A stretch of 64,000 nucleotides of DNA from Rufibacter immobilis (GTDB lineage: Bacteria > Bacteroidota > Bacteroidia > Cytophagales > Hymenobacteraceae): positions 434,001 to 498,000 of the forward strand of contig NZ_RJJE01000001.1 of the NCBI RefSeq assembly GCF_003721565.1, given 5' to 3'. Below are positions 1 through 64,000 of this stretch, piece after piece (position 1 is the stretch's first letter; every line of letters begins with the position of its first letter). Both the position numbers and the translations under genes were made by a program. Under the pieces are notes generated by a model. It saw only the letters and a list, made by a program, of their open reading frames with translations. It searched no databases and was not told the DNA's origin.

Positions 1-295
1 TGGTGTTCTCATACGCCACTAGCAGTGTTGCCGTCACGGTATCATACGCCAATGTACTTATGTTCACATCACTGAAGCCATCTGTACGGGAAAGGGTCTG
101 GAGCGTGTTCTCGTCTTTGATTAACCTGAAGAAGCCATCCTCTGTGGCGCAGTAAACCGAGGAAGGTGTTTCAGCCACGGCTTTGGCACGATGATTAGGC
201 ACATGGATCTGCCATGTGCCAATAGGGAGACTGCTGGTTTGCGCACCGGCTGCTACAGCCGCCAATAAGGCCATCCAAAGCATGCTCCATTTCAT
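1..295 (-). CDS. porZ: PorZ-like type IX secretion protein, N-terminal fragment
   Basis: The minus-strand reading frame starts at ATG 295 and runs off the left edge of the window, so only about the first 98 residues are present. It begins with a signal peptide (MKWSMLWMALLAAVAAGAQ) and continues with LPIGTWQIHVPNH, VYCATEDGFFRL and LSRTDGFSDVNISTLAYD. These phrases match the start of the first beta-propeller of PorZ. That family is a surface component of the type IX secretion system, which in Porphyromonas helps deliver A-LPS for anchoring of cargo proteins. A large cargo protein with a type A sorting domain is encoded at 16416, so the system is expected in this organism. Identification is by recalled motifs only. 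A generic two-component-regulator propeller protein is the main alternative. Confidence 0.75.
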   Translation of the reverse strand, partial: MKWSMLWMALLAAVAAGAQTSSLPIGTWQIHVPNHRAKAVAETPSSVYCATEDGFFRLIKDENTLQTLSRTDGFSDVNISTLAYDTVTATLLVAYENT

Positions 296-338
296 TAAAC
301 CTGAAGGCACCATACGTAAAGTTACACAGGATTCAAGA

Positions 339-375
339 CGTTTAGAGCCTGTTTTTCCGAAATTTGGGCTAAAAC
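339..375. repeat. palindromic intergenic repeat, copy 1 (degenerate)
   Basis: CGTTTAGAGCCTGTTTTTCC followed by a decayed right arm (GGGCTAAAAC). It lies between the start of porZ and the end of the UbiA-type gene, and is one of the most degenerate copies. Confidence 0.7.
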
Positions 376-427
376 ACAGCAGTTATCTCCTTTGCCGGAA
401 ACTCAGAACACCTCGTTTCGGCAAAGC

Positions 428-1276
428 TTAATGCAGCACGAGCATAGAACAGATGCCCGTGAGCATGATGACCTTACAAAGCCAGCTAAGATGGGTGAAC
501 TCTCTTTTCCTGTCGGCGAAGAAGAGTTGCCGTACCAGCACCAGCGTAGGCAGCACCACGCCCACAAAGAGATACCAGACAAACTGCGGTTCATGCTGGC
601 GCTCCAGCATCACAAAGCCCGTAAAAACCAGGAACAGCGCCAGCAGCAGATAGAGCACCCATTTGGTTTTAGGAATGCCTGCCACAATGGGCAAGGTTCG
701 GCACTGGAAAGAGGCATCGCCGCGCACATCTTCCATGTCTTTGATGATCTCGCGCACCAGTGAAATGAGAAACGCGAACATACCATAGGCCCAGGCCGCT
801 TTAGATGGCTGCCCCGCCTGTAACGGCACCACCAGCACCATGGCCGCCGAGAGCAGGGCAATGGTCACATTCCCTATCAGAGGGCGCTTCTTGAACTGGG
901 CAGAATACCCCCACAGCAGCAACGCCACCCCCAGCAGCACTAACGCAATGCGCCAGCCCAGCAGCAAGCCTAACACCACACCGGTGGCAGAGAGGTAGAG
1001 ATGGATCATCATGGCTTTGCGCCGGGTAAGGGTTTTGCCCACCACTACCCGTTCGGGCTTGTTGATGCGGTCAATCTTGAGGTCATAGTAATCATTGATG
1101 ATGTACCCCGCCGCCGCCACGCAGATAGTAGCCAGCAACAGCACCCCAAACGGCCATGACAGTGACTGCGCCAGGGAACGCTCCGGGAACACCAGGAACT
1201 TCCGGACCAGCACCTGCGCCAGCAGCATGATAACTAAATTAGGAACCCTTACCAGGGAGAGAAACTGCTTCACCAC
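428..1276 (-). CDS. UbiA-family prenyltransferase (geranylgeranylglycerol-phosphate geranylgeranyltransferase-like)
   Basis: This is a 282-residue polytopic membrane protein with about eight hydrophobic segments. Both Asp-rich motifs of the UbiA superfamily are visible: NDYYDLKID at residues 61-69 and DMEDVRGD at about 180-187. They bind the Mg2+-diphosphate of the prenyl donor. Bacteroidota homologues of this size, encoded near a KdsC-like HAD protein and a DUF2520 protein, are usually annotated as geranylgeranylglycerol-phosphate geranylgeranyltransferases, but the substrate cannot be read from the sequence. Other members of the family prenylate quinones or haem. It is on the same strand as kdsC and the DUF2520 gene, separated from them by the cold-shock gene and its terminator, so it probably has its own promoter. 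Confidence 0.85.
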   Translation of the reverse strand: MVKQFLSLVRVPNLVIMLLAQVLVRKFLVFPERSLAQSLSWPFGVLLLATICVAAAGYIINDYYDLKIDRINKPERVVVGKTLTRRKAMMIHLYLSATGVVLGLLLGWRIALVLLGVALLLWGYSAQFKKRPLIGNVTIALLSAAMVLVVPLQAGQPSKAAWAYGMFAFLISLVREIIKDMEDVRGDASFQCRTLPIVAGIPKTKWVLYLLLALFLVFTGFVMLERQHEPQFVWYLFVGVVLPTLVLVRQLFFADRKREFTHLSWLCKVIMLTGICSMLVLH

Positions 1277-1320
1277 TACACAAAGGAAAGCGGAAGTTAC
1301 GTTTAAATTACCACCTATGA

Positions 1321-1349
1321 AAAAAGCCCCTGGGGTGCAGGGGCTTTTG
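1321..1349 (-). terminator. intrinsic terminator of the cold-shock gene
   Basis: Read on the minus strand, AAAGCCCCTG-CACCC-CAGGGGCTTTTTT forms a GC-rich hairpin followed by a T run, about 40 bases past the stop codon of the cold-shock gene. Confidence 0.88.
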
Positions 1350-1386
1350 AGGGGAATACAAAATGAGTTATGAGAACGTAGAAGTG

Positions 1387-1581
1387 TTAGATCTTCTTAA
1401 CGTTAACGGCATTGATGCCTTTTTTACCTTCTTTGGTGTCGAACTCTACTTTGTCGTGCTGTTGGATCTGGATACCGTTGAGGCCTGTAATGTGTACAAA
1501 GAAATCCTCATTGGTGGCTTCTTCTGTGATAAAGCCGTAGCCTTTGGATTCGTTGAAGAATTTAACAGTTCCTGTTTTCAT
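1387..1581 (-). CDS. cspA: cold-shock domain protein
   Basis: A 64-residue single cold-shock domain (OB fold) that binds single-stranded RNA or DNA and acts as an RNA chaperone. RNP1 is KGYGFI (13-18) and RNP2 is FFVHI (27-31). Length and start are typical of the family. Downstream is a strong intrinsic terminator, and upstream is an AT-rich stretch of about 105 bases (1582-1690), the kind of leader often seen before csp genes. The gene therefore looks monocistronic. Whether it responds to cold or is constitutive cannot be told from the sequence. Confidence 0.95.
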   Translation of the reverse strand: MKTGTVKFFNESKGYGFITEEATNEDFFVHITGLNGIQIQQHDKVEFDTKEGKKGINAVNVKKI

Positions 1582-1692
1582 AAAAATTTAAAAATTGAAA
1601 TAATGAATGATTCTGTAAATATATGATTATTATATAAAATTCAAACTTTATTTACAAAATATTGAAACTAATTAGAAAAGGGCATATTTGGC
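1582..1692 (-). promoter_or_regulatory. AT-rich leader/promoter region of the cold-shock gene
   Basis: About 110 bases of very AT-rich sequence separate the cold-shock start codon from the end of kdsC. It must hold the promoter and 5' leader. On the minus strand TATTTTG is a possible -7 element, but no -33 element is convincing. Confidence 0.45.
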
Positions 1693-2187
1693 CTACCACT
1701 TCTTCTGCAGTTTCATCACCATTTCAATGAGTTCACGCACGGCTCCCTTGCCGCCTTCCGCTGAGGCCACGTACTGACTGATGTCACAGATATCAATCGC
1801 GGCATCTGCCGGGCACGCTGAAATTCCGCAGTGCTGCATCACTTCCAGGTCAGGCATGTCATCGCCCATGAACACGACGGTGTCTGGGTCAATGCCGTAA
1901 TAGTAGGCGTAATTCTGGAACGTGTCCAGCTTGTTCTCCACCCCCAGGTAAATGTCTTTCACATCCAGAGACTCCAGCCGCTTGCGTACCCCAGGTTCGT
2001 TCCTTCCCGAGATAATGGCTACCCGGTACCCTTTCTTGAGGGCGTGTCTAATGGCGTACCCATCCTTGATGTTGAAGGCGCGGGCTTGCTCTCCGGTAGA
2101 GAAACATAACAAGGAGCCGTCTGTCAAGACGCCATCCACGTCAAAGATAAAGGTGGTGATGTTCTTGAAATCTGGAAGAGCTTGCAT
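1693..2187 (-). CDS. kdsC: 3-deoxy-D-manno-octulosonate-8-phosphate phosphatase (HAD family, KdsC-like)
   Basis: A 164-residue C0-type HAD phosphatase that removes phosphate from KDO-8-phosphate in lipopolysaccharide core synthesis. HAD motif I is DVDGVLTDG (16-24), with the TDG signature of the KdsC family. Motif IV is GDDMPD (about 108-113). I chose ATG 2187. The frame stays open upstream to 2262, but that extension only reads through palindromic repeat copy 2 and gives an artefactual RLAPVFPKTGAKR peptide. The DUF2520 gene is upstream on the same strand, a common Bacteroidota neighbour, here separated from it by fdx and iscX. Confidence 0.9.
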   Translation of the reverse strand: MQALPDFKNITTFIFDVDGVLTDGSLLCFSTGEQARAFNIKDGYAIRHALKKGYRVAIISGRNEPGVRKRLESLDVKDIYLGVENKLDTFQNYAYYYGIDPDTVVFMGDDMPDLEVMQHCGISACPADAAIDICDISQYVASAEGGKGAVRELIEMVMKLQKKW

Positions 2188-2218
2188 GGCTATTGCGTCA
2201 AGAGGGTGAGAACTTGTA

Positions 2219-2262
2219 TTGCGTTTAGCGCCCGTTTTTGGAAAAACAGGCGCTAAACGCAA
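2219..2262. repeat. palindromic intergenic repeat, copy 2
   Basis: A near-perfect inverted repeat with 22-base arms (TTGCGTTTAGCGCC... / ...GGCGCTAAACGCAA) and one G-T mismatch. It lies between iscX and kdsC. Confidence 0.92.
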
Positions 2263-2274
2263 AGGTATATGTTG

Positions 2275-2514
2275 CTATTGGTTATCGCGCCACTCGTACA
2301 CCCACTTGGCCTGGATCTGCTCCAGGTGCCCTTCGTTGGCTTCTTCGCGTTTGCCTTCAAAATTAGGCAGTGACAATACCCATTCAATCAGATCAGTGAA
2401 CCGAATGCGGTAGATCTTGTTCTCGGAGAACTCATCGCCAAACTTTTCATACAGCGCCATGGCTATGTCTTCATGGTCGCTCCACTTCATGGGTGGCTCG
2501 TATAGATTGCTCAT
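2275..2514 (-). CDS. iscX: IscX-like Fe-S assembly protein
   Basis: A 79-residue acidic protein with the IscX signature: MKWSDHEDIAMALYEKFGD, a central IRFTDLIEWVLSLP and a C-terminal IQAKWVYEWRDN. IscX modulates iron-sulfur cluster assembly by binding IscS and iron. I chose the ATG at 2514 (MSNLYEPP...). A longer frame to 2598 runs back into the ferredoxin gene and is not credible. The gene follows fdx by 11 bases, so the two are surely co-transcribed, as in the E. coli isc operon. No iscS, iscU or hsc genes are in the window. Confidence 0.92.
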   Translation of the reverse strand: MSNLYEPPMKWSDHEDIAMALYEKFGDEFSENKIYRIRFTDLIEWVLSLPNFEGKREEANEGHLEQIQAKWVYEWRDNQ

Positions 2515-2525
2515 ATCTTTCTTGA

Positions 2526-2855
2526 TTAATGCCCTAAGAAATCTTGTTTTGGAATGGTAATGACCAAATCCTGACCGCCCTGGATCACGCACTGGCAACC
2601 CAGGCGCGAGTTGATGCGCGGGTTAACGGCGCGGTCAATGTAATCTTCTTCTTTGTCGGTGATCTCGGGCAGGTCATCCATCCCGCTTTCCACGTACACG
2701 TGGCAGGTGCTGCAGCCGCACACGCCGCCGCAGTTGTGCTGTAACTGGATACCGTTGTTCAAGGCCACGTCTAGCACAGACTCGCCTTCTGCCCCTAAAT
2801 GGGTTTCATCTGGCTTGCCGTCCTCAAACTTATATGTAACGTTAACTACTTTCAT
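2526..2855 (-). CDS. fdx: 2Fe-2S ferredoxin (ISC/adrenodoxin type)
   Basis: A 109-residue ferredoxin. Cluster ligands are C42, C48, C51 and C87, giving the adrenodoxin-type spacing C-x5-C-x2-C-x35-C within NCGGVCGCSTC and RLGCQC. It is an electron carrier, in ISC systems supplying electrons for Fe-S cluster assembly. iscX follows 11 bases downstream, which supports the ISC role. The start is an ATG with a clean N-terminal beta strand (MKVVNVTYKF). Confidence 0.93.
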   Translation of the reverse strand: MKVVNVTYKFEDGKPDETHLGAEGESVLDVALNNGIQLQHNCGGVCGCSTCHVYVESGMDDLPEITDKEEDYIDRAVNPRINSRLGCQCVIQGGQDLVITIPKQDFLGH

Positions 2856-2969
2856 TCTTGCAGTGCTTTAAGAATGCAAAGGTAGGCATAGAGACGCCCT
2901 TATCAAAACCGCCGTTTTCCCCTCCAGGAAACCTACGCGAAGTATACTCAGCAGTTGAGCGGCTAAATT

Positions 2970-3752
2970 CTAGGCCTTCTCCTTCTGGTCCTGAATGCTT
3001 TGGGTGATTTCCTCATACAGCTGCCGGTACTGGGGCATTGTCTCCAACAACTGCAGGTGTGCCTGTATAGTGGAAAAATCGCCGCGCTGGGCGGGGCCGG
3101 TCTGCACCGTGAACGGCGGAAAGAGAAACGCTTTCTGCATGGTCTCGCGCACCAATGGCTCCAGCAAGTCTGTGGGCAGCGCTGCCCGCTGTAAGATGTC
3201 CTGCGCCACTCCCCAGAGGTGGTTGGTGAAATTACAGGCAAACACGGCCGCTAAATGCAACTGCTTCCGCGCCGGACCAGCCAATAGCACTACCTTCCTG
3301 CTCAGGCGTTGAGCCAACGCCTCTAAACTCTGCTCTGCCTCCTTTGTAGAACCCTCCAAGCAAATGGGAATATCCGTCCATTCTACTGTCTTTTCTTTGC
3401 TGAACGTCTGCAATGGGTAGAACACGCCTGTCTGCCCACCAGTTAAACCTGCCAGCGCCTCCAGCGGCTGAGTCCCCGATGTATGGGCCACTACGGCTCC
3501 CGCTGGAACGTCCATTTGCGCCGCTACCTCTGGCAATGCCTGGTCTGCCACAGCCATGAGATAAATGTCTGCCTTGGGAGCCTGTAAAAAGTCTAACGAA
3601 TCTGTGACATGTACGCCCCCCCGCTCAGCGGCTAGCTTCTGGGCCGCACTTAGGGTACGGCTGTAAACGACGGCTATCTCAACGCCTGCCTTCCAAAAGC
3701 CCTTTACTAAATGTGTAGCCACGTTCCCGGACCCTATGATTCCTACTTTCAT
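2970..3752 (-). CDS. Rossmann-fold oxidoreductase-like protein with DUF2520 domain
   Basis: A 260-residue protein. The N-terminus has a dinucleotide-binding loop, GIIGSGNVATH (4-14), as in NADP-dependent F420 reductase and pyrroline-carboxylate reductase relatives. The C-terminal half (about 125-250) matches the DUF2520 domain, with LHLAAVFACNFTNHL. The substrate is unknown. In many Bacteroidota this gene precedes kdsC and a UbiA-type gene. Here fdx and iscX lie between. Confidence 0.85.
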   Translation of the reverse strand: MKVGIIGSGNVATHLVKGFWKAGVEIAVVYSRTLSAAQKLAAERGGVHVTDSLDFLQAPKADIYLMAVADQALPEVAAQMDVPAGAVVAHTSGTQPLEALAGLTGGQTGVFYPLQTFSKEKTVEWTDIPICLEGSTKEAEQSLEALAQRLSRKVVLLAGPARKQLHLAAVFACNFTNHLWGVAQDILQRAALPTDLLEPLVRETMQKAFLFPPFTVQTGPAQRGDFSTIQAHLQLLETMPQYRQLYEEITQSIQDQKEKA

Positions 3753-3808
3753 ACAGAAGCTTGTTTTGCGCCAAAGGTAAGACTTAGCTCAGATGTAAAG
3801 AAGACCTT

Positions 3809-3847
3809 GCGTTTAGCAGCCGTTTTTCCGAAATCAGCCTCCAAACA
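3809..3847. repeat. palindromic intergenic repeat, copy 3 (right arm decayed)
   Basis: The left arm GCGTTTAGCAGCCGTTTTTC is intact and the right arm is degenerate (AGCCTCCAAAC). It lies between ccmF and the DUF2520 gene. Confidence 0.8.
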
Positions 3848-3855
3848 ACCTAAAA

Positions 3856-3896
3856 GAAAAAGGGGTGAAGGATTTGAAAATCCCTCACCCCTTTTT
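3856..3896 (-). terminator. intrinsic terminator after ccmF
   Basis: GAAAAAGGGGTGAAGGATT and its near-complement AATCCCTCACCCCTTTTTC form a long hairpin with A and T runs on the two sides. It is just past the ccmF stop and would also work in the other direction. Confidence 0.85.
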
Positions 3897-3916
3897 CTGA
3901 AGATGATCTAAGAAGA

Positions 3917-6511
3917 TTAAGCGAGCTGCTTCTCCCTTTTCACAGATACTTTGCTGGTCACAGCTTTGGTATTGCCTTTTCCGTCTTTGTAGTGGCGAAC
4001 AATGGCCATCACAAATCCAAGCGACATTACTAAAGTGCCAATCCACAGGATGCTGATGAAGGGCTTCTCCATAGCTTTGAGGATGATGTAGTCTTTCTGG
4101 GTGGTATTGATCCCGATGGTCATGATGCCCTTCTCAGGGTTGATGTTCATTAACAGGATACGCATTCCCAGATCTTCAATCTCTTCGGGCACCTGCCCCA
4201 CCATCCGGTCTCTGATGGCGTAGATGGGGTGTGCATGGTAGGTATGGCGCTCTCCCAACACCTGCATGTTGGCCTGTACCGCTATATCTCCGGCGCCAAG
4301 GTTCAGCAGCAGGGTGTCTTTGGCAGGCTCAATGCCGTGCAGTACCGCTACATAGTCATTGATGAAGATAGTATCGCCAATTTTCACCTGGAATTCCTTC
4401 AGCTCGCTCCACTCTTTCTCTTCATTCTCAGGCGGAGTGGCAGAAACGTGGGTGTACAGGTCATGGGTTCCAAACATCTTCACGTCTGGCGAAGCCAAAA
4501 GTCCCATCTGTGGGTTAGCCTGTGCCCTTGGGTATAAGGTGAAGACTTTCTCGGTTTCCCGGTTCTTGAATTCTACCTCATAATACGTGTTCTCTGGGTA
4601 AATCTCTACGGTGTCGCCGGCGGTAAACAAGACTTTTTCTCCATCTTTCAGCGGACCGCGGGCAATGGCTTTGAATTCGTCATCAATCCGGATCAGGCGC
4701 TGCTTGTTCACATAGTCTGGCACATCCTTCACTTCCAGAAACTGCCCTTTGTAGGTTACTTTATAGGGGCCCATGTCAGTGGCAGCGTTACGCCACAGCA
4801 GCACGTTATCACGGTTAATTTCATCCCCGAACTCACGGGCGTACACCATGCCAGACATGTTGGTGGAGATAATGTTGGAGTAACCCGAAGAGAACAGAAT
4901 ACCCAGCAGCATGAGGGCAACTCCAATGTGGGCCACGGCACCACCGGCAATAGAAACGTTCTTTCTGAGCACCCCAAAAAGGATAGCTAGGTTGCTGAAC
5001 ACCGCATATAAAGAGGTGGCCAAAAGCAAAATGTAAGACGGATTATCAATGCGTTCTATGTAGTCCATTTTGCTCAACAGCAGGATAAGGCTGGTGAACA
5101 GCGCCGTTAAGATGAGCGGCAAGATGAACACTTCAGAAAGCTTGGCACCGCTGTTCTGCTTGCGCCACCACAGCAACTGCCCCGTACCGCTCAAGATAGC
5201 GATGGCAATTCCCATCCACATCTGGAACTTGGTGTAGTGTGCAATCTGGTCGGCGGGCAGGGCTACGTTGGTTTTCACGCCAATAAAGCCCATGAAAGAA
5301 TTATATACCGGAATGGAAGTGGTTACCAGTACCTGGAACGCACCTAAGCAAAGTACGGCGGCACCCACAAACACCCAGAACTCACCGGAGTAGGTAGCAA
5401 TTTCTTTCTCAGTAACCGGAATCTTTTTCCAGCGGTACACCAACAGACCAATGGCCAGCACAAAGAACGCAGCCAGGTAGGTGAACAACTGCCCAGATAA
5501 GCCCAGGTCAGTGAAGGAGTGGACGGAGGCATTACCTAAGATACCGCTTCTGGTTAAGAAGGTAGCATATAACACCAACAGGAAAGAAGAAATGAACAGG
5601 ATGAACGTGGCACGCAAAGCGGTTCTGCTTTTACGATAGGCCAGCAAGGTATGGATAGCCCCCACCAGCACCAACCACGGAATATACACTGCGTTTTCTA
5701 CCGGATCCCAGTTCCAGTAGCCACCAAAGTTCAGGGTTTCATATGCCCAGTAGGCTCCCATCATGATCCCAATGCCCAATACCACGGCGGCAAACAAGCC
5801 CCAGGGCAAAGCGGGTTTAGTCCAGGAAGAGAATTCTTTTTTCCAGAGACCGGCAATGGCAAACGCAAAAGGTACCAAGGTGGCGGCAAAGCCCAGGAAC
5901 AGCACCGGCGGGTGAATCACCATCCAGTAGTTCTGCAGGAGCGGGTTAAGGCCGGTACCATCTTTCGGCACGAAGTTGGGGTCCATCTGGAACACTGGGG
6001 CATCGGTCATGAAATCGCGCATGAGGATGAACGGCGAGGAACCAATCTTCAGGTCACCAATCACCACCCCCAGAATCATGGAGGTCAGGAACAGCTGCAC
6101 AAAAGAGAAAACAGCCATCACCGGGCTTTCCCATTTCTTACCGGCATACTTGATGAGCACCAAGCCCAGCAGCGCGTGCCAGAAAATCCAGAGGAGGAAA
6201 GACCCTTCCTGCCCTTCCCAGAAGCAGGAAATCATGTAATGCACCGGCAAGTGGTTAGACGAGTGACTCCACGCGTAGTGGTACTCGTAGCGGTGCTCGT
6301 AAATGATGTTGAAAAGACAGAAGATAACTCCAAAAACAGCCAACACGTGCACAAGGAAGGCGCCGCGGGCTAATTTCTTCCAAGCGGCCTGCTCAGAATC
6401 CAAGGCATTGCCATTGGCGGCAAAGGAAAAAGAGAACGAAGAAACAAGCGCCGTCACAAACGCGATAATGACGCTGTAGTGCCCTAAATCACCAATTAAA
6501 GTATTAACCAT
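3917..6511 (-). CDS. ccmF: CcmF-type cytochrome c haem lyase subunit (CcsA/CcmF family)
   Basis: An integral membrane protein of about 864 residues with many hydrophobic segments. It carries the CcmF hallmarks WEGQEGSFLLW (98-108), the NPLLQNYWMVIHPP stretch (189-202) and the tryptophan-rich haem-handling motif WNWDPVEN (266-273). It attaches haem to apocytochrome c on the periplasmic side. A soluble periplasmic region sits near the C-terminus (about 600-810), making it longer than proteobacterial CcmF (about 650) but in line with Bacteroidota versions. I chose ATG 6511 (MVNTLIGDLGHYS). The open frame to 6562 reads through a TCTTGAGTC repeat. It is the last gene of the minus-strand ccmBCDEF set. 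Confidence 0.93.
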   Translation of the reverse strand: MVNTLIGDLGHYSVIIAFVTALVSSFSFSFAANGNALDSEQAAWKKLARGAFLVHVLAVFGVIFCLFNIIYEHRYEYHYAWSHSSNHLPVHYMISCFWEGQEGSFLLWIFWHALLGLVLIKYAGKKWESPVMAVFSFVQLFLTSMILGVVIGDLKIGSSPFILMRDFMTDAPVFQMDPNFVPKDGTGLNPLLQNYWMVIHPPVLFLGFAATLVPFAFAIAGLWKKEFSSWTKPALPWGLFAAVVLGIGIMMGAYWAYETLNFGGYWNWDPVENAVYIPWLVLVGAIHTLLAYRKSRTALRATFILFISSFLLVLYATFLTRSGILGNASVHSFTDLGLSGQLFTYLAAFFVLAIGLLVYRWKKIPVTEKEIATYSGEFWVFVGAAVLCLGAFQVLVTTSIPVYNSFMGFIGVKTNVALPADQIAHYTKFQMWMGIAIAILSGTGQLLWWRKQNSGAKLSEVFILPLILTALFTSLILLLSKMDYIERIDNPSYILLLATSLYAVFSNLAILFGVLRKNVSIAGGAVAHIGVALMLLGILFSSGYSNIISTNMSGMVYAREFGDEINRDNVLLWRNAATDMGPYKVTYKGQFLEVKDVPDYVNKQRLIRIDDEFKAIARGPLKDGEKVLFTAGDTVEIYPENTYYEVEFKNRETEKVFTLYPRAQANPQMGLLASPDVKMFGTHDLYTHVSATPPENEEKEWSELKEFQVKIGDTIFINDYVAVLHGIEPAKDTLLLNLGAGDIAVQANMQVLGERHTYHAHPIYAIRDRMVGQVPEEIEDLGMRILLMNINPEKGIMTIGINTTQKDYIILKAMEKPFISILWIGTLVMSLGFVMAIVRHYKDGKGNTKAVTSKVSVKREKQLA

Positions 6512-6516
6512 TATAA

Positions 6517-6661
6517 AGAGTCTTGAGTCTTGAGTTCTAAGTCTTGAGTCTGAAATACCCAAATCCAGAACGATTCACTCAGGTAAATAAACAATAACAC
6601 AACTAAGTACAGGCTTGGCTTGAATAATTCAACTCAGGACTCAAGACTCTGCACTAGGACT
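6517..6661. repeat. AGTCTTGAGTC tandem and inverted repeat region between ccmE and ccmF
   Basis: The stretch 6517-6553 contains three to four tandem copies of a TCTTGAGT heptamer-like unit. Its inverse, GACTCAAGACTCT (6638-6650), lies about 110 bases away and matches AGAGTCTTGAGTC (6518-6530) over 13 bases. The region spans the ccmE-ccmF gap and the leader of ccmF. It is unrelated to the GCGTTTAG palindromes. It may be a small mobile or slippage-prone element. No function is claimed. Confidence 0.6.
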
Positions 6662-6665
6662 ATAG

Positions 6666-7091
6666 TTAGAGGCTTGCTGTCTCTGCCTTTACTTCGTTTT
6701 CAGTGTATTTAGAAGGGCACTTAAGCAATATTTTGTCGGCCACGAAGGTATTGCCCTGCATGTTACCAGTGATTACCACTTGCTCAGAACGGTCAAAATC
6801 CTGTGGCTTGGGGCTGTAATACACCACCTGCTGCTCTACCCGGTTGGTGTCTACCAATACAAAAGAGAAATAATTGGGGTCCAGCACAGGGTCATACTTC
6901 ATGCCTACGATATGGCCCTGGGCATCTTTCTTGAGGCGGCCCACCACGTGCACTTTGGTGTCATCGCCTTCTTTGGCGCGGGCCTGGGCTTCAGAGAAAG
7001 GCACATAAACGCTGGCGTCTGAGGCCGTAGACATAATGATCATGATCGCCACCGCAATGACTAAAATCCCGACAATGTGTACTCTTTTCAT
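6666..7091 (-). CDS. ccmE: CcmE haem chaperone, CxxxY variant
   Basis: A 141-residue protein with one N-terminal membrane anchor (about 5-22) and a periplasmic OB-fold domain. CcmE holds haem covalently and passes it to CcmF. The classical haem-binding motif HxxxY is replaced by CPSKY, with C125 and Y129. The cysteine variant of CcmE is known from archaea and some Desulfovibrio, so the protein is likely functional with a different haem link. It sits between ccmD and ccmF in the minus-strand operon. Confidence 0.9.
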   Translation of the reverse strand: MKRVHIVGILVIAVAIMIIMSTASDASVYVPFSEAQARAKEGDDTKVHVVGRLKKDAQGHIVGMKYDPVLDPNYFSFVLVDTNRVEQQVVYYSPKPQDFDRSEQVVITGNMQGNTFVADKILLKCPSKYTENEVKAETASL

Positions 7092-7192
7092 AGGTTATTC
7101 AAGCTTGGGCAGATTTTGCACCGCCCCTTTAACAACACTTATTTAAAATTAAATCCGTTCCCGGCATTTTTCTGGCTGCCGGAAGCACTTTT

Positions 7193-7232
7193 CCGTTTAG
7201 GGCCTCTTTTTCCAAAAACAGCCCCTAAACAG
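7193..7232. repeat. palindromic intergenic repeat, copy 4
   Basis: CCGTTTAGGGCCTCTTTTTC - CAAAAACAGCCCCTAAACAG. It is moderately conserved, and lies between ccmE and ccmD. Confidence 0.85.
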
Positions 7233-7234
7233 AT

Positions 7235-7513
7235 TTATTGCCGAAGCTCACGCTCTAACCGGCCAATTTTTTTATCCAGATTGATGAGATAGAACAGAAC
7301 GCCCAGCAGAACGCTCACCAATACCACCACCACAATGTAGATTTTACCGTCCTGGCGCATGACATCGGCCATCTCAGGTTGAGAGGCGGCAGGCGCCTGC
7401 GAAGAAAACTCAACGGTAGACATCTGCTCCGGGGCAGACTGCGCCGCCGCAGGAGTAGAGAAAGCAGCCGCCCACGTGAGGAGCAGCATCAGGAGCCACT
7501 TATGCATTTTCAT
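7235..7513 (-). CDS. ccmD: CcmD-family small membrane protein
   Basis: A 92-residue protein with an N-terminal signal peptide, a low-complexity A/P/S/Q linker and one C-terminal membrane helix (about 58-78). The helix is followed by NLDKKIGRLERELRQ, the helix-plus-basic-tail layout of CcmD. CcmD helps release haem-loaded CcmE from the CcmABC complex. Its start overlaps the end of ccmC by 14 bases, which fixes it in the operon. Bacteroidota CcmD proteins are longer than the proteobacterial form because of the signal peptide and linker. Confidence 0.75.
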   Translation of the reverse strand: MKMHKWLLMLLLTWAAAFSTPAAAQSAPEQMSTVEFSSQAPAASQPEMADVMRQDGKIYIVVVVLVSVLLGVLFYLINLDKKIGRLERELRQ

Positions 7514-8165
7514 AAAAACGTTGCTTTAAAACTTCTAAACGCGTACGCAGGTGCACCATCCAAATCCCCAGCAGAGTCCAGGCAATCACGGCCGGGTAGA
7601 ACACGGCCCGCAGGCGGCTGTCCAGGTCATAGGAGTTGAAACCGGGGTTTCCGCCGTTGCCCGGGTGCAGAGAGTCTGTGAGGCGAGGCAGAATGAATAA
7701 CAGCGGAATGAGCGCCGCAAACGCGAAGATGTTGTACACCGCACTGATACGCGCGCGTTGCTGATGGTCCTGGAACGAGCCGCGCAGAATGAGATAGGCG
7801 AAGTAAATGAGCAACCCAATGGCCGATGCGTTCTGCTTAGGGTCATTGCTCCAGTATTCGCCCCACGTGAAACGTGCCCACTCCATGCCGGTAACAATGC
7901 CCAGCACGCCAAACAGGATCCCCACTTTGGCCGCCTCATGGGCAATAATATCGTTTCTGGTTAAGGGGTTGCGAAGGTATTTGATGGAATACACCACAGA
8001 CACCAGCAAGATGACAATCATCCCAAACCACATAGGCACGTGGAAATACAGGTTCCGGATGGTCTCGTTCAGGATAGCCAGACGGGGCACCTCACTCAGC
8101 ATGCCCACCACCACTGTATACAGCAGCAGCGCAATTGTCAGCCATTTCCACAAAGTAAGCTTCAT
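7500..8165 (-). CDS. ccmC: CcmC/CcsA-family haem handling protein
   Basis: A 221-residue membrane protein with six predicted membrane segments. The tryptophan-rich periplasmic motif is FTWGEYWSNDPKQ (about 99-111). A histidine in FHVP (41-44) and another near the second periplasmic loop are candidate haem ligands. CcmC presents haem to CcmE. Downstream ccmD overlaps it by 14 bases, and ccmB lies 24 bases upstream. Confidence 0.92.
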   Translation of the reverse strand: MKLTLWKWLTIALLLYTVVVGMLSEVPRLAILNETIRNLYFHVPMWFGMIVILLVSVVYSIKYLRNPLTRNDIIAHEAAKVGILFGVLGIVTGMEWARFTWGEYWSNDPKQNASAIGLLIYFAYLILRGSFQDHQQRARISAVYNIFAFAALIPLLFILPRLTDSLHPGNGGNPGFNSYDLDSRLRAVFYPAVIAWTLLGIWMVHLRTRLEVLKQRFYENA

Positions 8166-8189
8166 TGTCGTTTTAGGTTATCTATGGTC

Positions 8190-8858
8190 TTAGCTGCGCC
8201 ACAAGTACGGGAACAGAATATAAGACACGGTAATTACAATCATATTAATGGCCAGCAGCACCAGCGCCTCATCTAAACTCACTGAAGGGTCTAGTCCGTC
8301 AATGGCGTTCTTGGACATCTTCATGAGCATGAGCAGCATGGGCACCATAACCGGAAAGCTCAGCACCGCCATCAAAGTACCCGTGTTGGCCGCTTTGGCC
8401 GCAATACCCGAGATCATAGTGAGCGAGGAGGCGAACCCCAGCGCCCCCAGCACAATGGTGAGCAGAAACATGCCCACATCCTGCACCGGATTGCCAATCA
8501 CCACTGCGTAAAAGATGAAACACAGCAGAGACAGCACCAACATAAGCGCGGCATTGTAGAGCATCTTGGCCAGAATCACTCCTTGCGGACTCACAATACT
8601 ATAATAGTAGAGCAAGCGCCCGCGGCTTTCCTGGGCAAACCCCTTGGCAATGGCGTTCACGGCGGTAAACAGCAGAATGATCCAGTACAGCGCGTTCCAG
8701 ACCGGCACCTCCAGCCCACCAAAGCGCAAACTGAAACTGAGGTAGCAGATGAAAACCGTGCTTCCCACGTACAGGAGCATGCCGTTGAAGGCGTACTTCT
8801 GCCGCCATTCCAGCACAAAATCCTTTTGCATCAGGTAGATAACCTCTTTCAGCAGCAC
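8190..8858 (-). CDS. ccmB: CcmB haem exporter membrane subunit
   Basis: A 222-residue ABC-2-like membrane protein with six hydrophobic segments. The N-terminal LMQKDFVLEWRQKYAFNGML and the central AKGFAQESRGRLLYYYSIV are typical of CcmB. It is the membrane partner of the CcmA ATPase. No ccmA, ccmG or ccmH gene is in the window, so the ATPase must be encoded elsewhere. It is the first gene of the minus-strand ccm operon, whose promoter must lie in 8859-9140. Confidence 0.9.
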   Translation of the reverse strand: MLLKEVIYLMQKDFVLEWRQKYAFNGMLLYVGSTVFICYLSFSLRFGGLEVPVWNALYWIILLFTAVNAIAKGFAQESRGRLLYYYSIVSPQGVILAKMLYNAALMLVLSLLCFIFYAVVIGNPVQDVGMFLLTIVLGALGFASSLTMISGIAAKAANTGTLMAVLSFPVMVPMLLMLMKMSKNAIDGLDPSVSLDEALVLLAINMIVITVSYILFPYLWRS

Positions 8859-9141
8859 TTCGCTTTAATTTTGGGGCAAAGGTACAACACAAATGCATGA
8901 GGTAAGATGATTTCTGTCATTTATCCTGCGGCAGGGCTGGCTTTTGGGCTTACCTCCGGGAAATCAGGTAAAGAACGAAGATGCTTTGGCTTTATTTAGA
9001 GCTTTAATGGCAATTCTTCTCCTGCTCCTTCTAGAAACAGCCGTGGTCTTCTTATTAGTGCATCGTAGTTGCGGTACTGCCCTGCTCCCTTAGCACATCT
9101 GCTGTCTTCAGGTAAAACCTCGTCGCCACCTCATACTTTTC

Positions 9142-9178
9142 GCGTTTAGCGCCTCTTTTTCTGAAAACTGCTTTAAAG
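9142..9178. repeat. palindromic intergenic repeat, copy 5 (right arm decayed)
   Basis: GCGTTTAGCGCCTCTTTTTC is intact and the right arm (GAAAACTGCTTTAAAG) is decayed. Confidence 0.8.
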
Positions 9179-9254
9179 TAAATCTCAGCGGCACGTCCTT
9201 CCATGCACCCTTCCACAGCATAAGCAGCTTCCCTGGGCAGGCATCTAACTTGTT

Positions 9255-9293
9255 GCGTTTAGGGGCTCTTTTTCTGAAAACAGCCCCTAAACG
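9255..9293. repeat. palindromic intergenic repeat, copy 6
   Basis: GCGTTTAGGGGCTCTTTTTC - TG - AAAACAGCCCCTAAACG. It is well conserved and lies about 110 bases from copy 5. Confidence 0.9.
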
Positions 9294-9352
9294 GACTGCT
9301 CCTTGCGCACTCAAAAGCTAGGATAACATATGAGTAATATTCCCTCGGGCTC

Positions 9353-9409
9353 CTTAACAATAGCTTAATAGGCGGTTAATCATGGGGTAAAGTGGTCGCT
9401 CTAGTTTTG
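9353..9409 (+). promoter_or_regulatory. Pho-box-like triple direct repeat and Bacteroidota promoter
   Basis: CTTAACA (9353-9359), CTTAATA (9364-9370) and GTTAATC (9375-9381) repeat with an exact 11-base period and 4-base spacers. This is the geometry of PhoB-type boxes. The last unit occupies the place expected for a -33 element, 20 bases before TAGTTTTG (9402-9409), a perfect TAnnTTTG -7 box. That arrangement fits activator-dependent transcription of the receptor gene at 9432. The regulator is inferred. Confidence 0.6.
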
Positions 9410-9431
9410 CAGCGAGACTAATACTTACCTG

Positions 9432-12245
9432 ATGAAAGCCTTTTTACTCACCCTCTCTCTCCTGATCAGCGCCACCGTTAGCTACGCACAGCAAGGAACC
9501 CTCTCCGGAAAAGTAAAGGACAAAAAAACCGGTGAAGCCATTATCGGCGCTACTGTTTCGGCTACAACTTCCAATGTCGCGGCTACTGACCTGGACGGAA
9601 GCTACTCACTTAAACTGGCACCCGGCACTTACAAAGTCACTGTTACCTATGTCTCCTATAAGCCTCTCACTTTGGAGGGCATCAAGATAGAAGCCGGCAA
9701 AACCACCACGCTCAACCCCGCTTTGGAAGACGATGCCCATAGCCTGGGCGAAGTAACCGTGGTAGCCGAGCGCCAGGTAAACAATGATATTTCCCTTATC
9801 AAGGACATAAAGCAAAGCAACGTGGTGGTGAGCGGGATGTCTAATGAGCAGATTGTGAAGGCGCAGGACCGTGACGCCGCCGAGGCCGTGAGAAGGATTC
9901 CCGGGGTAACTATCCAAGACAACCGGTTCATTATTGTGCGGGGCTTGAGCGAACGCTACAATTCTGTGCTGCTGAACAACGTGCTTACCCCCAGTTCTGA
10001 GGTAGATGTGCGGGCCTTTTCCTTTGACGTACTGCCCACCAGCGTGATTGACCGCATCCTCATCTACAAATCGCCGGCCCCGGAATTACCCGGAGATTTT
10101 GCCGGCGGGGCTATCAAAGTCACTACCAGAAATGCCGTAACAGAGAATTCCACCACCTTCAGCATTGGTACCGGCCTCCGTTCCGGCACCACCTTCAAAC
10201 AATACAACACCTACAAAGGAAGCAAAACCGATTTCCTGGGCTTTGACAGCGGCACCAGACAACTGGCTAGCAATTTTCCTTCTACGGCTCAGTTCCAAGG
10301 CCTGTCTTACGAGCAGAAGAACCAGTACGGACAGAATCTGTCTTTGTCCAACGTCTGGAAACCGGAGCAATCTACCGCCGCGCCAGACCTTCGCCTGAAT
10401 GTGGGCCTGAACCGCGTGTTTGATCTAGGCGGGAACCGCTTGTCCAGCATCACGTCTATTTCTTACTCCAACTCGCACCTGAACCAGAACACCACCCGCA
10501 ACAGCTATCAACAGCAGCGCCCAGACGGCGGGGTAGACCCGGAGTGGAGCTACGTAGACCAACTTTCGGGCAACTCAGTACGGGTAGGCGTGTTGCAGAA
10601 CTTCTCCCTACGGTTAAACGAGAACAACAAGCTGGATTTCCGCAATCTCTTCAATCAGATAGGGGTTTCCCAGGCAACGGTGCGGGAAGGGTTCAACTAC
10701 CAGTCTGGCAGCACCGCCGAGGAAAGAAACTACGCGCTGCGCTACGAGAGCCGGAGCATCTACACCGGGCAGCTGCAAGGCACCCACTCCACGGCAGATC
10801 AGAGAAACACCTTTACCTGGTCGGCGGGGTACAATTACATCAGCAGGAATGAGCCAGACCTTAGAAGAGTGCGCACCCAGCGCAATGCCGGTTCAGAAGG
10901 TCCGTTCCAGGTGCAGATTGCCAGCGGCATCACTTTATATGACGCTTCCCGGTTCTTCTCTGACTTAACAGAAAGTGCCTACATCGCCGAAGGCCAGTGG
11001 CAACACCTGTTCCATGCCGCAGACTCCACAGACGTAGAAAACGCGCCCAAACTGAACATAGGGTTTTACGCCGAAAGAAAAGACCGTGAGTTCAATGCCC
11101 GCACACTCAACTACAAGAGAAACACCGGAGCCGGCGGCGGTACTACAGACCAGGCCATCCTTAACCTGCCGGTAGAGCAAATCTTTGCCCCGCAGAACCT
11201 AACCTACCCCAACGGCCTGCTCTTTGACGAAGGCACTTCCATTGCCGACCAATACAATGCCGCCAACACGCTGGTAGCGGGTTACGCGGGTATTGCCAAA
11301 ACCTTCCTGGAGAAAATAAACCTCTACGGAGGAGTTAGGGCCGAATTCAACAGACGCGAAGTAAACACCGCAGACCAATCTGGTTCTTACCCGGTAGATG
11401 ACAAAAAGCTGTATGTGCTACCTTCTGTGAACGCTGCTTATAATTTCAGCCTGCGTTCTTTGGTACGCGTTGCCTACGGCATGACGGTGAACCGACCGGA
11501 GTTCAGGGAGCAGGCTCGCTTCAACTTCTATGACTTCAACGAGAATGCATCAGTACAGGGGAACAGCAACCTGAAAACGGCCACCATCCATAACCTGGAT
11601 CTGCGGTATGAGTTCTATCCTTCTGCCGCAGAGTTCCTCTCCCTGGGGGTGTTCTACAAGCGGTTTGTGAACCCCATTGAGACCAAACTTGTGCCGGGCA
11701 CGGGCATCAACTACACCTACGTGAACGGCAAGTATGCCAACAGCATTGGCGTGGAGGCCGAAGTGAGAAAGTCATTCCTGGAGCTAAGCGGTAACAAGTT
11801 TATCCAGAACCACTCCTTCGTGCTTAACGCATCGCTGATCCACAGCCGCGTGAATTTAGGAGATGAGGCTTCTTCTGAAGAACAAGACCGCCCCATGATG
11901 GGCCAATCGCCCTACATCGTGAACACGGGGCTCTATTTCCAGGATGAGCAGACCGGCTGGCAGTATTCTATCATGTACAACGTGTTAGGCACCAGAATTT
12001 ACCGCGTAGGCGATTCCCAGACCCCTTCTATCTATGAACTGCCCCGCCACGTGGTAGATATCACCATCACCAAGAACTTCAAGAACAGAATGCAGGTGAA
12101 GGCAGGGGTAACGGACTTGTTCAACCAGCAGTTCCGGTTTAAGGAAGATACCAACCTGAGCGGCAAGATTGATGCCTCAGACCTGCCCATCTACAACTTT
12201 AACAGAGGTGTTTACGGCACCTTCACCCTAGGCTACACCTTCTAA
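9432..12245 (+). CDS. TonB-dependent outer-membrane receptor with carboxypeptidase-regulatory domain
   Basis: A 937-residue receptor. It has a signal peptide (1-19, ending SYAQ), a carboxypeptidase-D-regulatory-like domain (about 22-105), a plug (about 125-235, with RRIPGVTIQDNRFIIVRGL and GDFAGGAIKVTTR) and a long beta barrel ending in the aromatic GYTF. It imports an unknown ligand using TonB energy. It is not a classical SusC, being shorter and without a SusD partner. A beta-helix lipoprotein gene follows 42 bases downstream and is probably its surface partner. The Pho-box-like promoter suggests induction in phosphate starvation. Confidence 0.9.
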   Translation: MKAFLLTLSLLISATVSYAQQGTLSGKVKDKKTGEAIIGATVSATTSNVAATDLDGSYSLKLAPGTYKVTVTYVSYKPLTLEGIKIEAGKTTTLNPALEDDAHSLGEVTVVAERQVNNDISLIKDIKQSNVVVSGMSNEQIVKAQDRDAAEAVRRIPGVTIQDNRFIIVRGLSERYNSVLLNNVLTPSSEVDVRAFSFDVLPTSVIDRILIYKSPAPELPGDFAGGAIKVTTRNAVTENSTTFSIGTGLRSGTTFKQYNTYKGSKTDFLGFDSGTRQLASNFPSTAQFQGLSYEQKNQYGQNLSLSNVWKPEQSTAAPDLRLNVGLNRVFDLGGNRLSSITSISYSNSHLNQNTTRNSYQQQRPDGGVDPEWSYVDQLSGNSVRVGVLQNFSLRLNENNKLDFRNLFNQIGVSQATVREGFNYQSGSTAEERNYALRYESRSIYTGQLQGTHSTADQRNTFTWSAGYNYISRNEPDLRRVRTQRNAGSEGPFQVQIASGITLYDASRFFSDLTESAYIAEGQWQHLFHAADSTDVENAPKLNIGFYAERKDREFNARTLNYKRNTGAGGGTTDQAILNLPVEQIFAPQNLTYPNGLLFDEGTSIADQYNAANTLVAGYAGIAKTFLEKINLYGGVRAEFNRREVNTADQSGSYPVDDKKLYVLPSVNAAYNFSLRSLVRVAYGMTVNRPEFREQARFNFYDFNENASVQGNSNLKTATIHNLDLRYEFYPSAAEFLSLGVFYKRFVNPIETKLVPGTGINYTYVNGKYANSIGVEAEVRKSFLELSGNKFIQNHSFVLNASLIHSRVNLGDEASSEEQDRPMMGQSPYIVNTGLYFQDEQTGWQYSIMYNVLGTRIYRVGDSQTPSIYELPRHVVDITITKNFKNRMQVKAGVTDLFNQQFRFKEDTNLSGKIDASDLPIYNFNRGVYGTFTLGYTF

Positions 12246-12287
12246 CCCTGCTCTATCAAGACAATTTTAACCATTACTAAAACAAGT

Positions 12288-13625
12288 ATGAAAGAATTCG
12301 GAAAATTATCTGCATTGCTCATGACCTGCGTTGCCTTAGGATTTTCTTCCTGCGGAGATGACGATTCAAGCGAGCCAACTCCTGGTCCTACTGGCAAAGG
12401 CACGGCCAACTTACAGGGCAGCATTAGCGGTAGCAGAACATTGGATGCAGATACCGTCTATACCCTCAAAGGCTTTGTGTATGTAGCAGATGGTGGCACC
12501 TTAACCATTGAGCCCGGCACAGTCATCAAAGGTGAGAAAGCTACCCAAGGTACATTGATTATACAGCGCGGCGGCAAGATCATGGCCCAAGGCACCGCTG
12601 AAAAACCTATCGTGTTCACCTCCAACCAACCTAAAGGAAGCCGCCTGCCTGGCGACTGGGGTGGCGTGGTGATCTTGGGAAGAGCCAAGCACAATCAACC
12701 CTCAGACCCTAAAGTGGAAGGCGGACCAGAAGCCGTGTACGGAGGAACCAATGACGCCGACAATTCAGGGGTATTCAGCTATGTACGCATTGAGTTTGCC
12801 GGCTATCCTTTACAGCCTAACCAGGAATTGAATGGTTTGACCATGGGCTCAGTAGGGTCAGGTACCAAGATTGACCACATTCAGGTTTCCTTTGGTGGCG
12901 ACGATGCCTTTGAGTGGTTTGGCGGCGCGGTGAAGGCAACACACTTAGTGGCCTACAGAAACACAGACGACATGTTTGACACAGACTACGGCTTCTCCGG
13001 TAAGGTACAGTATGCCCTTGGCATCAGTGATCCACTCCTGTGGGACGTTGCCTCAGGCGGTGCCACCAACGGTTTTGAGTCTGACAATGACGGAAACGGT
13101 TCTACCCGTGAACCCTTCACTACTGCTACCTTCTCTAACGTGACTATTATTGGCCCGGGTAGCAACTTACCGGCTAATGCTCAATTTGGCCAAGGTGCCC
13201 ATCTGAAAAAAGGCACTAAACTCAACATCCGCAATACCATCATTAGTGGGTACAACAAAGGAATCACCTTAGACGGTACCCTAGTGGAAGGTTATGCCCA
13301 GAACGGCGGCATCAAAATCATGAACACAGTAGTAGCGGGAGCAGGTGCCAACACTGCCCTTAACAAGGCCTCTTCTTCTACTTCTGAGTTCAACGCCGCC
13401 AACTGGTTCAATACCTCTGCCAATGGCAACAGCATTAAGACGCTGGCCGAGCTGAATTTAGCCACTACAGCCCCTTACCTGCCGCAGACGGGTTCTCCGG
13501 CCTTAACAGGTGCCTCTTTCGCCGGCCTCACCGGATTTGAGGAAGTAGCCTACATTGGCGCCTTCGGAACCACTAACTGGACTACCGGCTGGACCAACTG
13601 GGATCCACAGAACACAGACTACTAA
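12288..13625 (+). CDS. surface lipoprotein with right-handed beta-helix fold
   Basis: A 445-residue protein with a lipoprotein signal (GFSSC lipobox at about residue 21) followed by an acidic, Pro-rich linker (DDDSSEPTPGPTGKG). The rest is a repetitive beta-helix-like domain with phrases such as GTLTIEPGTVIKGEK, GDWGGVVILGRA and DHIQVSFGGDDAFEWFGG. Similar proteins are common in Bacteroidota, often mislabelled as multidrug transporters, and sit next to TonB receptors like the one just upstream. It probably lies on the outer membrane and helps capture the ligand. The substrate is unknown. Confidence 0.75.
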   Translation: MKEFGKLSALLMTCVALGFSSCGDDDSSEPTPGPTGKGTANLQGSISGSRTLDADTVYTLKGFVYVADGGTLTIEPGTVIKGEKATQGTLIIQRGGKIMAQGTAEKPIVFTSNQPKGSRLPGDWGGVVILGRAKHNQPSDPKVEGGPEAVYGGTNDADNSGVFSYVRIEFAGYPLQPNQELNGLTMGSVGSGTKIDHIQVSFGGDDAFEWFGGAVKATHLVAYRNTDDMFDTDYGFSGKVQYALGISDPLLWDVASGGATNGFESDNDGNGSTREPFTTATFSNVTIIGPGSNLPANAQFGQGAHLKKGTKLNIRNTIISGYNKGITLDGTLVEGYAQNGGIKIMNTVVAGAGANTALNKASSSTSEFNAANWFNTSANGNSIKTLAELNLATTAPYLPQTGSPALTGASFAGLTGFEEVAYIGAFGTTNWTTGWTNWDPQNTDY

Positions 13626-13719
13626 CCTAGTCCAACAGCAAGATTGTCCATCAATATGGGTGAGAAATAAGGATGGAACAATCACTTTGTGCATGGCTTA
13701 GTCTCCCACGCACAAAGGG

Positions 13720-13746
13720 GCCCGCCAGCAATGGCGGGCTTTTTTT
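13720..13746 (+). terminator. intrinsic terminator of the receptor/lipoprotein operon
   Basis: GCCCGCC-AGCAAT-GGCGGGC followed by TTTTTT, about 95 bases past the lipoprotein stop. Confidence 0.92.
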
Positions 13747-13759
13747 ATCATGAGAGAAC

Positions 13760-13800
13760 ATAAACAGAACGTCCCTCCAATGGAGGGACGTTCTGTTTAT
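13760..13800 (-). terminator. perfect 20-base-arm palindrome, probable terminator of the Spy-like gene
   Basis: ATAAACAGAACGTCCCTCCA and its exact complement are separated by a single base. It lies just past the end of the minus-strand Spy-like gene and next to the previous terminator, so transcripts from both sides stop here. Confidence 0.75.
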
Positions 13801-13824
13801 AAATTAAGTAGGTGTATGGATGGT

Positions 13825-14160
13825 CTATTTTCTTCTGAAGGAGCCTTTGCAGATGAGGTATTTCTTCTGCTGAACCGGAGTCAACCGTTGCAGAACCGCG
13901 TCTTCATACCAGCTGTTGATTTGGGTGTGCAAGATTTCCAGCCGGGTTCCGGAAACTACGTTTTGAACTTCTTCTAACTCACGCAGCCTTTCTCTCTCCA
14001 ACCCTTTCAGTTTCACAAACTGTGTCTCGCTTAACTTTAGCTCAGCATACAACCTACGCATTTCCATTTTAAGCCCCTTATTCTCAATTGAGAAAGAATC
14101 GGCGGAAGCGGTTAGGGAGTAAGACAGGATGAAGACGATGATAAGGGCTAAAGTTTTCAT
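13825..14160 (-). CDS. small periplasmic Spy/CpxP-like protein
   Basis: A 111-residue protein with a signal peptide (MKTLALIIVFILSYSLTASA). The mature part is alpha-helical and charged, with two LTxxQ-like motifs: LSETQ in the first third and LTPVQQ near the C-terminus. Those motifs define the Spy/CpxP group of periplasmic chaperones or stress sensors. I chose ATG 14160 for the signal peptide. A longer frame begins at 14193. No partner kinase or regulator gene is adjacent, so the role is uncertain. Confidence 0.6.
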   Translation of the reverse strand: MKTLALIIVFILSYSLTASADSFSIENKGLKMEMRRLYAELKLSETQFVKLKGLERERLRELEEVQNVVSGTRLEILHTQINSWYEDAVLQRLTPVQQKKYLICKGSFRRK

Positions 14161-14351
14161 GGGTAAAGGGTGCTGTTTGTATTTCTGATTCAAAGGTAGG
14201 GCGCTTTTACAGGCAGAAACTTTAATTTAGGCCAATACCCATAAACAAGAGTTTAAACAACATTTTCTCCCGATTAAGCCAGCCCATTCCTATTGGTAGA
14301 AGAAAAAACGCAGATTGAATCCCATTCTCAGCCGGTTAAACAGGCTCAGGT

Positions 14352-14391
14352 CCGTTTAGCGGCCGTTTTTCCAAAAACTGGCCTAAAACAG
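14352..14391. repeat. palindromic intergenic repeat, copy 7
   Basis: CCGTTTAGCGGCCGTTTTTC - CAAAAACTGGCCTAAAACAG. It lies between moxR and the Spy-like gene. Confidence 0.85.
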
Positions 14392-14418
14392 AAAAGGCAA
14401 TCTTACAGACTGCCTTTC
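14392..14418 (-). terminator. terminator after moxR
   Basis: AAAAGGCA ... TGCCTTTC hairpin just past the moxR stop. On the minus strand the stem ends in CCTTTTC. Confidence 0.6.
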
Positions 14419-14443
14419 CTAATTATAATAGCGAGTTCATTCC

Positions 14444-15436
14444 TTAACTGATGGGCACCTTGCGCAGCACGGCCTCCACAAAATCTTTGGTCTGCACATT
14501 GTCGGCCTCAGCTTCATAGTTCAGAATCACGCGGTGGCTCAACACGTCTGAGGCAATTTCCTTGATGTCCTCAGGCAGTACGTAATCACGCTCATCAAAA
14601 AAAGCGACGGCTTTGGCGGCCAGGTTCAACGCGATGCTCGCCCTGGGCGAGACCCCGAACTGCAGGTATTGGGCGAAATCTGCCAAGTCATAGTCGGCGG
14701 GGCGGCGGGTGGCAAACACCAGTTCTATGATGTAGCGCTCCAGCGTCTCGGAGATTTGCACCTGGTTTATCTCGTTCCGGATGTCAAAGATGTCTTGCTT
14801 GGTGAGAATGGTGTTGACGGTGCTGCTGTAAGAGAGGTTAGACATGCGGCGCATTACCTCCAGCTCATCGGCTTTGGAAAGATAATCCACATATACCTTC
14901 ATCATGAATCGGTCTACCTGCGCTTCGGGCAAGGGGTAGGTTCCCTCCTGCTCCACGGGGTTTTGGGTAGCCAGCACCAGAAACGGCAAGTCTAGTCGGT
15001 ACGTTTTTTCGCCAATAGTCACCTGTTTTTCCTGCATGGCCTCCAGCAGGGCAGACTGCACTTTGGCGGGTGAGCGGTTTACCTCATCGGCTAAGATCAG
15101 GTTGGCAAAAATAGGCCCCTTCTTCACCTCAAACGCCGATGAGCTCTGGTTATAGATCATGGTCCCGATGAGGTCTGAGGGCAATAAGTCTGGCGTAAAC
15201 TGGATCCGCTGAAAATTAAGGTGCAGCACTTTGGCCAGGGTATTGATGGTTAAAGTCTTGGCCAAACCCGGCACTCCTTCCAATAAGATGTGCCCATTGG
15301 TAAACAAGCCAATGAGGAGGCGGTTGACCATGTATTGTTGCCCTACCACTACCTTGCTCATTTCCCTGAACACCTGCTTTATCTTCAGCTGGTGCTCCCT
15401 TATTTTTTCCTGGTATGAGAGTTCTTCCGTCTGCAT
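14444..15436 (-). CDS. moxR: MoxR-family AAA+ ATPase
   Basis: A 330-residue AAA+ ATPase of the MoxR branch. Walker A is GVPGLAKT (54-61), Walker B is LILADE (about 113-118), and the family stretch LATQNPVEQEGTYPLPEAQ marks sensor 1 and the region after it. MoxR proteins act as chaperones for metal insertion or complex assembly, usually with DUF58 and von Willebrand A proteins encoded next door. None is present here: the gene ends in a terminator and its upstream neighbour is a DUF486 membrane protein. The client is unknown. Confidence 0.92.
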   Translation of the reverse strand: MQTEELSYQEKIREHQLKIKQVFREMSKVVVGQQYMVNRLLIGLFTNGHILLEGVPGLAKTLTINTLAKVLHLNFQRIQFTPDLLPSDLIGTMIYNQSSSAFEVKKGPIFANLILADEVNRSPAKVQSALLEAMQEKQVTIGEKTYRLDLPFLVLATQNPVEQEGTYPLPEAQVDRFMMKVYVDYLSKADELEVMRRMSNLSYSSTVNTILTKQDIFDIRNEINQVQISETLERYIIELVFATRRPADYDLADFAQYLQFGVSPRASIALNLAAKAVAFFDERDYVLPEDIKEIASDVLSHRVILNYEAEADNVQTKDFVEAVLRKVPIS

Positions 15437-15489
15437 GTCATCTTATTTACGAATGGGCTAAGGTAACCATTCTGTGGCACAGTCTTGGT

Positions 15490-15861
15490 CTACCACTTCT
15501 TGAAGACAAAGAAAACCGCTAGTATCAATAGGCCAAAGCCCACTAAATGGTTCCATGCCAACTTCTCTGTTCTAAAGACATAGACGGTTACTAACGTAAA
15601 TACGGTCAAGGAGATGACTTCCTGCAATGTCTTCAGTTCAAAGAGGGAAAAAGGCCCACCGTTGTCGCGGTAACCAATTTTGTTGGCGGGCACTTGAAAA
15701 ATGTACTCAAAGAACGCCAATCCCCAGCTAATGAGTATAACGCTCACTAATCCTAATTTCTGCAAACCGGCTATTTTCTTGAACTGCAAGTGTCCGTACC
15801 AGGCAAAGGTCATGAACAGGTTAGAAAGGGCCAGCAATAAAATCGTGTACAATGGTTTCAT
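15490..15861 (-). CDS. DUF486/DMT-family small membrane protein
   Basis: A 123-residue protein with four predicted membrane helices. It contains SNLFMTFAWYGHL near the start and FQVPANKIGY in the middle, both characteristic of the DUF486 group distantly related to drug/metabolite transporters. The function is unknown. It is 53 bases upstream of moxR on the same strand, so co-transcription is possible. Confidence 0.85.
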   Translation of the reverse strand: MKPLYTILLLALSNLFMTFAWYGHLQFKKIAGLQKLGLVSVILISWGLAFFEYIFQVPANKIGYRDNGGPFSLFELKTLQEVISLTVFTLVTVYVFRTEKLAWNHLVGFGLLILAVFFVFKKW

Positions 15862-16415
15862 AGAAGGTTATTTTGAGGCAACATATTCTTAAGAAATAAA
15901 CCTATGCTGGGAGTTTGCGTTTAGCGCCTCTTTTTTGAAAAAGAGCCGCTAAACGGATTCAGTAACTCTTTAATAGAAAATCAAGGCCATAGGTCACGTA
16001 CCAATAAAGCTTAATAATTAAATATAATTTCTACTATTATAAATAGCATCACAAAAATTATAACATTTCTAATAAACCAATTCCACATCGTTACCTCTTT
16101 CCCCATAGATTTCTCTTCTATTCAGGTATTTTTAGCCATTTGCCAAACAGCTCACATAGCCTCTTGATTGCTAATTACTTAATCAAATCTCGATTATTTC
16201 ACCCATTCATCGGGTGAAGTTACCTGTTGAACGAATATTCTTACGCTCAACGGAACTTATTGCACATTTTTGACCTGTGCTAAGCAACTAAGCATCAGCA
16301 CCTATAACCTTGTACATAGCCTAAATCTAATACCAGATTTATCCTTAGAGAACGGCTGATCATTCCTGTGAGCTTAAATCCCAGATTGTTAGAGAACACT
16401 AGTAAAAAAAAGTAT
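15862..16415. other. 554-base AT-rich divergent intergenic region
   Basis: It holds repeat copy 8 and the promoter of the giant surface-protein gene. Two short palindromes could be operators: TGATT...AATCA (about 16165-16185) and TTCACCC-ATTCATC-GGGTGAA (16198-16218). No RNA gene is recognised. Confidence 0.5.
15917..15956. repeat. palindromic intergenic repeat, copy 8
   Basis: GCGTTTAGCGCCTCTTTTTT - GAAAAAGAGCCGCTAAACGG, with one mismatch in 19 paired positions. It lies between divergent genes. Confidence 0.92.
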
Positions 16416-19400
16416 ATGAAACAAAAATTACTCTTGTCCTTCTTTGCTTTGCTTCTACTCCCTCTCACCATGTTTGGTGAGGGATCAAAGCAGCTCACTC
16501 CCAACAGGTCTACGGCTGGGTTGACAGATCCAGCCAATGACAAGGTAGGTTACCTGGCCCATGATGCCAACTTTCCAAGTGCCTCTGGCGTAGCCATTAC
16601 TTCGCTTAGCTTTCTGAAACCGGCTGGCTTTAGCCGGAACGGGGCTACCTTCTCGGCAGATCACCGGTTGTTGATTAGGGTAAAAAACGGGGAGCGGTTA
16701 ATGTATGGGGTTCGCAGGGCCATCCATGACCAAACCACCTCTAACCAGGGAGATTTGGTTATAACTGTTAGGTATGCGGCGTCCAGCTCAGACGTTGCGG
16801 GTACTATTGCCCGGCAGACTACCCTTCTCAGAAACCAGAGCTCCACCAGGCAAATGTTGCTGAACACCAACCAGGCAGGGGTAATTGCCACTCCCGCTCA
16901 GGCGTTGGCAGGCCCAACGTTCACCCAAAGCGGCACCACCCGCAACTCTGGCGGTTACACCCCATTGTTAATAACCAACAATACTGGCGCAGACAGAGAT
17001 TATTGGGTTGAGTTCACTCAGGTGGGAGAGGCCAACATGTCTGACGGCCAATTGTTCTCTGTATATGATTTATGGGATTTCACGGTCATTGACGGGACGG
17101 GCACAGAGAAACCGGGCCGTATGCGCAGCAAATTATGGTCTTTCTCAGCGGGCGGCACCAATAACGTTTTCTCCAAAGACTTTAACATGTATCCGCTGAT
17201 TCCCAGCGAAGACCAACTTGACAGATATTTTGTAAAAGAGATAGAGTTAGCGGGTATTGCCCCGCAGAACTTCTTCCGCTTTGTGACCAACCGCTATGGC
17301 TCTACTTCTGCCACCGGAAGAACCACTGACGCTGAAAGAAGAAAAAGCCAGGGCGCACAGACAGATTACCCGGAGTTGTTCAACTTCGTGAATGACCCAG
17401 ACCCTGCCATTTGGCCAAGTGCCACGGCCCCTACCTTTACTGTAGATGTAAAATCCGGCTGTAACACCGCTACCAACGGAGGTAAATCTACCTTTAACCT
17501 GAACACCTCAGAAAGCAGCACCTTTGTGGTCTTGATCAACCTAAACGGAGTAGCCGGTTACCAACCGGGCACAGCTGATGTGTTGCTGGAGTCTACCGGC
17601 ACCAAAGGAGCCCGTACCGTGGAGTGGAACGGTTTGAACGGCCTCAACCAAATTGTAGCCAAGAACACCACTATCAATTACTTCTTCCGGAACAACAGCT
17701 CCCCCATCCATTTCCCGGTATGGGATGCCGAAGCCAACGCAGACGGTTTCAGGGTACAGGATGTTAGGCCAGTAGCCGGTTCTAACTATGACGGTCTCCT
17801 TTTCTGGGATGACTCTAACTTACCTACTTCCTCATTCCCTTCCCCACAGTCTGAGCTTTTTGGTGCCGTTTCTACCAATGGCGTACACCGCTGGGGCTCT
17901 GCCACCACCTCTGCCGGTGACCTGAAAACCGTGAATACCTGGACCTATGGCTATACAGGCTCTTCTACCCAATCAGCCACCTTCACGTACGACTGTAGCG
18001 CAGATGTGGCCGTTACCAATACTGCCGCCGCTGCTCCCTATACCATTGGCAAACCCTTTACCTATACCGTAACGGCTACCAATAATGGTCCTATCACGGC
18101 TAGCAATGTACAGGTAACAGATAAATTAGACCTTACCAAACTGGAATTTGTAAGCTCATCAGACGCGGCCAATTATAACACCAGCACTGGCATCTGGAAC
18201 ATTGGCGCCCTAGCCGTTGGAGCGTCCAAGACACTGACTATTACGGCCAAACCGTTGGTTTTAGGCACTATTTCCACTACCGCCACTCAAACGCACACAG
18301 AGGTAGACAATGTAGCCTCCAATAACAGCGCCACAGCTTCCATCACCGTACAGGCTGCCGCAGATATTGAAGTAAAGAACACAACTACCAAGACTACCTA
18401 TAGCAACGGTGATCTGGTAACCTTTACCGTTACCGCTAAAAACCTGGGGCCTAATGCCGCTACAGGCGTGGTGGTAACAGATAAGTTGCCTGCGGGCTTA
18501 ACGTTGGAAGGTGCTGCCCCTGCGGGATATGATGCCGCTACCGGTAACTGGACAGTGGGTGCATTAGCGGTGAACGAAACCAAAACCTTAACCTTAACGG
18601 CAAGAGCAACTGCTCTAGGCACAATCACTACAACCGCCGATCTTGGCAGCAGAACAGGCTTTGAGTTGGATGAAAACGCCGGAAACAATACCTCTTCTGT
18701 CACCATCAATGTGTCACCTTCTGCAGATGTGGCCGTGACCAACGTAGTGTCCAACACAACACCTAATCAGAACAGCGCTATCACGTTCACCTTCAGAGCC
18801 ATCAACAACGGCCCTAACAACGCTACCAACGTAGTTCTGAGCAGCCCTATTCCGGCAGGCCTTACTCCTACAGCCTTTACCCCCAGCACGGGTTCTGTGT
18901 CTGTGGTGTCAGGTGTCGCGTACTGGACAGTAGGAACCATTCAGCCATCTGCCACGCAAACATTGGTTGTTACCGCGGTTCCAACCTTAGTAGGTACTTT
19001 TACCCTTACCGCTACGCAGACGCATACAGAGAATGACAATGTAGCAACAAACAACAGCGCTTCGCAGACCATTACGGTGCGGCCAACCGCAGATGTTGCC
19101 GTGACCAACACTGTCTCTGCCCCGGCAGGAACAACGTATGAGAATGACGAAGAAGTTACCTATACAGTAGTTGTCAGAAACAACGGGCCAAGCACCGCTA
19201 CCAATGTAGTAGTCACAGATCAATTCCCTACTTCTCTGCAGATTTCGCCAGCCCAAGTAACCACCGGAACCGTAACCACCACTGCAAGTACCGGAAAAGT
19301 AGAGTGGACTATCCCTTCTATGGCGAGCGGAGCTACAGCAACGCTAACGGTGAAAGCGATCATCAAAGAAAGTGCGGTAATCACTACTACCGCCAGCCAG

Positions 19401-22400
19401 ACGCATACTGAATTTGACAACGTGGCTGGAAACAACAGTGCCTCCAACACGATCCAATCGGGCTCAGGTATCATCACGGCAGATATTGTCGTGGCTGTGT
19501 CAACTCCTTCTAATGAATATTATACACGGGATTTGGTTCCATTTAAAGTAGTGGTAAGGAATGCGGGGCCAGATGCGGCTACCAATGTTACCGTAGATGC
19601 AGCTCTTCCTGCTGGCTTTACCTTAAACCGGGTAAATGCTACAACAGGAACTTACTCCAACGGCATCTGGACAATTCCAACCTTAGCAGACGGAGCCTCT
19701 ACTGAATTAATTTTGATGGCTGTTCCCAATGCGGACGCAACAGTAACAGGAGATAAAAATTACACCTTCACCGCTTCCAGAACAGGCACGGCAGAACAGG
19801 TAGATAATGTAGCTTCTAACAACACGGCTTCTACCTCTTTGGTTGTCCGGAAGAAAGCAGACGTTAAAGCTGAGCTCACTGTGGTAAGCAATGACCCAGA
19901 GGGAAAATTCTACAATGGTATCTCAGAGGCTACCTTCACCATAAAAGTGACCAACAACGGCCCAGACCGCGTTACCAACCTTGCAGGAAGAGACACGCGC
20001 ACCGGAACCTTGAACACTCCTTTCTATTTGGCCACCTCAGAAGGCACTGTTTATAACTTTGAAACCGGTATCTGGTCAGTTGGAAGTTTAGAGTCTGGCC
20101 AATCTGCCACTTTAACCTTGAAAGCCGTTCCTAACACCACAGGGCGTTTGGCACTAGGAGGTAGAATAACCAATCAGGACCAATATGATGCCATTACTGA
20201 AAACAATACCGCTGTTGCCCTGCTCAATGTGTTGCCGGTAGCAGAATTAGCCGTAACCAATACAGCAAGTGCAGCCACCTTCTACAATGGCCAGGAGACG
20301 TCGTTCACAGTGAGACTGCAGAACAACGGGCCAGACGCTGCCACCGGTGTAGTCATTGAGGACAAATTACCCGCCGGCCTCAGCTTTGTGAGCGCAACCG
20401 TCACTTCCGGTTCTTATGACCCAGCCACTGGCCGCTGGACCTTAGATTCTGATGTGCTCCCAGGCGCCGCCAACGCTCAGACATTAGTCATCAGAGTGAA
20501 ACCACAAAGTGCCATAACCTATACAACAACCGCTTCTGTGGTGGCCTCCGGCCAATATGACCAGGTTACCTCTAACAACAGCCAGCAGGCAAGTATACAA
20601 GGTACCGTTTCCGCAGACATTGCTTTGAGCAGCATAATTGAAGCCGGTCCTTATTATGTAGGAGGGCAGTACAAAGTAACGATCACCGCCACTAACATAG
20701 GGCCAGACCCTGCCACAGGGGTAGCCGTAACGGCCGGGGTAGCGCCAGGCTTGACGTTGGTTCCTGGCAGCGGGTCGCCAGACGCAGGTACGAGCATCAA
20801 TCCCGCCACCGGCATCTGGACTATTGGCAACCTGGGAGTGAATGAGACCAAGACAGTATCTCTATTGGTTCAGCCAACTGCGCTTGGGGTTCTGAACAGC
20901 ATTGGCTATAAGTCAGCAGGCAATGAATTTGATCCAAACGGAGGCAGTACCAAAGACGGCAACAATACTACCATTGTGTACATCACGGCCGTTGACCGGA
21001 AAGCGAAATACCAGGTGATCGCCGTGAACAAGCACCCGTTTGCTATGCGCAATGGAGACAATATCGCGGAAGCAACTGACCAAGATGGCCCTATCAATAA
21101 TGCCAAGGTTGTCAACGGCACCTTGCCTGCCGGTCTCAAATTGGAAAGCAATGGTGATATTGAAGTGAGCAACAGATTTGCCTTGGTAGCTGGCACTTAC
21201 ACCATAACTATTGAAACCGCAGATGCGATAGGGGGCATGACGCAGAACACCATTAGCTTCCGGATCTCAGACGACTGGGACAACGACGGAGTGCCTGATG
21301 CTCTTGACCTTGACGACAACAACGACGGTATCTTCACCTCCCAGGTAAACAATGCCACCGATGGTACCGCTGACGCAGACGGCGATGGAATCCCTAACTT
21401 CTTGGACAAAGACTTCATCCATCCCCTCTATGGCGCCTTCCGGGATAAGAACCATGATGACATCAATGATGCGTTTGACTTAGACTTAGACGGACTGATC
21501 AAAGGATTTGACACTGACATTGACGGTGACGGTATCCCGAACGCAGTAGAATCTAATGGAGGCATAGTTCCCTCTAGCGATATCTATAATGCAGCCATAG
21601 GTGTTTTCAAAGGCTCCGTTAACGCCAATGGTATACCCATAGTGTTACAACCTAGCAACAACAACACGACTTCTATCCTATCATACCCAGACACAGACAA
21701 AGATGGCATCCGTGACTATGAAGACCTAGATTCTGACAATGACGGCATCTTAGATAACTATGAAGCTCAAGCCACTAGCAGCTACATAAATGGTATTGGG
21801 TTAGACAGTGATCTTGACGGCCTCAGTGATGAATATGACGCCACTACCGGCGGCACCAGTATTACACCGGTAGACACAGACAAAGATGGCACACCAGATT
21901 ATCTTGACCTTGACTCTGACAATGACATGTCAATGGACTATGTAGAAGGTTTTGATGACAACAACGACGGCAAAGCCATGGATGACCTGATGGAACGAGC
22001 CAGACTGTTTGAGGATGCAACGAGCAAGGGTTGGTACGTGAACACCATCAAAGATAAAGATGGTACCCCGCAGTGGTTAAAGTTAACCAATGGATATCCT
22101 AACTACTTAACCAAGGGATCCGCCTACTACCATGACACCAACAATGATGGTATCATAGATTTGTTTGACACAGACAATGGAGGCCGTGGTGCTTCTATGC
22201 AGACCGAAGAAGACAATGAATACGCCTACCGTACCGCTGCAATTGTTACTCCGCTGCCAGTTACCATGATCAGCTTCACAGCCAAGGTGCAGAAAGATGG
22301 GGTACAGTTAGAGTGGGCTACTGCCGCAGAGAAAAACAATGATTTCTTCTCTGTTGAAAGAAGCACAGACGGCAAGAACTTCAGTGTTATTGGACAGGTG

Positions 22401-22802
22401 AAAGGCGGCGGCAACAGTAACGTTCTCCTGAACTACGGCTTCCTTGACAATAAGTCTGTGAGCGGAACCAGCTATTACCGCCTGAAACAGGTAGACTTTG
22501 ACGGCAAGTTTGAGTACAGCAAGATCATAGCCGTGCAGACCAAGGCAGCCGCTGCCCCTCAGGTAACTGTGAAAGCATACCCTAACCCCACCACCGATGC
22601 GGTGAACCTTGACCTGACCAATGTGGCCCCGGCCAAAGTGATGGTGAAAGTGTTCGCGCTGGATGGCCGCATGGTGAAAACCGCTGAACTAGAGGGAGGC
22701 GCAGTACAGACACTTGACCTGACTAATGTAGCCACGGGTACTTACCTGCTCAAGCTAGCCGGCAACGGTTTTGAGACAGTACTTCGTGTGGTGAAACAAT
22801 AA
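16416..22802 (+). CDS. giant DUF11-repeat surface protein with type IX secretion signal
   Basis: A protein of about 2,128 residues. It has a signal peptide (MKQKLLLSFFALLLLPLTMF), an N-terminal region of about 500 residues and eight tandem DUF11 Ig-like repeats (about 528-1500). Each repeat is built around ADVAVTN..., NNGPxxATNVVVTD and LPAGL. A further Ig-like domain (about 1525-1620) is followed by calcium-binding thrombospondin-3-type repeats such as DTDKDGIRDYEDLDSDNDG (about 1620-1850) and a domain seen before many type IX cargoes (LEWATAAEKNNDFFSVERS). The C-terminal type A sorting domain is KAYPNPTTDAVNL ... YLLKL. It is probably a cell-surface adhesin or envelope protein. I start at M 16416 because the signal peptide follows at once; the frame is open from 16368. 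Confidence 0.9.
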   Translation: MKQKLLLSFFALLLLPLTMFGEGSKQLTPNRSTAGLTDPANDKVGYLAHDANFPSASGVAITSLSFLKPAGFSRNGATFSADHRLLIRVKNGERLMYGVRRAIHDQTTSNQGDLVITVRYAASSSDVAGTIARQTTLLRNQSSTRQMLLNTNQAGVIATPAQALAGPTFTQSGTTRNSGGYTPLLITNNTGADRDYWVEFTQVGEANMSDGQLFSVYDLWDFTVIDGTGTEKPGRMRSKLWSFSAGGTNNVFSKDFNMYPLIPSEDQLDRYFVKEIELAGIAPQNFFRFVTNRYGSTSATGRTTDAERRKSQGAQTDYPELFNFVNDPDPAIWPSATAPTFTVDVKSGCNTATNGGKSTFNLNTSESSTFVVLINLNGVAGYQPGTADVLLESTGTKGARTVEWNGLNGLNQIVAKNTTINYFFRNNSSPIHFPVWDAEANADGFRVQDVRPVAGSNYDGLLFWDDSNLPTSSFPSPQSELFGAVSTNGVHRWGSATTSAGDLKTVNTWTYGYTGSSTQSATFTYDCSADVAVTNTAAAAPYTIGKPFTYTVTATNNGPITASNVQVTDKLDLTKLEFVSSSDAANYNTSTGIWNIGALAVGASKTLTITAKPLVLGTISTTATQTHTEVDNVASNNSATASITVQAAADIEVKNTTTKTTYSNGDLVTFTVTAKNLGPNAATGVVVTDKLPAGLTLEGAAPAGYDAATGNWTVGALAVNETKTLTLTARATALGTITTTADLGSRTGFELDENAGNNTSSVTINVSPSADVAVTNVVSNTTPNQNSAITFTFRAINNGPNNATNVVLSSPIPAGLTPTAFTPSTGSVSVVSGVAYWTVGTIQPSATQTLVVTAVPTLVGTFTLTATQTHTENDNVATNNSASQTITVRPTADVAVTNTVSAPAGTTYENDEEVTYTVVVRNNGPSTATNVVVTDQFPTSLQISPAQVTTGTVTTTASTGKVEWTIPSMASGATATLTVKAIIKESAVITTTASQTHTEFDNVAGNNSASNTIQSGSGIITADIVVAVSTPSNEYYTRDLVPFKVVVRNAGPDAATNVTVDAALPAGFTLNRVNATTGTYSNGIWTIPTLADGASTELILMAVPNADATVTGDKNYTFTASRTGTAEQVDNVASNNTASTSLVVRKKADVKAELTVVSNDPEGKFYNGISEATFTIKVTNNGPDRVTNLAGRDTRTGTLNTPFYLATSEGTVYNFETGIWSVGSLESGQSATLTLKAVPNTTGRLALGGRITNQDQYDAITENNTAVALLNVLPVAELAVTNTASAATFYNGQETSFTVRLQNNGPDAATGVVIEDKLPAGLSFVSATVTSGSYDPATGRWTLDSDVLPGAANAQTLVIRVKPQSAITYTTTASVVASGQYDQVTSNNSQQASIQGTVSADIALSSIIEAGPYYVGGQYKVTITATNIGPDPATGVAVTAGVAPGLTLVPGSGSPDAGTSINPATGIWTIGNLGVNETKTVSLLVQPTALGVLNSIGYKSAGNEFDPNGGSTKDGNNTTIVYITAVDRKAKYQVIAVNKHPFAMRNGDNIAEATDQDGPINNAKVVNGTLPAGLKLESNGDIEVSNRFALVAGTYTITIETADAIGGMTQNTISFRISDDWDNDGVPDALDLDDNNDGIFTSQVNNATDGTADADGDGIPNFLDKDFIHPLYGAFRDKNHDDINDAFDLDLDGLIKGFDTDIDGDGIPNAVESNGGIVPSSDIYNAAIGVFKGSVNANGIPIVLQPSNNNTTSILSYPDTDKDGIRDYEDLDSDNDGILDNYEAQATSSYINGIGLDSDLDGLSDEYDATTGGTSITPVDTDKDGTPDYLDLDSDNDMSMDYVEGFDDNNDGKAMDDLMERARLFEDATSKGWYVNTIKDKDGTPQWLKLTNGYPNYLTKGSAYYHDTNNDGIIDLFDTDNGGRGASMQTEEDNEYAYRTAAIVTPLPVTMISFTAKVQKDGVQLEWATAAEKNNDFFSVERSTDGKNFSVIGQVKGGGNSNVLLNYGFLDNKSVSGTSYYRLKQVDFDGKFEYSKIIAVQTKAAAAPQVTVKAYPNPTTDAVNLDLTNVAPAKVMVKVFALDGRMVKTAELEGGAVQTLDLTNVATGTYLLKLAGNGFETVLRVVKQ

Positions 22803-22820
22803 ACTCTACCTCTTCCTAAA

Positions 22821-22855
22821 CAGAATCGGCTCCCAAAGGAGCCGATTCTGTTTTT
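22821..22855 (+). terminator. intrinsic terminator of the giant surface-protein gene
   Basis: ACAGAATCGGCTCC-CAAA-GGAGCCGATTCTGT followed by TTTTT, 20 bases past the stop codon. Confidence 0.95.
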
Positions 22856-22879
22856 TACACCAGGAGAAACCTTATACTT

Positions 22880-22937
22880 GCGCTACATAAAAAGGGCGGC
22901 CCCGCCAATTGGCAGGACCGCCCTTTTTATGTAGCGC
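22880..22937 (-). terminator. long palindromic terminator of the acidic-protein gene
   Basis: Perfect 20-base outer arms (GCGCTACATAAAAAGGGCGG and its complement) enclose an inner GCC...GGC stem. It ends 8 bases from the stop of the minus-strand gene at 22945. The stem runs well beyond what termination needs. Confidence 0.85.
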
Positions 22938-22944
22938 AGTGTTT

Positions 22945-23427
22945 TTACTCTTCGTCTTCCAGATAATAATCGCCTTTGTGACCTTCCGCAGACTCATCGC
23001 TGAAACGGGTGATGTCCTTCATGAAATTGTCATGGATCTCCTTGATCTTGGGCGAAGCAGAGATGTGTTTCTTCAACACCTTCGCAATCTGGCTGGCCTC
23101 TTCCAGATAGAACATATCATCTGTGGCAGTGCCTAATTTGTCATTGTCTACTTGCAGAAGTTCGGCCTGCAGGTCCATGAGGGCAGGGTCATCTTCGCCA
23201 TACATGATAAGGGTGCCGTGCAGTTTGCTCAGCATCTCATTGAAAAGCTCTCCCTCATAAGGTAAGTTTACCTCCTCGTCATCATCTGCGCCAAAACCGC
23301 CTCTTCCGCCGCCTAACACATCATCATCGTCGTCATCGTCAAAGGAGAACTCATCATCAAAATGATTGCTGTTGAAATCATCCTCATCGTAGCCATATTC
23401 ATCATCGTAACTGCCGCGTGGTGCCAT
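22945..23427 (-). CDS. acidic Asp/Glu-rich hypothetical protein
   Basis: A 160-residue cytoplasmic protein of unknown function. Residues 1-52 are low-complexity and strongly acidic, including seven consecutive Asp and a GGGRGG patch. Residues 55-150 look like an ordered helical domain (ELFNEMLSKLHGTLIMYG, ASQIAKVLKKHI). No signal peptide or membrane helix is present. I do not recognise a family. A nucleic-acid mimic or a flexible binding protein is conceivable but unsupported. It has its own terminator and an upstream region with repeat copy 9. Confidence 0.75.
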   Translation of the reverse strand: MAPRGSYDDEYGYDEDDFNSNHFDDEFSFDDDDDDDVLGGGRGGFGADDDEEVNLPYEGELFNEMLSKLHGTLIMYGEDDPALMDLQAELLQVDNDKLGTATDDMFYLEEASQIAKVLKKHISASPKIKEIHDNFMKDITRFSDESAEGHKGDYYLEDEE

Positions 23428-23542
23428 GCCTGTTCTCTTTTTGCTTTGTAAATAAATTTTCGCCTTTAAAAAGTGCTTTCCTTTTTACGTGTCTGTTTCA
23501 AAAATTGCCTGCCAAAATTCAGAAAACCTTGTGGGTTAGGCT

Positions 23543-23581
23543 GCGTTTAGCGGCTGTTTTTGCAAAAATAGCTTAAAAACG
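23543..23581. repeat. palindromic intergenic repeat, copy 9 (right arm decayed)
   Basis: GCGTTTAGCGGCTGTTTTTG - CAAAAATAGCTTAAAAACG. It lies between two divergent genes. Confidence 0.82.
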
Positions 23582-23682
23582 AAATTTAGCTATTCTTAAG
23601 TTTCTGGGCGGCGGCGGCCGAAAATACAAACCGGTTATTGCCAGCCTGCTACGCCTTTTTGGAGCAGAAAGAGTATAAGAAG

Positions 23683-25092
23683 ATGGTAAGAATAACACTC
23701 GCTTCTATGAACGCTTTACTCAATTTACAGACACTGGTGCAACTGCAGAAAGAACATTTCAACAGCGGTAAGACGCGTTCGCTGCCATTCAGGCTGCAGA
23801 TGCTGCGCCGCCTCCAAAGCGCCATTGAAAAAGAAGAGAGCGCCATCATGGCAGCCTTAGCCGCTGATTTTGGCAAACCAGCCTTTGAAACCTATGCCAC
23901 TGAGATTGCCATTCTGCTCTCTGAGATCAAATTCATGCTGCGCCACCTGGGTAAGTGGGCAAAGCCGAAGCGGGTGAAGTCAAGTTTCCTGAATTTCCCG
24001 TCCAAAGACCTGATCTACCCAGAGCCCTACGGTGTAGCCTTAGTTATTGGCGCCTGGAACTACCCCTTCCAACTCACGCTATCTCCTATGCTAGGGGCCA
24101 TTGCGGCCGGATGCTGCGCCATCTTAAAACCATCTGAGCTCACCCCAGCCACCAGCCAACTTACCGCCCGCCTGCTTCAGGAGACTTTTCCGCCGGAATA
24201 TTTAACGGTGGTACAGGGAGGCCCGGAAACCAGCCAAGCCCTCCTGGAGCTCCCGTTCGACAAGATCTTTTTCACCGGCAGCGTACCGGTTGGTAGAATT
24301 GTAGCTCAGGCCGCCGCCAAGCAATTAATTCCGGTCACTTTGGAATTAGGCGGCAAAAGCCCCTGCCTGGTAGACGACACCGCAGACCTGGAGGTAGCTG
24401 CCAGACGAATTGTATGGGGCAAATTCCTGAACGCCGGTCAAACCTGCGTGGCCCCAGACTATGTGCTGGTGCAGGAGAATGTAGCAACTCCTTTATTGGC
24501 TCATCTGGACCGTACTATTCGGCAGTTTTACGGCTCCAACCCTGCTTTGAGCCCAGACTTTGCCCGCATCATTAATGACCGGCATTTTCACCGGCTTCAA
24601 ACACTCCTGAAACCGGCTCATATTTATTCTGGCGGCCAAACAGACGCCGCCCAACGGTACATTGCCCCTACCTTGCTTTCTAAAGTCACTTGGGATGATC
24701 CCATTATGCAGGAAGAAATCTTTGGGCCCTTGTTACCGGTATTAACGTTTAAAACATTGCCTGAGGCCATCCAGACGGTGAATGCGCACCCTAAGCCGCT
24801 GGCGCTTTATTTCTTCTCTAAAAGCCGAACTGCGCAGGAGATGGTACTAACACAAACCTCTTCGGGCGGGGCTTGTATCAATGACACCATTTCCCACCTC
24901 ACCAATCCGTACCTCCCGTTTGGCGGCGTAGGCACCAGCGGACAGGCCAATTACCACGGTAAAGCCAGCTTTGAGGCTTTTTCGCACCAGAAAAGCGTGC
25001 TCACCAAAGGCTTCAACCCAGATGTGCCGCTTAGGTACCCACCTTATGGGAAGAAAATGAACTGGATGAAGAAGTTTTTTAAATGGCTCTAG
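23683..25092 (+). CDS. aldehyde dehydrogenase, ALDH3-like
   Basis: A protein of about 469 residues that oxidises aldehydes to acids with NAD(P)+. The catalytic Glu is in TLELGGKSP (about 220), and the catalytic Cys is in NAGQTCVAPDY (about 252). YGVALVIGAWNYPFQLTL and the FTGSVPVGRIV cofactor region are typical of the class 3 group, which has no N-terminal extension. Start options are 23638, 23683 and 23707. I use 23683, while 23707 gives the length closest to the family. It stands alone, in the opposite direction to the acidic-protein gene. Confidence 0.9.
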   Translation: MVRITLASMNALLNLQTLVQLQKEHFNSGKTRSLPFRLQMLRRLQSAIEKEESAIMAALAADFGKPAFETYATEIAILLSEIKFMLRHLGKWAKPKRVKSSFLNFPSKDLIYPEPYGVALVIGAWNYPFQLTLSPMLGAIAAGCCAILKPSELTPATSQLTARLLQETFPPEYLTVVQGGPETSQALLELPFDKIFFTGSVPVGRIVAQAAAKQLIPVTLELGGKSPCLVDDTADLEVAARRIVWGKFLNAGQTCVAPDYVLVQENVATPLLAHLDRTIRQFYGSNPALSPDFARIINDRHFHRLQTLLKPAHIYSGGQTDAAQRYIAPTLLSKVTWDDPIMQEEIFGPLLPVLTFKTLPEAIQTVNAHPKPLALYFFSKSRTAQEMVLTQTSSGGACINDTISHLTNPYLPFGGVGTSGQANYHGKASFEAFSHQKSVLTKGFNPDVPLRYPPYGKKMNWMKKFFKWL

Positions 25093-25124
25093 CGCTGCCC
25101 ATTCTATAACGGCTACCTTCCTCC

Positions 25125-25163
25125 ACGTTTTAAGCCTTTTTCCCGAAAATGAGCCGCTAAACT
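25125..25163. repeat. palindromic intergenic repeat, copy 10 (left arm decayed)
   Basis: CGTTTTAAGCCTTTTTCCCG - AAAATGAGCCGCTAAAC. Here the right arm is the better preserved one. Confidence 0.78.
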
Positions 25164-25484
25164 CCTTTAGCAGTCTACTAAGTAGAACCGCCTATATCAT
25201 ACAACCAGCTTTACTACGCTTGGCATGATGAAGAACAATGAATTTAAATTTGTTTAAAATATTTAATTAATTTTAAATATTTTATACTTTAGCCTCAGCG
25301 AGGTAGCAAAAGAAGTTCTTCAATAAAGAACAGAAAGCCTCTGCACCTTTTATTACACAAGCTATAACCAGTAAACGAAAGCCTTGGCGCCTTCCTTAAC
25401 GGAGCACCCTCTTCTTTTAAAGAGGATTTCAATTTTTCAGCGCAGGTTTTCAACGGCAAGCAAAGCCCGCATATAGTAGCCATG

Positions 25485-25520
25485 GCGTTTAGCGACCGTT
25501 TTTCCAGAATTTACCCAAAA
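25485..25520. repeat. palindromic intergenic repeat, copy 11 (right arm decayed)
   Basis: GCGTTTAGCGACCGTTTTTC followed by CAGAATTTACCCAAAA. It lies about 50 bases before the metallophosphoesterase start. Confidence 0.78.
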
Positions 25521-25571
25521 GTAGGGCAACCATAGCCCAAGCCTTTCTCATTGATTCAACTACACCCTAGC

Positions 25572-26654
25572 ATGACAAGAACTCTACCAGCTTTTTGCAG
25601 AATACATGTAGCCTTGGCACTGGTTTTCTGCCTGGGCCTCTCCGCCTGCAAGTCTACCCAAGTAGAAAAGGCAATGGAGGAAGACTACTTCCAGATTGTG
25701 GTTTTGCCAGACACCCAATATTACACCTCCCTCAAGCATGGTGGCACCATGGAAATGTTTGAGGAGCAGATTAAATGGATCAAACAAAATCAGGAGGCCG
25801 AGAAAATTGCGTATGTAGCCCACGTTGGCGACATAGTAGACCACGGCAGAGCCAAGCCTGAGGAGTGGGACCGTGCCAGCGCGGTTTTATACCAGTTAGA
25901 GGCTCCCACCAAGAACTTACCCCATGGCATTCCTTACGGCGTAGCGGTAGGCAACCATGACCAAACCCCCAACGGCAACCCCACTGAAAGCAGCACCCAA
26001 GTAGGTTTTGAACAATTCTTCGGTCGGAAGCATTTTGAGACCAAGCCTTATTACGGTGGCGCCCATGGCCCTTCAGGGAGCAATGACAACCACTATGACC
26101 TGTTTTCTGCGGGTGGCCAGGATTTTCTGGTGCTTTACTTAGAGTACAATGAACCCAATGACAGCGAATACAATGCCTCACTGGAAAAAGAAGTACATGA
26201 CTGGGCAGAGGGCATTTTAACCAAACACGCCAACCGCAAAACCATCATTGTGAGCCATAGCATATTGGCCCGCCCCGCCGGCAGCAAAAGCAATGAAATA
26301 GCCGGCACGGGCAACAACAGCACCCCAAGCAAGTTTACCCCGCAAGGGAAGAGCATTTACGAGCGGTTCAAGAAGTTTCCCAATGTTTTCATGATGCTTT
26401 CCGGACACCGCGCCGGAGAAGGTTTTCGGCGTGAAGAGTTCAATGGCAACGTTATCAAAGCTTTCCTAGCCGATTACCAGTCCAGAACCAGTGAGCCCGG
26501 GAAACGCAACGGGGGCAACGGCCTCGTGCGCCTGATGAAGTTTGACATGAAGGCCCAAACTGTTAGCGTACGCACCATCGCCCCGCGGGCCAACGGCAAC
26601 CATGTATGGGAGGAAGACGAGGACAGCAAATTTACCGTGCCTTTATTCAAGTAG
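25572..26654 (+). CDS. calcineurin-like metallophosphoesterase lipoprotein
   Basis: A protein of about 360 residues with a lipoprotein signal (LGLSACKS lipobox) and a metallophosphoesterase fold. Metal-binding motifs are LPDTQ near the start, GDIVDHG (about 86-92), VGNHDQ (about 126-131), VSHS and SGHRAGEG (about 277). It hydrolyses phosphomonoesters or diesters outside the cytoplasm. Its position ahead of several other phosphatase and phosphodiesterase genes suggests a share in organophosphate breakdown. I start at ATG 25572, just before the signal peptide. Confidence 0.87.
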   Translation: MTRTLPAFCRIHVALALVFCLGLSACKSTQVEKAMEEDYFQIVVLPDTQYYTSLKHGGTMEMFEEQIKWIKQNQEAEKIAYVAHVGDIVDHGRAKPEEWDRASAVLYQLEAPTKNLPHGIPYGVAVGNHDQTPNGNPTESSTQVGFEQFFGRKHFETKPYYGGAHGPSGSNDNHYDLFSAGGQDFLVLYLEYNEPNDSEYNASLEKEVHDWAEGILTKHANRKTIIVSHSILARPAGSKSNEIAGTGNNSTPSKFTPQGKSIYERFKKFPNVFMMLSGHRAGEGFRREEFNGNVIKAFLADYQSRTSEPGKRNGGNGLVRLMKFDMKAQTVSVRTIAPRANGNHVWEEDEDSKFTVPLFK

Positions 26655-26706
26655 AAATCTGCTTAACCCTAGCTTTTACCCTACCCAAAATCAGCAAAAA
26701 GCAATA

Positions 26707-26754
26707 CGTTGCGTTTAGAGGCTATTTTTAGAAAAAGAGCCGCTAAACGCAACG
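26707..26754. repeat. palindromic intergenic repeat, copy 12
   Basis: CGTTGCGTTTAGAGGC ... GCCGCTAAACGCAACG. The outer CGTT/AACG bases are specific to this copy. It lies between convergent genes. Confidence 0.92.
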
Positions 26755-26780
26755 GCCGCTACTATGGCAGAAAAAGACAA

Positions 26781-26817
26781 CGCCCAATGCACCCTCTTAG
26801 AGAGAGCACATTGGGCG
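26781..26817 (-). terminator. terminator-like hairpin after the DeoR-family gene
   Basis: CGCCCAATG ... CATTGGGCG with a 19-base loop, just past the regulator's stop. It lacks a clear T run. Confidence 0.55.
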
Positions 26818-26839
26818 CTCATGCCATAAAACCTAACGC

Positions 26840-27604
26840 TTATTTGGCTATAATCACTTTGATTCCCCGTTCTTCCAACTGCTCTACCATGCTAGGCTGT
26901 ACGCCGCTGTCAGTGACTACGTACTGCACCTGCTCCAGATGACACACTCGGCCCAGGCCTCTCCGGCCAAACTTGCTGCTATCCGCCAGCACCGCAATTG
27001 TCTGCGCCGATTCAATCATTTTCTGATTCAGGCTTGTCTCCGCTAAGTTGGTAATAGAAAACCCGAAGTCCGGGTCAATGCCGTCTACCCCCAGAAACAG
27101 CGTTCCGCAGGAAATGTCCTCTAAAATTCCTTCGGCGTAGGCTCCCGCCACCGAAGAGGAGTTCTGCCTGATCACTCCACCCAACTGCAACACCTCCACA
27201 TTAGGCCGGGCACATAACTCCAGGGTTACCCGCACGGCAGGCGTAATCACCGTCAGGTGCTTGCTGGGGTAAAGGCAGCGCGCCAACTGGAAAACCGTGG
27301 TACCAGACCCTATGATGATGGAATCATGCTGCCCAATGAGCTCTAAAGCAGCTTTGGCAATTTTCTGCTTTTCATCGGCCCGCATGAACTCTTTCTCGTT
27401 GATGGGGCGCTCAATGGTATAAGGGTTGGTGATAGAGGCGCCCCCCTGGGTTCTGAACAATAAGCTCTTATCCTCCAAAAGTTTCAGGTCCTTTCTGATG
27501 GTTACACCCGTTACCTTCATCAAGTCACTCAACTCCTGGATGCCCACTTTGCCGTTTTCCTGGAGTCGCTGCAATATCAATTGATGCCTTTCAGTAATAT
27601 TCAT
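26840..27604 (-). CDS. DeoR/GlpR-family transcriptional regulator
   Basis: A 254-residue repressor. The N-terminal winged helix-turn-helix includes VTGVTIRKDL (31-40), the recognition helix signature of the DeoR family. The C-terminal sugar-phosphate-sensing domain has the effector-binding loop GSGTT (99-103). DeoR proteins repress sugar or polyol catabolic genes and are released by a phosphorylated intermediate. It is divergent from the SusC/SusD operon and close to two FGGY-kinase genes, so it is the best candidate regulator of the island. A TTTGTTTAAT sequence at 27650, like the elements before the island's operons, lies 46 bases upstream of its own start and may allow self-control. Confidence 0.92.
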   Translation of the reverse strand: MNITERHQLILQRLQENGKVGIQELSDLMKVTGVTIRKDLKLLEDKSLLFRTQGGASITNPYTIERPINEKEFMRADEKQKIAKAALELIGQHDSIIIGSGTTVFQLARCLYPSKHLTVITPAVRVTLELCARPNVEVLQLGGVIRQNSSSVAGAYAEGILEDISCGTLFLGVDGIDPDFGFSITNLAETSLNQKMIESAQTIAVLADSSKFGRRGLGRVCHLEQVQYVVTDSGVQPSMVEQLEERGIKVIIAK

Positions 27605-28256
27605 CTTTCTTTTTAGCTCATGCCTATCCCTTGCGCAGGGTACAGCTGCTTTGTTTAATGTAAAGTTAAAAACGTTTTCAAACTATTAACTATTTGTTAA
27701 CCGAAAGTCTGCCATATGCTGTCTAGGCCACAGCTACCTTTGTTCAACTGAAGCACTAACAACAGCCAATAATTGATTTTCCCCATTATAGTTATCGCCA
27801 ACATAGAGAAAGTACCCAAAAAACTGCCTTATCTACAAAAGACATGCTTCTCAACTTGCCTGTTCCCAATACGGAACTATACTCCTGCTAAAGAACCGAA
27901 CAAGAGAAAATAAAAGTTTAAAATAAACCAACTTCTATTTCAATTAACTTTTATTTAATAAATTTTTGTTTAATAAATTTAAATTTTCTTTCTTTGAAAC
28001 AGTTCAAGCAATTACGGGCCCTCTTTTACAAAATTCACAACATCAGACAACCACGGCAATGGCAACCTGTGTTTTGATATAACAACCCAGCAGACCTAAC
28101 CCCCACCACCTACCGCACACCAAAGAAGACGGCAGCTTCCTGCACGCCAGGGACGCGCACGGCCTTTCATCAGGCCTTCACCTCTCCTCTTTTTTTACCC
28201 AATCCCACTCTTTGCTTCCAGACAACCCATTATCCACCCCATAAACGAATCAAGCT
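27605..28256. promoter_or_regulatory. 652-base divergent control region of the DeoR gene and SusC operon
   Basis: It contains AAAACGTTTT (about 27669-27678, a perfect palindrome), a first TTTGTTTAAT at 27650 and the conserved promoter element at 27965. The 260 bases from there to the SusC start would be an unusually long leader. No riboswitch or RNA is recognised in it. Confidence 0.55.
27965..27996 (+). promoter_or_regulatory. shared promoter/operator element, SusC operon copy
   Basis: TTTGTTTAATAAATTTAAAT then TTTCTTTCTTTG. TTTG fits a Bacteroidota -33 box and TTTCTTTG, 20 bases on, a degenerate -7 box. Over the first 27 bases it differs from the copy at 34587 at one position. Confidence 0.6.
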
Positions 28257-31200
28257 ATGTACAAAACTCTACACAAACTACCACCCCTGGCGTTGGTGTT
28301 TTGGCTTTCCGGCTACATAGTACCGGCAAATGGCCAACTCTTGGCCAGCGCAGACCAGCAGCTCAGGCAGAACCTGGCCGCAAAGGAGACCACCACTTCG
28401 CCTTTACCCCAAACTGCGCCCCGCACTACTCTTCTATCTACCAATCAAAGCATTCCTACCCGGACCATCACCGGCAAAATCACCTCCAGCTCCGGTGAGC
28501 CCTTACCTGGGGTTACAGTACTCCTAAAAGGCACAACTGTTGCCACCGCCACCGGAGCCGACGGAAGCTACACACTCACCCTGCCCGCTAATACCGGCAC
28601 TCTAGTGTTCTCTTATGTGGGATTCAAAACACGGGAAGTAAACATACCGGAGGCTAATACACTCAACATTGTTCTGGAAGAAGACTCCCAGACCCTGAAT
28701 GAGGTAGTGGTAACCGCCCTCGGGATTAAACGAGAAGAAAAAGCCTTAGGCTACTCCGCCACCACGGTACAGGGCGATCAACTGACAGAATCTTTGTCTA
28801 ATAACTGGACAGACGCCTTATCAGGTAAGGTAGCCGGGGTCAACTTAAGCCGGTCCGGCGGCGGTCCCGCAGGCTCCAACGCCATTATTTTACGCGGCGA
28901 GAGCAACTTAACCGGCGAAAACGGCGCCCTGATTGTAGTAGACGGCGTGGTCATCAACAACGGAAGCGGCCGCATGACCGGCTCTGCCGGCGGCGACCAA
29001 CCCGTGGATTTCGGGAATGGCTTAAATGACATCAACCCTGAAGACATTGAAACGGTTACCGTCCTCAAAGGCCCCGGCGCTGCGGCGCTTTACGGGCAAC
29101 GGGGTGCCAATGGCGCAGTAGTCATCACCACCAAATCAGGCACCTCCCGGGTGAAAGGCATAGGAGTCACCGTCAACTCCAACACCTCTATTGAAAGCAT
29201 TTCCAGATGGCCAGACTGGCAATATGAGTACGGCCAAGGCTTGGACGGACAGCAGTACTACTCCTGGGGTGCCACCGCAGACGGCCCCACCACCCGCTCC
29301 ACCAGTTCTGCCTGGGGACCCAAGTTTGAGGGTCAGAAATATTTCCAGTTTGACCCTGTCACCCAAACTACCGGCAAAGAACGCACGCCGTGGGTGGCTT
29401 ACCCCAATGCCATCAAAGATTTCTTCCAAACAGGAAAGACCTTTACCAACACCGTTACCCTAGACGGCGGCAATGCGAATACGGCAGTCCGGTTTTCCTT
29501 CACCAACCTGCACAATGAATGGGTGATGCCCAACACCGGCTACAACCGCAACACGGTTGCCTTATCTGCCAGCCACAGAGTGAACGAGAAATTACAGATC
29601 GCCACCAAGATCAACTACACCAATAAGTCTACAGATAACCTGCCGGCTATTGGCTACAACAACCAAACCGTGATGTACTGGACCAGCTACTGGGTTCCGA
29701 ACGGCGACTTGAATTGGCTCAGAAATTACTGGAGAAACAACCGGGTAGGTATTGAGCAAAACTATCCCTTCAGCAGTCTGCCAGACAACCCCTTCCTTAT
29801 TTCCTATGAAATGCTCAATGGACAGAACCGCAACGGGGTTACGGGCAACATCAACGCCACCTACAACTTTACCAAGGACCTGAGCCTGATGGTGCGCACA
29901 GCCATTGACTTTGCCCATGACAAAAGAACCCAACAAAGGCCTTTTGACACAGAACGATTCAAGCAGGGCCGCTTTGTCTCCCAGAACATCTATTCCCAGG
30001 AGGCTAACAGCGACTTCCTGCTCAAATACAACAAGATCATCAACAACAAGTTTGACTTCTCAGTGTCGGCGGGTGGCAGCCACTTGTCTAACGAGTACAT
30101 GAGCGATGAAATACGGGCCGAGAACTTAATCTATCCCCAGATCTACAAGATCGCCAACAGCAGAGACCTTCCAATTGTGGTTCCGTTCCGCAGCAGCTTT
30201 GTCATCAACAGCTTTTACGGCCTGGCTACCTTCGGCTTCAATGACTACCTGTTTCTGGACGTAACTGCCCGCAATGACTGGAACAGCGTATTGGCCACCA
30301 CCACTTCCACCAAAAACGTGTCGTTCTTTTACCCTTCAGTGAACCTGAGCGCCATTGTGTCTGAGATGCTGCGCTTTCCTTCCGCCATCTCTTACATGAA
30401 AGTGAGAGGCTCTTATGCCGGGGTAGGAAGCGGCCGCAACACCCCTTACCAGACCTTTGTAGGATATAACGCCGTCACTGGCTTCCCGGGCGCATTGGCC
30501 AACCAGACCACCCTGGCCAATGAAGACCTGAAGCCCTTGTACACCACCAGCTATGAGGCCGGCCTTGAAATGCGCTTCCTCAAAAACCGCCTGGGCTTAA
30601 ATCTTACCGTGTACAGCGGCAGCACCAAAGACCAAATTCTTACTGCTGGGCTAGACCGCTCCACAGGTTTGAACGCCGCCGTAATCAATGCCGGGGAAGT
30701 ACGGAACCAGGGTATTGAGATTGAAGCCAACGCTACTTTACTTAAAAGCAAGAAGGGCTTAAACTGGAAAGCATTCTCTACATTCTCGGCTAACCGCAAC
30801 AAAGTACTCTCTCTAACAGAAGACCTCCCGTCTCTGCAGTTACAGACCGGGTTAAGAGGCGCGGTAGAAGCCAGAGTAGGCGGCAGAATGGATGCTATTT
30901 ACGGCATTGGCTACCAAAGAGCACCAGACGGCCAAATCATCTATGAAAACGGCTATCCACTGCAAACACAGGAACCTATTTATCTGGGCCACACCAACCC
31001 CAACTGGAAAGCCAGCTTAGGCAATGAGTTCAGATACAAACAGTTCAGATTCAGCTTCCTCGTTGACGGCCAGGCAGGCGGCTCCGCCTATTCCATGACC
31101 AATGCCATCAACACAGAATTGGGCAAAATAAAGTCTACACTACCGGGCCGCGACAATGGCATTGTAGGCAAAGGAGTGATTGCGAACAGAGACGCAGAAG

Positions 31201-31553
31201 GCAACCTGGACGGCACGTACCGCCCTAATGATGTCATCACAGAAAACATCACCACCTATTACGTAGCCCACGCCGGACGCGAAAACGTGGAAGGCAACAC
31301 CTTCAGCACTGATTTCCTCAAGCTGCGGGAAGCTCGTTTTGACTATACTCTGCCGGCATCCCTGTACAAACGCATTGGCTTACAAAAAGCCTCCATTGGC
31401 ATTTACGGCCGCGACTTGTTCATTTGGAGTCCGTGGCCCATTTATGATCCTGAGTTCGGCACGCTTACCGGCGGCTCCATTGACAAAGGCTTTGAGACTG
31501 CCCAGCTTCCTTCTACCAGAACAATTGGCCTAAACATCACCGTTGGTTTTTAA
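28257..31553 (+). CDS. SusC/RagA-type TonB-linked outer-membrane protein
   Basis: A 1,098-residue SusC-family transporter. It has an N-terminal signal peptide, a carboxypeptidase-regulatory domain (about 68-150, ITGKITSSSGEPLPGVTVLL), a plug with VVVTALGIKREEKALGYS and NPEDIETVTVLKGPGAAALY, and a large barrel ending NITVGF. It imports an oligomeric ligand captured by the SusD-like lipoprotein encoded 11 bases downstream. The neighbouring phosphatases, kinases and carriers point to a phosphorylated or carbohydrate-like substrate, but the ligand is not readable from sequence. It is the first gene of a three-gene operon. Confidence 0.95.
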   Translation: MYKTLHKLPPLALVFWLSGYIVPANGQLLASADQQLRQNLAAKETTTSPLPQTAPRTTLLSTNQSIPTRTITGKITSSSGEPLPGVTVLLKGTTVATATGADGSYTLTLPANTGTLVFSYVGFKTREVNIPEANTLNIVLEEDSQTLNEVVVTALGIKREEKALGYSATTVQGDQLTESLSNNWTDALSGKVAGVNLSRSGGGPAGSNAIILRGESNLTGENGALIVVDGVVINNGSGRMTGSAGGDQPVDFGNGLNDINPEDIETVTVLKGPGAAALYGQRGANGAVVITTKSGTSRVKGIGVTVNSNTSIESISRWPDWQYEYGQGLDGQQYYSWGATADGPTTRSTSSAWGPKFEGQKYFQFDPVTQTTGKERTPWVAYPNAIKDFFQTGKTFTNTVTLDGGNANTAVRFSFTNLHNEWVMPNTGYNRNTVALSASHRVNEKLQIATKINYTNKSTDNLPAIGYNNQTVMYWTSYWVPNGDLNWLRNYWRNNRVGIEQNYPFSSLPDNPFLISYEMLNGQNRNGVTGNINATYNFTKDLSLMVRTAIDFAHDKRTQQRPFDTERFKQGRFVSQNIYSQEANSDFLLKYNKIINNKFDFSVSAGGSHLSNEYMSDEIRAENLIYPQIYKIANSRDLPIVVPFRSSFVINSFYGLATFGFNDYLFLDVTARNDWNSVLATTTSTKNVSFFYPSVNLSAIVSEMLRFPSAISYMKVRGSYAGVGSGRNTPYQTFVGYNAVTGFPGALANQTTLANEDLKPLYTTSYEAGLEMRFLKNRLGLNLTVYSGSTKDQILTAGLDRSTGLNAAVINAGEVRNQGIEIEANATLLKSKKGLNWKAFSTFSANRNKVLSLTEDLPSLQLQTGLRGAVEARVGGRMDAIYGIGYQRAPDGQIIYENGYPLQTQEPIYLGHTNPNWKASLGNEFRYKQFRFSFLVDGQAGGSAYSMTNAINTELGKIKSTLPGRDNGIVGKGVIANRDAEGNLDGTYRPNDVITENITTYYVAHAGRENVEGNTFSTDFLKLREARFDYTLPASLYKRIGLQKASIGIYGRDLFIWSPWPIYDPEFGTLTGGSIDKGFETAQLPSTRTIGLNITVGF

Positions 31554-31564
31554 TTCCTCACAAC

Positions 31565-33055
31565 ATGAAATTCAAGAAACCCCTCCTATACGCTTTATGC
31601 CTGCTCCTGGCCGCCAATCCGGCTTGCACAGATGATTTCATGGAGCTCGCCCAGAACCCCAACGCCAGCGAATTCGCGCTCCCGCAGACACTCTTGGCTC
31701 CCGCCATCACCACTGTTCTAAAAAGGAACATGGACCGGGCCCAGCGCATTAACAATGAACTCATGCAAGTGCACATTAACATGGGGGATGTGGAAGGCAA
31801 AATTTTCCGGTATGACATCCGCAGCAATGAGTCCACCTCTATGTGGAACAACTGGTACATACAGCTGGCCAACTTCAAAGATGTCTATAAAGGCGGCGCT
31901 GAAAGAACCAGGATCACTTCCTCAGATTTGGCTGGCAATACCTACAAAGGCATAGGCCTGATCTGCCAAGTCTGGGTCACTTCCCTTATCACTGATATGT
32001 ACGGCGACGCCCCTTACTCAGAAGCCAGCATGGGCAAAGACCGGGTTTTCCTCCCCAAGTTTGACACCCAGCGCGATATTTACGCAGACATGTTCCTGAA
32101 ATTGGAGGAGGCGAACACTTTACTCACCACCGCCCCCAATCTACCGGCTGCCGAAATCAGCGCTGACCCTGTGTACGATGGCGTGGCCGCCAACTGGCGC
32201 AAACTGGGCAACTCCATGTACCTCAGGCTACTGCTACGCCTTTCCAACAAAGCTTCTGAACCTATGATCAATGGTATGACCGCCATGGAGAAATTCAGGG
32301 AAATAGTAGAAACCAAAGCCACCACCTATCCCATCATGGCGGCTAACGCAGACGGTGCCCGTATCACCTGGACAGGTACCGCCCCCTATGACAACCCTTT
32401 CGCCACCTGGCGCCCCGCAGACTGGTACGATGTAAAATACACCCAGTTCTTTATCAACAATCTGAAAGAGTGGTCTGACCCCAGACTCCCTATCTGGGCC
32501 ACCATTTCCAATGGTGAATTTGAAGGAATTCCGGGAGGCTACCCAATGAATATGAAAGTAACACCCAGGTCACAGCCTGTTACCACCCTCGCTTCTGACA
32601 ACCGCCTAGGGAACATCATGACCTTTGCTGAAACCCAATTTATTCTAGCCGAAGCCGCCGCCCGCGGCTGGATCACCACCCCAGCCAAGACTTACTATGA
32701 GGCAGGAATCACCAACGCCATCACCCAATGGAACGCAACCGTACCCGCCAACTATGTGACCATAGAAGAACTGGCTTGGGATGACGCACTGGCCCTGGAA
32801 GACAAACTCGAGAAAATCCATCTGCAGAAATACTATGCGCTGTTCTACACAGATTTTCAGCAATGGTATGAGTATCGCCGCACTGGTCACCCAATTCTGC
32901 CGGTAGGGCAAGGGCATGAGAATGGCGGGAAAATGCCATCTCGCATGATCTACCCCATTGTGTTGCAGTCTACAAACAAAAACAACCTAGACGCTGCCAT
33001 TGCCAACCAAGGACCAGACAACATTAACACACTGGTGTGGTGGCAACGCCCTTAA
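31565..33055 (+). CDS. SusD/RagB-type ligand-binding lipoprotein
   Basis: A 496-residue lipoprotein (lipobox AANPAC, Cys 21) of the SusD-like 2 group. It contains GLICQVWVTSLITDMYGDAP (TPR region) and the C-terminal FQQWYEYRRTGHP typical of the fold. It forms the lid of the SusC barrel encoded just upstream and binds the substrate at the cell surface. The 36-base gap to the following DUF5689 gene supports one operon. Confidence 0.93.
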   Translation: MKFKKPLLYALCLLLAANPACTDDFMELAQNPNASEFALPQTLLAPAITTVLKRNMDRAQRINNELMQVHINMGDVEGKIFRYDIRSNESTSMWNNWYIQLANFKDVYKGGAERTRITSSDLAGNTYKGIGLICQVWVTSLITDMYGDAPYSEASMGKDRVFLPKFDTQRDIYADMFLKLEEANTLLTTAPNLPAAEISADPVYDGVAANWRKLGNSMYLRLLLRLSNKASEPMINGMTAMEKFREIVETKATTYPIMAANADGARITWTGTAPYDNPFATWRPADWYDVKYTQFFINNLKEWSDPRLPIWATISNGEFEGIPGGYPMNMKVTPRSQPVTTLASDNRLGNIMTFAETQFILAEAAARGWITTPAKTYYEAGITNAITQWNATVPANYVTIEELAWDDALALEDKLEKIHLQKYYALFYTDFQQWYEYRRTGHPILPVGQGHENGGKMPSRMIYPIVLQSTNKNNLDAAIANQGPDNINTLVWWQRP

Positions 33056-33091
33056 GCATGATGCACCTATTCAACTTAGCAAGCACAAAAC

Positions 33092-34351
33092 ATGAAAAGA
33101 ATATACCAGACATTAGTTGCCCTGCTCATGCTGGGCACATGGACCTCCTGCGAGTATGACAACTACGAGGCCCAGGAAGGCTCCCTCAGCCCCGTTATCG
33201 CTATCCAAGACATTAGACACCTCTACAAAGGAGAAGACGTGGTCCTGACTCGCCAAAACATGAAGGAGGCTTACCAAGTGAGAGGCACCGTTATCTCAGA
33301 CTACGCCAACGGCAACGTTGTACCCGGCACCATTGTCCTCCAAAGCTTCAAGAAGGGCCTCACCAAAGGAATCACGCTGCACCTGGGAGACGCGGCCGCC
33401 AACTTTGCCCTGGGTGATTCTCTCCTGGTGGAAAATATTGAAAACGCCGTGCTCACCAAAGTAAACGGAGCGCTGCAACTCAGAGGCATTAACCCGGGCA
33501 GCATCACCAAAGTGGCCACCAACAGACCGGTTACCCCCATCAACGTAACCGCCTACCTGCTGGACAGCCTCCCGGAGAATTATGAAGCCACCCTGGTGCG
33601 GGTGTACGCTGGCGCCATCAAACCCAATCCTTCCGTAACTGATACCTACACCGGCCTCAAAGCCCTCACCGATGGCACCGACACTATTGATCTGAACACG
33701 GAGCCATCAGCCACTTTCGCCACGGCCACGCTTCCCGCCAGCGCCACCTTCACAGGTATTGCCATGCCATTTGCCGCCTCCCCCGCCGATGCTCCAAAAG
33801 CCCGTTTATGGCCACGCAACCTGAATGACATGGTAGATGTGGGCGGCCCGATCTATGAAGGCTTCCCAGAGACGTTTGAAGGCCCTACCAAAACTTCCTA
33901 CACCTCTCCCGCCACCCTTGATCTGAAAACCGGAAAATGGCGTTTCACCCAGGCATTGCTAGGCCCTACCGCCGGCAGAGACCGGTTCAGCCTACCGGGC
34001 TTACAAGCGGTACGTTTCCAACAGAACCTAAGCTCCGCAGCCTACCTGCAAATGGAATTTAACGTATTGAACGGAGCTTCCAAGGTTTCTTTCTCCTATG
34101 GAGCTTATTACACAGATGCCTCCAGTACCTTCCGCCTGGAGTATTCAACTGATGATGGCAAAACCTGGAAAGCCTACGGCCCTAATATCACAGATGCCAA
34201 CTCAGTAGCCAAAACCATCACCTATACCATGGATATCCCTGGCAAAGTCAGGTTCAGAATCAATAAATTGGGATTGGGCACCACCAACAATACTTCTATC
34301 AACAACGGCAGGCTGAATATAGACGACTTTGCCGTTTACGAGAAGATGTAG
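33092..34351 (+). CDS. DUF5689-domain surface lipoprotein
   Basis: A 419-residue lipoprotein (lipobox WTSC, Cys 20). Residues about 30-250 resemble DUF5689, an OB-like domain often found beside SusCD pairs (VRGTVISDYANGNVVPGTIVLQ). The C-terminal part (about 255-419, YEGFPETFEG ... FRLEYSTDDGKTWKAYG) is a jelly-roll, choice-of-anchor-like module. It probably acts as an accessory surface-binding protein for the SusC/SusD system. No enzyme motif is visible. Confidence 0.75.
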   Translation: MKRIYQTLVALLMLGTWTSCEYDNYEAQEGSLSPVIAIQDIRHLYKGEDVVLTRQNMKEAYQVRGTVISDYANGNVVPGTIVLQSFKKGLTKGITLHLGDAAANFALGDSLLVENIENAVLTKVNGALQLRGINPGSITKVATNRPVTPINVTAYLLDSLPENYEATLVRVYAGAIKPNPSVTDTYTGLKALTDGTDTIDLNTEPSATFATATLPASATFTGIAMPFAASPADAPKARLWPRNLNDMVDVGGPIYEGFPETFEGPTKTSYTSPATLDLKTGKWRFTQALLGPTAGRDRFSLPGLQAVRFQQNLSSAAYLQMEFNVLNGASKVSFSYGAYYTDASSTFRLEYSTDDGKTWKAYGPNITDANSVAKTITYTMDIPGKVRFRINKLGLGTTNNTSINNGRLNIDDFAVYEKM

Positions 34352-34380
34352 GTCGCACTGCCCCACCTCCAACCACTAAG

Positions 34381-34440
34381 CAATGCCTTTGCGTTTAGGG
34401 GCCGTTTTTGGAAAAACGGCCCCTAAACGCAAAGGCATTG
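34381..34440. repeat. palindromic intergenic repeat, copy 13 (perfect 29-base arms)
   Basis: A 60-base palindrome with GG at the centre and no mismatch. The outer 10 bases CAATGCCTTT/AAAGGCATTG are unique to this copy and still perfectly self-complementary. It lies just past the DUF5689 gene. Confidence 0.97.
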
Positions 34441-34586
34441 CTTTTCTTACTGTTCCTCCAGAGACTACCCTAAAGGAGGAACAATCCTACTAAAGGAGCA
34501 ACTGCGCATCAAAACCTATTTTTTTATGCGCCACCGTCATTCTAGATCCTAAACTAGATTTCATCAAATTTTTACTTAATTTTTAA

Positions 34587-34618
34587 TTTGTTTAAAAAAT
34601 TTAAATTTTCTTTATTTA
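34587..34618 (+). promoter_or_regulatory. shared promoter/operator element, MFS/FAD operon copy
   Basis: TTTGTTTAAAAAATTTAAAT then TTTCTTTATTTA. It matches the copy at 27965 at 26 of 27 positions, including the spacer between the presumed -33 and -7 boxes. Confidence 0.6.
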
Positions 34619-34711
34619 CAGAGCTATCTACTTTCATTTATGGCAAAACCGAAAGCAACTACTTAACACACCACCAACACCTGAACCTAACAAACAAATC
34701 CCCAAGCACCC

Positions 34712-36022
34712 ATGGCCTCACTGCTTCCCCCTAACCGGCGACGATGGTTTATCATCCTGGTCATTTTCCTGGCCATTGTCTTCAATTACTTTGACCGCCA
34801 GATTCTCTCCATTCTCAAACCCGTTTTAAAAGAGGAATTCAGTTTAGATGATTCTGGCTATGCAGTGGTCGTGAACATCTTCACGGTGTGCTACGCGCTT
34901 ATGTACCCGGTCACGGGATGGCTGGTAGACCGGTTTGGCGCTAAACTGACCATGTTCTTCGGGATCATAGGCTGGTCCCTGGCGTGTCTGGGCGGCGGCA
35001 TTTCCAAGAGCATTGGGCAGTTCACCTTCTTCAGGGGCATGTTGGGCATGGCCGAGCCCACCAACTTTCCGGCGCAGCTACGGGTCATTACTATCTGGTT
35101 CCCAGGCAAGATGCGGGCCACCGCCAATAGCCTTTGTGTGGCGGGCAGTTCCATTGGCGCTATCATTGCGCCGCCCCTGGTGGCCTGGCTGGCACTGGCG
35201 TTCAACTGGCAGTTTGTGTTTCTGGTGGCTGGAGCGGTGGGGCTGGCCATTGCTGTGCTGTGGATTTTCATTTACCGCGAGCCACCCGCAGAAGTAGCCC
35301 GCGAGGCCGTAGGCACCGGCAACCCCGCCGACAGCACCGCCTTCACCTGGCGCCAGCTATGGGGCACTCGCACCCTGTGGGGCATCCTGCTCATCAGGTT
35401 CATCAGCGACCCTGTATGGTATTTCTGTCTTTTCTGGCTACCTGGCTACCTGCAGGAAGAGTCTGGCCTGTCTTTACAGCAGATGGGCATGTTTGGATGG
35501 ATTCCGTTTCTCGTAGCAGACCTGGGCGCCATCGCCACCTCAGCGTGGTCTGACCGTCTGGTAAAGAAAGGCAAACAGCCCCTTATGGCCCGCAAAATCA
35601 TGCTCACAAGCGTGGCCGTGCTGGCGCCGCTGTGCGTGCTCACCCCATACATCCCCAATCCTTTCGTCACTTTATTCATCTTCAGTATTGTAGGCATGGC
35701 CTGCCTCAGCTGGCTGTTCACCGTGAGCGTGGTGGTGGCAGAGGCCTTCCCGGTCAACAACGTGGCCAGCGTATTGGGCATTGCGGGCGGGTTCGGGGCG
35801 GCCGGCGCAGTGGTGTTCAACTACTTCGTGGGCCAATTAATGGGCACCCTGGGCGCCGAGCGCATCTTCATTTCCATGGCGCTGCTGCACCCCTTGGCCG
35901 TGCTGGTGCTCTGGACCATGGTGCGCCCTGAAAGACCCAAAGCCAAGGTATCCGTCGGCAGTGCACCAAGCCCTACCCACGCTCCTCAAGTAAATACTTC
36001 AGAATTAACGCTTAACGTGTAA
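34712..36022 (+). CDS. MFS transporter, hexuronate/anion:cation symporter-like
   Basis: A 436-residue carrier with 12 predicted membrane helices. FNYFDRQILSILKPVLKEEF, GWLVDRFGAK and RGMLGMAEPTNFPAQL are typical of the ACS family, whose members carry hexuronates, sugar acids and organic phosphates across the inner membrane. The FAD-dependent oxidoreductase gene starts 6 bases after it, so the two form a transport-and-oxidation unit. The substrate is unknown; a sugar acid is the best guess. Confidence 0.87.
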   Translation: MASLLPPNRRRWFIILVIFLAIVFNYFDRQILSILKPVLKEEFSLDDSGYAVVVNIFTVCYALMYPVTGWLVDRFGAKLTMFFGIIGWSLACLGGGISKSIGQFTFFRGMLGMAEPTNFPAQLRVITIWFPGKMRATANSLCVAGSSIGAIIAPPLVAWLALAFNWQFVFLVAGAVGLAIAVLWIFIYREPPAEVAREAVGTGNPADSTAFTWRQLWGTRTLWGILLIRFISDPVWYFCLFWLPGYLQEESGLSLQQMGMFGWIPFLVADLGAIATSAWSDRLVKKGKQPLMARKIMLTSVAVLAPLCVLTPYIPNPFVTLFIFSIVGMACLSWLFTVSVVVAEAFPVNNVASVLGIAGGFGAAGAVVFNYFVGQLMGTLGAERIFISMALLHPLAVLVLWTMVRPERPKAKVSVGSAPSPTHAPQVNTSELTLNV

Positions 36023-36027
36023 GTACC

Positions 36028-37434
36028 ATGAACGAGAATCTTTTAACAGTCAACGAACCCGCCAGAACCGTGCCCGTGCGCCTGGAGACCGATGTATTGG
36101 TGGTAGGCGGAGGTCCGTCTGGCATTACCGCCGCCTTGGCTGCCGCCGAGGATGGCCTCAACGTAACCCTCATTGACAGCCGCAGCTTTCTGGGCGGCAA
36201 CATGACCATAGGCTTGCCTATTCTGGGCTTCCTGGGCCAGAAAGGCAACCAGATCATCAAAGGCATTCCGCAGAAATTCATAGACCGCCTGGCCGCCCAA
36301 GATGCCGCCAGCGAACACCGCCCCTGCCCCCTGCACATGAGCCTTACCTTGGTAGAACAAGAGGCCGTGAAAAATACCGCCCTGGACATGCTCACCGAAG
36401 CGGGCGTAAACGTACTGCTCTATGTGTTTTTTGCCGATGTGGTCATGGACGGAGACAAGCTGCGGGGCGTGGTGATTGAAAGCAAATCGGGCCGGGAGGC
36501 TATTCTGGCTAAGACCGTGATTGACTGCAGCGGCGATGCCGATGTAGCCTTTAAAGCCGGAGTTCCCTGTGAGCAGGGCAATGAAACCGGCGGCGCCCAG
36601 CCTCCTACCCTCATGTTCTGCCTGGCCGGCGTAGACACCGATAAACTGCGCATGAGCATCGCCCAGGAACCCCGCACCTACCTCACAGATTTTATCCCGG
36701 CGGAGTATTTTGGGCAGAACCACCAGTTTATTGTGGTGGGCATGCGCAACCTCATGCAACAGGCCCGCGAAGCCGGTTTTGACCTGCCCGTGGAAAGAAC
36801 CATTCTGATCACTGGTTTGCGCAAGGGCGAAGTGTGGGTGAACATGACCCGCATCAACGGCGTGGACGGCACCAACCCGGCCAGCCTTTCGCATGGAGAG
36901 ATTGAAGGACGCCGCCAGGTGATTGAGATCCAGAAATACCTTACCGCGTATGTACCGGGCTTTGAAAACGCTTACTTCGCCAAAATGGCACCGTTCCTGG
37001 GCATACGCGAAACCCGCCGCATTGTGGGCCAGTACGTCATGACCAAGGAAGACATCCTCAGCTGCGGCCGCTTTGAAGACGCCGTGGCCGTGGCCAGCTA
37101 CCCCCTGGACATCCACCACCCGCAGGGCGGCGGCTGCACCCTGGAGTGGTGCGGTGATTGCTATGACATTCCGTACCGTTCACTGGTGCCACAGAAAGTA
37201 GAAAACCTGCTGGTAGCGGGCCGCTGCATCTCCACCACCCATGAAGCCATGTCGGCGATACGGGTGATGGCACCGTGCATGGCCATGGGCGAGGCTGCGG
37301 GCCGGGCTGCCAAGATTGCGGTGAGAGCGGGCGTGGCGCCGTCACAAATTGACGTGAAGCAACTGCAGGAAGAACTACTGGCTACGGGCGCCTACCTGAG
37401 GCCGGCCCCAGTGCAGGAAATGCAGGAAGCGTAA
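36028..37434 (+). CDS. FAD-dependent oxidoreductase (FAD_oxidored type)
   Basis: A 468-residue flavoprotein. The N-terminal dinucleotide-binding motif is VLVVGGGPSGITAA (24-37), and an FAD-contact stretch GRCISTTHEAMSAIRVM lies near the C-terminus. FLGGNMTIG and DCSGDADVA are typical of this branch, which is found in many carbohydrate-use clusters of Bacteroidota and Opitutales. There is no signal peptide, so it is cytoplasmic. It is coupled to the MFS carrier upstream, suggesting it oxidises the imported compound. The exact substrate cannot be inferred. Confidence 0.85.
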   Translation: MNENLLTVNEPARTVPVRLETDVLVVGGGPSGITAALAAAEDGLNVTLIDSRSFLGGNMTIGLPILGFLGQKGNQIIKGIPQKFIDRLAAQDAASEHRPCPLHMSLTLVEQEAVKNTALDMLTEAGVNVLLYVFFADVVMDGDKLRGVVIESKSGREAILAKTVIDCSGDADVAFKAGVPCEQGNETGGAQPPTLMFCLAGVDTDKLRMSIAQEPRTYLTDFIPAEYFGQNHQFIVVGMRNLMQQAREAGFDLPVERTILITGLRKGEVWVNMTRINGVDGTNPASLSHGEIEGRRQVIEIQKYLTAYVPGFENAYFAKMAPFLGIRETRRIVGQYVMTKEDILSCGRFEDAVAVASYPLDIHHPQGGGCTLEWCGDCYDIPYRSLVPQKVENLLVAGRCISTTHEAMSAIRVMAPCMAMGEAAGRAAKIAVRAGVAPSQIDVKQLQEELLATGAYLRPAPVQEMQEA

Positions 37435-37442
37435 TCAAAGCA

Positions 37443-37486
37443 TTCTGTTTAGGGGCTATTTTTCTGAAAATAGCCCCTAAACAGAA
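37443..37486. repeat. palindromic intergenic repeat, copy 14 (outer GCG/CGC replaced on both arms)
   Basis: Perfect 20-base arms, TTCTGTTTAGGGGCTATTTT and complement, with TCTG at the centre. The usual GCG/CGC is changed to CTG/CAG on both arms, and the inner CTG/CAG to CTA/TAG. Confidence 0.95.
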
Positions 37487-37600
37487 AATATTACCGCAAG
37501 TCTCTCCCTGTAAACCCACATGATCCTTCCCCAAAGGGAACAGCACTTTTTTAACAGCTTTCACTTCCTTCCAGGAAGTTTTTGCTCAAACTTTTCATTT

Positions 37601-37641
37601 GCGTTTTAGGCCTGTTTTAGGAAAAACAGCCGCTAATCGCA
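37601..37641. repeat. palindromic intergenic repeat, copy 15
   Basis: GCGTTTTAGGCCTGTTTTAG - GAAAAACAGCCGCTAATCGC. Several mismatches. It lies 41 bases before the EEP hydrolase start. Confidence 0.85.
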
Positions 37642-37681
37642 ACATCAACCAAGGCTTTCCCCAACCATCCCTTTCCACCCC

Positions 37682-38593
37682 ATGACCTCCAGAAGAACCT
37701 TTTTGAAAGGCGCCAGCTTAGCCGCCCTCGGTCCCTGGCTGAGCCAATTGAGCTGGGCCTCAGTACCTGTAGCAGAAAAAAAGAGCAGCAATACGCACCG
37801 GGTGCTGTGCTGCAACATACGGGTAGCCCTGCCTGAGGACGAGGCCAAGGGAGTAGGCTGGCCCCAGCGCCGCGACATTTGCCTGCAGGTCATTAAAAAC
37901 CACAAGCCTGACATCCTCTGCCTGCAGGAAGTGCTAAAAGTGCAGTCAGATGACTTCCGAAAAGCTTTTTCTGGCTACCAGCTCTTCGGGTTTGACGGAC
38001 CGGAGATGGACGCAAACCCCACGGGCTACCACGGCATCGCCAAAAACCCAATTCTGTTTTCCACCGCCCGCTATGAACTGATCACCGGGGGCACCTTCTG
38101 GCTGTCAGAGACACCGCTTCTGGGCGGCAGCCTCTCCTGGAACACGGCGCGCGCCCGCAATGCCAGTTGGGTACGGCTCCGGGAAAAGAAAACGGGCAAG
38201 GAATTCAGGGTAGTGAACACCCACCTGGACCACAAGGCACAGGAAGCCCGGGAAAAGCAGACGAAGCTACTCCTGGAGGAAGCTGCCCAATATCCTGCCA
38301 ATTTCCCCCAACTCCTCACCGGCGATTTCAACGCAGGCGCCAACAATGCCCTTCACACCGCCATCAGAGAAGCTAACTGGAAGGACTCCTACGCCGAGAT
38401 AAATGGCCCAACCGAACCAGGCGTGACGGCGCATGGCTTTCAAAGCGAAGAAGCCAAAAAAAACAGCAAGAAGATTGACTTCATTTATACCAAAGGCCCA
38501 GTGAAAGCCTTGGCGTCAACCATAATCAAAGACAAAATCAAAGGGCAGTTCCCCAGCGACCACTATTTCGTCTCCGCCGATATTCTTTTATAA
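37682..38593 (+). CDS. Tat-exported endonuclease/exonuclease/phosphatase-family hydrolase
   Basis: A 303-residue protein. The N-terminus SRRTFLKGASLAALG (3-17) is a twin-arginine signal, so the enzyme folds before export. The EEP-fold catalytic motifs are all visible in order: CNIR, LCLQEV, NTHLDHKAQEARE, LTGDFNAG, IDFIY and PSDHY. These Mg2+-dependent enzymes cleave phosphodiesters or phosphomonoesters (nucleic acids, inositol phosphates, sphingomyelin). In this locus a non-nucleic-acid phosphoester is plausible. It stands between the FAD operon and the NPP-type gene, with repeats on its upstream side. Confidence 0.88.
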   Translation: MTSRRTFLKGASLAALGPWLSQLSWASVPVAEKKSSNTHRVLCCNIRVALPEDEAKGVGWPQRRDICLQVIKNHKPDILCLQEVLKVQSDDFRKAFSGYQLFGFDGPEMDANPTGYHGIAKNPILFSTARYELITGGTFWLSETPLLGGSLSWNTARARNASWVRLREKKTGKEFRVVNTHLDHKAQEAREKQTKLLLEEAAQYPANFPQLLTGDFNAGANNALHTAIREANWKDSYAEINGPTEPGVTAHGFQSEEAKKNSKKIDFIYTKGPVKALASTIIKDKIKGQFPSDHYFVSADILL

Positions 38594-39077
38594 CCCATAT
38601 AGCCAAGCAGATAAAAGATACTGAGCATAATCGGCTAACATTCAGGCATACCTGGTTTGAATCACCTAACACATAAAGCCTGATCCCTGAATCTGGAATT
38701 GCCGCTACCCCAGATTGACTTCTACTGAAAGTATGCCCGGCCTATCTACCTAGTGCGTCTTCCCTTACCACAGCACTTTATTGCCCCTATACTCTTAACA
38801 ACTGCTCTACTCAAAGCTTTTCGCCTTTTAATTCACTTTCAAGATTTAATTTTCTTACTTAAGTTAATTTACATATACTTTACTTTTGTTTAATTTAATT
38901 AAATTTGATTTATTTGAATAACCCGCGCCCTACACTACTACTTCATCAAATTCTAGAAAAGAAAAGCCTTACAAGTAAGAATTTGACAACCCGGCAATGC
39001 GAAGGCATACTCAGGCAGAAAGCTTGAAGAGAGAATTATCCTTGTCCTTGTTATTTCCTGACCTTCACCCCTGTCAC
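38594..39077. other. 484-base intergenic region before the phosphodiesterase/kinase operon
   Basis: It is mostly non-coding, with a strongly AT-rich block at 38830-38920 carrying the shared promoter element. The open frame extending the next gene back to 38997 lacks a signal-peptide start and is rejected. No palindromic repeat and no RNA is seen. Confidence 0.6.
38885..38916 (+). promoter_or_regulatory. shared promoter/operator element, phosphodiesterase operon copy
   Basis: TTTGTTTAATTTAATTAAAT then TTGATTTATTTG. It aligns without gaps to the copies at 27965 and 34587, with -33-like TTTG, -7-like TTTATTTG and the TTTAA...TTAAATTT spacer in common. Confidence 0.55.
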
Positions 39078-40418
39078 ATGAAACCATTCATCTTCACGGT
39101 CCTGTTTGCCGCCTCTTTCTGCCTCCACGCCTTAGGGCAGGGCGCCAAGCACGTGGTATTGATTACCATTGACGGTTTCCGGCCAGACTTTTACCTGGAT
39201 CCCTCCTGGGGAGCGGTGACCCTGCAACAGATGATGGCCGGTGGCGTGCATGCCAAAGGGGTGAACGGGGTTTTCCCCACGGTTACCTTTCCGTCACACA
39301 CCACACTGGTAACCGGAGTAAAACCCGCCAAACACGGCATCTACTACAATGACCCTTTTGAGCCCCAGGGTGCCACCGGCAAGTGGTACTGGGAGTACAG
39401 CGCCATCAAAAGCCCCACCATCTGGGATGCATTACGACAAGCCAACCTCACCTCGGCCTCCGTGCTCTGGCCGGTAACAGCGGGCGCCCCCATAGATTAC
39501 AACATCCCAGATATTTGGCCCATCGGCAACTCAGACCGACGGGAGATTACGGCCAAGAACGGCACACCCGGTCTCTGGGCAGAACTGGAGCAGAACGCCA
39601 CCGGAAAGCTGGAAGCCCATGATTTCAACCTGGACAAAGATTACCTGAGCATGGATGACAATGTGGCCCGTATGGCCGGTTACCTGCTCAGGAAGTACAA
39701 ACCCAACTTCACCACCGTGCACCTGGCGGCGGTAGACCACGCGGAACATGCACAGGGCCGCCACGGCGAAAACGTCAGAAAAGCGGTAGCCGGGGCAGAC
39801 CATGCCATCCGGTTCATCCTGGAGTCACTGGAGAAAGCGGGCATCAAAGACCAGACGGCGGTGATTGTGACGGGGGACCACGGCTTTGTAGACCGTCACA
39901 CCAACATCAACCCCAACGTGTGGTTGGCCAAGGCCGGACTGATCAAAGACCTCAAGAAAGATGACTGGAAAGCCCAGTTCAAATCGGCGAGTGGCTCCAC
40001 CTTTCTTCACTTAAAGGACAAGAACGACAAGAAGACCCTGCAGCAGGTGCTGCAGATATTAGCGGCCTTGCCCCAAAGCCAGCAGAAGCTGTTCAGGGTG
40101 CTGAGCCGGCAAGAACTACTCCAAGCCGGGGCCGATCCTAACGCGGTTCTGGCATTAGCTCCCGTACCGGGCATCTCCTTCGGGAACTCCTACACCAGCC
40201 AGGCCTTCACTTCTTCACAGGGCGGCACGCACGGCTACTTCCCAGATTTCCCAGACATCCAAACCGGCTTCATAGGGTATGGGGCCGGTTTTAAGAAAGG
40301 CCAGGTCATCGCAGAGATGGAACTGGTAGACATTGCCCCGCTGGCCGCCAAACTGCTGGGCCTGCAACTCCCCGCCGCAGAAGGCATGCTGTATCCTGGA
40401 ATTATTACGCTTAAATAA
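39078..40418 (+). CDS. NPP-type nucleotide pyrophosphatase/phosphodiesterase (alkaline phosphatase superfamily)
   Basis: A protein of about 446 residues with a signal peptide (MKPFIFTVLFAASFCLHALG). Metal and nucleophile motifs of the NPP family are present: ITIDGFRPD (29-37), the nucleophilic Thr in FPTVTFPSHTTLVTG (about 66-80), AAVDHAEHAQG and VTGDHGFVD. NPP enzymes cleave phosphodiesters such as nucleotides, glycerophosphodiesters or lipid head groups in the periplasm. The next gene is a polyol-type carrier 39 bases downstream, so a cleaved alcohol or sugar may be imported. The start is set by the signal peptide. Confidence 0.92.
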   Translation: MKPFIFTVLFAASFCLHALGQGAKHVVLITIDGFRPDFYLDPSWGAVTLQQMMAGGVHAKGVNGVFPTVTFPSHTTLVTGVKPAKHGIYYNDPFEPQGATGKWYWEYSAIKSPTIWDALRQANLTSASVLWPVTAGAPIDYNIPDIWPIGNSDRREITAKNGTPGLWAELEQNATGKLEAHDFNLDKDYLSMDDNVARMAGYLLRKYKPNFTTVHLAAVDHAEHAQGRHGENVRKAVAGADHAIRFILESLEKAGIKDQTAVIVTGDHGFVDRHTNINPNVWLAKAGLIKDLKKDDWKAQFKSASGSTFLHLKDKNDKKTLQQVLQILAALPQSQQKLFRVLSRQELLQAGADPNAVLALAPVPGISFGNSYTSQAFTSSQGGTHGYFPDFPDIQTGFIGYGAGFKKGQVIAEMELVDIAPLAAKLLGLQLPAAEGMLYPGIITLK

Positions 40419-40457
40419 ATAGAAGTAAATCAATTAGTAAGCCTAAACAGAAAAGAC

Positions 40458-41774
40458 ATGCAAAACCATTCAACAGCAGGCAACTCCCTCCTGGACAAAG
40501 CCGGCATTCCGAGCCAATTGGGATGGGGGTACTTAGGTATTTTGATTTTCATGATGGGCGATGGCCTGGAACAGGGATGGCTGAGCCCGTACCTGCTGGA
40601 GCATGGCATGTCTATCCAGCAATCGGCGTCTTTGTTTACGGTCTACGGCGTGACCATCGCTATCTCGTCCTGGTTCTCCGGGGTGTTAGCCGAAGGCTAT
40701 GGCGCTAAGAAAACCATGGCCTGGGGCTTGCTCCTTTACATTGCGGGCACCATCGGGTTTGTAGGCTACGGCATGACTGATCGGAACTTCCCCATGATGC
40801 TGTTCACCTACGCCCTACGCGGCTTTGGGTACCCCCTGTTTGCCTACTCGTTCCTGGTCTGGATCACGTACCGCAGTCCGCAACAGAAACTGGGCCGGGC
40901 CGTGGGCTGGTTCTGGTTTGTATTTACGGGCGGCTTAAACGTACTGGGCGCTTATTACTCCAGCTGGGCCATTCAGGAACTGGGCTATATCAACACCATG
41001 TGGAGCTCTATCTTCTGGGTACTGGTGGGCGGTTTGTTCGCGCTAGTCCTGAACCGAGATAAATTCAAAGCTAGCCATACCAACGCCGGGGCCAAAGCCC
41101 AGGAACTCATGAAAGGTCTCACCATTGTGAAAGAAGAGCCCAAAGTACTGTTAGGCGGACTGGTGCGCGTTATTAACACCACGGCGCAATTTGCCTTCCC
41201 GGTTTTCCTGCCCACCTACATGGCTGCCCATGGCTTTTCTACCACCGAATGGCTGCAAATCTGGGGCACCATTTTCACCGCCAACATCGCATTTAACCTA
41301 ATCTTCGGGTTTGTGGGCGACCAATTGGGCTGGCGCAACACCGTAATGTGGTTTGGCGGCGTGGGCTGCGCCATTTCCACCCTACTGTTTTACTACGCGC
41401 CGCAGCTCATGGGCAGTAATTTCTGGGCCGTAATGCTGGCAGGAGTACTTTGGGGAGCCTTGCTGGCAGGCTATGTGCCTCTCTCGGCGCTGGTGCCTTC
41501 CCTGGTAAAGAAAGACAAAGGCGCCGCCATGGCTATTCTCAATTTAGGCGCTGGGTTACCCGTGTTTCTGGGCCCGGCCATTGTAGGCGTGTTCATTGGC
41601 GTAGCCGGGGCCGAAGGAGTGGTCTGGATTCTGGCTGGCCTCTATCTGCTCAGCGCGGTGCTTACTAAATTCATCACCTTACCAGACAATGCCAAAACCG
41701 CCCATTTAGTCAAAGAAGAAGCGGCTCCCCTCCGGCAGGAGGAAAAAGAATTAAATCCATCGGTCATCATATAA
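40458..41774 (+). CDS. MFS carrier, RbtT/DalT/CsbX (pentitol) subfamily
   Basis: A 438-residue, 12-helix carrier. The N-terminal block QLGWGYLGILIFMMGDGLEQ, followed at once by GWLSPYL, is a hallmark of the RbtT/DalT/CsbX group, whose studied members take up ribitol and D-arabinitol. It follows the phosphodiesterase gene and precedes the dehydrogenase/kinase operon. This makes an inner-membrane pentitol or related polyol transporter the best call; the actual polyol is not determined. Confidence 0.88.
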   Translation: MQNHSTAGNSLLDKAGIPSQLGWGYLGILIFMMGDGLEQGWLSPYLLEHGMSIQQSASLFTVYGVTIAISSWFSGVLAEGYGAKKTMAWGLLLYIAGTIGFVGYGMTDRNFPMMLFTYALRGFGYPLFAYSFLVWITYRSPQQKLGRAVGWFWFVFTGGLNVLGAYYSSWAIQELGYINTMWSSIFWVLVGGLFALVLNRDKFKASHTNAGAKAQELMKGLTIVKEEPKVLLGGLVRVINTTAQFAFPVFLPTYMAAHGFSTTEWLQIWGTIFTANIAFNLIFGFVGDQLGWRNTVMWFGGVGCAISTLLFYYAPQLMGSNFWAVMLAGVLWGALLAGYVPLSALVPSLVKKDKGAAMAILNLGAGLPVFLGPAIVGVFIGVAGAEGVVWILAGLYLLSAVLTKFITLPDNAKTAHLVKEEAAPLRQEEKELNPSVII

Positions 41775-41849
41775 ACCCTCACCCCAGGCAGGTTCGCTTC
41801 CCCCAGCCGGCCTTTCCAGAACCATTCATTAGAGACTTAAACTACGCTT

Positions 41850-42851
41850 ATGAGAATTTTAATAACCGCCCCTTACCACGAGAAAGCACAGCAAGTGTTG
41901 CAGGAAACCTTTGGCGAAGTCATCTACCGCCCCTGGAAACCGCATGGCCGCGCTTATAACGAAGAAGAACTCATCGGGCTGCTAGAGGAAACCCAAGCCG
42001 ACGCGCTCATCACCGAGCATGACCATGTCACCAAGGAAGTCATCAACGCATATCCAGACTTGCAATTTATAGGCGTCTGCCGCGGCACCCCTTCTAACGT
42101 GGCCGTTGAGACCGCCACTGAAAATGATATTCCGGTGTTCCATACTCCCGCCCGCAACGCCCAGGCCGTGGCCGAAATGTTCGTGGCCAACGTGATCACC
42201 TTCATGCGGAATACCATAGCCGGCTGCGCCTGGCTGGAGGGCGAAAACTGGGAAGCCGGGGCACATACGTCTTACCTACAGTTTAAAGGCAGCGAACTTG
42301 CCGGAAAAACCATTGGCATGGTCGGCTTCGGGGCTATTGGCCAGCGCATTGCCAACATGGTGAAATGCTTCCCCTGCACCATCCAGTTCTATGACCCTTA
42401 CACCGAGTCGCCGGACCCAGATTACCAGAAAGTAAGTTTGGAAGAAGTCTTCGCTTCCAGCGATATTGTGTCGGTGCATTTACCGGTTACCCCCCAAACC
42501 ACGGGCATGATAGATGAAAGCCTTATTTCGCTCATGAAACCAGAAGCCATCTTCGTGAATACCGCCCGCGCCGTGGTGGTGAAACGCGAGGCCCTGCTAG
42601 ACGCTCTGGAGAACAACCGCATCAAAGGCGCCATCCTGGACGTGTTTGACCATGAGCCACCAGATGAAGTTGACTATAAAATCATTCACCACCCGCACGT
42701 ACTGGCTACCCCGCACATTGCCGGGGCCACGTTTGAGGTGGAAGACCACCACGCCTATATTATGAATGACGCGTTGGTAGCCTGGTTCATCAAGGAGGAC
42801 AAGAACATTAAACAATTGGCAAACAAAGAAATATTGGCCGTTAAAAGCTAA
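41850..42851 (+). CDS. D-isomer-specific 2-hydroxyacid dehydrogenase
   Basis: A 333-residue NAD(P)-dependent dehydrogenase. The nucleotide-binding loop is VGFGAIGQRIA (about 158-168). The catalytic triad is visible as Arg in NTARA (about 236), Glu in DVFDHEPP (about 265) and His in TPHIAGAT (about 289). Family members reduce 2-oxoacids or oxidise D-2-hydroxyacids, including phosphoglycerate and erythronate-4-phosphate. The gene ends 6 bases before the first kinase gene, so it belongs to one pathway with the two FGGY kinases. That suggests the pathway contains a sugar-acid step rather than simple polyol oxidation. Confidence 0.92.
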   Translation: MRILITAPYHEKAQQVLQETFGEVIYRPWKPHGRAYNEEELIGLLEETQADALITEHDHVTKEVINAYPDLQFIGVCRGTPSNVAVETATENDIPVFHTPARNAQAVAEMFVANVITFMRNTIAGCAWLEGENWEAGAHTSYLQFKGSELAGKTIGMVGFGAIGQRIANMVKCFPCTIQFYDPYTESPDPDYQKVSLEEVFASSDIVSVHLPVTPQTTGMIDESLISLMKPEAIFVNTARAVVVKREALLDALENNRIKGAILDVFDHEPPDEVDYKIIHHPHVLATPHIAGATFEVEDHHAYIMNDALVAWFIKEDKNIKQLANKEILAVKS

Positions 42852-42857
42852 GCGAAC

Positions 42858-44318
42858 ATGGCTGCACAGGAAGCATTTATTATTGTAGACATTGGCACGG
42901 GAAACGTACGCGTGGCCGTGGCTGCCAAAAACGGTGAGGTGCTGAGCGTAGAGCGGGACAACATGCCCTACCAAACCGATGCGCTGTACCCCAACTCCAT
43001 CTTCTTTGATCCCAACCACTTGTGGAGCGTCATTACCAAGCTGGCTATAACCGCTCTGAATAATGCGCCGGAGGTAGAGGTAAAAGCCCTCACGGCCACC
43101 AGCCAGCGCGAGGGCATTGTCCTGATTGGCCATGACGGCGGCTCTCTCATAGGGCTGCCCAACATTGACCACCGGGGCCGCGAATGGGACTTCATCATGC
43201 AGGATAAAAGCTATATCTATGAGCTGGCGGGTCGTTACCCAACCTCGCTGTTCTCGGCGTTAAAGCTGGTAGGCGTACGGGAGCGGCGGCCGGAGATCTG
43301 GGAGCAGACCCGCACGTTTTTGAGCATCAGTGACTGGGCGCAGTACATGCTCAGCGGTGTGGCGCGTTATGAACATTCTCAGGCCTCTGAAACGCTGCTC
43401 TATGATGTGGCCCGCAAATCCTGGTCTCCTGAGCTGTGCGCTATCTTTGACATAGATCCCATGCTGCTTTCTCCATTGGGGGACTCGGGCACTGTGTTAG
43501 GCACTATTACCCCAGCGGCGGCGGCGGCTTTCCAGATTTCGCCGGAGGCACAGGTCATCATCGGCGGCGCCGATACCCAATTGGCCGTAAAAGGTACGCA
43601 GCCTGAACTAGACGATGTGGTGATAGTTTCCGGCACAACCACGCCCATCTTTAAGCTGGTGAATGAGTACATCACAGACACCCGGGAGCGCTCCTGGACC
43701 AACCGGCACATAGATGAACATACTCTTGCCGTGGAAACCAACGCGGGGGTCACCGGCCTCAACTACCAGCGCCTGAAAGAGATTTTCTACCCTAATGAAA
43801 GCTACGAGGTTATTGAACAGGAACTGGCTCAGGTACAGGAAGCGTGCTGCGTGGCCTCTCTGGGTTCCTTGTTAGCCGATGAGAAAGGCCCTATCACCAA
43901 AGGCGGCTTCATCTTTCCGGCTCCGGTAACTCACACGTTAACCCGGGCGCACTTCGTGTGGGCCACCTTATGGGACATTGCCTGCAGCATCAAGGAGAAC
44001 TTCAACTCGTTGCATGACATCTCAGCGGTGGAGCAGGACTACGTGTGGGCCTGTGGTGGCGGGTTCCAGAGCCAACTGCTGCGCCAGTTCATTGCCGATT
44101 TGCTCAACAAGAAAGTCTATCTGCGCGAAAACTACCGTCAGGCCACGGTGGTAGGCGGCGCTCTTATCTGTAACGAGGCCCTGGAAGAAACCAGCTACGC
44201 GCCCGCTCCGCCTATGGTGGTAGAACCACAGGAAGACAGCCGTTACCTTGCCCTTTATGAGGAGTGGAAACGGACGCGCCAAACGTTCAAACACATCTGT
44301 GAGGAGGCGGTAGTATGA
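42858..44318 (+). CDS. FGGY-family carbohydrate kinase 1 (LsrK-like)
   Basis: A 486-residue kinase. The N-terminal phosphate-binding motif is DIGTGNVRV (11-19) and the second lobe has ADTQLAVKG and CGGGFQSQLLRQF. TATSQREGIVLI resembles autoinducer-2 kinase LsrK and its relatives rather than xylulokinase. It overlaps the next kinase gene by four bases (ATGA). Two different FGGY kinases side by side suggest either two substrates or a two-subunit enzyme. Confidence 0.88.
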   Translation: MAAQEAFIIVDIGTGNVRVAVAAKNGEVLSVERDNMPYQTDALYPNSIFFDPNHLWSVITKLAITALNNAPEVEVKALTATSQREGIVLIGHDGGSLIGLPNIDHRGREWDFIMQDKSYIYELAGRYPTSLFSALKLVGVRERRPEIWEQTRTFLSISDWAQYMLSGVARYEHSQASETLLYDVARKSWSPELCAIFDIDPMLLSPLGDSGTVLGTITPAAAAAFQISPEAQVIIGGADTQLAVKGTQPELDDVVIVSGTTTPIFKLVNEYITDTRERSWTNRHIDEHTLAVETNAGVTGLNYQRLKEIFYPNESYEVIEQELAQVQEACCVASLGSLLADEKGPITKGGFIFPAPVTHTLTRAHFVWATLWDIACSIKENFNSLHDISAVEQDYVWACGGGFQSQLLRQFIADLLNKKVYLRENYRQATVVGGALICNEALEETSYAPAPPMVVEPQEDSRYLALYEEWKRTRQTFKHICEEAVV

Positions 44319-45772
44319 CCGCCCCTTACTTTTTAGGCATCGACATTGGTACCCAGGGTGCCCGCGTGGTGCTGCTGGACGTGACCGGAGAACAACTGGG
44401 CAGCTCTGAAGAAGCCTTCCCGCTCAGCAACCAGTCCAGGGAAGAGCAATCGCCTACGGAGTGGTGGGCGGCGTGCAAGCGTTCGCTCAAAGCCTTACTG
44501 GCGGAGGTAAACGGCCAAATAAATCTGGCAGAGATCAAAGCGGTGTCGGTGACGTCTACTTCCGGCACGGTGATTCCTTTAGATGCCCGGCACCAACCCC
44601 TGCACAATGCCCTCATGTACAGCGACGGTCGCTCGGCGGCGGAAGGGAAACTTTGCAAAAGCATGGCCGAGGCTTACCATCCCAGTGGTTATACCGGGTT
44701 CAACGCTTCCAGCGGCTTGTCTAAGATGGTCTGGTTTTCGAATCAATTTCCGGAAAAGGCTGCCCAAATAGCCCATTGGGTACATGCCACTGACTTTATC
44801 ATTGGTCAACTGAGTGGCGTTTGGGCCGTGACCGATTATACCAACGCCCTCAAATCTGGCTATGACGTGCAGGAAGGTTTCTGGCCAGCCTATGTCTATG
44901 AACAGCTGCCTATCCAAAAAGAATGGCTGCCTACCGTGGTTCCTTCCGGTACACCCATTGGTACGTTAGACTCGGCCCTGGCCGAAGAACTGGGTCTTTC
45001 TCCAGCCCTGCAGGTAGTGGCGGGCATGACCGATGGCTGCGCCTCTCAGGTGGCCTCCGGAGCCGTGAAATTGGGCGACTGGAATACCACCATCGGGACT
45101 ACTTTAGTGGTGAAAGGCGTGACCCGGCAGCAAATCAACGACCCCGAAGACCGGCTCTATAGCCACCGTCACCCCGAAGGTTACTGGATGCCGGGCGGGG
45201 CCAGCAACACCGGCGCCGACTGGGTCACCAAAGAGTTTCAGGAAGATTTAGCCCAGTTAAACGAACAAGCTGCGGCCATCATTCCTTCGGGGCATTTGGC
45301 GTATCCCTTGCGCCAGCAGGGTGAGCGGTTCCCGTTCATCGCGCCGCAGGCCCGTAGCTTTGAGCCGGAAGGTTTGTCAAGGGCCGAACGGTTTGTGGCT
45401 AACATGGAAGGCGTGGCTTACGTGGAGAAATACGCGTTTGACCTTATTCAGCAGCTTTCCGGCGAAGAGGTGAAGGCCGTGTACACCGCCGGCGGCGCCA
45501 GCAACAGCGAGGCCTGGCTTACCATCAGGAGTAACGTGCTCAACCTGCCCATTTACAAAATGCGGCACGTGACCGGGGCCGTGGGTGCCGCCATTCTGGC
45601 CGCGTCTAAAACACATTTCACCTCCATTGAAGAAGCCACCCAAGCCTTAACCCAAATAGAAAAAGAAATCCATCCTACTCCTGCCCTGAGCCAGGCCTAC
45701 GCCAAAAGTTACGCCGAATTTTTGCGCATCTTGCAGGAGAAAGGATACATCACTGATCACCAATATGCTTAA
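44315..45772 (+). CDS. FGGY-family carbohydrate kinase 2 (xylulokinase/ribulokinase-like)
   Basis: A 485-residue kinase. The phosphate-binding motif is GIDIGTQGARVV (8-19). The ATP-lobe motifs are GMTDGCASQVASG and YTAGGASNSEAW. SVTSTSGTVIPLD marks the sugar-binding region. Translation is coupled to kinase 1 through the ATGA overlap and to the histidine phosphatase through an 8-base overlap. The substrate is probably a ketopentose, aldotetrose or related sugar acid. Confidence 0.88.
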   Translation: MTAPYFLGIDIGTQGARVVLLDVTGEQLGSSEEAFPLSNQSREEQSPTEWWAACKRSLKALLAEVNGQINLAEIKAVSVTSTSGTVIPLDARHQPLHNALMYSDGRSAAEGKLCKSMAEAYHPSGYTGFNASSGLSKMVWFSNQFPEKAAQIAHWVHATDFIIGQLSGVWAVTDYTNALKSGYDVQEGFWPAYVYEQLPIQKEWLPTVVPSGTPIGTLDSALAEELGLSPALQVVAGMTDGCASQVASGAVKLGDWNTTIGTTLVVKGVTRQQINDPEDRLYSHRHPEGYWMPGGASNTGADWVTKEFQEDLAQLNEQAAAIIPSGHLAYPLRQQGERFPFIAPQARSFEPEGLSRAERFVANMEGVAYVEKYAFDLIQQLSGEEVKAVYTAGGASNSEAWLTIRSNVLNLPIYKMRHVTGAVGAAILAASKTHFTSIEEATQALTQIEKEIHPTPALSQAYAKSYAEFLRILQEKGYITDHQYA

Positions 45773-46364
45773 CGTTTATTTACTGCGCCACGGCCAGACC
45801 GCCTGGAACGCCGACGGCAACCGGTACTGTGGCCGCACTGATTTACCACTTACCCCCAAAGGCCTGGAGCAAGCCCAACTCGCCGCCGCCCAACTCCAGA
45901 ACGTGACGTTTGATGCGGTGTACTCTTCGCCGCTGGAGCGGGCCTATAAAACGGCGCAACTGGCCAGCGGCAACCTCCCCGTGACCACAGATGAACGCCT
46001 CATTGAAGCGGATTTCGGGTTATGGGAAGGAAAACGCAAGGAAGAGTTCATCCCGGAGAACGAAGCGCTTTGGCAGGACTGGTGCCAGGACCCCATGCAG
46101 ACCAAAGCGGGCGGCACCGGCGAAACGGCAGGTGAGGTCATTGCCCGGGTGGATGATTTCTATATGTCGCTGGTGAAGAAACACCCTTCGGGGAACGTGC
46201 TCACGGTGGCGCACAATGGCGTGAACCGGTTTTACCTGGCCTACAAACTGGGCATGCCCGTGCGCAATTACCGCAAGTTCGTGATCGACAATTCTTCGGT
46301 GACTATGTTTGAACTGGATGCCGCGGGCGAGCTTTCCCTGGTGCACCTCAACAGCAAACTGTAG
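45765..46364 (+). CDS. histidine phosphatase (phosphoglycerate mutase-like)
   Basis: A 199-residue enzyme. LLRHGQTAWN (6-15) holds the phosphorylated His and Arg. The second His is in TVAHNGVNRF, and Glu in IEADFGLWEGK is the acid. It resembles GpmB/CobC-type broad sugar-phosphate phosphatases. It starts inside the end of kinase 2, so its level is tied to the kinases. It may remove a phosphate from a pathway intermediate or serve as a detoxifying phosphatase. Confidence 0.9.
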   Translation: MLNVYLLRHGQTAWNADGNRYCGRTDLPLTPKGLEQAQLAAAQLQNVTFDAVYSSPLERAYKTAQLASGNLPVTTDERLIEADFGLWEGKRKEEFIPENEALWQDWCQDPMQTKAGGTGETAGEVIARVDDFYMSLVKKHPSGNVLTVAHNGVNRFYLAYKLGMPVRNYRKFVIDNSSVTMFELDAAGELSLVHLNSKL

Positions 46365-46403
46365 CTGGATTGCCTACGGCCACTGGCGGCACAACCCATC
46401 TAT

Positions 46404-46445
46404 TGCGTTTAGGGGCTGATTTTCAGAAAACAGCCTCTAAACGCA
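46404..46445. repeat. palindromic intergenic repeat, copy 16
   Basis: TGCGTTTAGGGGCTGATTTT - CAG - AAAACAGCCTCTAAACGCA, with two mismatches. Confidence 0.92.
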
Positions 46446-46472
46446 TTCTGGGCAAGTATCGGCTTGTGATCA

Positions 46473-46511
46473 CGGTTTGGGGCTATTTTCAGAAAAACAG
46501 CCGCTAAACAG
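46473..46511. repeat. palindromic intergenic repeat, copy 17
   Basis: CGGTTTGGGGCTATTTTC - AGAAAAACAGCCGCTAAACAG. The left end is decayed. Confidence 0.82.
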
Positions 46512-46601
46512 AAATTCGGCCACCCATAACTCACACGTGAATGGCTGCAAATGAGAGAACAACAGAGAACTCAAAACAGCTTACCGGCTAGAATATGCAC
46601 C

Positions 46602-46649
46602 AGTTGCGTTTAGGGGCTGTTTTTCAGAAAACAGCCCCTAAACGCAACT
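46602..46649. repeat. palindromic intergenic repeat, copy 18 (perfect 22-base arms)
   Basis: AGTTGCGTTTAGGGGCTGTT.. and complement, centre TCAG, with no mismatch. Outer AGTT/AACT is specific to this copy. Confidence 0.96.
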
Positions 46650-46738
46650 CGGCAGGAATTCATCTTCTAGTCAAATCTGCCAGAGAGGTGAAGTCTTCTT
46701 GGCATCTTTCTTACCTTACCGTCTAACCCCAGACCTTT

Positions 46739-47731
46739 ATGCGATTATTCAAGCCATCTTTTCGCCTTCAAGTTTCTGCCGTTGGGGCAGGCCTCGCGCT
46801 TCTGCTGTTGGGTAACCCCAGCCTGGCGCAGCAAAAAGAGCCTTTGCAGAACCTCCACATCAAGAACACCAAAGAGCTGCACCAGTTTTTCAAGTACACG
46901 GGCAAAGACGTGCCCATTTTGAGCGGACACCGGGGCAGCATTGTGAAAGGTTTCCCGGAGAATTCCATACCGTCGTTTGAGGAGACGCTGCGGCACACGC
47001 CCGCCTTCTTTGAGATTGACCCGCGCCTCACCAAAGACAGCGTGATTGTACTCATGCATGACGCTACTCTGGACCGCACCACCACCGGCACCGGCAAAGT
47101 GGCTGACTACACCTGGGCAGAACTACAGAAACTCAAACTCAAAGACGTGGAAGGCAACGTGACCGAATTCGGCATCCCTACCCTAGACGAGGTCATCAAA
47201 TGGAGCAAAGGCAAAACCGTGGTGAACCTGGACAAAAAAGACGTGCCGCTGGCCATGACCGTGAAAAAGATCAAGGAACACAACGCTGCCGCCCACGTCA
47301 TGGTCACCGTGCACAACGCCAAGCAGGCCAAATACTACTATGACCAGATAGAGGGCATCATGATGTCGGCGTTTGTGAAGACGAAGAAAGAGCTGGAGTC
47401 TTACGAGAAAGCGGGCGTGCCGTGGAGCAGCATCATGGCCTACGTGGGGCCCGAGGTAAAACCCGAAACCAAAGAAGTCATTGATCTGCTGCACGCCCGT
47501 GGCGTGATGTGCATGGTTTCGGCGGCGCCTACCTATGACAAACTCCCGGACCCCGCCGCCCGCCGCACCGCCTACCAAGAAGTGTTCAAAGCCGGGGCCG
47601 ATGTGCTGGAATCTGATTTACCCATAGAAGCGGCCGCGGCCATCCAAACCCTGCTCCCGTCCAAAAGCGCGAAAGCCAAATTCTTCAACAGAGGTCCCAA
47701 AAAAGAGAAAAGCGTCCTGGTGCGGCAATAA
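46739..47731 (+). CDS. glycerophosphodiester phosphodiesterase family protein
   Basis: A 330-residue secreted protein with a signal peptide ending NPSLAQ. The GDPD TIM-barrel motifs are present: SGHRGS (about 60-65), PENSIPSFEETL, FFEIDPRLTKD with Glu and Asp metal ligands, and LMHDATLDRTTTG. These enzymes split glycerophosphodiesters into sn-glycerol-3-phosphate and an alcohol in the periplasm. It is on the same strand as the kinase operon, before the PafA-type phosphatase, which could strip phosphate from the product. The C-terminal tail KKEKSVLVRQ is unusual but short. Confidence 0.92.
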   Translation: MRLFKPSFRLQVSAVGAGLALLLLGNPSLAQQKEPLQNLHIKNTKELHQFFKYTGKDVPILSGHRGSIVKGFPENSIPSFEETLRHTPAFFEIDPRLTKDSVIVLMHDATLDRTTTGTGKVADYTWAELQKLKLKDVEGNVTEFGIPTLDEVIKWSKGKTVVNLDKKDVPLAMTVKKIKEHNAAAHVMVTVHNAKQAKYYYDQIEGIMMSAFVKTKKELESYEKAGVPWSSIMAYVGPEVKPETKEVIDLLHARGVMCMVSAAPTYDKLPDPAARRTAYQEVFKAGADVLESDLPIEAAAAIQTLLPSKSAKAKFFNRGPKKEKSVLVRQ

Positions 47732-47782
47732 CCCCGCTCTTAAAGAATGGCCTTCCGGCCGATTTCAATTCTGATGTTCCCC

Positions 47783-47844
47783 CACGCCAATTCCTGTTTT
47801 TGAGCTGTTTTCAGAAAAACGGCCCCTAAACAGGAATTGGCGTG
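47783..47844. repeat. palindromic intergenic repeat, copy 19 (decayed core, perfect 17-base outer arms)
   Basis: The outer arms CACGCCAATTCCTGTTT / complement (47783-47799 and 47828-47844) are perfect and unique. The inner core (TTGAGCTGTTTTC / GAAAAACGGCCCCTA) has diverged. It lies between the GDPD and PafA-type genes. Confidence 0.92.
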
Positions 47845-48011
47845 ACTGGGGCAAAGCATTCGCCGTGGCGCTTTCATAGTCGCTTGCTTACAAGTATCCT
47901 TTCATATTGTTCTCACTTGTTTCAATTCTTTACTATTTTGTCCTTACTTTTAAAAAATTTAAAGTTAAGCTCTTCATCTGCCTCCTAACAGACAGGCCAA
48001 CACCCTCTTGA

Positions 48012-49670
48012 ATGAATTCCCTCATGAGAAAATTTGTAGTACTCTTTACCCTTCTCCTGCACCTGGGCTACCAGGCCACCTCAGCCCCCAAAACCAGCAA
48101 AGACAAAGTAGACCGGCCAAAATTGGTGGTGGGCATTGTCATTGACCAGATGCGCTGGGACTACCTGTACCGCTTCAATGACCGCTACGGCAAAGACGGC
48201 TTTAAGCGCCTGTTGCGCGAAGGCTTCTCCTGTGAGAACCACTACATCAACTACCTGCCTTCGGCCACGGCCGTAGGGCACTCCTCTATTTACACCGGTT
48301 CGGTGCCCGGCGTGCATGGCATTACCGGCAACAGCTGGGTAGACCAACTCACCGGCAAAACCGTGTACTGCACCGAAGACAACACGGTACAGACCGTGGG
48401 CAGCGCCGCCACCACCGAAGGGCAGATGTCACCGCGCAACCTGCTGGCCTCTACCATCACCGACGAGCTGCGCATGGCCACCAACAAGCAGTCTAAAGTG
48501 GTGGGCGTTTCCCTGAAAGACCGCGCCTCCATCCTGCCCGCCGGGCACATGGCCAACGGTGCTTTTTGGTTCGATGATGAATCGGGTAACTTTATCACCA
48601 GCACGTTCTACATGCCTACGCTGCCGGAGTGGGTGCAGAACTTCAACAAGCAGCAGCGCGCCGCCGAGTTCATGAAACAACCCTGGCAGACGCTGTACCC
48701 CATTGGCACTTACAAAAACAGCGACGAAGACGCCAAAGCCTATGAGGGCCGCCTGCCCGGCGAAACCACCACTACCTTCCCGCATAACCTACCGGCCGCT
48801 TACGCCAAGAAAAAAGACGCTTTCCGCACCACCCCCCACGGCAATACCTTTATTCTGGACTTCGCTTCGGCGGCGGTGAACGGCTACAACATGGGTCAGG
48901 GCGAGGCCACCGATTTCCTGACCATCAACTGCGCCTCCACAGACTACGTGGGCCACATGTTTGGGCCAAACTCCATTGAGATTGAAGACACCTACCTGCG
49001 CCTGGACCAGGATCTGGCCAAGTTCTTCAAGTTCCTGGACAGCAAAGTAGGCAAAGGGCAGTACCTGGTGTTCCTCACCGCCGACCACGGCGTGGGCCAC
49101 GCCATTGGCTATTCCCAGGAAAACAAGCTGAACGGCGGCAATTGGAACTCAAAGCCCGTGCAGGCCGAGCTGAACAAAATGCTGGCCTCCACCTTCGGGG
49201 CCGAGAATCTGGTGCGCTCCATGTCCAGCTATCAGGTGCACTTTGACTGGGACCAGATAGCCGCCAAGAAACTGGACATTGACCTCATCAAAAAAGCCGT
49301 GATTGCCAAGCTGCAGATGGAGCCCGAAGTGATGTACGCCGTAGACATGGGCAACGCCAACGCGCATTTGGTGCCGTTTACCATTAGAGAGCAAATTGCC
49401 AACAGCTACAACCCCAAACGCACCGGCAGCATCCAGATCATCCTGAAACCTGGTTACGTGGCCACTACCTCCAAAACCGGAGCCAGCCACGGCGCCTGGA
49501 ACCCCTATGACACTCACCTGCCGCTCCTGTTCATGGGCTGGAACATCAAAGCGGGCAGCACCAATATACCTACTTACATGACCGATGTGGCACCTACCCT
49601 AGCAGCCCTGCTGCACATTCAGACGCCAAATGGCACCGTAGGCAAGCCCATTACGGCGGTGGTGAAGTAA
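48012..49670 (+). CDS. pafA: PafA-type alkaline phosphatase
   Basis: A secreted phosphatase of 552 residues (548 from the second ATG at 48024). It has a signal peptide and the alkaline phosphatase superfamily core: VIDQMRWDY, nucleophile Thr in PSATAVGHSSIYTG, GNSWVD, the PafA-specific SLKDRASILPAGH with Lys and Arg, STDYVGHMFGP, TADHGVGHA and ASHGAW. PafA is the phosphate-insensitive, broad phosphomonoesterase of Bacteroidota. With the GDPD and NPP genes upstream it would complete release of phosphate from diesters. No Pho-box-like repeat is obvious upstream; the leader has an AT-rich block at 47935-47970. Confidence 0.92.
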   Translation: MNSLMRKFVVLFTLLLHLGYQATSAPKTSKDKVDRPKLVVGIVIDQMRWDYLYRFNDRYGKDGFKRLLREGFSCENHYINYLPSATAVGHSSIYTGSVPGVHGITGNSWVDQLTGKTVYCTEDNTVQTVGSAATTEGQMSPRNLLASTITDELRMATNKQSKVVGVSLKDRASILPAGHMANGAFWFDDESGNFITSTFYMPTLPEWVQNFNKQQRAAEFMKQPWQTLYPIGTYKNSDEDAKAYEGRLPGETTTTFPHNLPAAYAKKKDAFRTTPHGNTFILDFASAAVNGYNMGQGEATDFLTINCASTDYVGHMFGPNSIEIEDTYLRLDQDLAKFFKFLDSKVGKGQYLVFLTADHGVGHAIGYSQENKLNGGNWNSKPVQAELNKMLASTFGAENLVRSMSSYQVHFDWDQIAAKKLDIDLIKKAVIAKLQMEPEVMYAVDMGNANAHLVPFTIREQIANSYNPKRTGSIQIILKPGYVATTSKTGASHGAWNPYDTHLPLLFMGWNIKAGSTNIPTYMTDVAPTLAALLHIQTPNGTVGKPITAVVK

Positions 49671-49673
49671 ACA

Positions 49674-49695
49674 CCTAAATACTAGAGTATTTAGG
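49674..49695. terminator. short palindrome after pafA
   Basis: CCTAAATACT-AG-AGTATTTAGG starts 3 bases past the pafA stop and is followed within 3 bases by repeat copy 20. It may be a weak terminator. Confidence 0.45.
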
Positions 49696-49697
49696 CC

Positions 49698-49751
49698 GAG
49701 GGTGCGTTTAGGGGCTGTTTTTTTGGAAAAACAGCCCCTAAACGCACCCTC
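49698..49751. repeat. palindromic intergenic repeat, copy 20
   Basis: GAGGGTGCGTTTAGGGGCTG.. and complement, about 24-base perfect arms. Outer GAGGGT/ACCCTC is specific to this copy. It lies between convergent genes. Confidence 0.95.
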
Positions 49752-49761
49752 TTTGTTTTGG

Positions 49762-50217
49762 CTATTCTCCAGCCGGCTTTATCATTTTGATATGGTCAAT
49801 GCCGTCCTCGTCATACACGTCACTGGACTGCACAAACCCGAAGCGCTCGTAGAATTTCTTGGCGTACAGCTGCGCCCCAATCTTAATCGGCCCGGGGCCG
49901 AACAGACGGTAGGTTTCCTCAATAGCTTTCTGCACCAACTGGTAGCCTACACCGGTGCCGCGCACGGCCGCGCTGGTGATGATGCGCCCAATGGAAAGCT
50001 CTGGGTAAGAAACTCCCGCCGGCACCAGCCGGGCATAGGCCTCCAGCGTGGCGCCTCGGTAAAACAGCAAGTGCTGGCATTGGTTGTCCAGTCCGTCGGG
50101 GTCCAGGAACACGCAGTTCTGTTCCACCACAAATACCGCGCTCCTAAGCTGCAAAAGATCATAGAGCTCCTGCGGCGTGAGCTCCTCAAAAGGTTTGGTA
50201 ATGATGTCAAATTCCAT
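49762..50217 (-). CDS. GNAT acetyltransferase, ElaA-like
   Basis: A 151-residue acetyltransferase. LYDLLQLRSAVFVVEQNCVF at the start is typical of the ElaA branch. The acetyl-CoA loop is VRGTGVGYQLV, with RIITSAAV before it. The acceptor is unknown. It is alone on the minus strand, converging with pafA and divergent from the transketolase genes. Confidence 0.9.
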   Translation of the reverse strand: MEFDIITKPFEELTPQELYDLLQLRSAVFVVEQNCVFLDPDGLDNQCQHLLFYRGATLEAYARLVPAGVSYPELSIGRIITSAAVRGTGVGYQLVQKAIEETYRLFGPGPIKIGAQLYAKKFYERFGFVQSSDVYDEDGIDHIKMIKPAGE

Positions 50218-50307
50218 AGCGGGCGTGAAGCTAACCTTCTTTTTAACGCAGAGATGATCTTTTCCTCCTCTTTTTTCGGACTTACGGGTAAATTTTCTTA
50301 ACTATAC

Positions 50308-50341
50308 CAACGTTGGCATAAATAATCTAGGTGTATTTTTG
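50308..50341 (+). promoter_or_regulatory. candidate promoter with overlapping operator for the transketolase genes
   Basis: CCAACGTTGG (50308-50317) is a perfect 10-base palindrome. Its TTG (50312-50314) is 19 bases before TATTTTTG (50334-50341), an exact TAnnTTTG -7 box. A repressor on the palindrome would cover the -33 element. Confidence 0.5.
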
Positions 50342-50498
50342 AACCGGACGAGAAAGGCCCATTCCTGACCGCATAATCAGGGCTCCTGCAACTGCCTGTT
50401 CATCTTCCATTTAGCCGCGGCATGAAACGCCAGAGGCCAACCCGTACAAAGGAAATAATAGCCACGCCTGCCAAGGGCAACAGAATAAAAACGAACGT

Positions 50499-51362
50499 AT
50501 GCAAACAGAAGAGAAAGAGACCAAGTCATTAGAAGAACTGGAACAGATTGCCAAACAAGTGCGCCGTGACATCGTGCGCATGGTGCACGGCTGCCAGTCT
50601 GGCCACCCCGGCGGCTCCCTGGGCTGCACAGATTACCTGGTGGCGCTGTACTTCAAGATCATGAACCACAAGACGGACTTCAACATGAACGGCGAGGGCG
50701 AAGACCTGTTCTTCCTTTCCAACGGCCATATCTCGCCGGTGTGGTACAGCGTGTTGGCCCGTGCCGGTTACTTTGAGGTGAGCGAGCTGCAGTCTTTCCG
50801 TAAACTGGATTCCCGCCTGCAAGGGCACCCTACCACCCATGAAGGGCTGCCGGGCGTGCGCATTGCCTCGGGTTCATTAGGCCAGGGTTTGTCCGTGGCC
50901 ATTGGCGCCGCCTTGACCAAGAAACTGAACAATGATGCAGGTCTGGTGTTCTCCTTGCACGGCGACGGCGAGTTGCAGGAAGGCCAGATTTGGGAAGCCG
51001 CCTTGTTCGCGCCGCACAACAAAGTAGACAACCTCATTTCTACCATTGACGTGAACGGCCAGCAGATTGACGGCCCCACCGATCAAGTATTAGCCTTGGG
51101 AAGCCTGCGCGCCAAGTGGGAAGCTTTTGGTTGGGACGTGCTGGAGATGAACGGCAATGACTTGGCAGATGTGATTAGAGTGCTGGAACTGGCCAAAGCC
51201 AAGACGCGCAAAGGCAAGCCCATTATGATTCTGATGCAAACCAACATGGGCCACGGCGTAGATTTCATGATGGGATCGCACAAATGGCACGGCGTAGCAC
51301 CTAATGATGAGCAGCTGTCTCTGGCGCTGAACCAGCTCACCAGCGGCATGCAGGATTACTAA
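50499..51362 (+). CDS. transketolase, N-terminal (thiamine diphosphate) subunit
   Basis: A 287-residue half of a split transketolase. It carries the cofactor motif GDGELQEGQIWEA (about 155-167) with the Asn in DVNGQQIDG, and substrate or cofactor histidines in GHPGGSLG, NGHISP and LQGHPTTHEG. With the C-terminal subunit encoded 114 bases downstream it moves two-carbon units between sugar phosphates. Split transketolases are common in Bacteroidota and also occur in special sugar pathways. Position after the kinase operon would fit either role. Confidence 0.93.
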   Translation: MQTEEKETKSLEELEQIAKQVRRDIVRMVHGCQSGHPGGSLGCTDYLVALYFKIMNHKTDFNMNGEGEDLFFLSNGHISPVWYSVLARAGYFEVSELQSFRKLDSRLQGHPTTHEGLPGVRIASGSLGQGLSVAIGAALTKKLNNDAGLVFSLHGDGELQEGQIWEAALFAPHNKVDNLISTIDVNGQQIDGPTDQVLALGSLRAKWEAFGWDVLEMNGNDLADVIRVLELAKAKTRKGKPIMILMQTNMGHGVDFMMGSHKWHGVAPNDEQLSLALNQLTSGMQDY

Positions 51363-51384
51363 GATGCTTCCCAAAACTTGAACG

Positions 51385-51428
51385 CTGCGTTTTAGGGCTC
51401 CTTTTCCAAAAACAGCCTTAAAACGCAG
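51385..51428. repeat. palindromic intergenic repeat, copy 21
   Basis: CTGCGTTTTAGGGCTCCTTT ... AAACAGCCTTAAAACGCAG. It lies between the two transketolase half genes. The outer CT/AG and the extra T/A are matched on both arms. Confidence 0.9.
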
Positions 51429-51476
51429 ACAACTTCCATTGCCTTGCATTACAGGGCGTCAACCGAAAATATTCAA

Positions 51477-52445
51477 ATGAAAAAATACACCTATACAGAA
51501 TCAAAAGACACCCGCTCTGGTTTTGGCGCGGGGCTGGTAGAAGCTGGCCGAAAAAACGAAAACGTGGTAGCCCTGTGTGCTGACTTGGTGGGTTCCCTCA
51601 AAATGGGAGACTTTATTAAGGAATTCCCTGAGCGTTTTGTGCAAGTGGGTATTGCCGAAGCCAACATGATGGGCATTGCCGCCGGTATGACCATTGGCGG
51701 TAAAATCCCGTTCACGGGTACCTTCGCCAACTTCTCTACGGGCCGCGTGTATGACCAGATCCGTCAGTCCATCGCGTATTCAGACAAAAACGTGAAAATC
51801 TGCGCCTCGCACGCGGGTTTAACGCTGGGCGAAGACGGAGCCACGCACCAGATTCTGGAAGACATCGGGCTCATGAAAATGCTGCCCGGCATGACCGTCA
51901 TCAACCCTTGTGACTACAACCAGACCAAAGCCGCCACCATGGCCATCGCTGAGCACCACGGCCCGGTATACCTGCGCTTCGGGCGCCCGGTAGTTCCGGT
52001 GTTCACGCCCGCCGACCAGGAGTTTGTCATCGGCAAAGCCTGGATGGTGAACGAAGGCACAGACGTGAGCATCTTCGCCACGGGTCACCTGGTGTGGGAA
52101 GCCATCAAAGCTGGGGAGAAACTCGCTGAGATGGGCATCTCCGCTGAGATCATCAACATCCACACCATTAAACCGTTAGACGCCGAGGCTGTACTCAAGT
52201 CTGTGGCCAAAACGGGTTGCGTGGTGAGTGCCGAGGAGCACAACCGCCTGGGCGGCCTGGGCGACAGCATTGCCCAGTTGCTGGCGCAGAACACGCCAAC
52301 GCCTATGGAGTACGTGGCCGTGAACGATTCCTTCGGGGAAAGCGGTACGCCGGAGCAACTCATGAAAAAGTACGGCCTGGATGATGAGCACATCATCAAA
52401 GCCGTGCAGAAGGTGATGGAGCGCAAAAAGGCGCTGGCCAAGTAA
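51477..52445 (+). CDS. transketolase, C-terminal subunit
   Basis: A 322-residue pyrimidine-binding and C-terminal domain half of transketolase. It has the Glu of the cofactor-activating motif in VGIAEANMMGIAAGM, plus SHAGLTLGEDGATHQ and LRFGRP for phosphate binding. I start at ATG 51477 (MKKYTYTESKDTRSG), as the earlier start at 51444 adds residues from the leader. Repeat copy 21 and 114 bases separate it from its partner subunit, so subunit balance may depend on that element. Confidence 0.93.
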   Translation: MKKYTYTESKDTRSGFGAGLVEAGRKNENVVALCADLVGSLKMGDFIKEFPERFVQVGIAEANMMGIAAGMTIGGKIPFTGTFANFSTGRVYDQIRQSIAYSDKNVKICASHAGLTLGEDGATHQILEDIGLMKMLPGMTVINPCDYNQTKAATMAIAEHHGPVYLRFGRPVVPVFTPADQEFVIGKAWMVNEGTDVSIFATGHLVWEAIKAGEKLAEMGISAEIINIHTIKPLDAEAVLKSVAKTGCVVSAEEHNRLGGLGDSIAQLLAQNTPTPMEYVAVNDSFGESGTPEQLMKKYGLDDEHIIKAVQKVMERKKALAK

Positions 52446-52497
52446 TCTGTTGGTTTTGCCTTCTTTTTGGAAAAAGACACCCTAAACAGAAAACAGA
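52446..52497. repeat. palindromic intergenic repeat, copy 22 (strongly decayed)
   Basis: TCTGTTGGTTTTGCCTTCTTTTTGG-type left side and GACACCCTAAACAGAAAACAGA right side. TCTGTT/AACAGA still pair at the ends. It is recognised mainly by position and the CCTAAAC remnant. Confidence 0.6.
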
Positions 52498-52504
52498 TAC
52501 AAAC

Positions 52505-52535
52505 AAAAAACGGGCTCTCATAGAGCCCGTTTTTT
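52505..52535 (+). terminator. intrinsic terminator after the transketolase genes
   Basis: AAAAAACGGGCTCT-CAT-AGAGCCCGTTTTTT: a strong hairpin with A and T runs on both sides, 60 bases past the stop. Confidence 0.95.
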
Positions 52536-52575
52536 GTAGAAACCGTATCCAAGTACTTGACTTAATTTAGCGTAC

Positions 52576-53256
52576 ATGAATACCCCCACATACAAAGCCT
52601 TCCTGTTTGACATGAACGGCACCATGATTGACGACATGGATTTCCACACCACCGCGTGGCACAAAGTAGTTACCCAGAAGCTGAACGCCTCCCTCAGCCG
52701 TGAGCAGGTAAAAGTCGAAATGTACGGCAAGAACAGTGAGGTGCTGGCCCGGCTCTTCGGCGAGGACCGTTTCACAGACCAGGAAGCCCAGGAGCTATCG
52801 GTGGAGAAAGAGAAGATTTACCAGGCCGAGTACATCTCGCACCTCAAGCTCCTCAACGGGTTAGACCAGTTTCTGGCCAAGGCGAAGGAGAAGAACATTA
52901 AAATGGCCATTGCTACCGCCGCCATTATGTTCAACATTGACTTTGTGGTAGACAACCTGGACATCAGGCCGTATTTCCAGGCGCTGGTCTCCGCCGATGA
53001 AGTAGACAAAAGCAAGCCCCACCCCGAGACCTTCCTGAAAGCCGCCGAGAAACTGGGCATAGACCCCAAAGACTGTCTGGTGTTTGAAGACGCCCCCAAA
53101 GGCGTGGAGGCCGCCCAGAATGCCCAGATGGACTGCATGGTGCTCACCACCATGCACGGGAAAGAGGAATTCTCAGCGTACACCAACATTGTGGGCTACG
53201 TGCAGGATTACACAGACCCGGAGCTGGAGAAGCTTTTCACCGGAGCAGAGGCGTAA
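52576..53256 (+). CDS. HAD-superfamily phosphatase with DxN motif
   Basis: A 226-residue protein built like beta-phosphoglucomutase: an alpha-helical cap (about 18-85) inserted after motif I, ATAAIMFNI (motif II), DKSKPHPETFL (motif III Lys) and VFEDAPKGVEAA (motif IV). Motif I is FDMNGTMIDD (11-20), so the second Asp that normally acts as general acid/base is Asn 14. This variant seems to recur in related Bacteroidota proteins but should alter catalysis. It probably acts on a sugar phosphate from the nearby pathway. Confidence 0.85.
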   Translation: MNTPTYKAFLFDMNGTMIDDMDFHTTAWHKVVTQKLNASLSREQVKVEMYGKNSEVLARLFGEDRFTDQEAQELSVEKEKIYQAEYISHLKLLNGLDQFLAKAKEKNIKMAIATAAIMFNIDFVVDNLDIRPYFQALVSADEVDKSKPHPETFLKAAEKLGIDPKDCLVFEDAPKGVEAAQNAQMDCMVLTTMHGKEEFSAYTNIVGYVQDYTDPELEKLFTGAEA

Positions 53257-53283
53257 GCGGTCTTATCAGATGATATATTTGCA

Positions 53284-53331
53284 CATTGCGTTTCGGGGCC
53301 GTTTTTGGAAAAACGGCCCCGAAACGCAATG
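53284..53331. repeat. palindromic intergenic repeat, copy 23 (perfect 23-base arms, doubly substituted)
   Basis: CATTGCGTTTCGGGGCCGTT.. and complement, centre GG. The usual TTTAGGGG/CCCCTAAA is TTTCGGGG/CCCCGAAA here, a matched change on both arms. It lies between convergent genes. Confidence 0.97.
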
Positions 53332-53337
53332 CTGTTT

Positions 53338-55245
53338 TTACCCGAAGAGGTTGTTGGTGAACTGCACCTTAATGCCCAGCTGAAAATCTGAGATGGTCTT
53401 GAAAATCTCCTTGAGCGTGACCTGCTCAATTTTGGTGAGGCTCTGCAAGTCTAAATAATTGTCTGGTTCGGTTTTGTCCTGCATGATCTGGGTGGCCTGT
53501 TTGCGGAGGCGCAAGCCCATGAGGTAGTAGTAAGACTGCATCAGTTCCTGGCACTGCTTCTCCGTGAACACACCGGCTTCGGCCAGGGCCTCTATCCGCT
53601 CGCCGGTATTGGTCTTGAAAATACGGTTCTGCAGGGCGTGCACCCGCACCAGATCTACAATGGGCGTCATGGCTTTCTTGATGTCAATCACCTGCTGGGA
53701 GCCCACCGTAAACGTCCTGATGTTGTTGAAAAATGTGAGCGGCGGCTCATACTGCAAAGCGTTCTTGGCCATGTGGAAGAACAGGCGCGGCATGGGCTTC
53801 TGCAATTCCTGGTCCAGGAAAGAAACCAGTTCCTGCATGATGCTGGCATCACCGTAAATGTAGCGGCAGTCAAAGAAGGTGGAGAACATGATGGCCGTCT
53901 CGGGGAGGATTTCCTGCATCCAGCCCTGGTAATTGCGCTTCCAGTGCGAGAGCGAGTGCGTCCATTTGGGATTCTTGGCCATGTAGCCGCCGGCGCAATA
54001 GCTGAAGCCAATGTAATCCAGCTTCTCAGAAACCATATCGGCGAACTTGAGGAAATACTCGCGCACCAGCTCGCGCTGCTCATTGGCTTTGTCTTCGTAG
54101 ATGATGGCGTTGTCCTGATCGGTTTTGAGGGTCTGTTCTTTGCGGCCCTCGCTGCCCAGCACCATGAACACAAACTTAGCCGGGGCCGGACCGCAGATGG
54201 CAATCACCTCCTCAATCACCTTCTGGGCAATGGTGTCGGCTACGGTGGTGATGACCTGGTTGATGATTTCGGGCTTGGCCCCGCGCAGCAGCAGTTGCAT
54301 CACAATCTCGGGCACCCGCTTCCATCTTTCGCGCAGCTCATTGCCAGACCGCGCCAATTTCACCGACTGAATGAACATGAACGGCGACTGCGCCTGGTCG
54401 CTCAACAATTTGCTCCGGCTGATCATGCCTATGTACTGCCCTTGGTCTTCTATAAGCAGGTAGCGGGTTTTGGTCCGGAACATGAGCAGGATGGCCTCAT
54501 GCACGTACGCCTCTTTCTTGATGGACACAATGGGGTTGTCCATGATTTCCCGGGCCTGCCCCCGCACGTCTTCCTGGGCCGCCACCACGTTGTCGCGCAG
54601 CGTGATGTCTGTGATGTAGCCTACAATCTGGTCCTGCTCATTTTTCACGAAGAGGCAGCTGGTCTTGTGCTGGGCCATGAGGCGGGCCGCCATGTAAATG
54701 GGAGCCGTAGCGCCGCAGGTGACAATCTCACGGTACTCCACACTCTCAATTCGGCGCGAATACAATTGGTCTGTGGCAATGTAGTTTTCCTCAAAGGAAG
54801 TGGGGCGCTTCACAAAATGGGCAAACTCCTCATTGAGCATGCGCAGCCCGAACTCCTGGGTGAAATGGTGCAGGAACCCTTCATTAGACTTGGCCAGCGC
54901 CCTGAAATCTTTCTTGGGCAGATGGTACACCACCGTTCCTTTCTTAGCGATGACCGTGCGCAGAGACTTCTTGCGGTTGAGCAGCATAGAGATGCCGCCG
55001 TAGCAATACCCGCGCTGGTGAGTTTCCAGCAGGCGCTTGTTCTGGGCCGTATCATAGAAAAACGACTCATATTCGCCAGCCACAATCAGGTCCACGCCTT
55101 TGAGCTTGGTTACTTCCTGGTGGTAAATGAGGGTATCTTTCTGGTACTTAATTTCCACCAGCAGGTCTAGCACGCCCAGCAGCACATCTTCTCCCAGCAA
55201 GTGGAAAGGCTTCACGCTCTTCAGAAACTTAAGACGTTCGTTCAT
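53338..55245 (-). CDS. cNMP-binding / CBS / DUF294 nucleotidyltransferase-like protein
   Basis: A protein of about 635 residues. The order is a cyclic-nucleotide-binding-like domain (about 10-145), two CBS domains (about 175-300) and a DUF294 nucleotidyltransferase-like domain with MVLGSEGRKEQTLKTDQDNA (about 385-404), then a DUF294 C-terminal domain. DUF294 proteins resemble PII uridylyltransferase catalytic heads, but their target is unknown. I start at ATG 55245, whose ATG overlaps the TGA of the exonuclease gene. The coupled exonuclease is a frequent partner of DUF294 proteins in other bacteria, suggesting a joint signalling or turnover role. Confidence 0.88.
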   Translation of the reverse strand: MNERLKFLKSVKPFHLLGEDVLLGVLDLLVEIKYQKDTLIYHQEVTKLKGVDLIVAGEYESFFYDTAQNKRLLETHQRGYCYGGISMLLNRKKSLRTVIAKKGTVVYHLPKKDFRALAKSNEGFLHHFTQEFGLRMLNEEFAHFVKRPTSFEENYIATDQLYSRRIESVEYREIVTCGATAPIYMAARLMAQHKTSCLFVKNEQDQIVGYITDITLRDNVVAAQEDVRGQAREIMDNPIVSIKKEAYVHEAILLMFRTKTRYLLIEDQGQYIGMISRSKLLSDQAQSPFMFIQSVKLARSGNELRERWKRVPEIVMQLLLRGAKPEIINQVITTVADTIAQKVIEEVIAICGPAPAKFVFMVLGSEGRKEQTLKTDQDNAIIYEDKANEQRELVREYFLKFADMVSEKLDYIGFSYCAGGYMAKNPKWTHSLSHWKRNYQGWMQEILPETAIMFSTFFDCRYIYGDASIMQELVSFLDQELQKPMPRLFFHMAKNALQYEPPLTFFNNIRTFTVGSQQVIDIKKAMTPIVDLVRVHALQNRIFKTNTGERIEALAEAGVFTEKQCQELMQSYYYLMGLRLRKQATQIMQDKTEPDNYLDLQSLTKIEQVTLKEIFKTISDFQLGIKVQFTNNLFG

Positions 55246-55952
55246 AGCCAATAGAAAAGTAAAAGTAGAATAAGTAAAAGGCCCAGACCCCAGAGCAACC
55301 ATTTCAGGCGCCGGGGTTTAGCAAAGGTCTCCTGTCTGATTTTATTTGATTGCCTCTGCTGCCCTGCCACTGAAGCCGCGGTGATGAGGTGCCGCTGCCG
55401 CAGTTCAAAATAACATTCGGCGGCCGCGCGGGCATCTACCACCGCGTTATGTTGGTTCTCCAGGGTTTTATGGAAGAGGTAGCTGTAGAGTTCGCCCAGG
55501 CGCAGGTATTTTCTGGGCGAAAAACGCACCTGTTCTCCTGAGGCCCGCATGGTGCAGAAGGTGTCCAGGCCTTCAAACGGACTGGGCAGGCCAGACCGAT
55601 AGTAGTCGGCGCTCAGGACGTGGTAGTCGAATTCCATGAAGTGCCCCACCACCATGGGCTGAAACTCCCGCAAGTCTTTCTGGAGCCGCAACAAAACTTC
55701 TTCGCGGCTTTTGCCGTGCGCTTGCAGAAACTCCGGGGTTAAGTGGTGTATTTCTATGGATGAGGCGTCCACCTCAAAACCGTCTGGTCTGATGTAGTGG
55801 TCTTCGTGCTTTACCTCCTGCCCTGCCTGGGTATACACAAACCACGCTACCTGTACCGTGTGCGGCCAGTTCTGGTCCTCTGAATAAGGCAAGTCCCAGC
55901 GCAAGGGAAGGCCAGAGGATTCTATGTCTATGAACAGTAGGTAGTCCTTCAC
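55242..55952 (-). CDS. DnaQ-like 3'-5' exonuclease with C-terminal membrane anchor
   Basis: A protein of about 236 residues. The DEDDh exonuclease residues are in FIDIESSGL, the FMEFDYH region and HNAVVDARAA. The last 20 residues (LLWGLGLLLILLLLFYWL) are a hydrophobic helix after a basic KPRRLK stretch, so the enzyme should hang from the inner membrane facing the cytoplasm. The start is uncertain: GTG 55952 begins just before the domain. A longer frame to 56060 would read through repeat copy 24 (RLEAVFPKRGAKRK), which I take as artefact. Coupled to the DUF294 gene by an ATGA overlap. Confidence 0.82.
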   Translation of the reverse strand: MKDYLLFIDIESSGLPLRWDLPYSEDQNWPHTVQVAWFVYTQAGQEVKHEDHYIRPDGFEVDASSIEIHHLTPEFLQAHGKSREEVLLRLQKDLREFQPMVVGHFMEFDYHVLSADYYRSGLPSPFEGLDTFCTMRASGEQVRFSPRKYLRLGELYSYLFHKTLENQHNAVVDARAAAECYFELRQRHLITAASVAGQQRQSNKIRQETFAKPRRLKWLLWGLGLLLILLLLFYWL

Positions 55953-55985
55953 GTGGTTTGTTTTCAAAGGCAGCGCACGGTGCCG

Positions 55986-56031
55986 TTTGCGTTTAGCGCC
56001 TCTTTTTGGAAAAACGGCCTCTAAACGCAAA
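55986..56031. repeat. palindromic intergenic repeat, copy 24
   Basis: TTTGCGTTTAGCGCCTCTTT.. / ..AAACGGCCTCTAAACGCAAA, with three mismatches in the core. It lies just upstream of the exonuclease gene. Confidence 0.92.
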
Positions 56032-56045
56032 ATTGGTTTGGGCGC

Positions 56046-56089
56046 AGCAGGCTCAGACAAAAACAGAATTGGTTTTGTCTGAGCCTGCT
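56046..56089 (-). terminator. hairpin between araA and the exonuclease gene
   Basis: AGCAGGCTCAGACAAAA ... TTTTGTCTGAGCCTGCT, perfect 17-base arms, about 135 bases past the araA stop. A second terminator or barrier. Confidence 0.65.
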
Positions 56090-56130
56090 AACGGCTACAG
56101 ATTTAAGATACGGCAATTAGTCCATAAAAA

Positions 56131-56166
56131 AGCAAAAAGCGAACATTGGCATGCCCGCTTTTTGCT
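56131..56166 (-). terminator. terminator after araA
   Basis: AGCAAAAAGCG ... CGCTTTTTGCT: an 11-base stem 59 bases past the araA stop. On the minus strand it ends in CTTTTTGCTTTTTT. Confidence 0.8.
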
Positions 56167-56224
56167 CAGGAGCACTTCTACGCCCCTGTCTGTCTGTTTC
56201 CAGATCAAATAACCTATCCCTGAC

Positions 56225-57727
56225 TTAGCCTTTGAAGGACTGATAATACACCTCGCTCCACCGCAGCTCGTTCTTCAGTTGGCTTAATTTAGTGTCTTGG
56301 TTGATGACCACGCACTCAATGCCGGCCATCTCAGCGAAATCCTGTAACTGCTCTGCGCTGATGTTCTGGCTGTAGCAGGTGTGGTGCGCGCCTCCGGCCA
56401 GAATCCAGGCGGCACAGCCGGTTTTCATGTCAGGAAGGGGTTTCCAGAGTACGCGAGCTACCGGGAGGTTGGGCAGTTCGTTCTGCGGGGCTACGGCCTC
56501 CACTTCGTTCACGATCAAACGGAACCGGTTGCCCATGTCTACCACTGAGGCGTTGAGCGCCAGGCCTGCGCCCACATTGAACACCAGGCGCACCGGATCG
56601 GCTTTGCCACCAATGCCCAATGGGTGGATCTCGCAGGATGGTTTGTCTGAAGCCAGGGCCTCGTCTACTTCCAGCATGTGTGAACCCAGCACCAGAGAAT
56701 TATTGGGATCGAAATGGTAGGTGTAATCTTCCATGAAGGCGTTGCCGCCGGGCAGACCGCTGCCCATTACTTTCATGGCGCGTACTAGCGCGGCAGTTTT
56801 CCAGTCGCCTTCACCGGCGAAGCCATAGCCGTCGGCCATGAGGCGCTGCACCGCAATACCCGGCAACTGCACCATGCCGTGCAGGTCTTCAAAGGTATCT
56901 GAGAAGCCTTTGTAGCCGCCGTTTTCCAGGAAGGTGCGCAAGCCAATCTCAATTTTGGCCGCTTCCCTTAAAGAGGCGCGCTGCTCTCCGCCTTCCAGCA
57001 GATTTGCCGCTACGGTATATTTGGTTTCGTACTCCTGTACCAGTTGGTCAATGGCTTGGTCGCTCACCTGATTAATGACGGCTACCAAATCGCCAATGCC
57101 ATGGGTGTTCACCGCAAACCCGAATTTCAGCTCGGCCTCTACTTTATCGCCTTCGGTTACGGCCACGTAGCGCATGTTATCCCCGAACCGCACAAACTTG
57201 GCGCCTTGCCAGTCATACCAGCCAGCGGCCACACGGCACCAGTTGTTCAGTTGCTCCAGCACCTCCGGGTCTTGCCAGTGGCCTACCACTACTTTACGGT
57301 TGATGCGCATACGAGACACCATAAACCCGAACTCCCGGTCGCCGTGGGCGCTTTGGTTCAGGTTCATGAAATCCATGTCAATGGAATTCCAGGGAATGTC
57401 GCGGTTAAACTGGGTGTGCAGGTGCAGCAAAGGCTTCTTCAGGATAGACAAACCTCTGATCCACATTTTGGCCGGCGAGAAGGTGTGCATCCAGGTGATG
57501 ACCCCAATACAGTTTTCGGCCACGTTGGCTTCCTGGCAGATCCTGAAAATCTCCTCCGTGGTTTTCACGGTAGGCTTGTACACCACCCGTACCGGCATTT
57601 GAGGGGCACTGTCCAGTCCTTTCACAATTTCCTGCGAGTGGGCGGTTACCTGGTCAAGGGTTTCCTGGCCGTATAGATGCTGGCTTCCGGTAATAAACCA
57701 GACTTCAAATTGTTTTAAATCAATCAT
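56225..57727 (-). CDS. araA: L-arabinose isomerase
   Basis: A 500-residue cytoplasmic enzyme converting L-arabinose to L-ribulose with Mn2+. It is recognised by [18 protein letters not shown] at the N-terminus, [31 protein letters not shown] and the metal-ligand region with [20 protein letters not shown] and [10 protein letters not shown]. Full length compared with E. coli AraA (500). It is the last of araB-araD-araA on the minus strand, 82 bases after araD. Confidence 0.97.
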
Positions 57728-57809
57728 GGGTTATGTTGGTTAAAGATGCACTTCCCGCCAAGCGGGCAAAGTTCACCTCCTGTTGCTGATAGTTCTCCTA
57801 ACGGAGTTT

Positions 57810-58508
57810 TCACTGGCCGTAGTAAGAATCTGGCCCGTGCTTCCGTTCAAAGTGTTTTTTGATGAGCGAATCTTTGAGTCTGGGCACCTGCGGCCTTATC
57901 TGCTCTGTGAGAAACGCCATACGGGCTATTTCCTCTACCACCGCACTGTTGTACACGGCTTTCTTCGCGTCCTTTCCCCAGGTGAACGGTGCGTGGTTAC
58001 CTACCAGTACCATCTCCACTTCTTCATAGCTCATGCCCTTCTCCTCTAGATAGTTCATGATCTGGAAACCGGTCTCGTACTCATAGTTGCCCTGAATCAT
58101 GGCATCATCCATGGGCGGGGCGCAGGGTACATCGGTGGTGAGGTGGTCGGCGTGGGTGGTGCCGTAAATGGGAATGTCGCGTTGGGCCTGGGCCCAGGCG
58201 GTGGCGTAGGTGGAGTGTGTATGCACAATGCCGCCAATGTTCTCCCAATGCTTGTACAGTACGGCGTGGGTTTTAGTGTCTGACGAAGGCCGCAAAGAAC
58301 CTTCTACCGTGTTGCCGTCAAAGTCTACAATGACCATTTTCTCCGGCGACAGGTCTTCATACGGTACGCCGCTGGGCTTGATGGCAAACACGCCCTGCGC
58401 CCGGTCTACGGCACTCACGTTCCCGAAGGTGAACAACACCAGCCCCAATTTGGGCAGTTGCATGTTGGCGTGGTACGCTTCTTCTTTTATGTATTGGTAA
58501 GCACTCAT
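57810..58508 (-). CDS. araD: L-ribulose-5-phosphate 4-epimerase
   Basis: A 232-residue class II aldolase-fold enzyme that turns L-ribulose-5-phosphate into D-xylulose-5-phosphate, linking arabinose to the pentose phosphate pathway and the transketolase encoded nearby. Zn ligands are in VHTHSTYATAWAQ and the later NHAPFTWG. LVLFTFGNVSAVDR and KPSGVPYEDL are typical. It begins 6 bases after araB ends, so translation is closely linked. Confidence 0.97.
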   Translation of the reverse strand: MSAYQYIKEEAYHANMQLPKLGLVLFTFGNVSAVDRAQGVFAIKPSGVPYEDLSPEKMVIVDFDGNTVEGSLRPSSDTKTHAVLYKHWENIGGIVHTHSTYATAWAQAQRDIPIYGTTHADHLTTDVPCAPPMDDAMIQGNYEYETGFQIMNYLEEKGMSYEEVEMVLVGNHAPFTWGKDAKKAVYNSAVVEEIARMAFLTEQIRPQVPRLKDSLIKKHFERKHGPDSYYGQ

Positions 58509-58514
58509 GAAGCT

Positions 58515-60317
58515 CTAGCTGATGGTGGTGGTGCTGGCAGAAGTATTCTCCAGTTCTTCCTGCCGTTGGGTATCTACTTCTGTCTCGCCGGCCTGGGCTT
58601 TACTGCCCGTCTCGGGTAAATCTGAAACGGCGGCAGACTTGGCTGATTGGCTGTGCTCCTCCAGGAAGCCTCCCAGCTCCGTATATTGCCGGTAGCGCTT
58701 GGCGTACAGTTCGGTTTTCTCTGGGTTAGGGAAATATTCCAGATCGAAGCCCTGGCCCATAGCGGCCATAGCGTCCTCTACTTTTTTGTAGATTCCGGCG
58801 GCAGTAGCCGCGAACATGGCGGCCCCTATGGCACAGGTCTGTTCTGACTTATGGATTCTGATGGGCATGTTCATGACATCGGCCATCATCTGCATGATGA
58901 ACGGCGATTTACGGGCCACGCCGCCCAGACCAATTAAGCCTTTTACCGGCACGCCCTGCTCATTGAACCGGTCCACAATTTTCTTAGCGCCAAAGCAAGT
59001 GGCTTCTACCAAGGCTCTGAACATGCGGGGGGCATCGCTGCCCAGGCCTAAACCGGAGATGGCGCCTTTCAGCACCTGATTTGCGTCTGGGGTCCGGCGG
59101 CCGTTGAACCAGTCAATGGCAAACTCATTATGCTCAGACAGCGGAATCTGATCGGCGGCCTGGCTCAACTCTGGGATGATTTTATCTGATACCTCGTTTA
59201 CCAAGGCCTCGGCGGTAGCCGCATCAATGACTTTGGAACCAGCCAAAAGGTTTTGCAAGGGCCACAGCAGAAGGCGCTTGAACCACGCGTACGTATCTCC
59301 AAAAGCAGATTGACCGGCTTCCATGCCCATCATACCCGGAATCACAGAACCCGGCACCTGTCCGCAGATGCCGTTCACCAACGTATCCTGCACTTCGTGC
59401 AGGGGGGCTACCAGCATGTCACAGGTGGAGGTGCCCATCACTTTGCTCAGGTGGTAGGGTTCAATCTGGCCACCCACGGCGCCCATGTGCGCATCAAACG
59501 CCCCTACGCCCACTACCACCTCTGTGGACAAACCCAGGCGCTCGGCCCATTCAGGGCTTAAGGTACCAGCGGCTTGGTCTGAAGTATAGGTTTGGGTGAA
59601 TAACCGGGAGGTAAAGCCGTCCAGCAAGGGATCAAGGGTAGCGAAAAACTCATTGGCGGGCAATCCCCCAAATTCTTCAGCATAAAGGGATTTATGGCCG
59701 GCGGAACAGATGCCACGTTTCATTTGCCCCACGTCTGAACCTCCGGTAAGCAAAAACGGCACCCAGTCGCAGTGCTCAACCCAGGAGTAAGTGGCTTCGC
59801 GCACTTTCTCGTCTTCGCGCAGCACGTGCAGCAATTTGGCCCAGAACCACTCTGAGGAGTAGATGCCGCCTACGTATTTCAGGTAATTCGGCTCAAATTT
59901 GGTGGCGTGGGCATTGATCTCGGCGGCTTCCTGTACGCCGGTATGGTCTTTCCAGAGCACGAACATGGCGTTGGGGTTTTCCTCAAAGCCGGGCAGCAGC
60001 GCCAGCGGCGTTCCGGTTTTGTCTACCGCCACCGGTGTAGAGCCCGTGGTGTCTACCGAGATGCCTTTCACATTGGCCGCTACTTCAGCGCCAGCTTTCT
60101 GAAGACAGTCTTTAATGGTGTGCTCCAGCCCCTCTATATAATCTAAAGGATGTTGGCGAAACCGATTGGCAGAAGCGTCTGAGTAAAGCCCTTTGCTCCA
60201 GCGCGGATAGTTGAACACCGAAGAGGCGACTTCCTCCCCGCTTAAAGCGTTCACCAGCACCGACCTTACCGAGTCTGAACCGTAGTCTACGCCAATCACA
60301 TATATATCTTGTGCCAT
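58515..60317 (-). CDS. araB: ribulokinase
   Basis: A 600-residue FGGY kinase phosphorylating L-ribulose. It starts at ATG 60317 (MAQDIYVIGVDYGSDSVRSV); the longer frame to 60365 is not needed. YPRWSKGLYSDAS, EHCDWVPFLLTG and GLGGVARKSPFIMQM fit AraB. The C-terminus has an extra low-complexity tail of about 45 residues (SQSAKSAAVSDLPETGS..., ending SASTTTIS) not expected in AraB. First gene of araBDA. Confidence 0.96.
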   Translation of the reverse strand: MAQDIYVIGVDYGSDSVRSVLVNALSGEEVASSVFNYPRWSKGLYSDASANRFRQHPLDYIEGLEHTIKDCLQKAGAEVAANVKGISVDTTGSTPVAVDKTGTPLALLPGFEENPNAMFVLWKDHTGVQEAAEINAHATKFEPNYLKYVGGIYSSEWFWAKLLHVLREDEKVREATYSWVEHCDWVPFLLTGGSDVGQMKRGICSAGHKSLYAEEFGGLPANEFFATLDPLLDGFTSRLFTQTYTSDQAAGTLSPEWAERLGLSTEVVVGVGAFDAHMGAVGGQIEPYHLSKVMGTSTCDMLVAPLHEVQDTLVNGICGQVPGSVIPGMMGMEAGQSAFGDTYAWFKRLLLWPLQNLLAGSKVIDAATAEALVNEVSDKIIPELSQAADQIPLSEHNEFAIDWFNGRRTPDANQVLKGAISGLGLGSDAPRMFRALVEATCFGAKKIVDRFNEQGVPVKGLIGLGGVARKSPFIMQMMADVMNMPIRIHKSEQTCAIGAAMFAATAAGIYKKVEDAMAAMGQGFDLEYFPNPEKTELYAKRYRQYTELGGFLEEHSQSAKSAAVSDLPETGSKAQAGETEVDTQRQEELENTSASTTTIS

Positions 60318-60643
60318 ATTCCTTATTGAAGTCAGCTTAACGTTTATCCACTCCCGGCCAAACAACTCCTCCCCGTTTTACGGAAATAAAAATTATTCTA
60401 CACCGGCAAAACATCATTTTACAATTATAACAATAAGATTCATAAAATGTAATTATGACACTTAATTTAATTCTATGAGCTTACTCTATGACGGGAATCA
60501 GAACACCGCAACTATGGAAGTCACTACTTCTTAGGATAGTACAGGGATTGCTGTAACACAAATCGCGTTTAGGGGCCGTTTTTTGAAAAACAGCCCCTAA
60601 ACGCGATTTATACTTTCACGCAGCTTGCCACTGCCTTTTTTTG
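60318..60643 (-). promoter_or_regulatory. araBDA control region
   Basis: 326 bases with repeat copy 25 on the araR side and a very AT-rich block (60380-60475) next to araB. Two AATTATnAC motifs (60423-60431 and 60451-60459) spaced 28 bases apart lie in sequence of similar kind. They are candidate AraR sites, but I cannot match them to a known consensus. Confidence 0.5.
60560..60609. repeat. palindromic intergenic repeat, copy 25
   Basis: AAATCGCGTTTAGGGGCCGT.. / ..CAGCCCCTAAACGCGATTT, one G-T mismatch. Outer AAATC/GATTT is specific to this copy. Confidence 0.95.
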
Positions 60644-61351
60644 CTACAGCAGAAACTTCTCTGGGTTGGGAATGAACTTCAGGAAGGCCTGGAAGTTGTC
60701 GTAGTACTTTTCCTTATCCAGCTTAAAGTAGAACGCGCCTTTTCTGGAATTCTCTTTGTCCTTCTCCTTTTGCCGCACCAGCAGGTTGGTAGACAGTACT
60801 TTCCGGCTGAAGTTGCGTTTATCAAAGGTGGTGTCATAGAGCTTCTCATAGAGCGTCTGCAACTGCGGCAGGGTGAATTTCTCCGGGAGCAGCTCAAACA
60901 GGATGGGATGCAGCGCGGCCTTGTAGCGCAGCCGCATTTTGGCCATCTCCACCATTTGCTCATGGTCAAAGATTAGCTGCGGATGATCGCCTAGCATAAA
61001 CCACTCGGCGTGGTAGTCTGAGCTGAGCTGGGCTTGGTACTTCTGAATATCAATGAGGGCGAAATAAGGTACCGCAATGGTACGCTCCACGGGGTCACGG
61101 GTAGGTTCACTGAAGGCGGATATCTGCTCCAGGTACACCCCCTCCAGGCCGGTCAGTTGTTTCAGGACACGCTGGGCACCTACCTCCAGACTTTCATGGG
61201 GCTGAATAAAACCGCCCATGAGGCTCCATTTCTGCTTTTGGGGCGCAAATCCGCGCTGAATCAACAGCAGCTTGAAATTCTCCCCGTCAAAGCCAAATAT
61301 GATACAGTCAACCGCTACCAGAACCCGTGTCTGCCCCGAATATTTCATCAT
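60644..61351 (-). CDS. araR: Nudix-type transcriptional regulator of arabinose use
   Basis: A protein of about 235 residues: a Nudix-fold domain (about 8-140) followed by a winged helix at the C-terminus (about 150-235, with FTLPQLQTLYEKLYDTTFDKR, a 21-residue stretch from about 165, and FSRKVLSTNLL). The Nudix box is degenerate (GGFIQPHESLEVGAQ then RVLKQL, lacking the REUXEE acidic residues), so it should sense a ligand rather than hydrolyse. This is the architecture of the NrtR/AraR family, which in Bacteroides controls L-arabinose genes. Its place between araB and galM supports AraR. I start at ATG 61351; the frame is open to 61408. Confidence 0.9.
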   Translation of the reverse strand: MMKYSGQTRVLVAVDCIIFGFDGENFKLLLIQRGFAPQKQKWSLMGGFIQPHESLEVGAQRVLKQLTGLEGVYLEQISAFSEPTRDPVERTIAVPYFALIDIQKYQAQLSSDYHAEWFMLGDHPQLIFDHEQMVEMAKMRLRYKAALHPILFELLPEKFTLPQLQTLYEKLYDTTFDKRNFSRKVLSTNLLVRQKEKDKENSRKGAFYFKLDKEKYYDNFQAFLKFIPNPEKFLL

Positions 61352-61574
61352 TCCGCTGATATGTTTTGCACGGGGCAGCTCCCGTTCCAGGAAAAGTTTG
61401 CCGCCCATGCCGTTTCATCTCCACTCAAAGATAGCGGCCTTTCTCCTGTTTCTAAAAACGTGGAGGGAACCCGCTAATCTCGCAGCAAATAAAAGAATAG
61501 TAGGCAATTTACAAGCTTCCTGCCAAGCGCAACGGCAGATTTCGTTCCTGTGCATCTAAACCTGGCTAAAACAG

Positions 61575-61624
61575 CTTTTGCGTTTATGGGCTGTTTTTGG
61601 AAAAACGGCCCCTAAACGCAAAAG
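61575..61624. repeat. palindromic intergenic repeat, copy 26
   Basis: CTTTTGCGTTTATGGGCTGT.. / ..CGGCCCCTAAACGCAAAAG, two mismatches. Outer CTTTT/AAAAG is specific to this copy. Confidence 0.95.
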
Positions 61625-61625
61625 A

Positions 61626-61672
61626 AAATTCCCCCAGAAACAGATTCATCAGCCTGTTTCTGGGGGAATTTC
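61626..61672 (-). terminator. intrinsic terminator after galM
   Basis: AAATTCCCCCAGAAACAG ... CTGTTTCTGGGGGAATTT, 18-base arms, directly after the galM stop. On the minus strand it ends in AATTTTC. It abuts repeat copy 26. Confidence 0.88.
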
Positions 61673-61689
61673 ATCAAAGGGTCGCCTTC

Positions 61690-62874
61690 TTATTTCACGG
61701 AGAATTTGTGCACCGTTACAGTGCTGTAGGTCTGCCCCGGCTTTAAAACCGTGCTGGGGAAATCTGGCTGGTTGGGAGAATCTGGGAAGTGTTGGGTTTC
61801 CAGGCAGAAGGCATTCCGGAACTCGTCTTTGGCCCCGGACTTAAGGGTGTTGGCGCCTTCCATGAAGTTTCCGCTGTAGAACTGGATGCCCGGCTCCTGA
61901 GTGCTTATTTCCATGAAGATGCCGGTCTTGTCACCTTGCGCGGTAGCTGCCACACGCAGGTCTTTGCCAGAAGCACCGTTCAGCACATAGTTATGGTCAT
62001 AGCCGTTGCCGTACTGGAGTTGCGGGTGCTGGTCTTTGATTCTAGCGCCAATGGCGGCAGGTGTCTTGAAATCAAAAGGCGTGCCGGCTATAGGTTCAAT
62101 ACCCGTTGGAATCAATGTGGAATCTACCGGGGTGTAGCGGTCTGCGTTGATGTACAGCTGGTGGCCCAGCACATCGCCGCTGCCCTCGCCGTTCAGGTTG
62201 AAGAAGGTGTGGTTGGTGAGGTTGACAATGGTGGCTTTATCGGTGGTAGCCTCGTAGCTTACCTTCAGTTCGTTTTCGTCGGTGAGGGTGTAGGTGACCT
62301 TCACGTTCAGGTTACCGGGGTAGCCTTCTTCCATGTCTTTGGAAAGATACGTCAGCTCCAGGGTTTTATCATCTACCTGTTTGGCATCCCAGACCACGCG
62401 GGAAAAACCTTTGTTTCCGCCGTGCAGGTGGTTGGCGCCGTTGTTGGTAGCCAGCGTGTATTCTTTGCCTTCCAGCTTGAATTTGCCCTCGGCGATGCGG
62501 TTGCCGTACCGGCCAATAGTAGCCCCGAAGAACGTATCTGAGCCTTTGGTGTAGGCTTCCACGTTGTCAAACCCCACAGATACATCTACCAGTTTGCCGT
62601 TCTTGTCTGGCACCAGCAGGCTCACCAGCCTTCCGCCGTAGTTGGTGATGGCCGCCTGCACGTTGTTCTTGTTCTTGAGCACGAACAGATCAGTTTCTTT
62701 GCCGTCTATGGTCTTCTGGAAATTGGCGCGGGCAGGCAATTTGGCCTCCTGGGCGGCGGCGGTTTCTGTCTCTTGGTTCTGACTTTCTTGGTTCCCCGAG
62801 TTCTGGTTACAGGCGCTGGCTAACATCATGGAGCTAATCAGTAAAGTGGTAAAAGGTCTTACTACGTATTTCAT
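61690..62874 (-). CDS. galM: aldose 1-epimerase lipoprotein
   Basis: A 394-residue lipoprotein (lipobox LASAC, Cys 22) with a Gln/Glu/Asn-rich linker and a galactose-mutarotase fold. Family motifs: ITNYGGRLVSL, FGATIGRYGNRIAEGKF, NNGANHLHGG (catalytic His), LTNHTFFNL and the C-terminal LETQHFPDSPNQ. It interconverts sugar anomers outside the cytoplasm, here probably arabinose released from arabinan. It belongs to the minus-strand arabinan-degradation group. Confidence 0.94.
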   Translation of the reverse strand: MKYVVRPFTTLLISSMMLASACNQNSGNQESQNQETETAAAQEAKLPARANFQKTIDGKETDLFVLKNKNNVQAAITNYGGRLVSLLVPDKNGKLVDVSVGFDNVEAYTKGSDTFFGATIGRYGNRIAEGKFKLEGKEYTLATNNGANHLHGGNKGFSRVVWDAKQVDDKTLELTYLSKDMEEGYPGNLNVKVTYTLTDENELKVSYEATTDKATIVNLTNHTFFNLNGEGSGDVLGHQLYINADRYTPVDSTLIPTGIEPIAGTPFDFKTPAAIGARIKDQHPQLQYGNGYDHNYVLNGASGKDLRVAATAQGDKTGIFMEISTQEPGIQFYSGNFMEGANTLKSGAKDEFRNAFCLETQHFPDSPNQPDFPSTVLKPGQTYSTVTVHKFSVK

Positions 62875-62907
62875 GGGCTAGTTATGGGTTTCAATTGAAT
62901 ATTTAGC

Positions 62908-62965
62908 AAAGCAGGCGTTTCCTTTACAGAGAAAAACGCTTTACTCCTGAAGGCGCGCCTGCTTT
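62908..62965 (-). terminator. hairpin between the GH43 remnant and galM
   Basis: AAAGCAGGCG ... CGCCTGCTTT enclosing GCGTTT...AAACGC. A probable terminator or processing site on the minus strand. Confidence 0.55.
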
Positions 62966-62968
62966 CTT

Positions 62969-63397
62969 CTACTGGTTTATCTCTACTATGGGCCACTGTG
63001 CTTTGTCCCAGGCAAGCTTCTCAATCCTGAGTTCGGGCCTGCCGTTCTGGGTGGCGTCATACCCGTGAAAGATAATGTAATCTGTTCTATCAAAGGTGTA
63101 GACCGCGTTGTGGCCCACGCCATTCCACTTTTCGTTTCCTTCCAGCAGAACGGTGCCGCCGCCCGCATCCAGGGCCACTCCGTTTTTATCCAGATATGGC
63201 CCCTGCACATCTTTGGCCCGACCCACTATCATCTTGTAATCACTTTTAGCGCCTTTGCAGCAATAGTCAATGGAAGCGAACAGGTAATAATAGCCGTTTT
63301 TCTTGAAAATAAAAGGCGCCTCAATGGCATTTCCGCCAGCCTCCGCCGGATTACCCGGCAACGGTGCCGGATTGGTCCTTTTACTTTCATTCATCAA
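62969..63397 (-). pseudogene. GH43 arabinosidase, 5'-truncated
   Basis: About 142 residues matching the second half of GH43 arabinan endo-1,5-alpha-L-arabinosidases: AIEAPFIFKKNGYYYLFASI, CCKGAKSDYKMIVGRA, GPYLDKNG, GHNAVYTFDRTDYIIFHGYD. The first half, with the catalytic Asp in the usual HDP motif, the signal peptide and a proper start, is missing. The frame begins abruptly at ELMNESK and is closed by a stop just upstream (about 63408). Family members are about 320-350 residues. It is probably a dead remnant. Confidence 0.85.
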
Positions 63398-63416
63398 CTC
63401 CCCCTGAGACTATCTA

Positions 63417-63787
63417 TCAAGAGATCTTCACCCAGATCACGTTCACTGAGCAGGGCTCTTGTGAAGGCTTCACACGCTTGTTCTTCACCTGAATAGATGT
63501 TGCACTGGTTGATGGCTGTACTGCCTCAGAGAGCTGCTGCTCCGGTTTTGCAGTGTGCTCATGTCCTGCGCGTATTCACACCCTCCAGCACAAACTCCCC
63601 GTCTTGGGCTTTAACAGCGGTATTCCCGATTTTCAGGATGAGTTCGTTCATTTTCTTGTTGATGCTGGCTGAGGCAGACATCTTTTATCTGCAAGGTCTT
63701 AGTAGCCGAATTTGTCTGCGCATTCAGGTTGAACGCCATCATACATCCGGCGGCCAGGGCCGTGAAGGAAAGGGTTTTGTTCTTCAT
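63417..63787 (-). pseudogene. GH51 alpha-L-arabinofuranosidase remnant with internal deletion
   Basis: Read on the minus strand from ATG 63787: a signal peptide (MKNKTLSFTALAAGCMMAFN...) followed by ATKTLQIK, as at the start of GH51 enzymes. It jumps to the GH51 C-terminal domain in another frame (SASASINKKMNELILKIGNT, then FVLEGVNTR). After a further frameshift it ends QPSTSATSIQVKNKRV ... VNVIWVKIS and a stop at 63417. The catalytic barrel (about 400 residues) is absent. The match to GH51 is from memory and needs a search, but signal peptide and tail in one short stretch argue for a large deletion. Confidence 0.65.
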
Positions 63788-63871
63788 GTTACTTCTATTA
63801 AAACAGATACTATCGAGTTTGAGCCTAAGAACAGTTGTTACTTTGATGACCAGACTCAGCAAAGGGCAATT

Positions 63872-64000
63872 TTACTTCAACAACCGGACTTCGTAGATAC
63901 CCGCCGTGGAAGAGCCTTCTTTCGCCCGGAATTGGATATTTAAGACGTTATTCGAGGCTTTGGTCAGCAGGTGGGCGGGCAGTTCATAGTCTACCTCCAC
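63872..64000 (-). CDS. beta-L-arabinofuranosidase (GH127/DUF1680-like), C-terminal fragment
   Basis: The frame enters from the right edge and ends at 63872. Its last 42 residues (VEVDYELPAHLLTKASNNVL ... FRAKEG, TAGIYEVRLLK) match the end of DUF1680/GH127-GH146 enzymes, which remove beta-linked L-arabinofuranose. It is on the same strand as the arabinan-utilization genes, upstream of the GH51 remnant. Confidence 0.65.
   Translation of the reverse strand: MEVDYELPAHLLTKASNNVLNIQFRAKEGSSTAGIYEVRLLK

Follow-up and report, generated by a model that had tools for sequence, protein, structure and literature searches.

Palindromic copies in the window

The window, that is, the whole 64-kb stretch of Rufibacter immobilis DNA analysed, contains a dense family of short palindromes. 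The motif is a 36-base dyad, GTTT-N8-TTTT-N(3-5)-AAAA-N8-AAAC, with a fuller consensus of approximately GTTT-H-n-n-G-n-n-Y-n-TTTT-n4-AAAA-n-R-n-n-C-n-n-D-AAAC (H, Y, R and D in the IUPAC code). A search with the anchors GTTT/TTTT/AAAA/AAAC found 17, 23, 27 and 29 copies at up to 0, 1, 2 and 3 anchor mismatches, respectively, and 0, 0, 0 and 2 in the reversed window, which bears out the count of at least 26 copies given in the first-pass annotation. The copies with up to two mismatches span positions 340 to 61617, and 26 of the 27 lie outside called genes (calls of our own gene caller with a score above 20). The sole in-gene copy, 44734–44769, has two anchor mismatches, is asymmetric and is probably a chance match. 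A dropped gene call at 46403–46507 (score 13) would, if kept, overlap two copies.

No strand is assigned to any copy, and the score of the interior arms is given out of 8. Genomes compared are labelled G000, G001, G002, etc. The copy at 340–375 has one anchor mismatch and is asymmetric (2/8), while 2223–2258 has exact anchors and arms of 7/8, and its orthologous gap in G005 is also occupied. They are followed by 3811–3846 (one mismatch, 4/8) and 7195–7230 (exact anchors, 6/8), the latter found at the same gap end in G005. A decayed copy at 9144–9179 (two mismatches, 1/8) neighbors a copy with exact anchors and 7/8 arms in a divergent gap (9257–9292). Anchors are also exact at 14354–14389 (asymmetric interior, 3/8), at 15919–15954 (7/8, divergent gap), where the G005 gap is without an exact copy, and at 23545–23580 (asymmetric, 3/8), where a degenerate counterpart is visible in G005. 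Two decayed copies with two anchor mismatches each lie at 25127–25162 and 25487–25521, the second with a 3-base linker.

The copy at 26713–26748 (exact anchors, 6/8, convergent gap) has 6 paired flank bases, and that at 34393–34428 (exact anchors, 8/8) has 15; the contig G001:C20 stops at the end of the latter. At 37447–37482 (exact anchors, 8/8), G001 shows a paired outer difference (CTG/CAG against CCG/CGG). Copies common to G001 are 37603–37638, 46407–46442 (7/8) and 46474–46509, each with one anchor mismatch, as well as 46608–46643 (8/8), 47796–47831 (4/8 in the interior, though with 13 paired flank bases) and 49706–49743 (6-base linker, 8/8, convergent gap), all with exact anchors. The G005 gap is also occupied at 51389–51424 (one mismatch) and, with exact anchors, at 53290–53325 (8/8, convergent gap), 55991–56026 (4/8), 60567–60602 (7/8) and 61582–61617 (6/8), the last two having 7 paired flank bases each. 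The copy at 52453–52487 (exact anchors, asymmetric, 2/8) lies 7 bases 3′ of a stop codon, and a separate terminator-like hairpin is seen after it, at about 52510.

Genomic distribution and readings at the RNA and uptake level

As had been proposed, the family is dispersed genome-wide; it is not confined to the window, and the genome has 1138 exact copies. A whole-genome search with the arm at up to two mismatches gave 944 forward and 959 reverse matches, and 0 and 0 in the reversed control. In 864 kb of the genome, 9 of the 315 copies found by arm similarity are inside called genes. Copies occur in all three types of gap, as first described, yet unevenly, with 4.42 per kb in convergent, 2.30 in same-strand and 1.10 in divergent gaps; they are often placed after stop codons. 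The bias among gaps also fits the purging of promoter-disturbing copies. Palindromic pairing extends into the unique flanking sequence by as much as 18 bases. The perfect long hairpins noted earlier do exist (C1:502145 consists of the core and 18 paired flank bases), but many copies are asymmetric between the arms. Judged by sequence, the copies have the half-site symmetry and the conserved putative contact positions of a dyad protein-binding site.

The bases before GTTT are G/C and then C/T, with no fixed tetranucleotide, and the GTAG/CGTC end tag of the REP superfamilies is absent by base composition around the copies; the lack of a GTAG head agrees with the first-pass annotation. No T run adjoins the stem, and T is moderately raised (0.30–0.47) 9–13 bases beyond it; the earlier statement that the copies are not standard terminators therefore stands. 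The combination of a GC-rich stem, an immediate T run and conservation as RNA, typical of an intrinsic terminator, was not found in the copies, and Rfam at gathering scores gave no match in the window. Insertion of the motif into the loops of pre-existing terminators was considered and rejected: a T run closes some of the long flank stems (C1:796694, C1:298514, C1:693933) but is missing from many, and no empty hairpin was found in the orthologous gaps aligned.

The placement after stop codons, the enrichment in convergent gaps, the paired changes between arms and the downstream T excess are what a terminator or an mRNA 3′-end hairpin would show. However, in the copies with a four-base linker in same-strand gaps, sense-strand stem mismatches are 150 G-U and 149 A-C, versus 32 G-U and 4 A-C in a control of 110 terminator-like hairpins (a redefined set, the first definition having given one hairpin). 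Since G-U is no commoner than A-C in the sense strand, the RNA end-protecting hairpin suggested earlier is opposed. Terminators are also as frequent with the element as without it, both in convergent gaps (65/124 with, 14/29 without) and in same-strand gaps (52/310 with, 30/268 without), and the terminator precedes the element in 39 of the 52 gaps having both. An element acting at the RNA level is consequently very improbable.

A DNA uptake sequence was also among the roles suggested earlier. According to PMC3630211, DUS/USS reach a thousand copies or more and have species-specific dialects, and the roughly 1000 copies and genome-specific dialects of the motif are reminiscent of those in Neisseriaceae. 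Moreover, a 15-kb patch of G001 bears mostly G000-type copies. Nevertheless, the motif differs from the uptake sequences described in that source in being a 36-base dyad with arms that are never single: solitary arms number 0 of 343 (at up to two mismatches, with a lenient partner test), no single word of the uptake kind was found, and the uptake reading is therefore opposed. Copies are also rare in genes, whereas uptake sequences are common inside genes. We give an uptake function only a very slim chance.

Genus restriction, site conservation and mobility

The exact motif is present in all 16 genomes of the genus, taken as Rufibacter, at 10–1191 copies per genome. It has 0–1 copies in 134 other genomes of the family and 0–2 in 294 other genomes of the class (G020 and G025 are counted in both samples). 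Within the set of genomes searched, the palindrome family is restricted to the genus. The idea that the G012 lineage lacks the family was rejected, because copies are present there at shared sites. In some of them G replaces the first T of TTTT; a pattern built for this form matched only 20, so that the G012 consensus is provisional.

One orthologous site holds a copy in all 16 genomes, a degenerate one in the case of G002. Among 88 orthologous gaps of G013 and G006, 39 are occupied in both genomes, 45 in neither and 4 are discordant; one of these four is present in both at 3 mismatches. Hence, 39 of the 43 gaps with a copy in either genome have it in both. G000 and G001 are less uniform: 94 gaps outside the 95% patch include 46 occupied in both, 37 in neither and 11 discordant (46 of 57 occupied gaps shared). 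No clean empty site was seen among the gap alignments examined, which cover the shorter of the discordant gaps. Aligned identity is 0.931 for the anchors, 0.861 for the interior, 0.722 for the linker, 0.755 for the near flank and 0.825 for the far flank, figures that rest on the 36 of 84 elements lying inside alignments. At one shared site the anchors are kept even though six species have an asymmetric interior there.

This conservation bears on the suggestion that the family is a RAYT-like mobilised element that is still spreading, i.e., a REP-like non-autonomous element copied by a RAYT/Y1 transposase. The high copy number, palindromic form, intergenic location and 3′-end bias are as in REPs, RAYT-like genes are found in 15 of the 16 genus genomes, near-perfect copies look young and the 11 discordant G000/G001 gaps could be read as movement. 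Against this stand the site common to the whole genus, the few discordant G013/G006 gaps, the lack of clean empty sites in the alignments examined and the distribution of the RAYT-like genes themselves. No RAYT-like match was found in G006, whose single-contig genome holds 272 exact copies, while G012 has 5–6 such matches but 10 exact copies (its form of the motif was perhaps partly missed). Nor are RAYT-like genes enriched for neighboring copies: at the 9 of 21 loci that gave an ORF and were hence testable, copies lie downstream in 4 and upstream in 3, compared with 309 and 249 of 675 control genes. Continued spreading is thus not supported, and RAYT mobility is improbable, although RAYT-type spread may have occurred before the genus radiation.

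According to PMC3733652, REP/BIME are short GTAG-/CGTC-tagged palindromes that lie between genes, for the most part in same-strand and convergent gaps; some families reach thousands of units, and GT pairing is frequent. The motif resembles REPs so described in being short, palindromic, intergenic and high-copy and in its preference for the same gaps, but differs in its untagged 36-base dyad with internal T/A anchors, in showing neither a sign of RAYT dependence nor G-U enrichment, and in sites kept across species. No publication linking Rufibacter with intergenic repeats, or Hymenobacter with repetitive extragenic palindromes, was found among the papers searched. Publications pairing Rufibacter with palindromes or inverted repeats are, judged by their titles, on other subjects, and "Rufibacter" is absent from the main text of PMC12306157 and PMC13155455.

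A palindromic, genome-wide motif with protein-like constraint on its anchors could also serve nucleoid occlusion or the organisation of the terminus, like the sites of Noc, SlmA or MatP. The copies are, however, evenly spread: ten of ten spaced 10-kb samples of G005 hold 1–4 exact copies, and samples near the change of skew sign hold them as well. The even spread in G005 weakens the case for a signal that is limited to the terminus or avoids it, and a site of the Noc, SlmA or MatP type is highly improbable. A nucleoid signal with no such zone, one of the roles suggested earlier, may still apply.

Interior dialects and the putative protein-binding site

At the first interior base, A predominates in G000 (74% of arms) and T in G001 (81%). 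In 24 pairs of copies at the same place, 35 G000 arms with A at this base have T (32 arms) or C (3 arms) as their G001 counterpart, and never A. The interior has changed lineage-wide at shared sites, though not in a clean sweep, as seven species retain an A-type left arm at another shared site. Arm pairs at this base in G000 are AA in 195, AT in 106 and TT in 17 of 347 copies; simple arithmetic for independent arms gives about 190, 108 and 15. The G000 arms are nearly independent at this base. Independence is not complete, since the arm match in exact-anchor copies is 0.73 vs. 0.65 for shuffled arms (z 3.8), with a similar excess in G001 (z 3.7) and G005 (z 4.9). When G000 was tested for covariation by itself, most of the core gave no sign of pairing; in the anchor-based set, the arms covary at outer interior positions and in the flanks, and little at inner positions. 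Of the pairs altered on both sides, 25 of 32 are still complementary (a third is expected by chance).

The main rival is homogenisation by conversion between copies or arms (molecular drive), in which no protein is bound and conservation reflects biased conversion. The lineage-wide change and the covariation of arms at several outer interior positions agree with it, as does the distance between orthologous copies, which are little closer (mean 6.74 of 16, 19 pairs) than random cross-genome copies (7.62; 5.77 and 5.59 within genomes). Yet if whole palindromes were converted, the two arms would be expected to stay linked, which is at odds with the near-independence in G000, and interiors diverge while anchors stay. 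We regard molecular drive as unlikely, but less easily dismissed than mobility.

The reading we favor, with a chance somewhat short of even, is a vertically kept dyad site for a putative genus-specific DNA-binding protein; it would lie between transcription units, and template switching would redraw its arms. The observed basis is that several species have about 1000 copies each, most of them retained at orthologous positions, together with the genus restriction, the conserved anchors, the lack of solitary arms and of a sense-RNA pairing bias, the placement between genes (above all convergent ones) and the lineage-wide interior change; protein binding, template switching and function are inferred. 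A dimeric or tetrameric protein would read each copy as double-stranded (or cruciform) DNA, and the lineage-wide half-site changes would follow its preference. The hairpin may provoke replication template switching, by which one arm, and sometimes the flank, is copied onto the other arm; such switching would account for the paired changes and the palindromic flanks. PMC8794818 describes paired changes and perfect stems arising by mutation alone in RNA genes. The motif shares both features but is a dispersed DNA motif with fixed anchors, where switching is proposed in general and not event by event.

The most likely role, and the least certain part of the favored reading, would be that of an anchor or topological element, set at regular intervals between transcription units to handle supercoils or mark boundaries, and working in the manner of E. 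coli REP/BIME sites, which bind gyrase and other proteins. Several observations sit uneasily with a bound protein. Binding alone leaves the flank palindromes unexplained, and the adaptation of about 1000 sites by point mutation is demanding, while conversion between copies, one arm at a time, would give the same picture. The discordant G000/G001 gaps (11 of 57 occupied) also count against it, and the raised T 9–13 bases downstream could hint at termination. A bolder form of the protein-binding reading is possible, though tentative: a genus-specific architectural protein would read the dyad at about 1000 transcription-unit boundaries and would have switched its half-site preference in single lineages, dragging hundreds of ancient, vertically inherited sites along largely arm by arm, with replication template switching continually turning the flanks and the positions that the protein does not read into perfect palindromes.

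In this case, a dispersed family of bacterial palindromes proves to be old, to have hardly moved in one of the species pairs and to be under constraint at the DNA level. The strand-symmetry test, G-U versus A-C, separates DNA function from sense-RNA function. The 16 genomes, with differing interiors at shared sites, allow one to ask how about 1000 sites change together and whether protein or copying drives the change.

Copy Number and Position between Genes

The element is an intergenic dyad, GTTT-N8-TTTT-N(3-5)-AAAA-N8-AAAC, in which the four fixed tetranucleotides are termed anchors, the N8 stretches the interior and N(3-5) the linker. The anchor pattern is genus-wide, and the commonest interior varies by genome: AGGGGCTG in the source genome (G000; 4.77 Mb, 17 contigs), T[T/C/G]GG[C/G]CTG in G001, T[G/A][G/A]G[C/G]C[T/C]G in G005 and TTGGCCTG in G013 and G006. 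At up to 2 of 16 anchor mismatches, the window (G000:C8:434001-498000) holds 27 copies, 26 of them outside called genes, versus none when the window is reversed. A survey of 800 kb from contig C1 of G000 yielded 222, 316 and 367 copies at no more than 0, 1 and 2 mismatches, respectively, versus 0, 0 and 5 in the reversed control. Exact copies number 1138 in G000, 1191 in G001, 998 in G005 and 772 in G009, and the lowest count in the genus is 10, in G012. Each of 134 further genomes from the family contains 0–1, and each of 294 from the class 0–2. The exact consensus copy occurs at at least 27 loci in named genomes, those listed all being Rufibacter species or Sabulibacter ruber, so the genus of the window is taken to be Rufibacter. 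In 864 kb, a lenient partner test, which tolerated as many as 3 mismatches in 8 anchor positions and tried five linker lengths, left no solitary arm among the 343 that differ from the G000 consensus at 2 positions or fewer; with 3 differences allowed, 1 arm among 484 was solitary.

Few copies with at most one mismatch lie inside genes (13/347 in G000, 10/260 in G001 and 4/114 in G005, in samples with a called coding share of 77–85%); genes were called with a custom script, and calls scoring 20 or less were removed before counting. In G000, 60 of 67 convergent, 169 of 259 same-strand and 41 of 90 divergent gaps of at least 100 bases are occupied, and none of the 143 same-strand gaps below 40 bases. 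Convergent gaps of at least 100 bases are occupied in 41 of 51 cases in G001 and 17 of 26 in G005, and the G005 chromosome yielded copies in 10 of 10 spaced samples. The median position in G000 same-strand gaps is 47 bases past the stop codon and 123 ahead of the next start. Terminator-like hairpins are similarly frequent in gaps with and without the element, and precede it in 39 of the 52 same-strand gaps containing both. Some ordinary terminators in G000 same-strand gaps have perfect stems of up to ~27 bp.

Several further features were noted. A Y1/IS200-like (RAYT-like) gene, PF01797, lies at G000:C1:452655-453197 (L009 1432-1977), with relatives in 15 of the 16 genomes of the genus, and window positions 16386-22802 encode a 2138-aa protein that combines DUF11 repeats with a Por_Secre_tail sorting domain. 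At G005 locus L240:2987-3320 and its orthologs, two copies bracket ~180–510 bases, often carrying inverted repeats (TCATCCTGAAAGGA... or CCCCCTTTGAAGGGGG...), in 11 of 16 genomes; the remaining five carry a single copy and lack the intervening stretch. At L240:6533-6778 and its orthologs, the block ACCAAAAAATGGGAATAACTTTGG, a possible leader or regulatory element, precedes the next gene and is closely similar in the 15 genomes shown.

Symmetry of the Stem

Orthologous copies were compared in 37 pairs; where both sides of a base pair had changed, complementarity was retained in 25 of 32 cases. The palindrome extends at least 6 bases into the flank in 49/238 exact-anchor copies of G000, 11/65 of G001 and 12/76 of G005, and paired flank bases in G000 average 4.9 in 95 symmetric copies versus 0.8 in 74 asymmetric ones. 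Covariation of the arms exceeds the shuffled level in the flanks and at several of the outer interior positions, but scarcely at the innermost ones. Template switching is the known process that fits paired changes and long stems (PMC8794818), and may be their source here. Very long perfect stems are also found in some terminators of these genomes, so the stem-making process may be general.

The element stem shows no sign of acting as a sense-RNA stem. Pairing was examined in 909 elements from 16 genomes, 590 of them in same-strand gaps; among these 590, the ones with four-base linkers were scored. Isolated stem mispairs on the sense strand comprised 150 G-U, 149 A-C and 347 others, and flank mispairs 58, 78 and 119, versus 32, 4 and 10 in 110 terminator-like hairpins from same-strand gaps of the same genomes; the comparison covers the sense strand only and is silent on possible antisense or separate transcripts.

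Old Sites with a Changing Interior

Many sites are shared between species and are taken to be vertically inherited. In a 20-kb G005 stretch syntenic in all 16 genomes, one gap has an element 6–9 bases past the stop codon in every genome; paired differences between species occur at this site, and the G002 copy has lost 2 of 14 anchors. G013 and G006 (88% identical in this stretch, 84% over aligned DNA) have 39 of 43 occupied gaps in common. Outside a 95%-identical patch, 57 gaps are occupied in G000 or G001; both genomes have a copy in 46 of them if 3 mismatches are tolerated in the partner and in 42 at 2, and 16 of 30 single-copy pairs lie within 15 bases of the same place versus 26% expected. 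The first count, with exact anchors and the patch included, gave 24 gaps occupied in both, 52 in neither and 18 and 7 discordant (n = 101); G000 and G005, also with exact anchors, gave 6 occupied in both, 9 in neither and 5 discordant (n = 20).

The 15-kb patch (G001:C142 (L070) 220-15490, window 34567-49839) looks like a recent transfer, at 95% identity between G000 and G001 versus an average of 83.5% in a syntenic stretch; all 7 of its copies are common to both genomes, and those in G001 are mostly of G000 type. Contig C20 of G001 terminates at the palindrome at window 34393-34428, which suggests that long palindromes may interrupt short-read assembly in these genomes.

Orthologous identity is 0.931 at anchors, 0.861 in the interior, 0.722 in the linker, 0.755 at flank positions 1–8 and 0.825 at 16–60 (which include genes), as measured on the 36 of 84 elements lying within alignments. 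Exact-anchor and reverse-direction sets again place anchors highest and the linker lowest.

At the first interior base, G000 arms carry A in 74% of cases and G001 arms carry T in 81%. At 24 shared sites (pairs within 30 bases, 48 arms), G000 A arms correspond in G001 to T 32 times, C 3 times and A 0 times; arms with T in G000 have T in 8 cases, A in 2 and C in 1, and both arms with C in G000 have T. Orthologous copies are little nearer each other than random cross-genome copies (mean distance 6.74 versus 7.62 of 16; 19 pairs), and within-genome distances are 5.77 and 5.59. In the second copy of the 16-genome gap, the left arm is A-type in 7 of 11 species, which speaks against a full sweep.

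A Putative Dyad-Binding Protein

Fixed contacts, a freer interior, near-independent arms at a read position (AA 195, AT 106 and TT 17 among 347 G000 arm pairs at the first interior base), no sense-RNA signal and old sites form the pattern expected of a dyad read as DNA, largely half by half. We tentatively favour, at slightly under an even chance, a site read as DNA, largely half by half, by a putative DNA-binding protein; the lineage-wide interior change would follow this reader, and template switching would supply the paired changes and flank palindromes. A bolder proposal, which we consider rather doubtful, is that the half-site preference of this protein switched in single lineages and dragged old sites along. 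Both are weakened by residual linkage: in exact-anchor G000 copies, the arms match at the first interior base in 0.73 of cases versus 0.65 when shuffled, a slight excess that raises the standing of the main rival, conversion without a protein, which we hold unlikely.

For the binding-protein reading, placement between genes, together with the behaviour of REP/BIME sites, suggests that the sites may have an architectural role.
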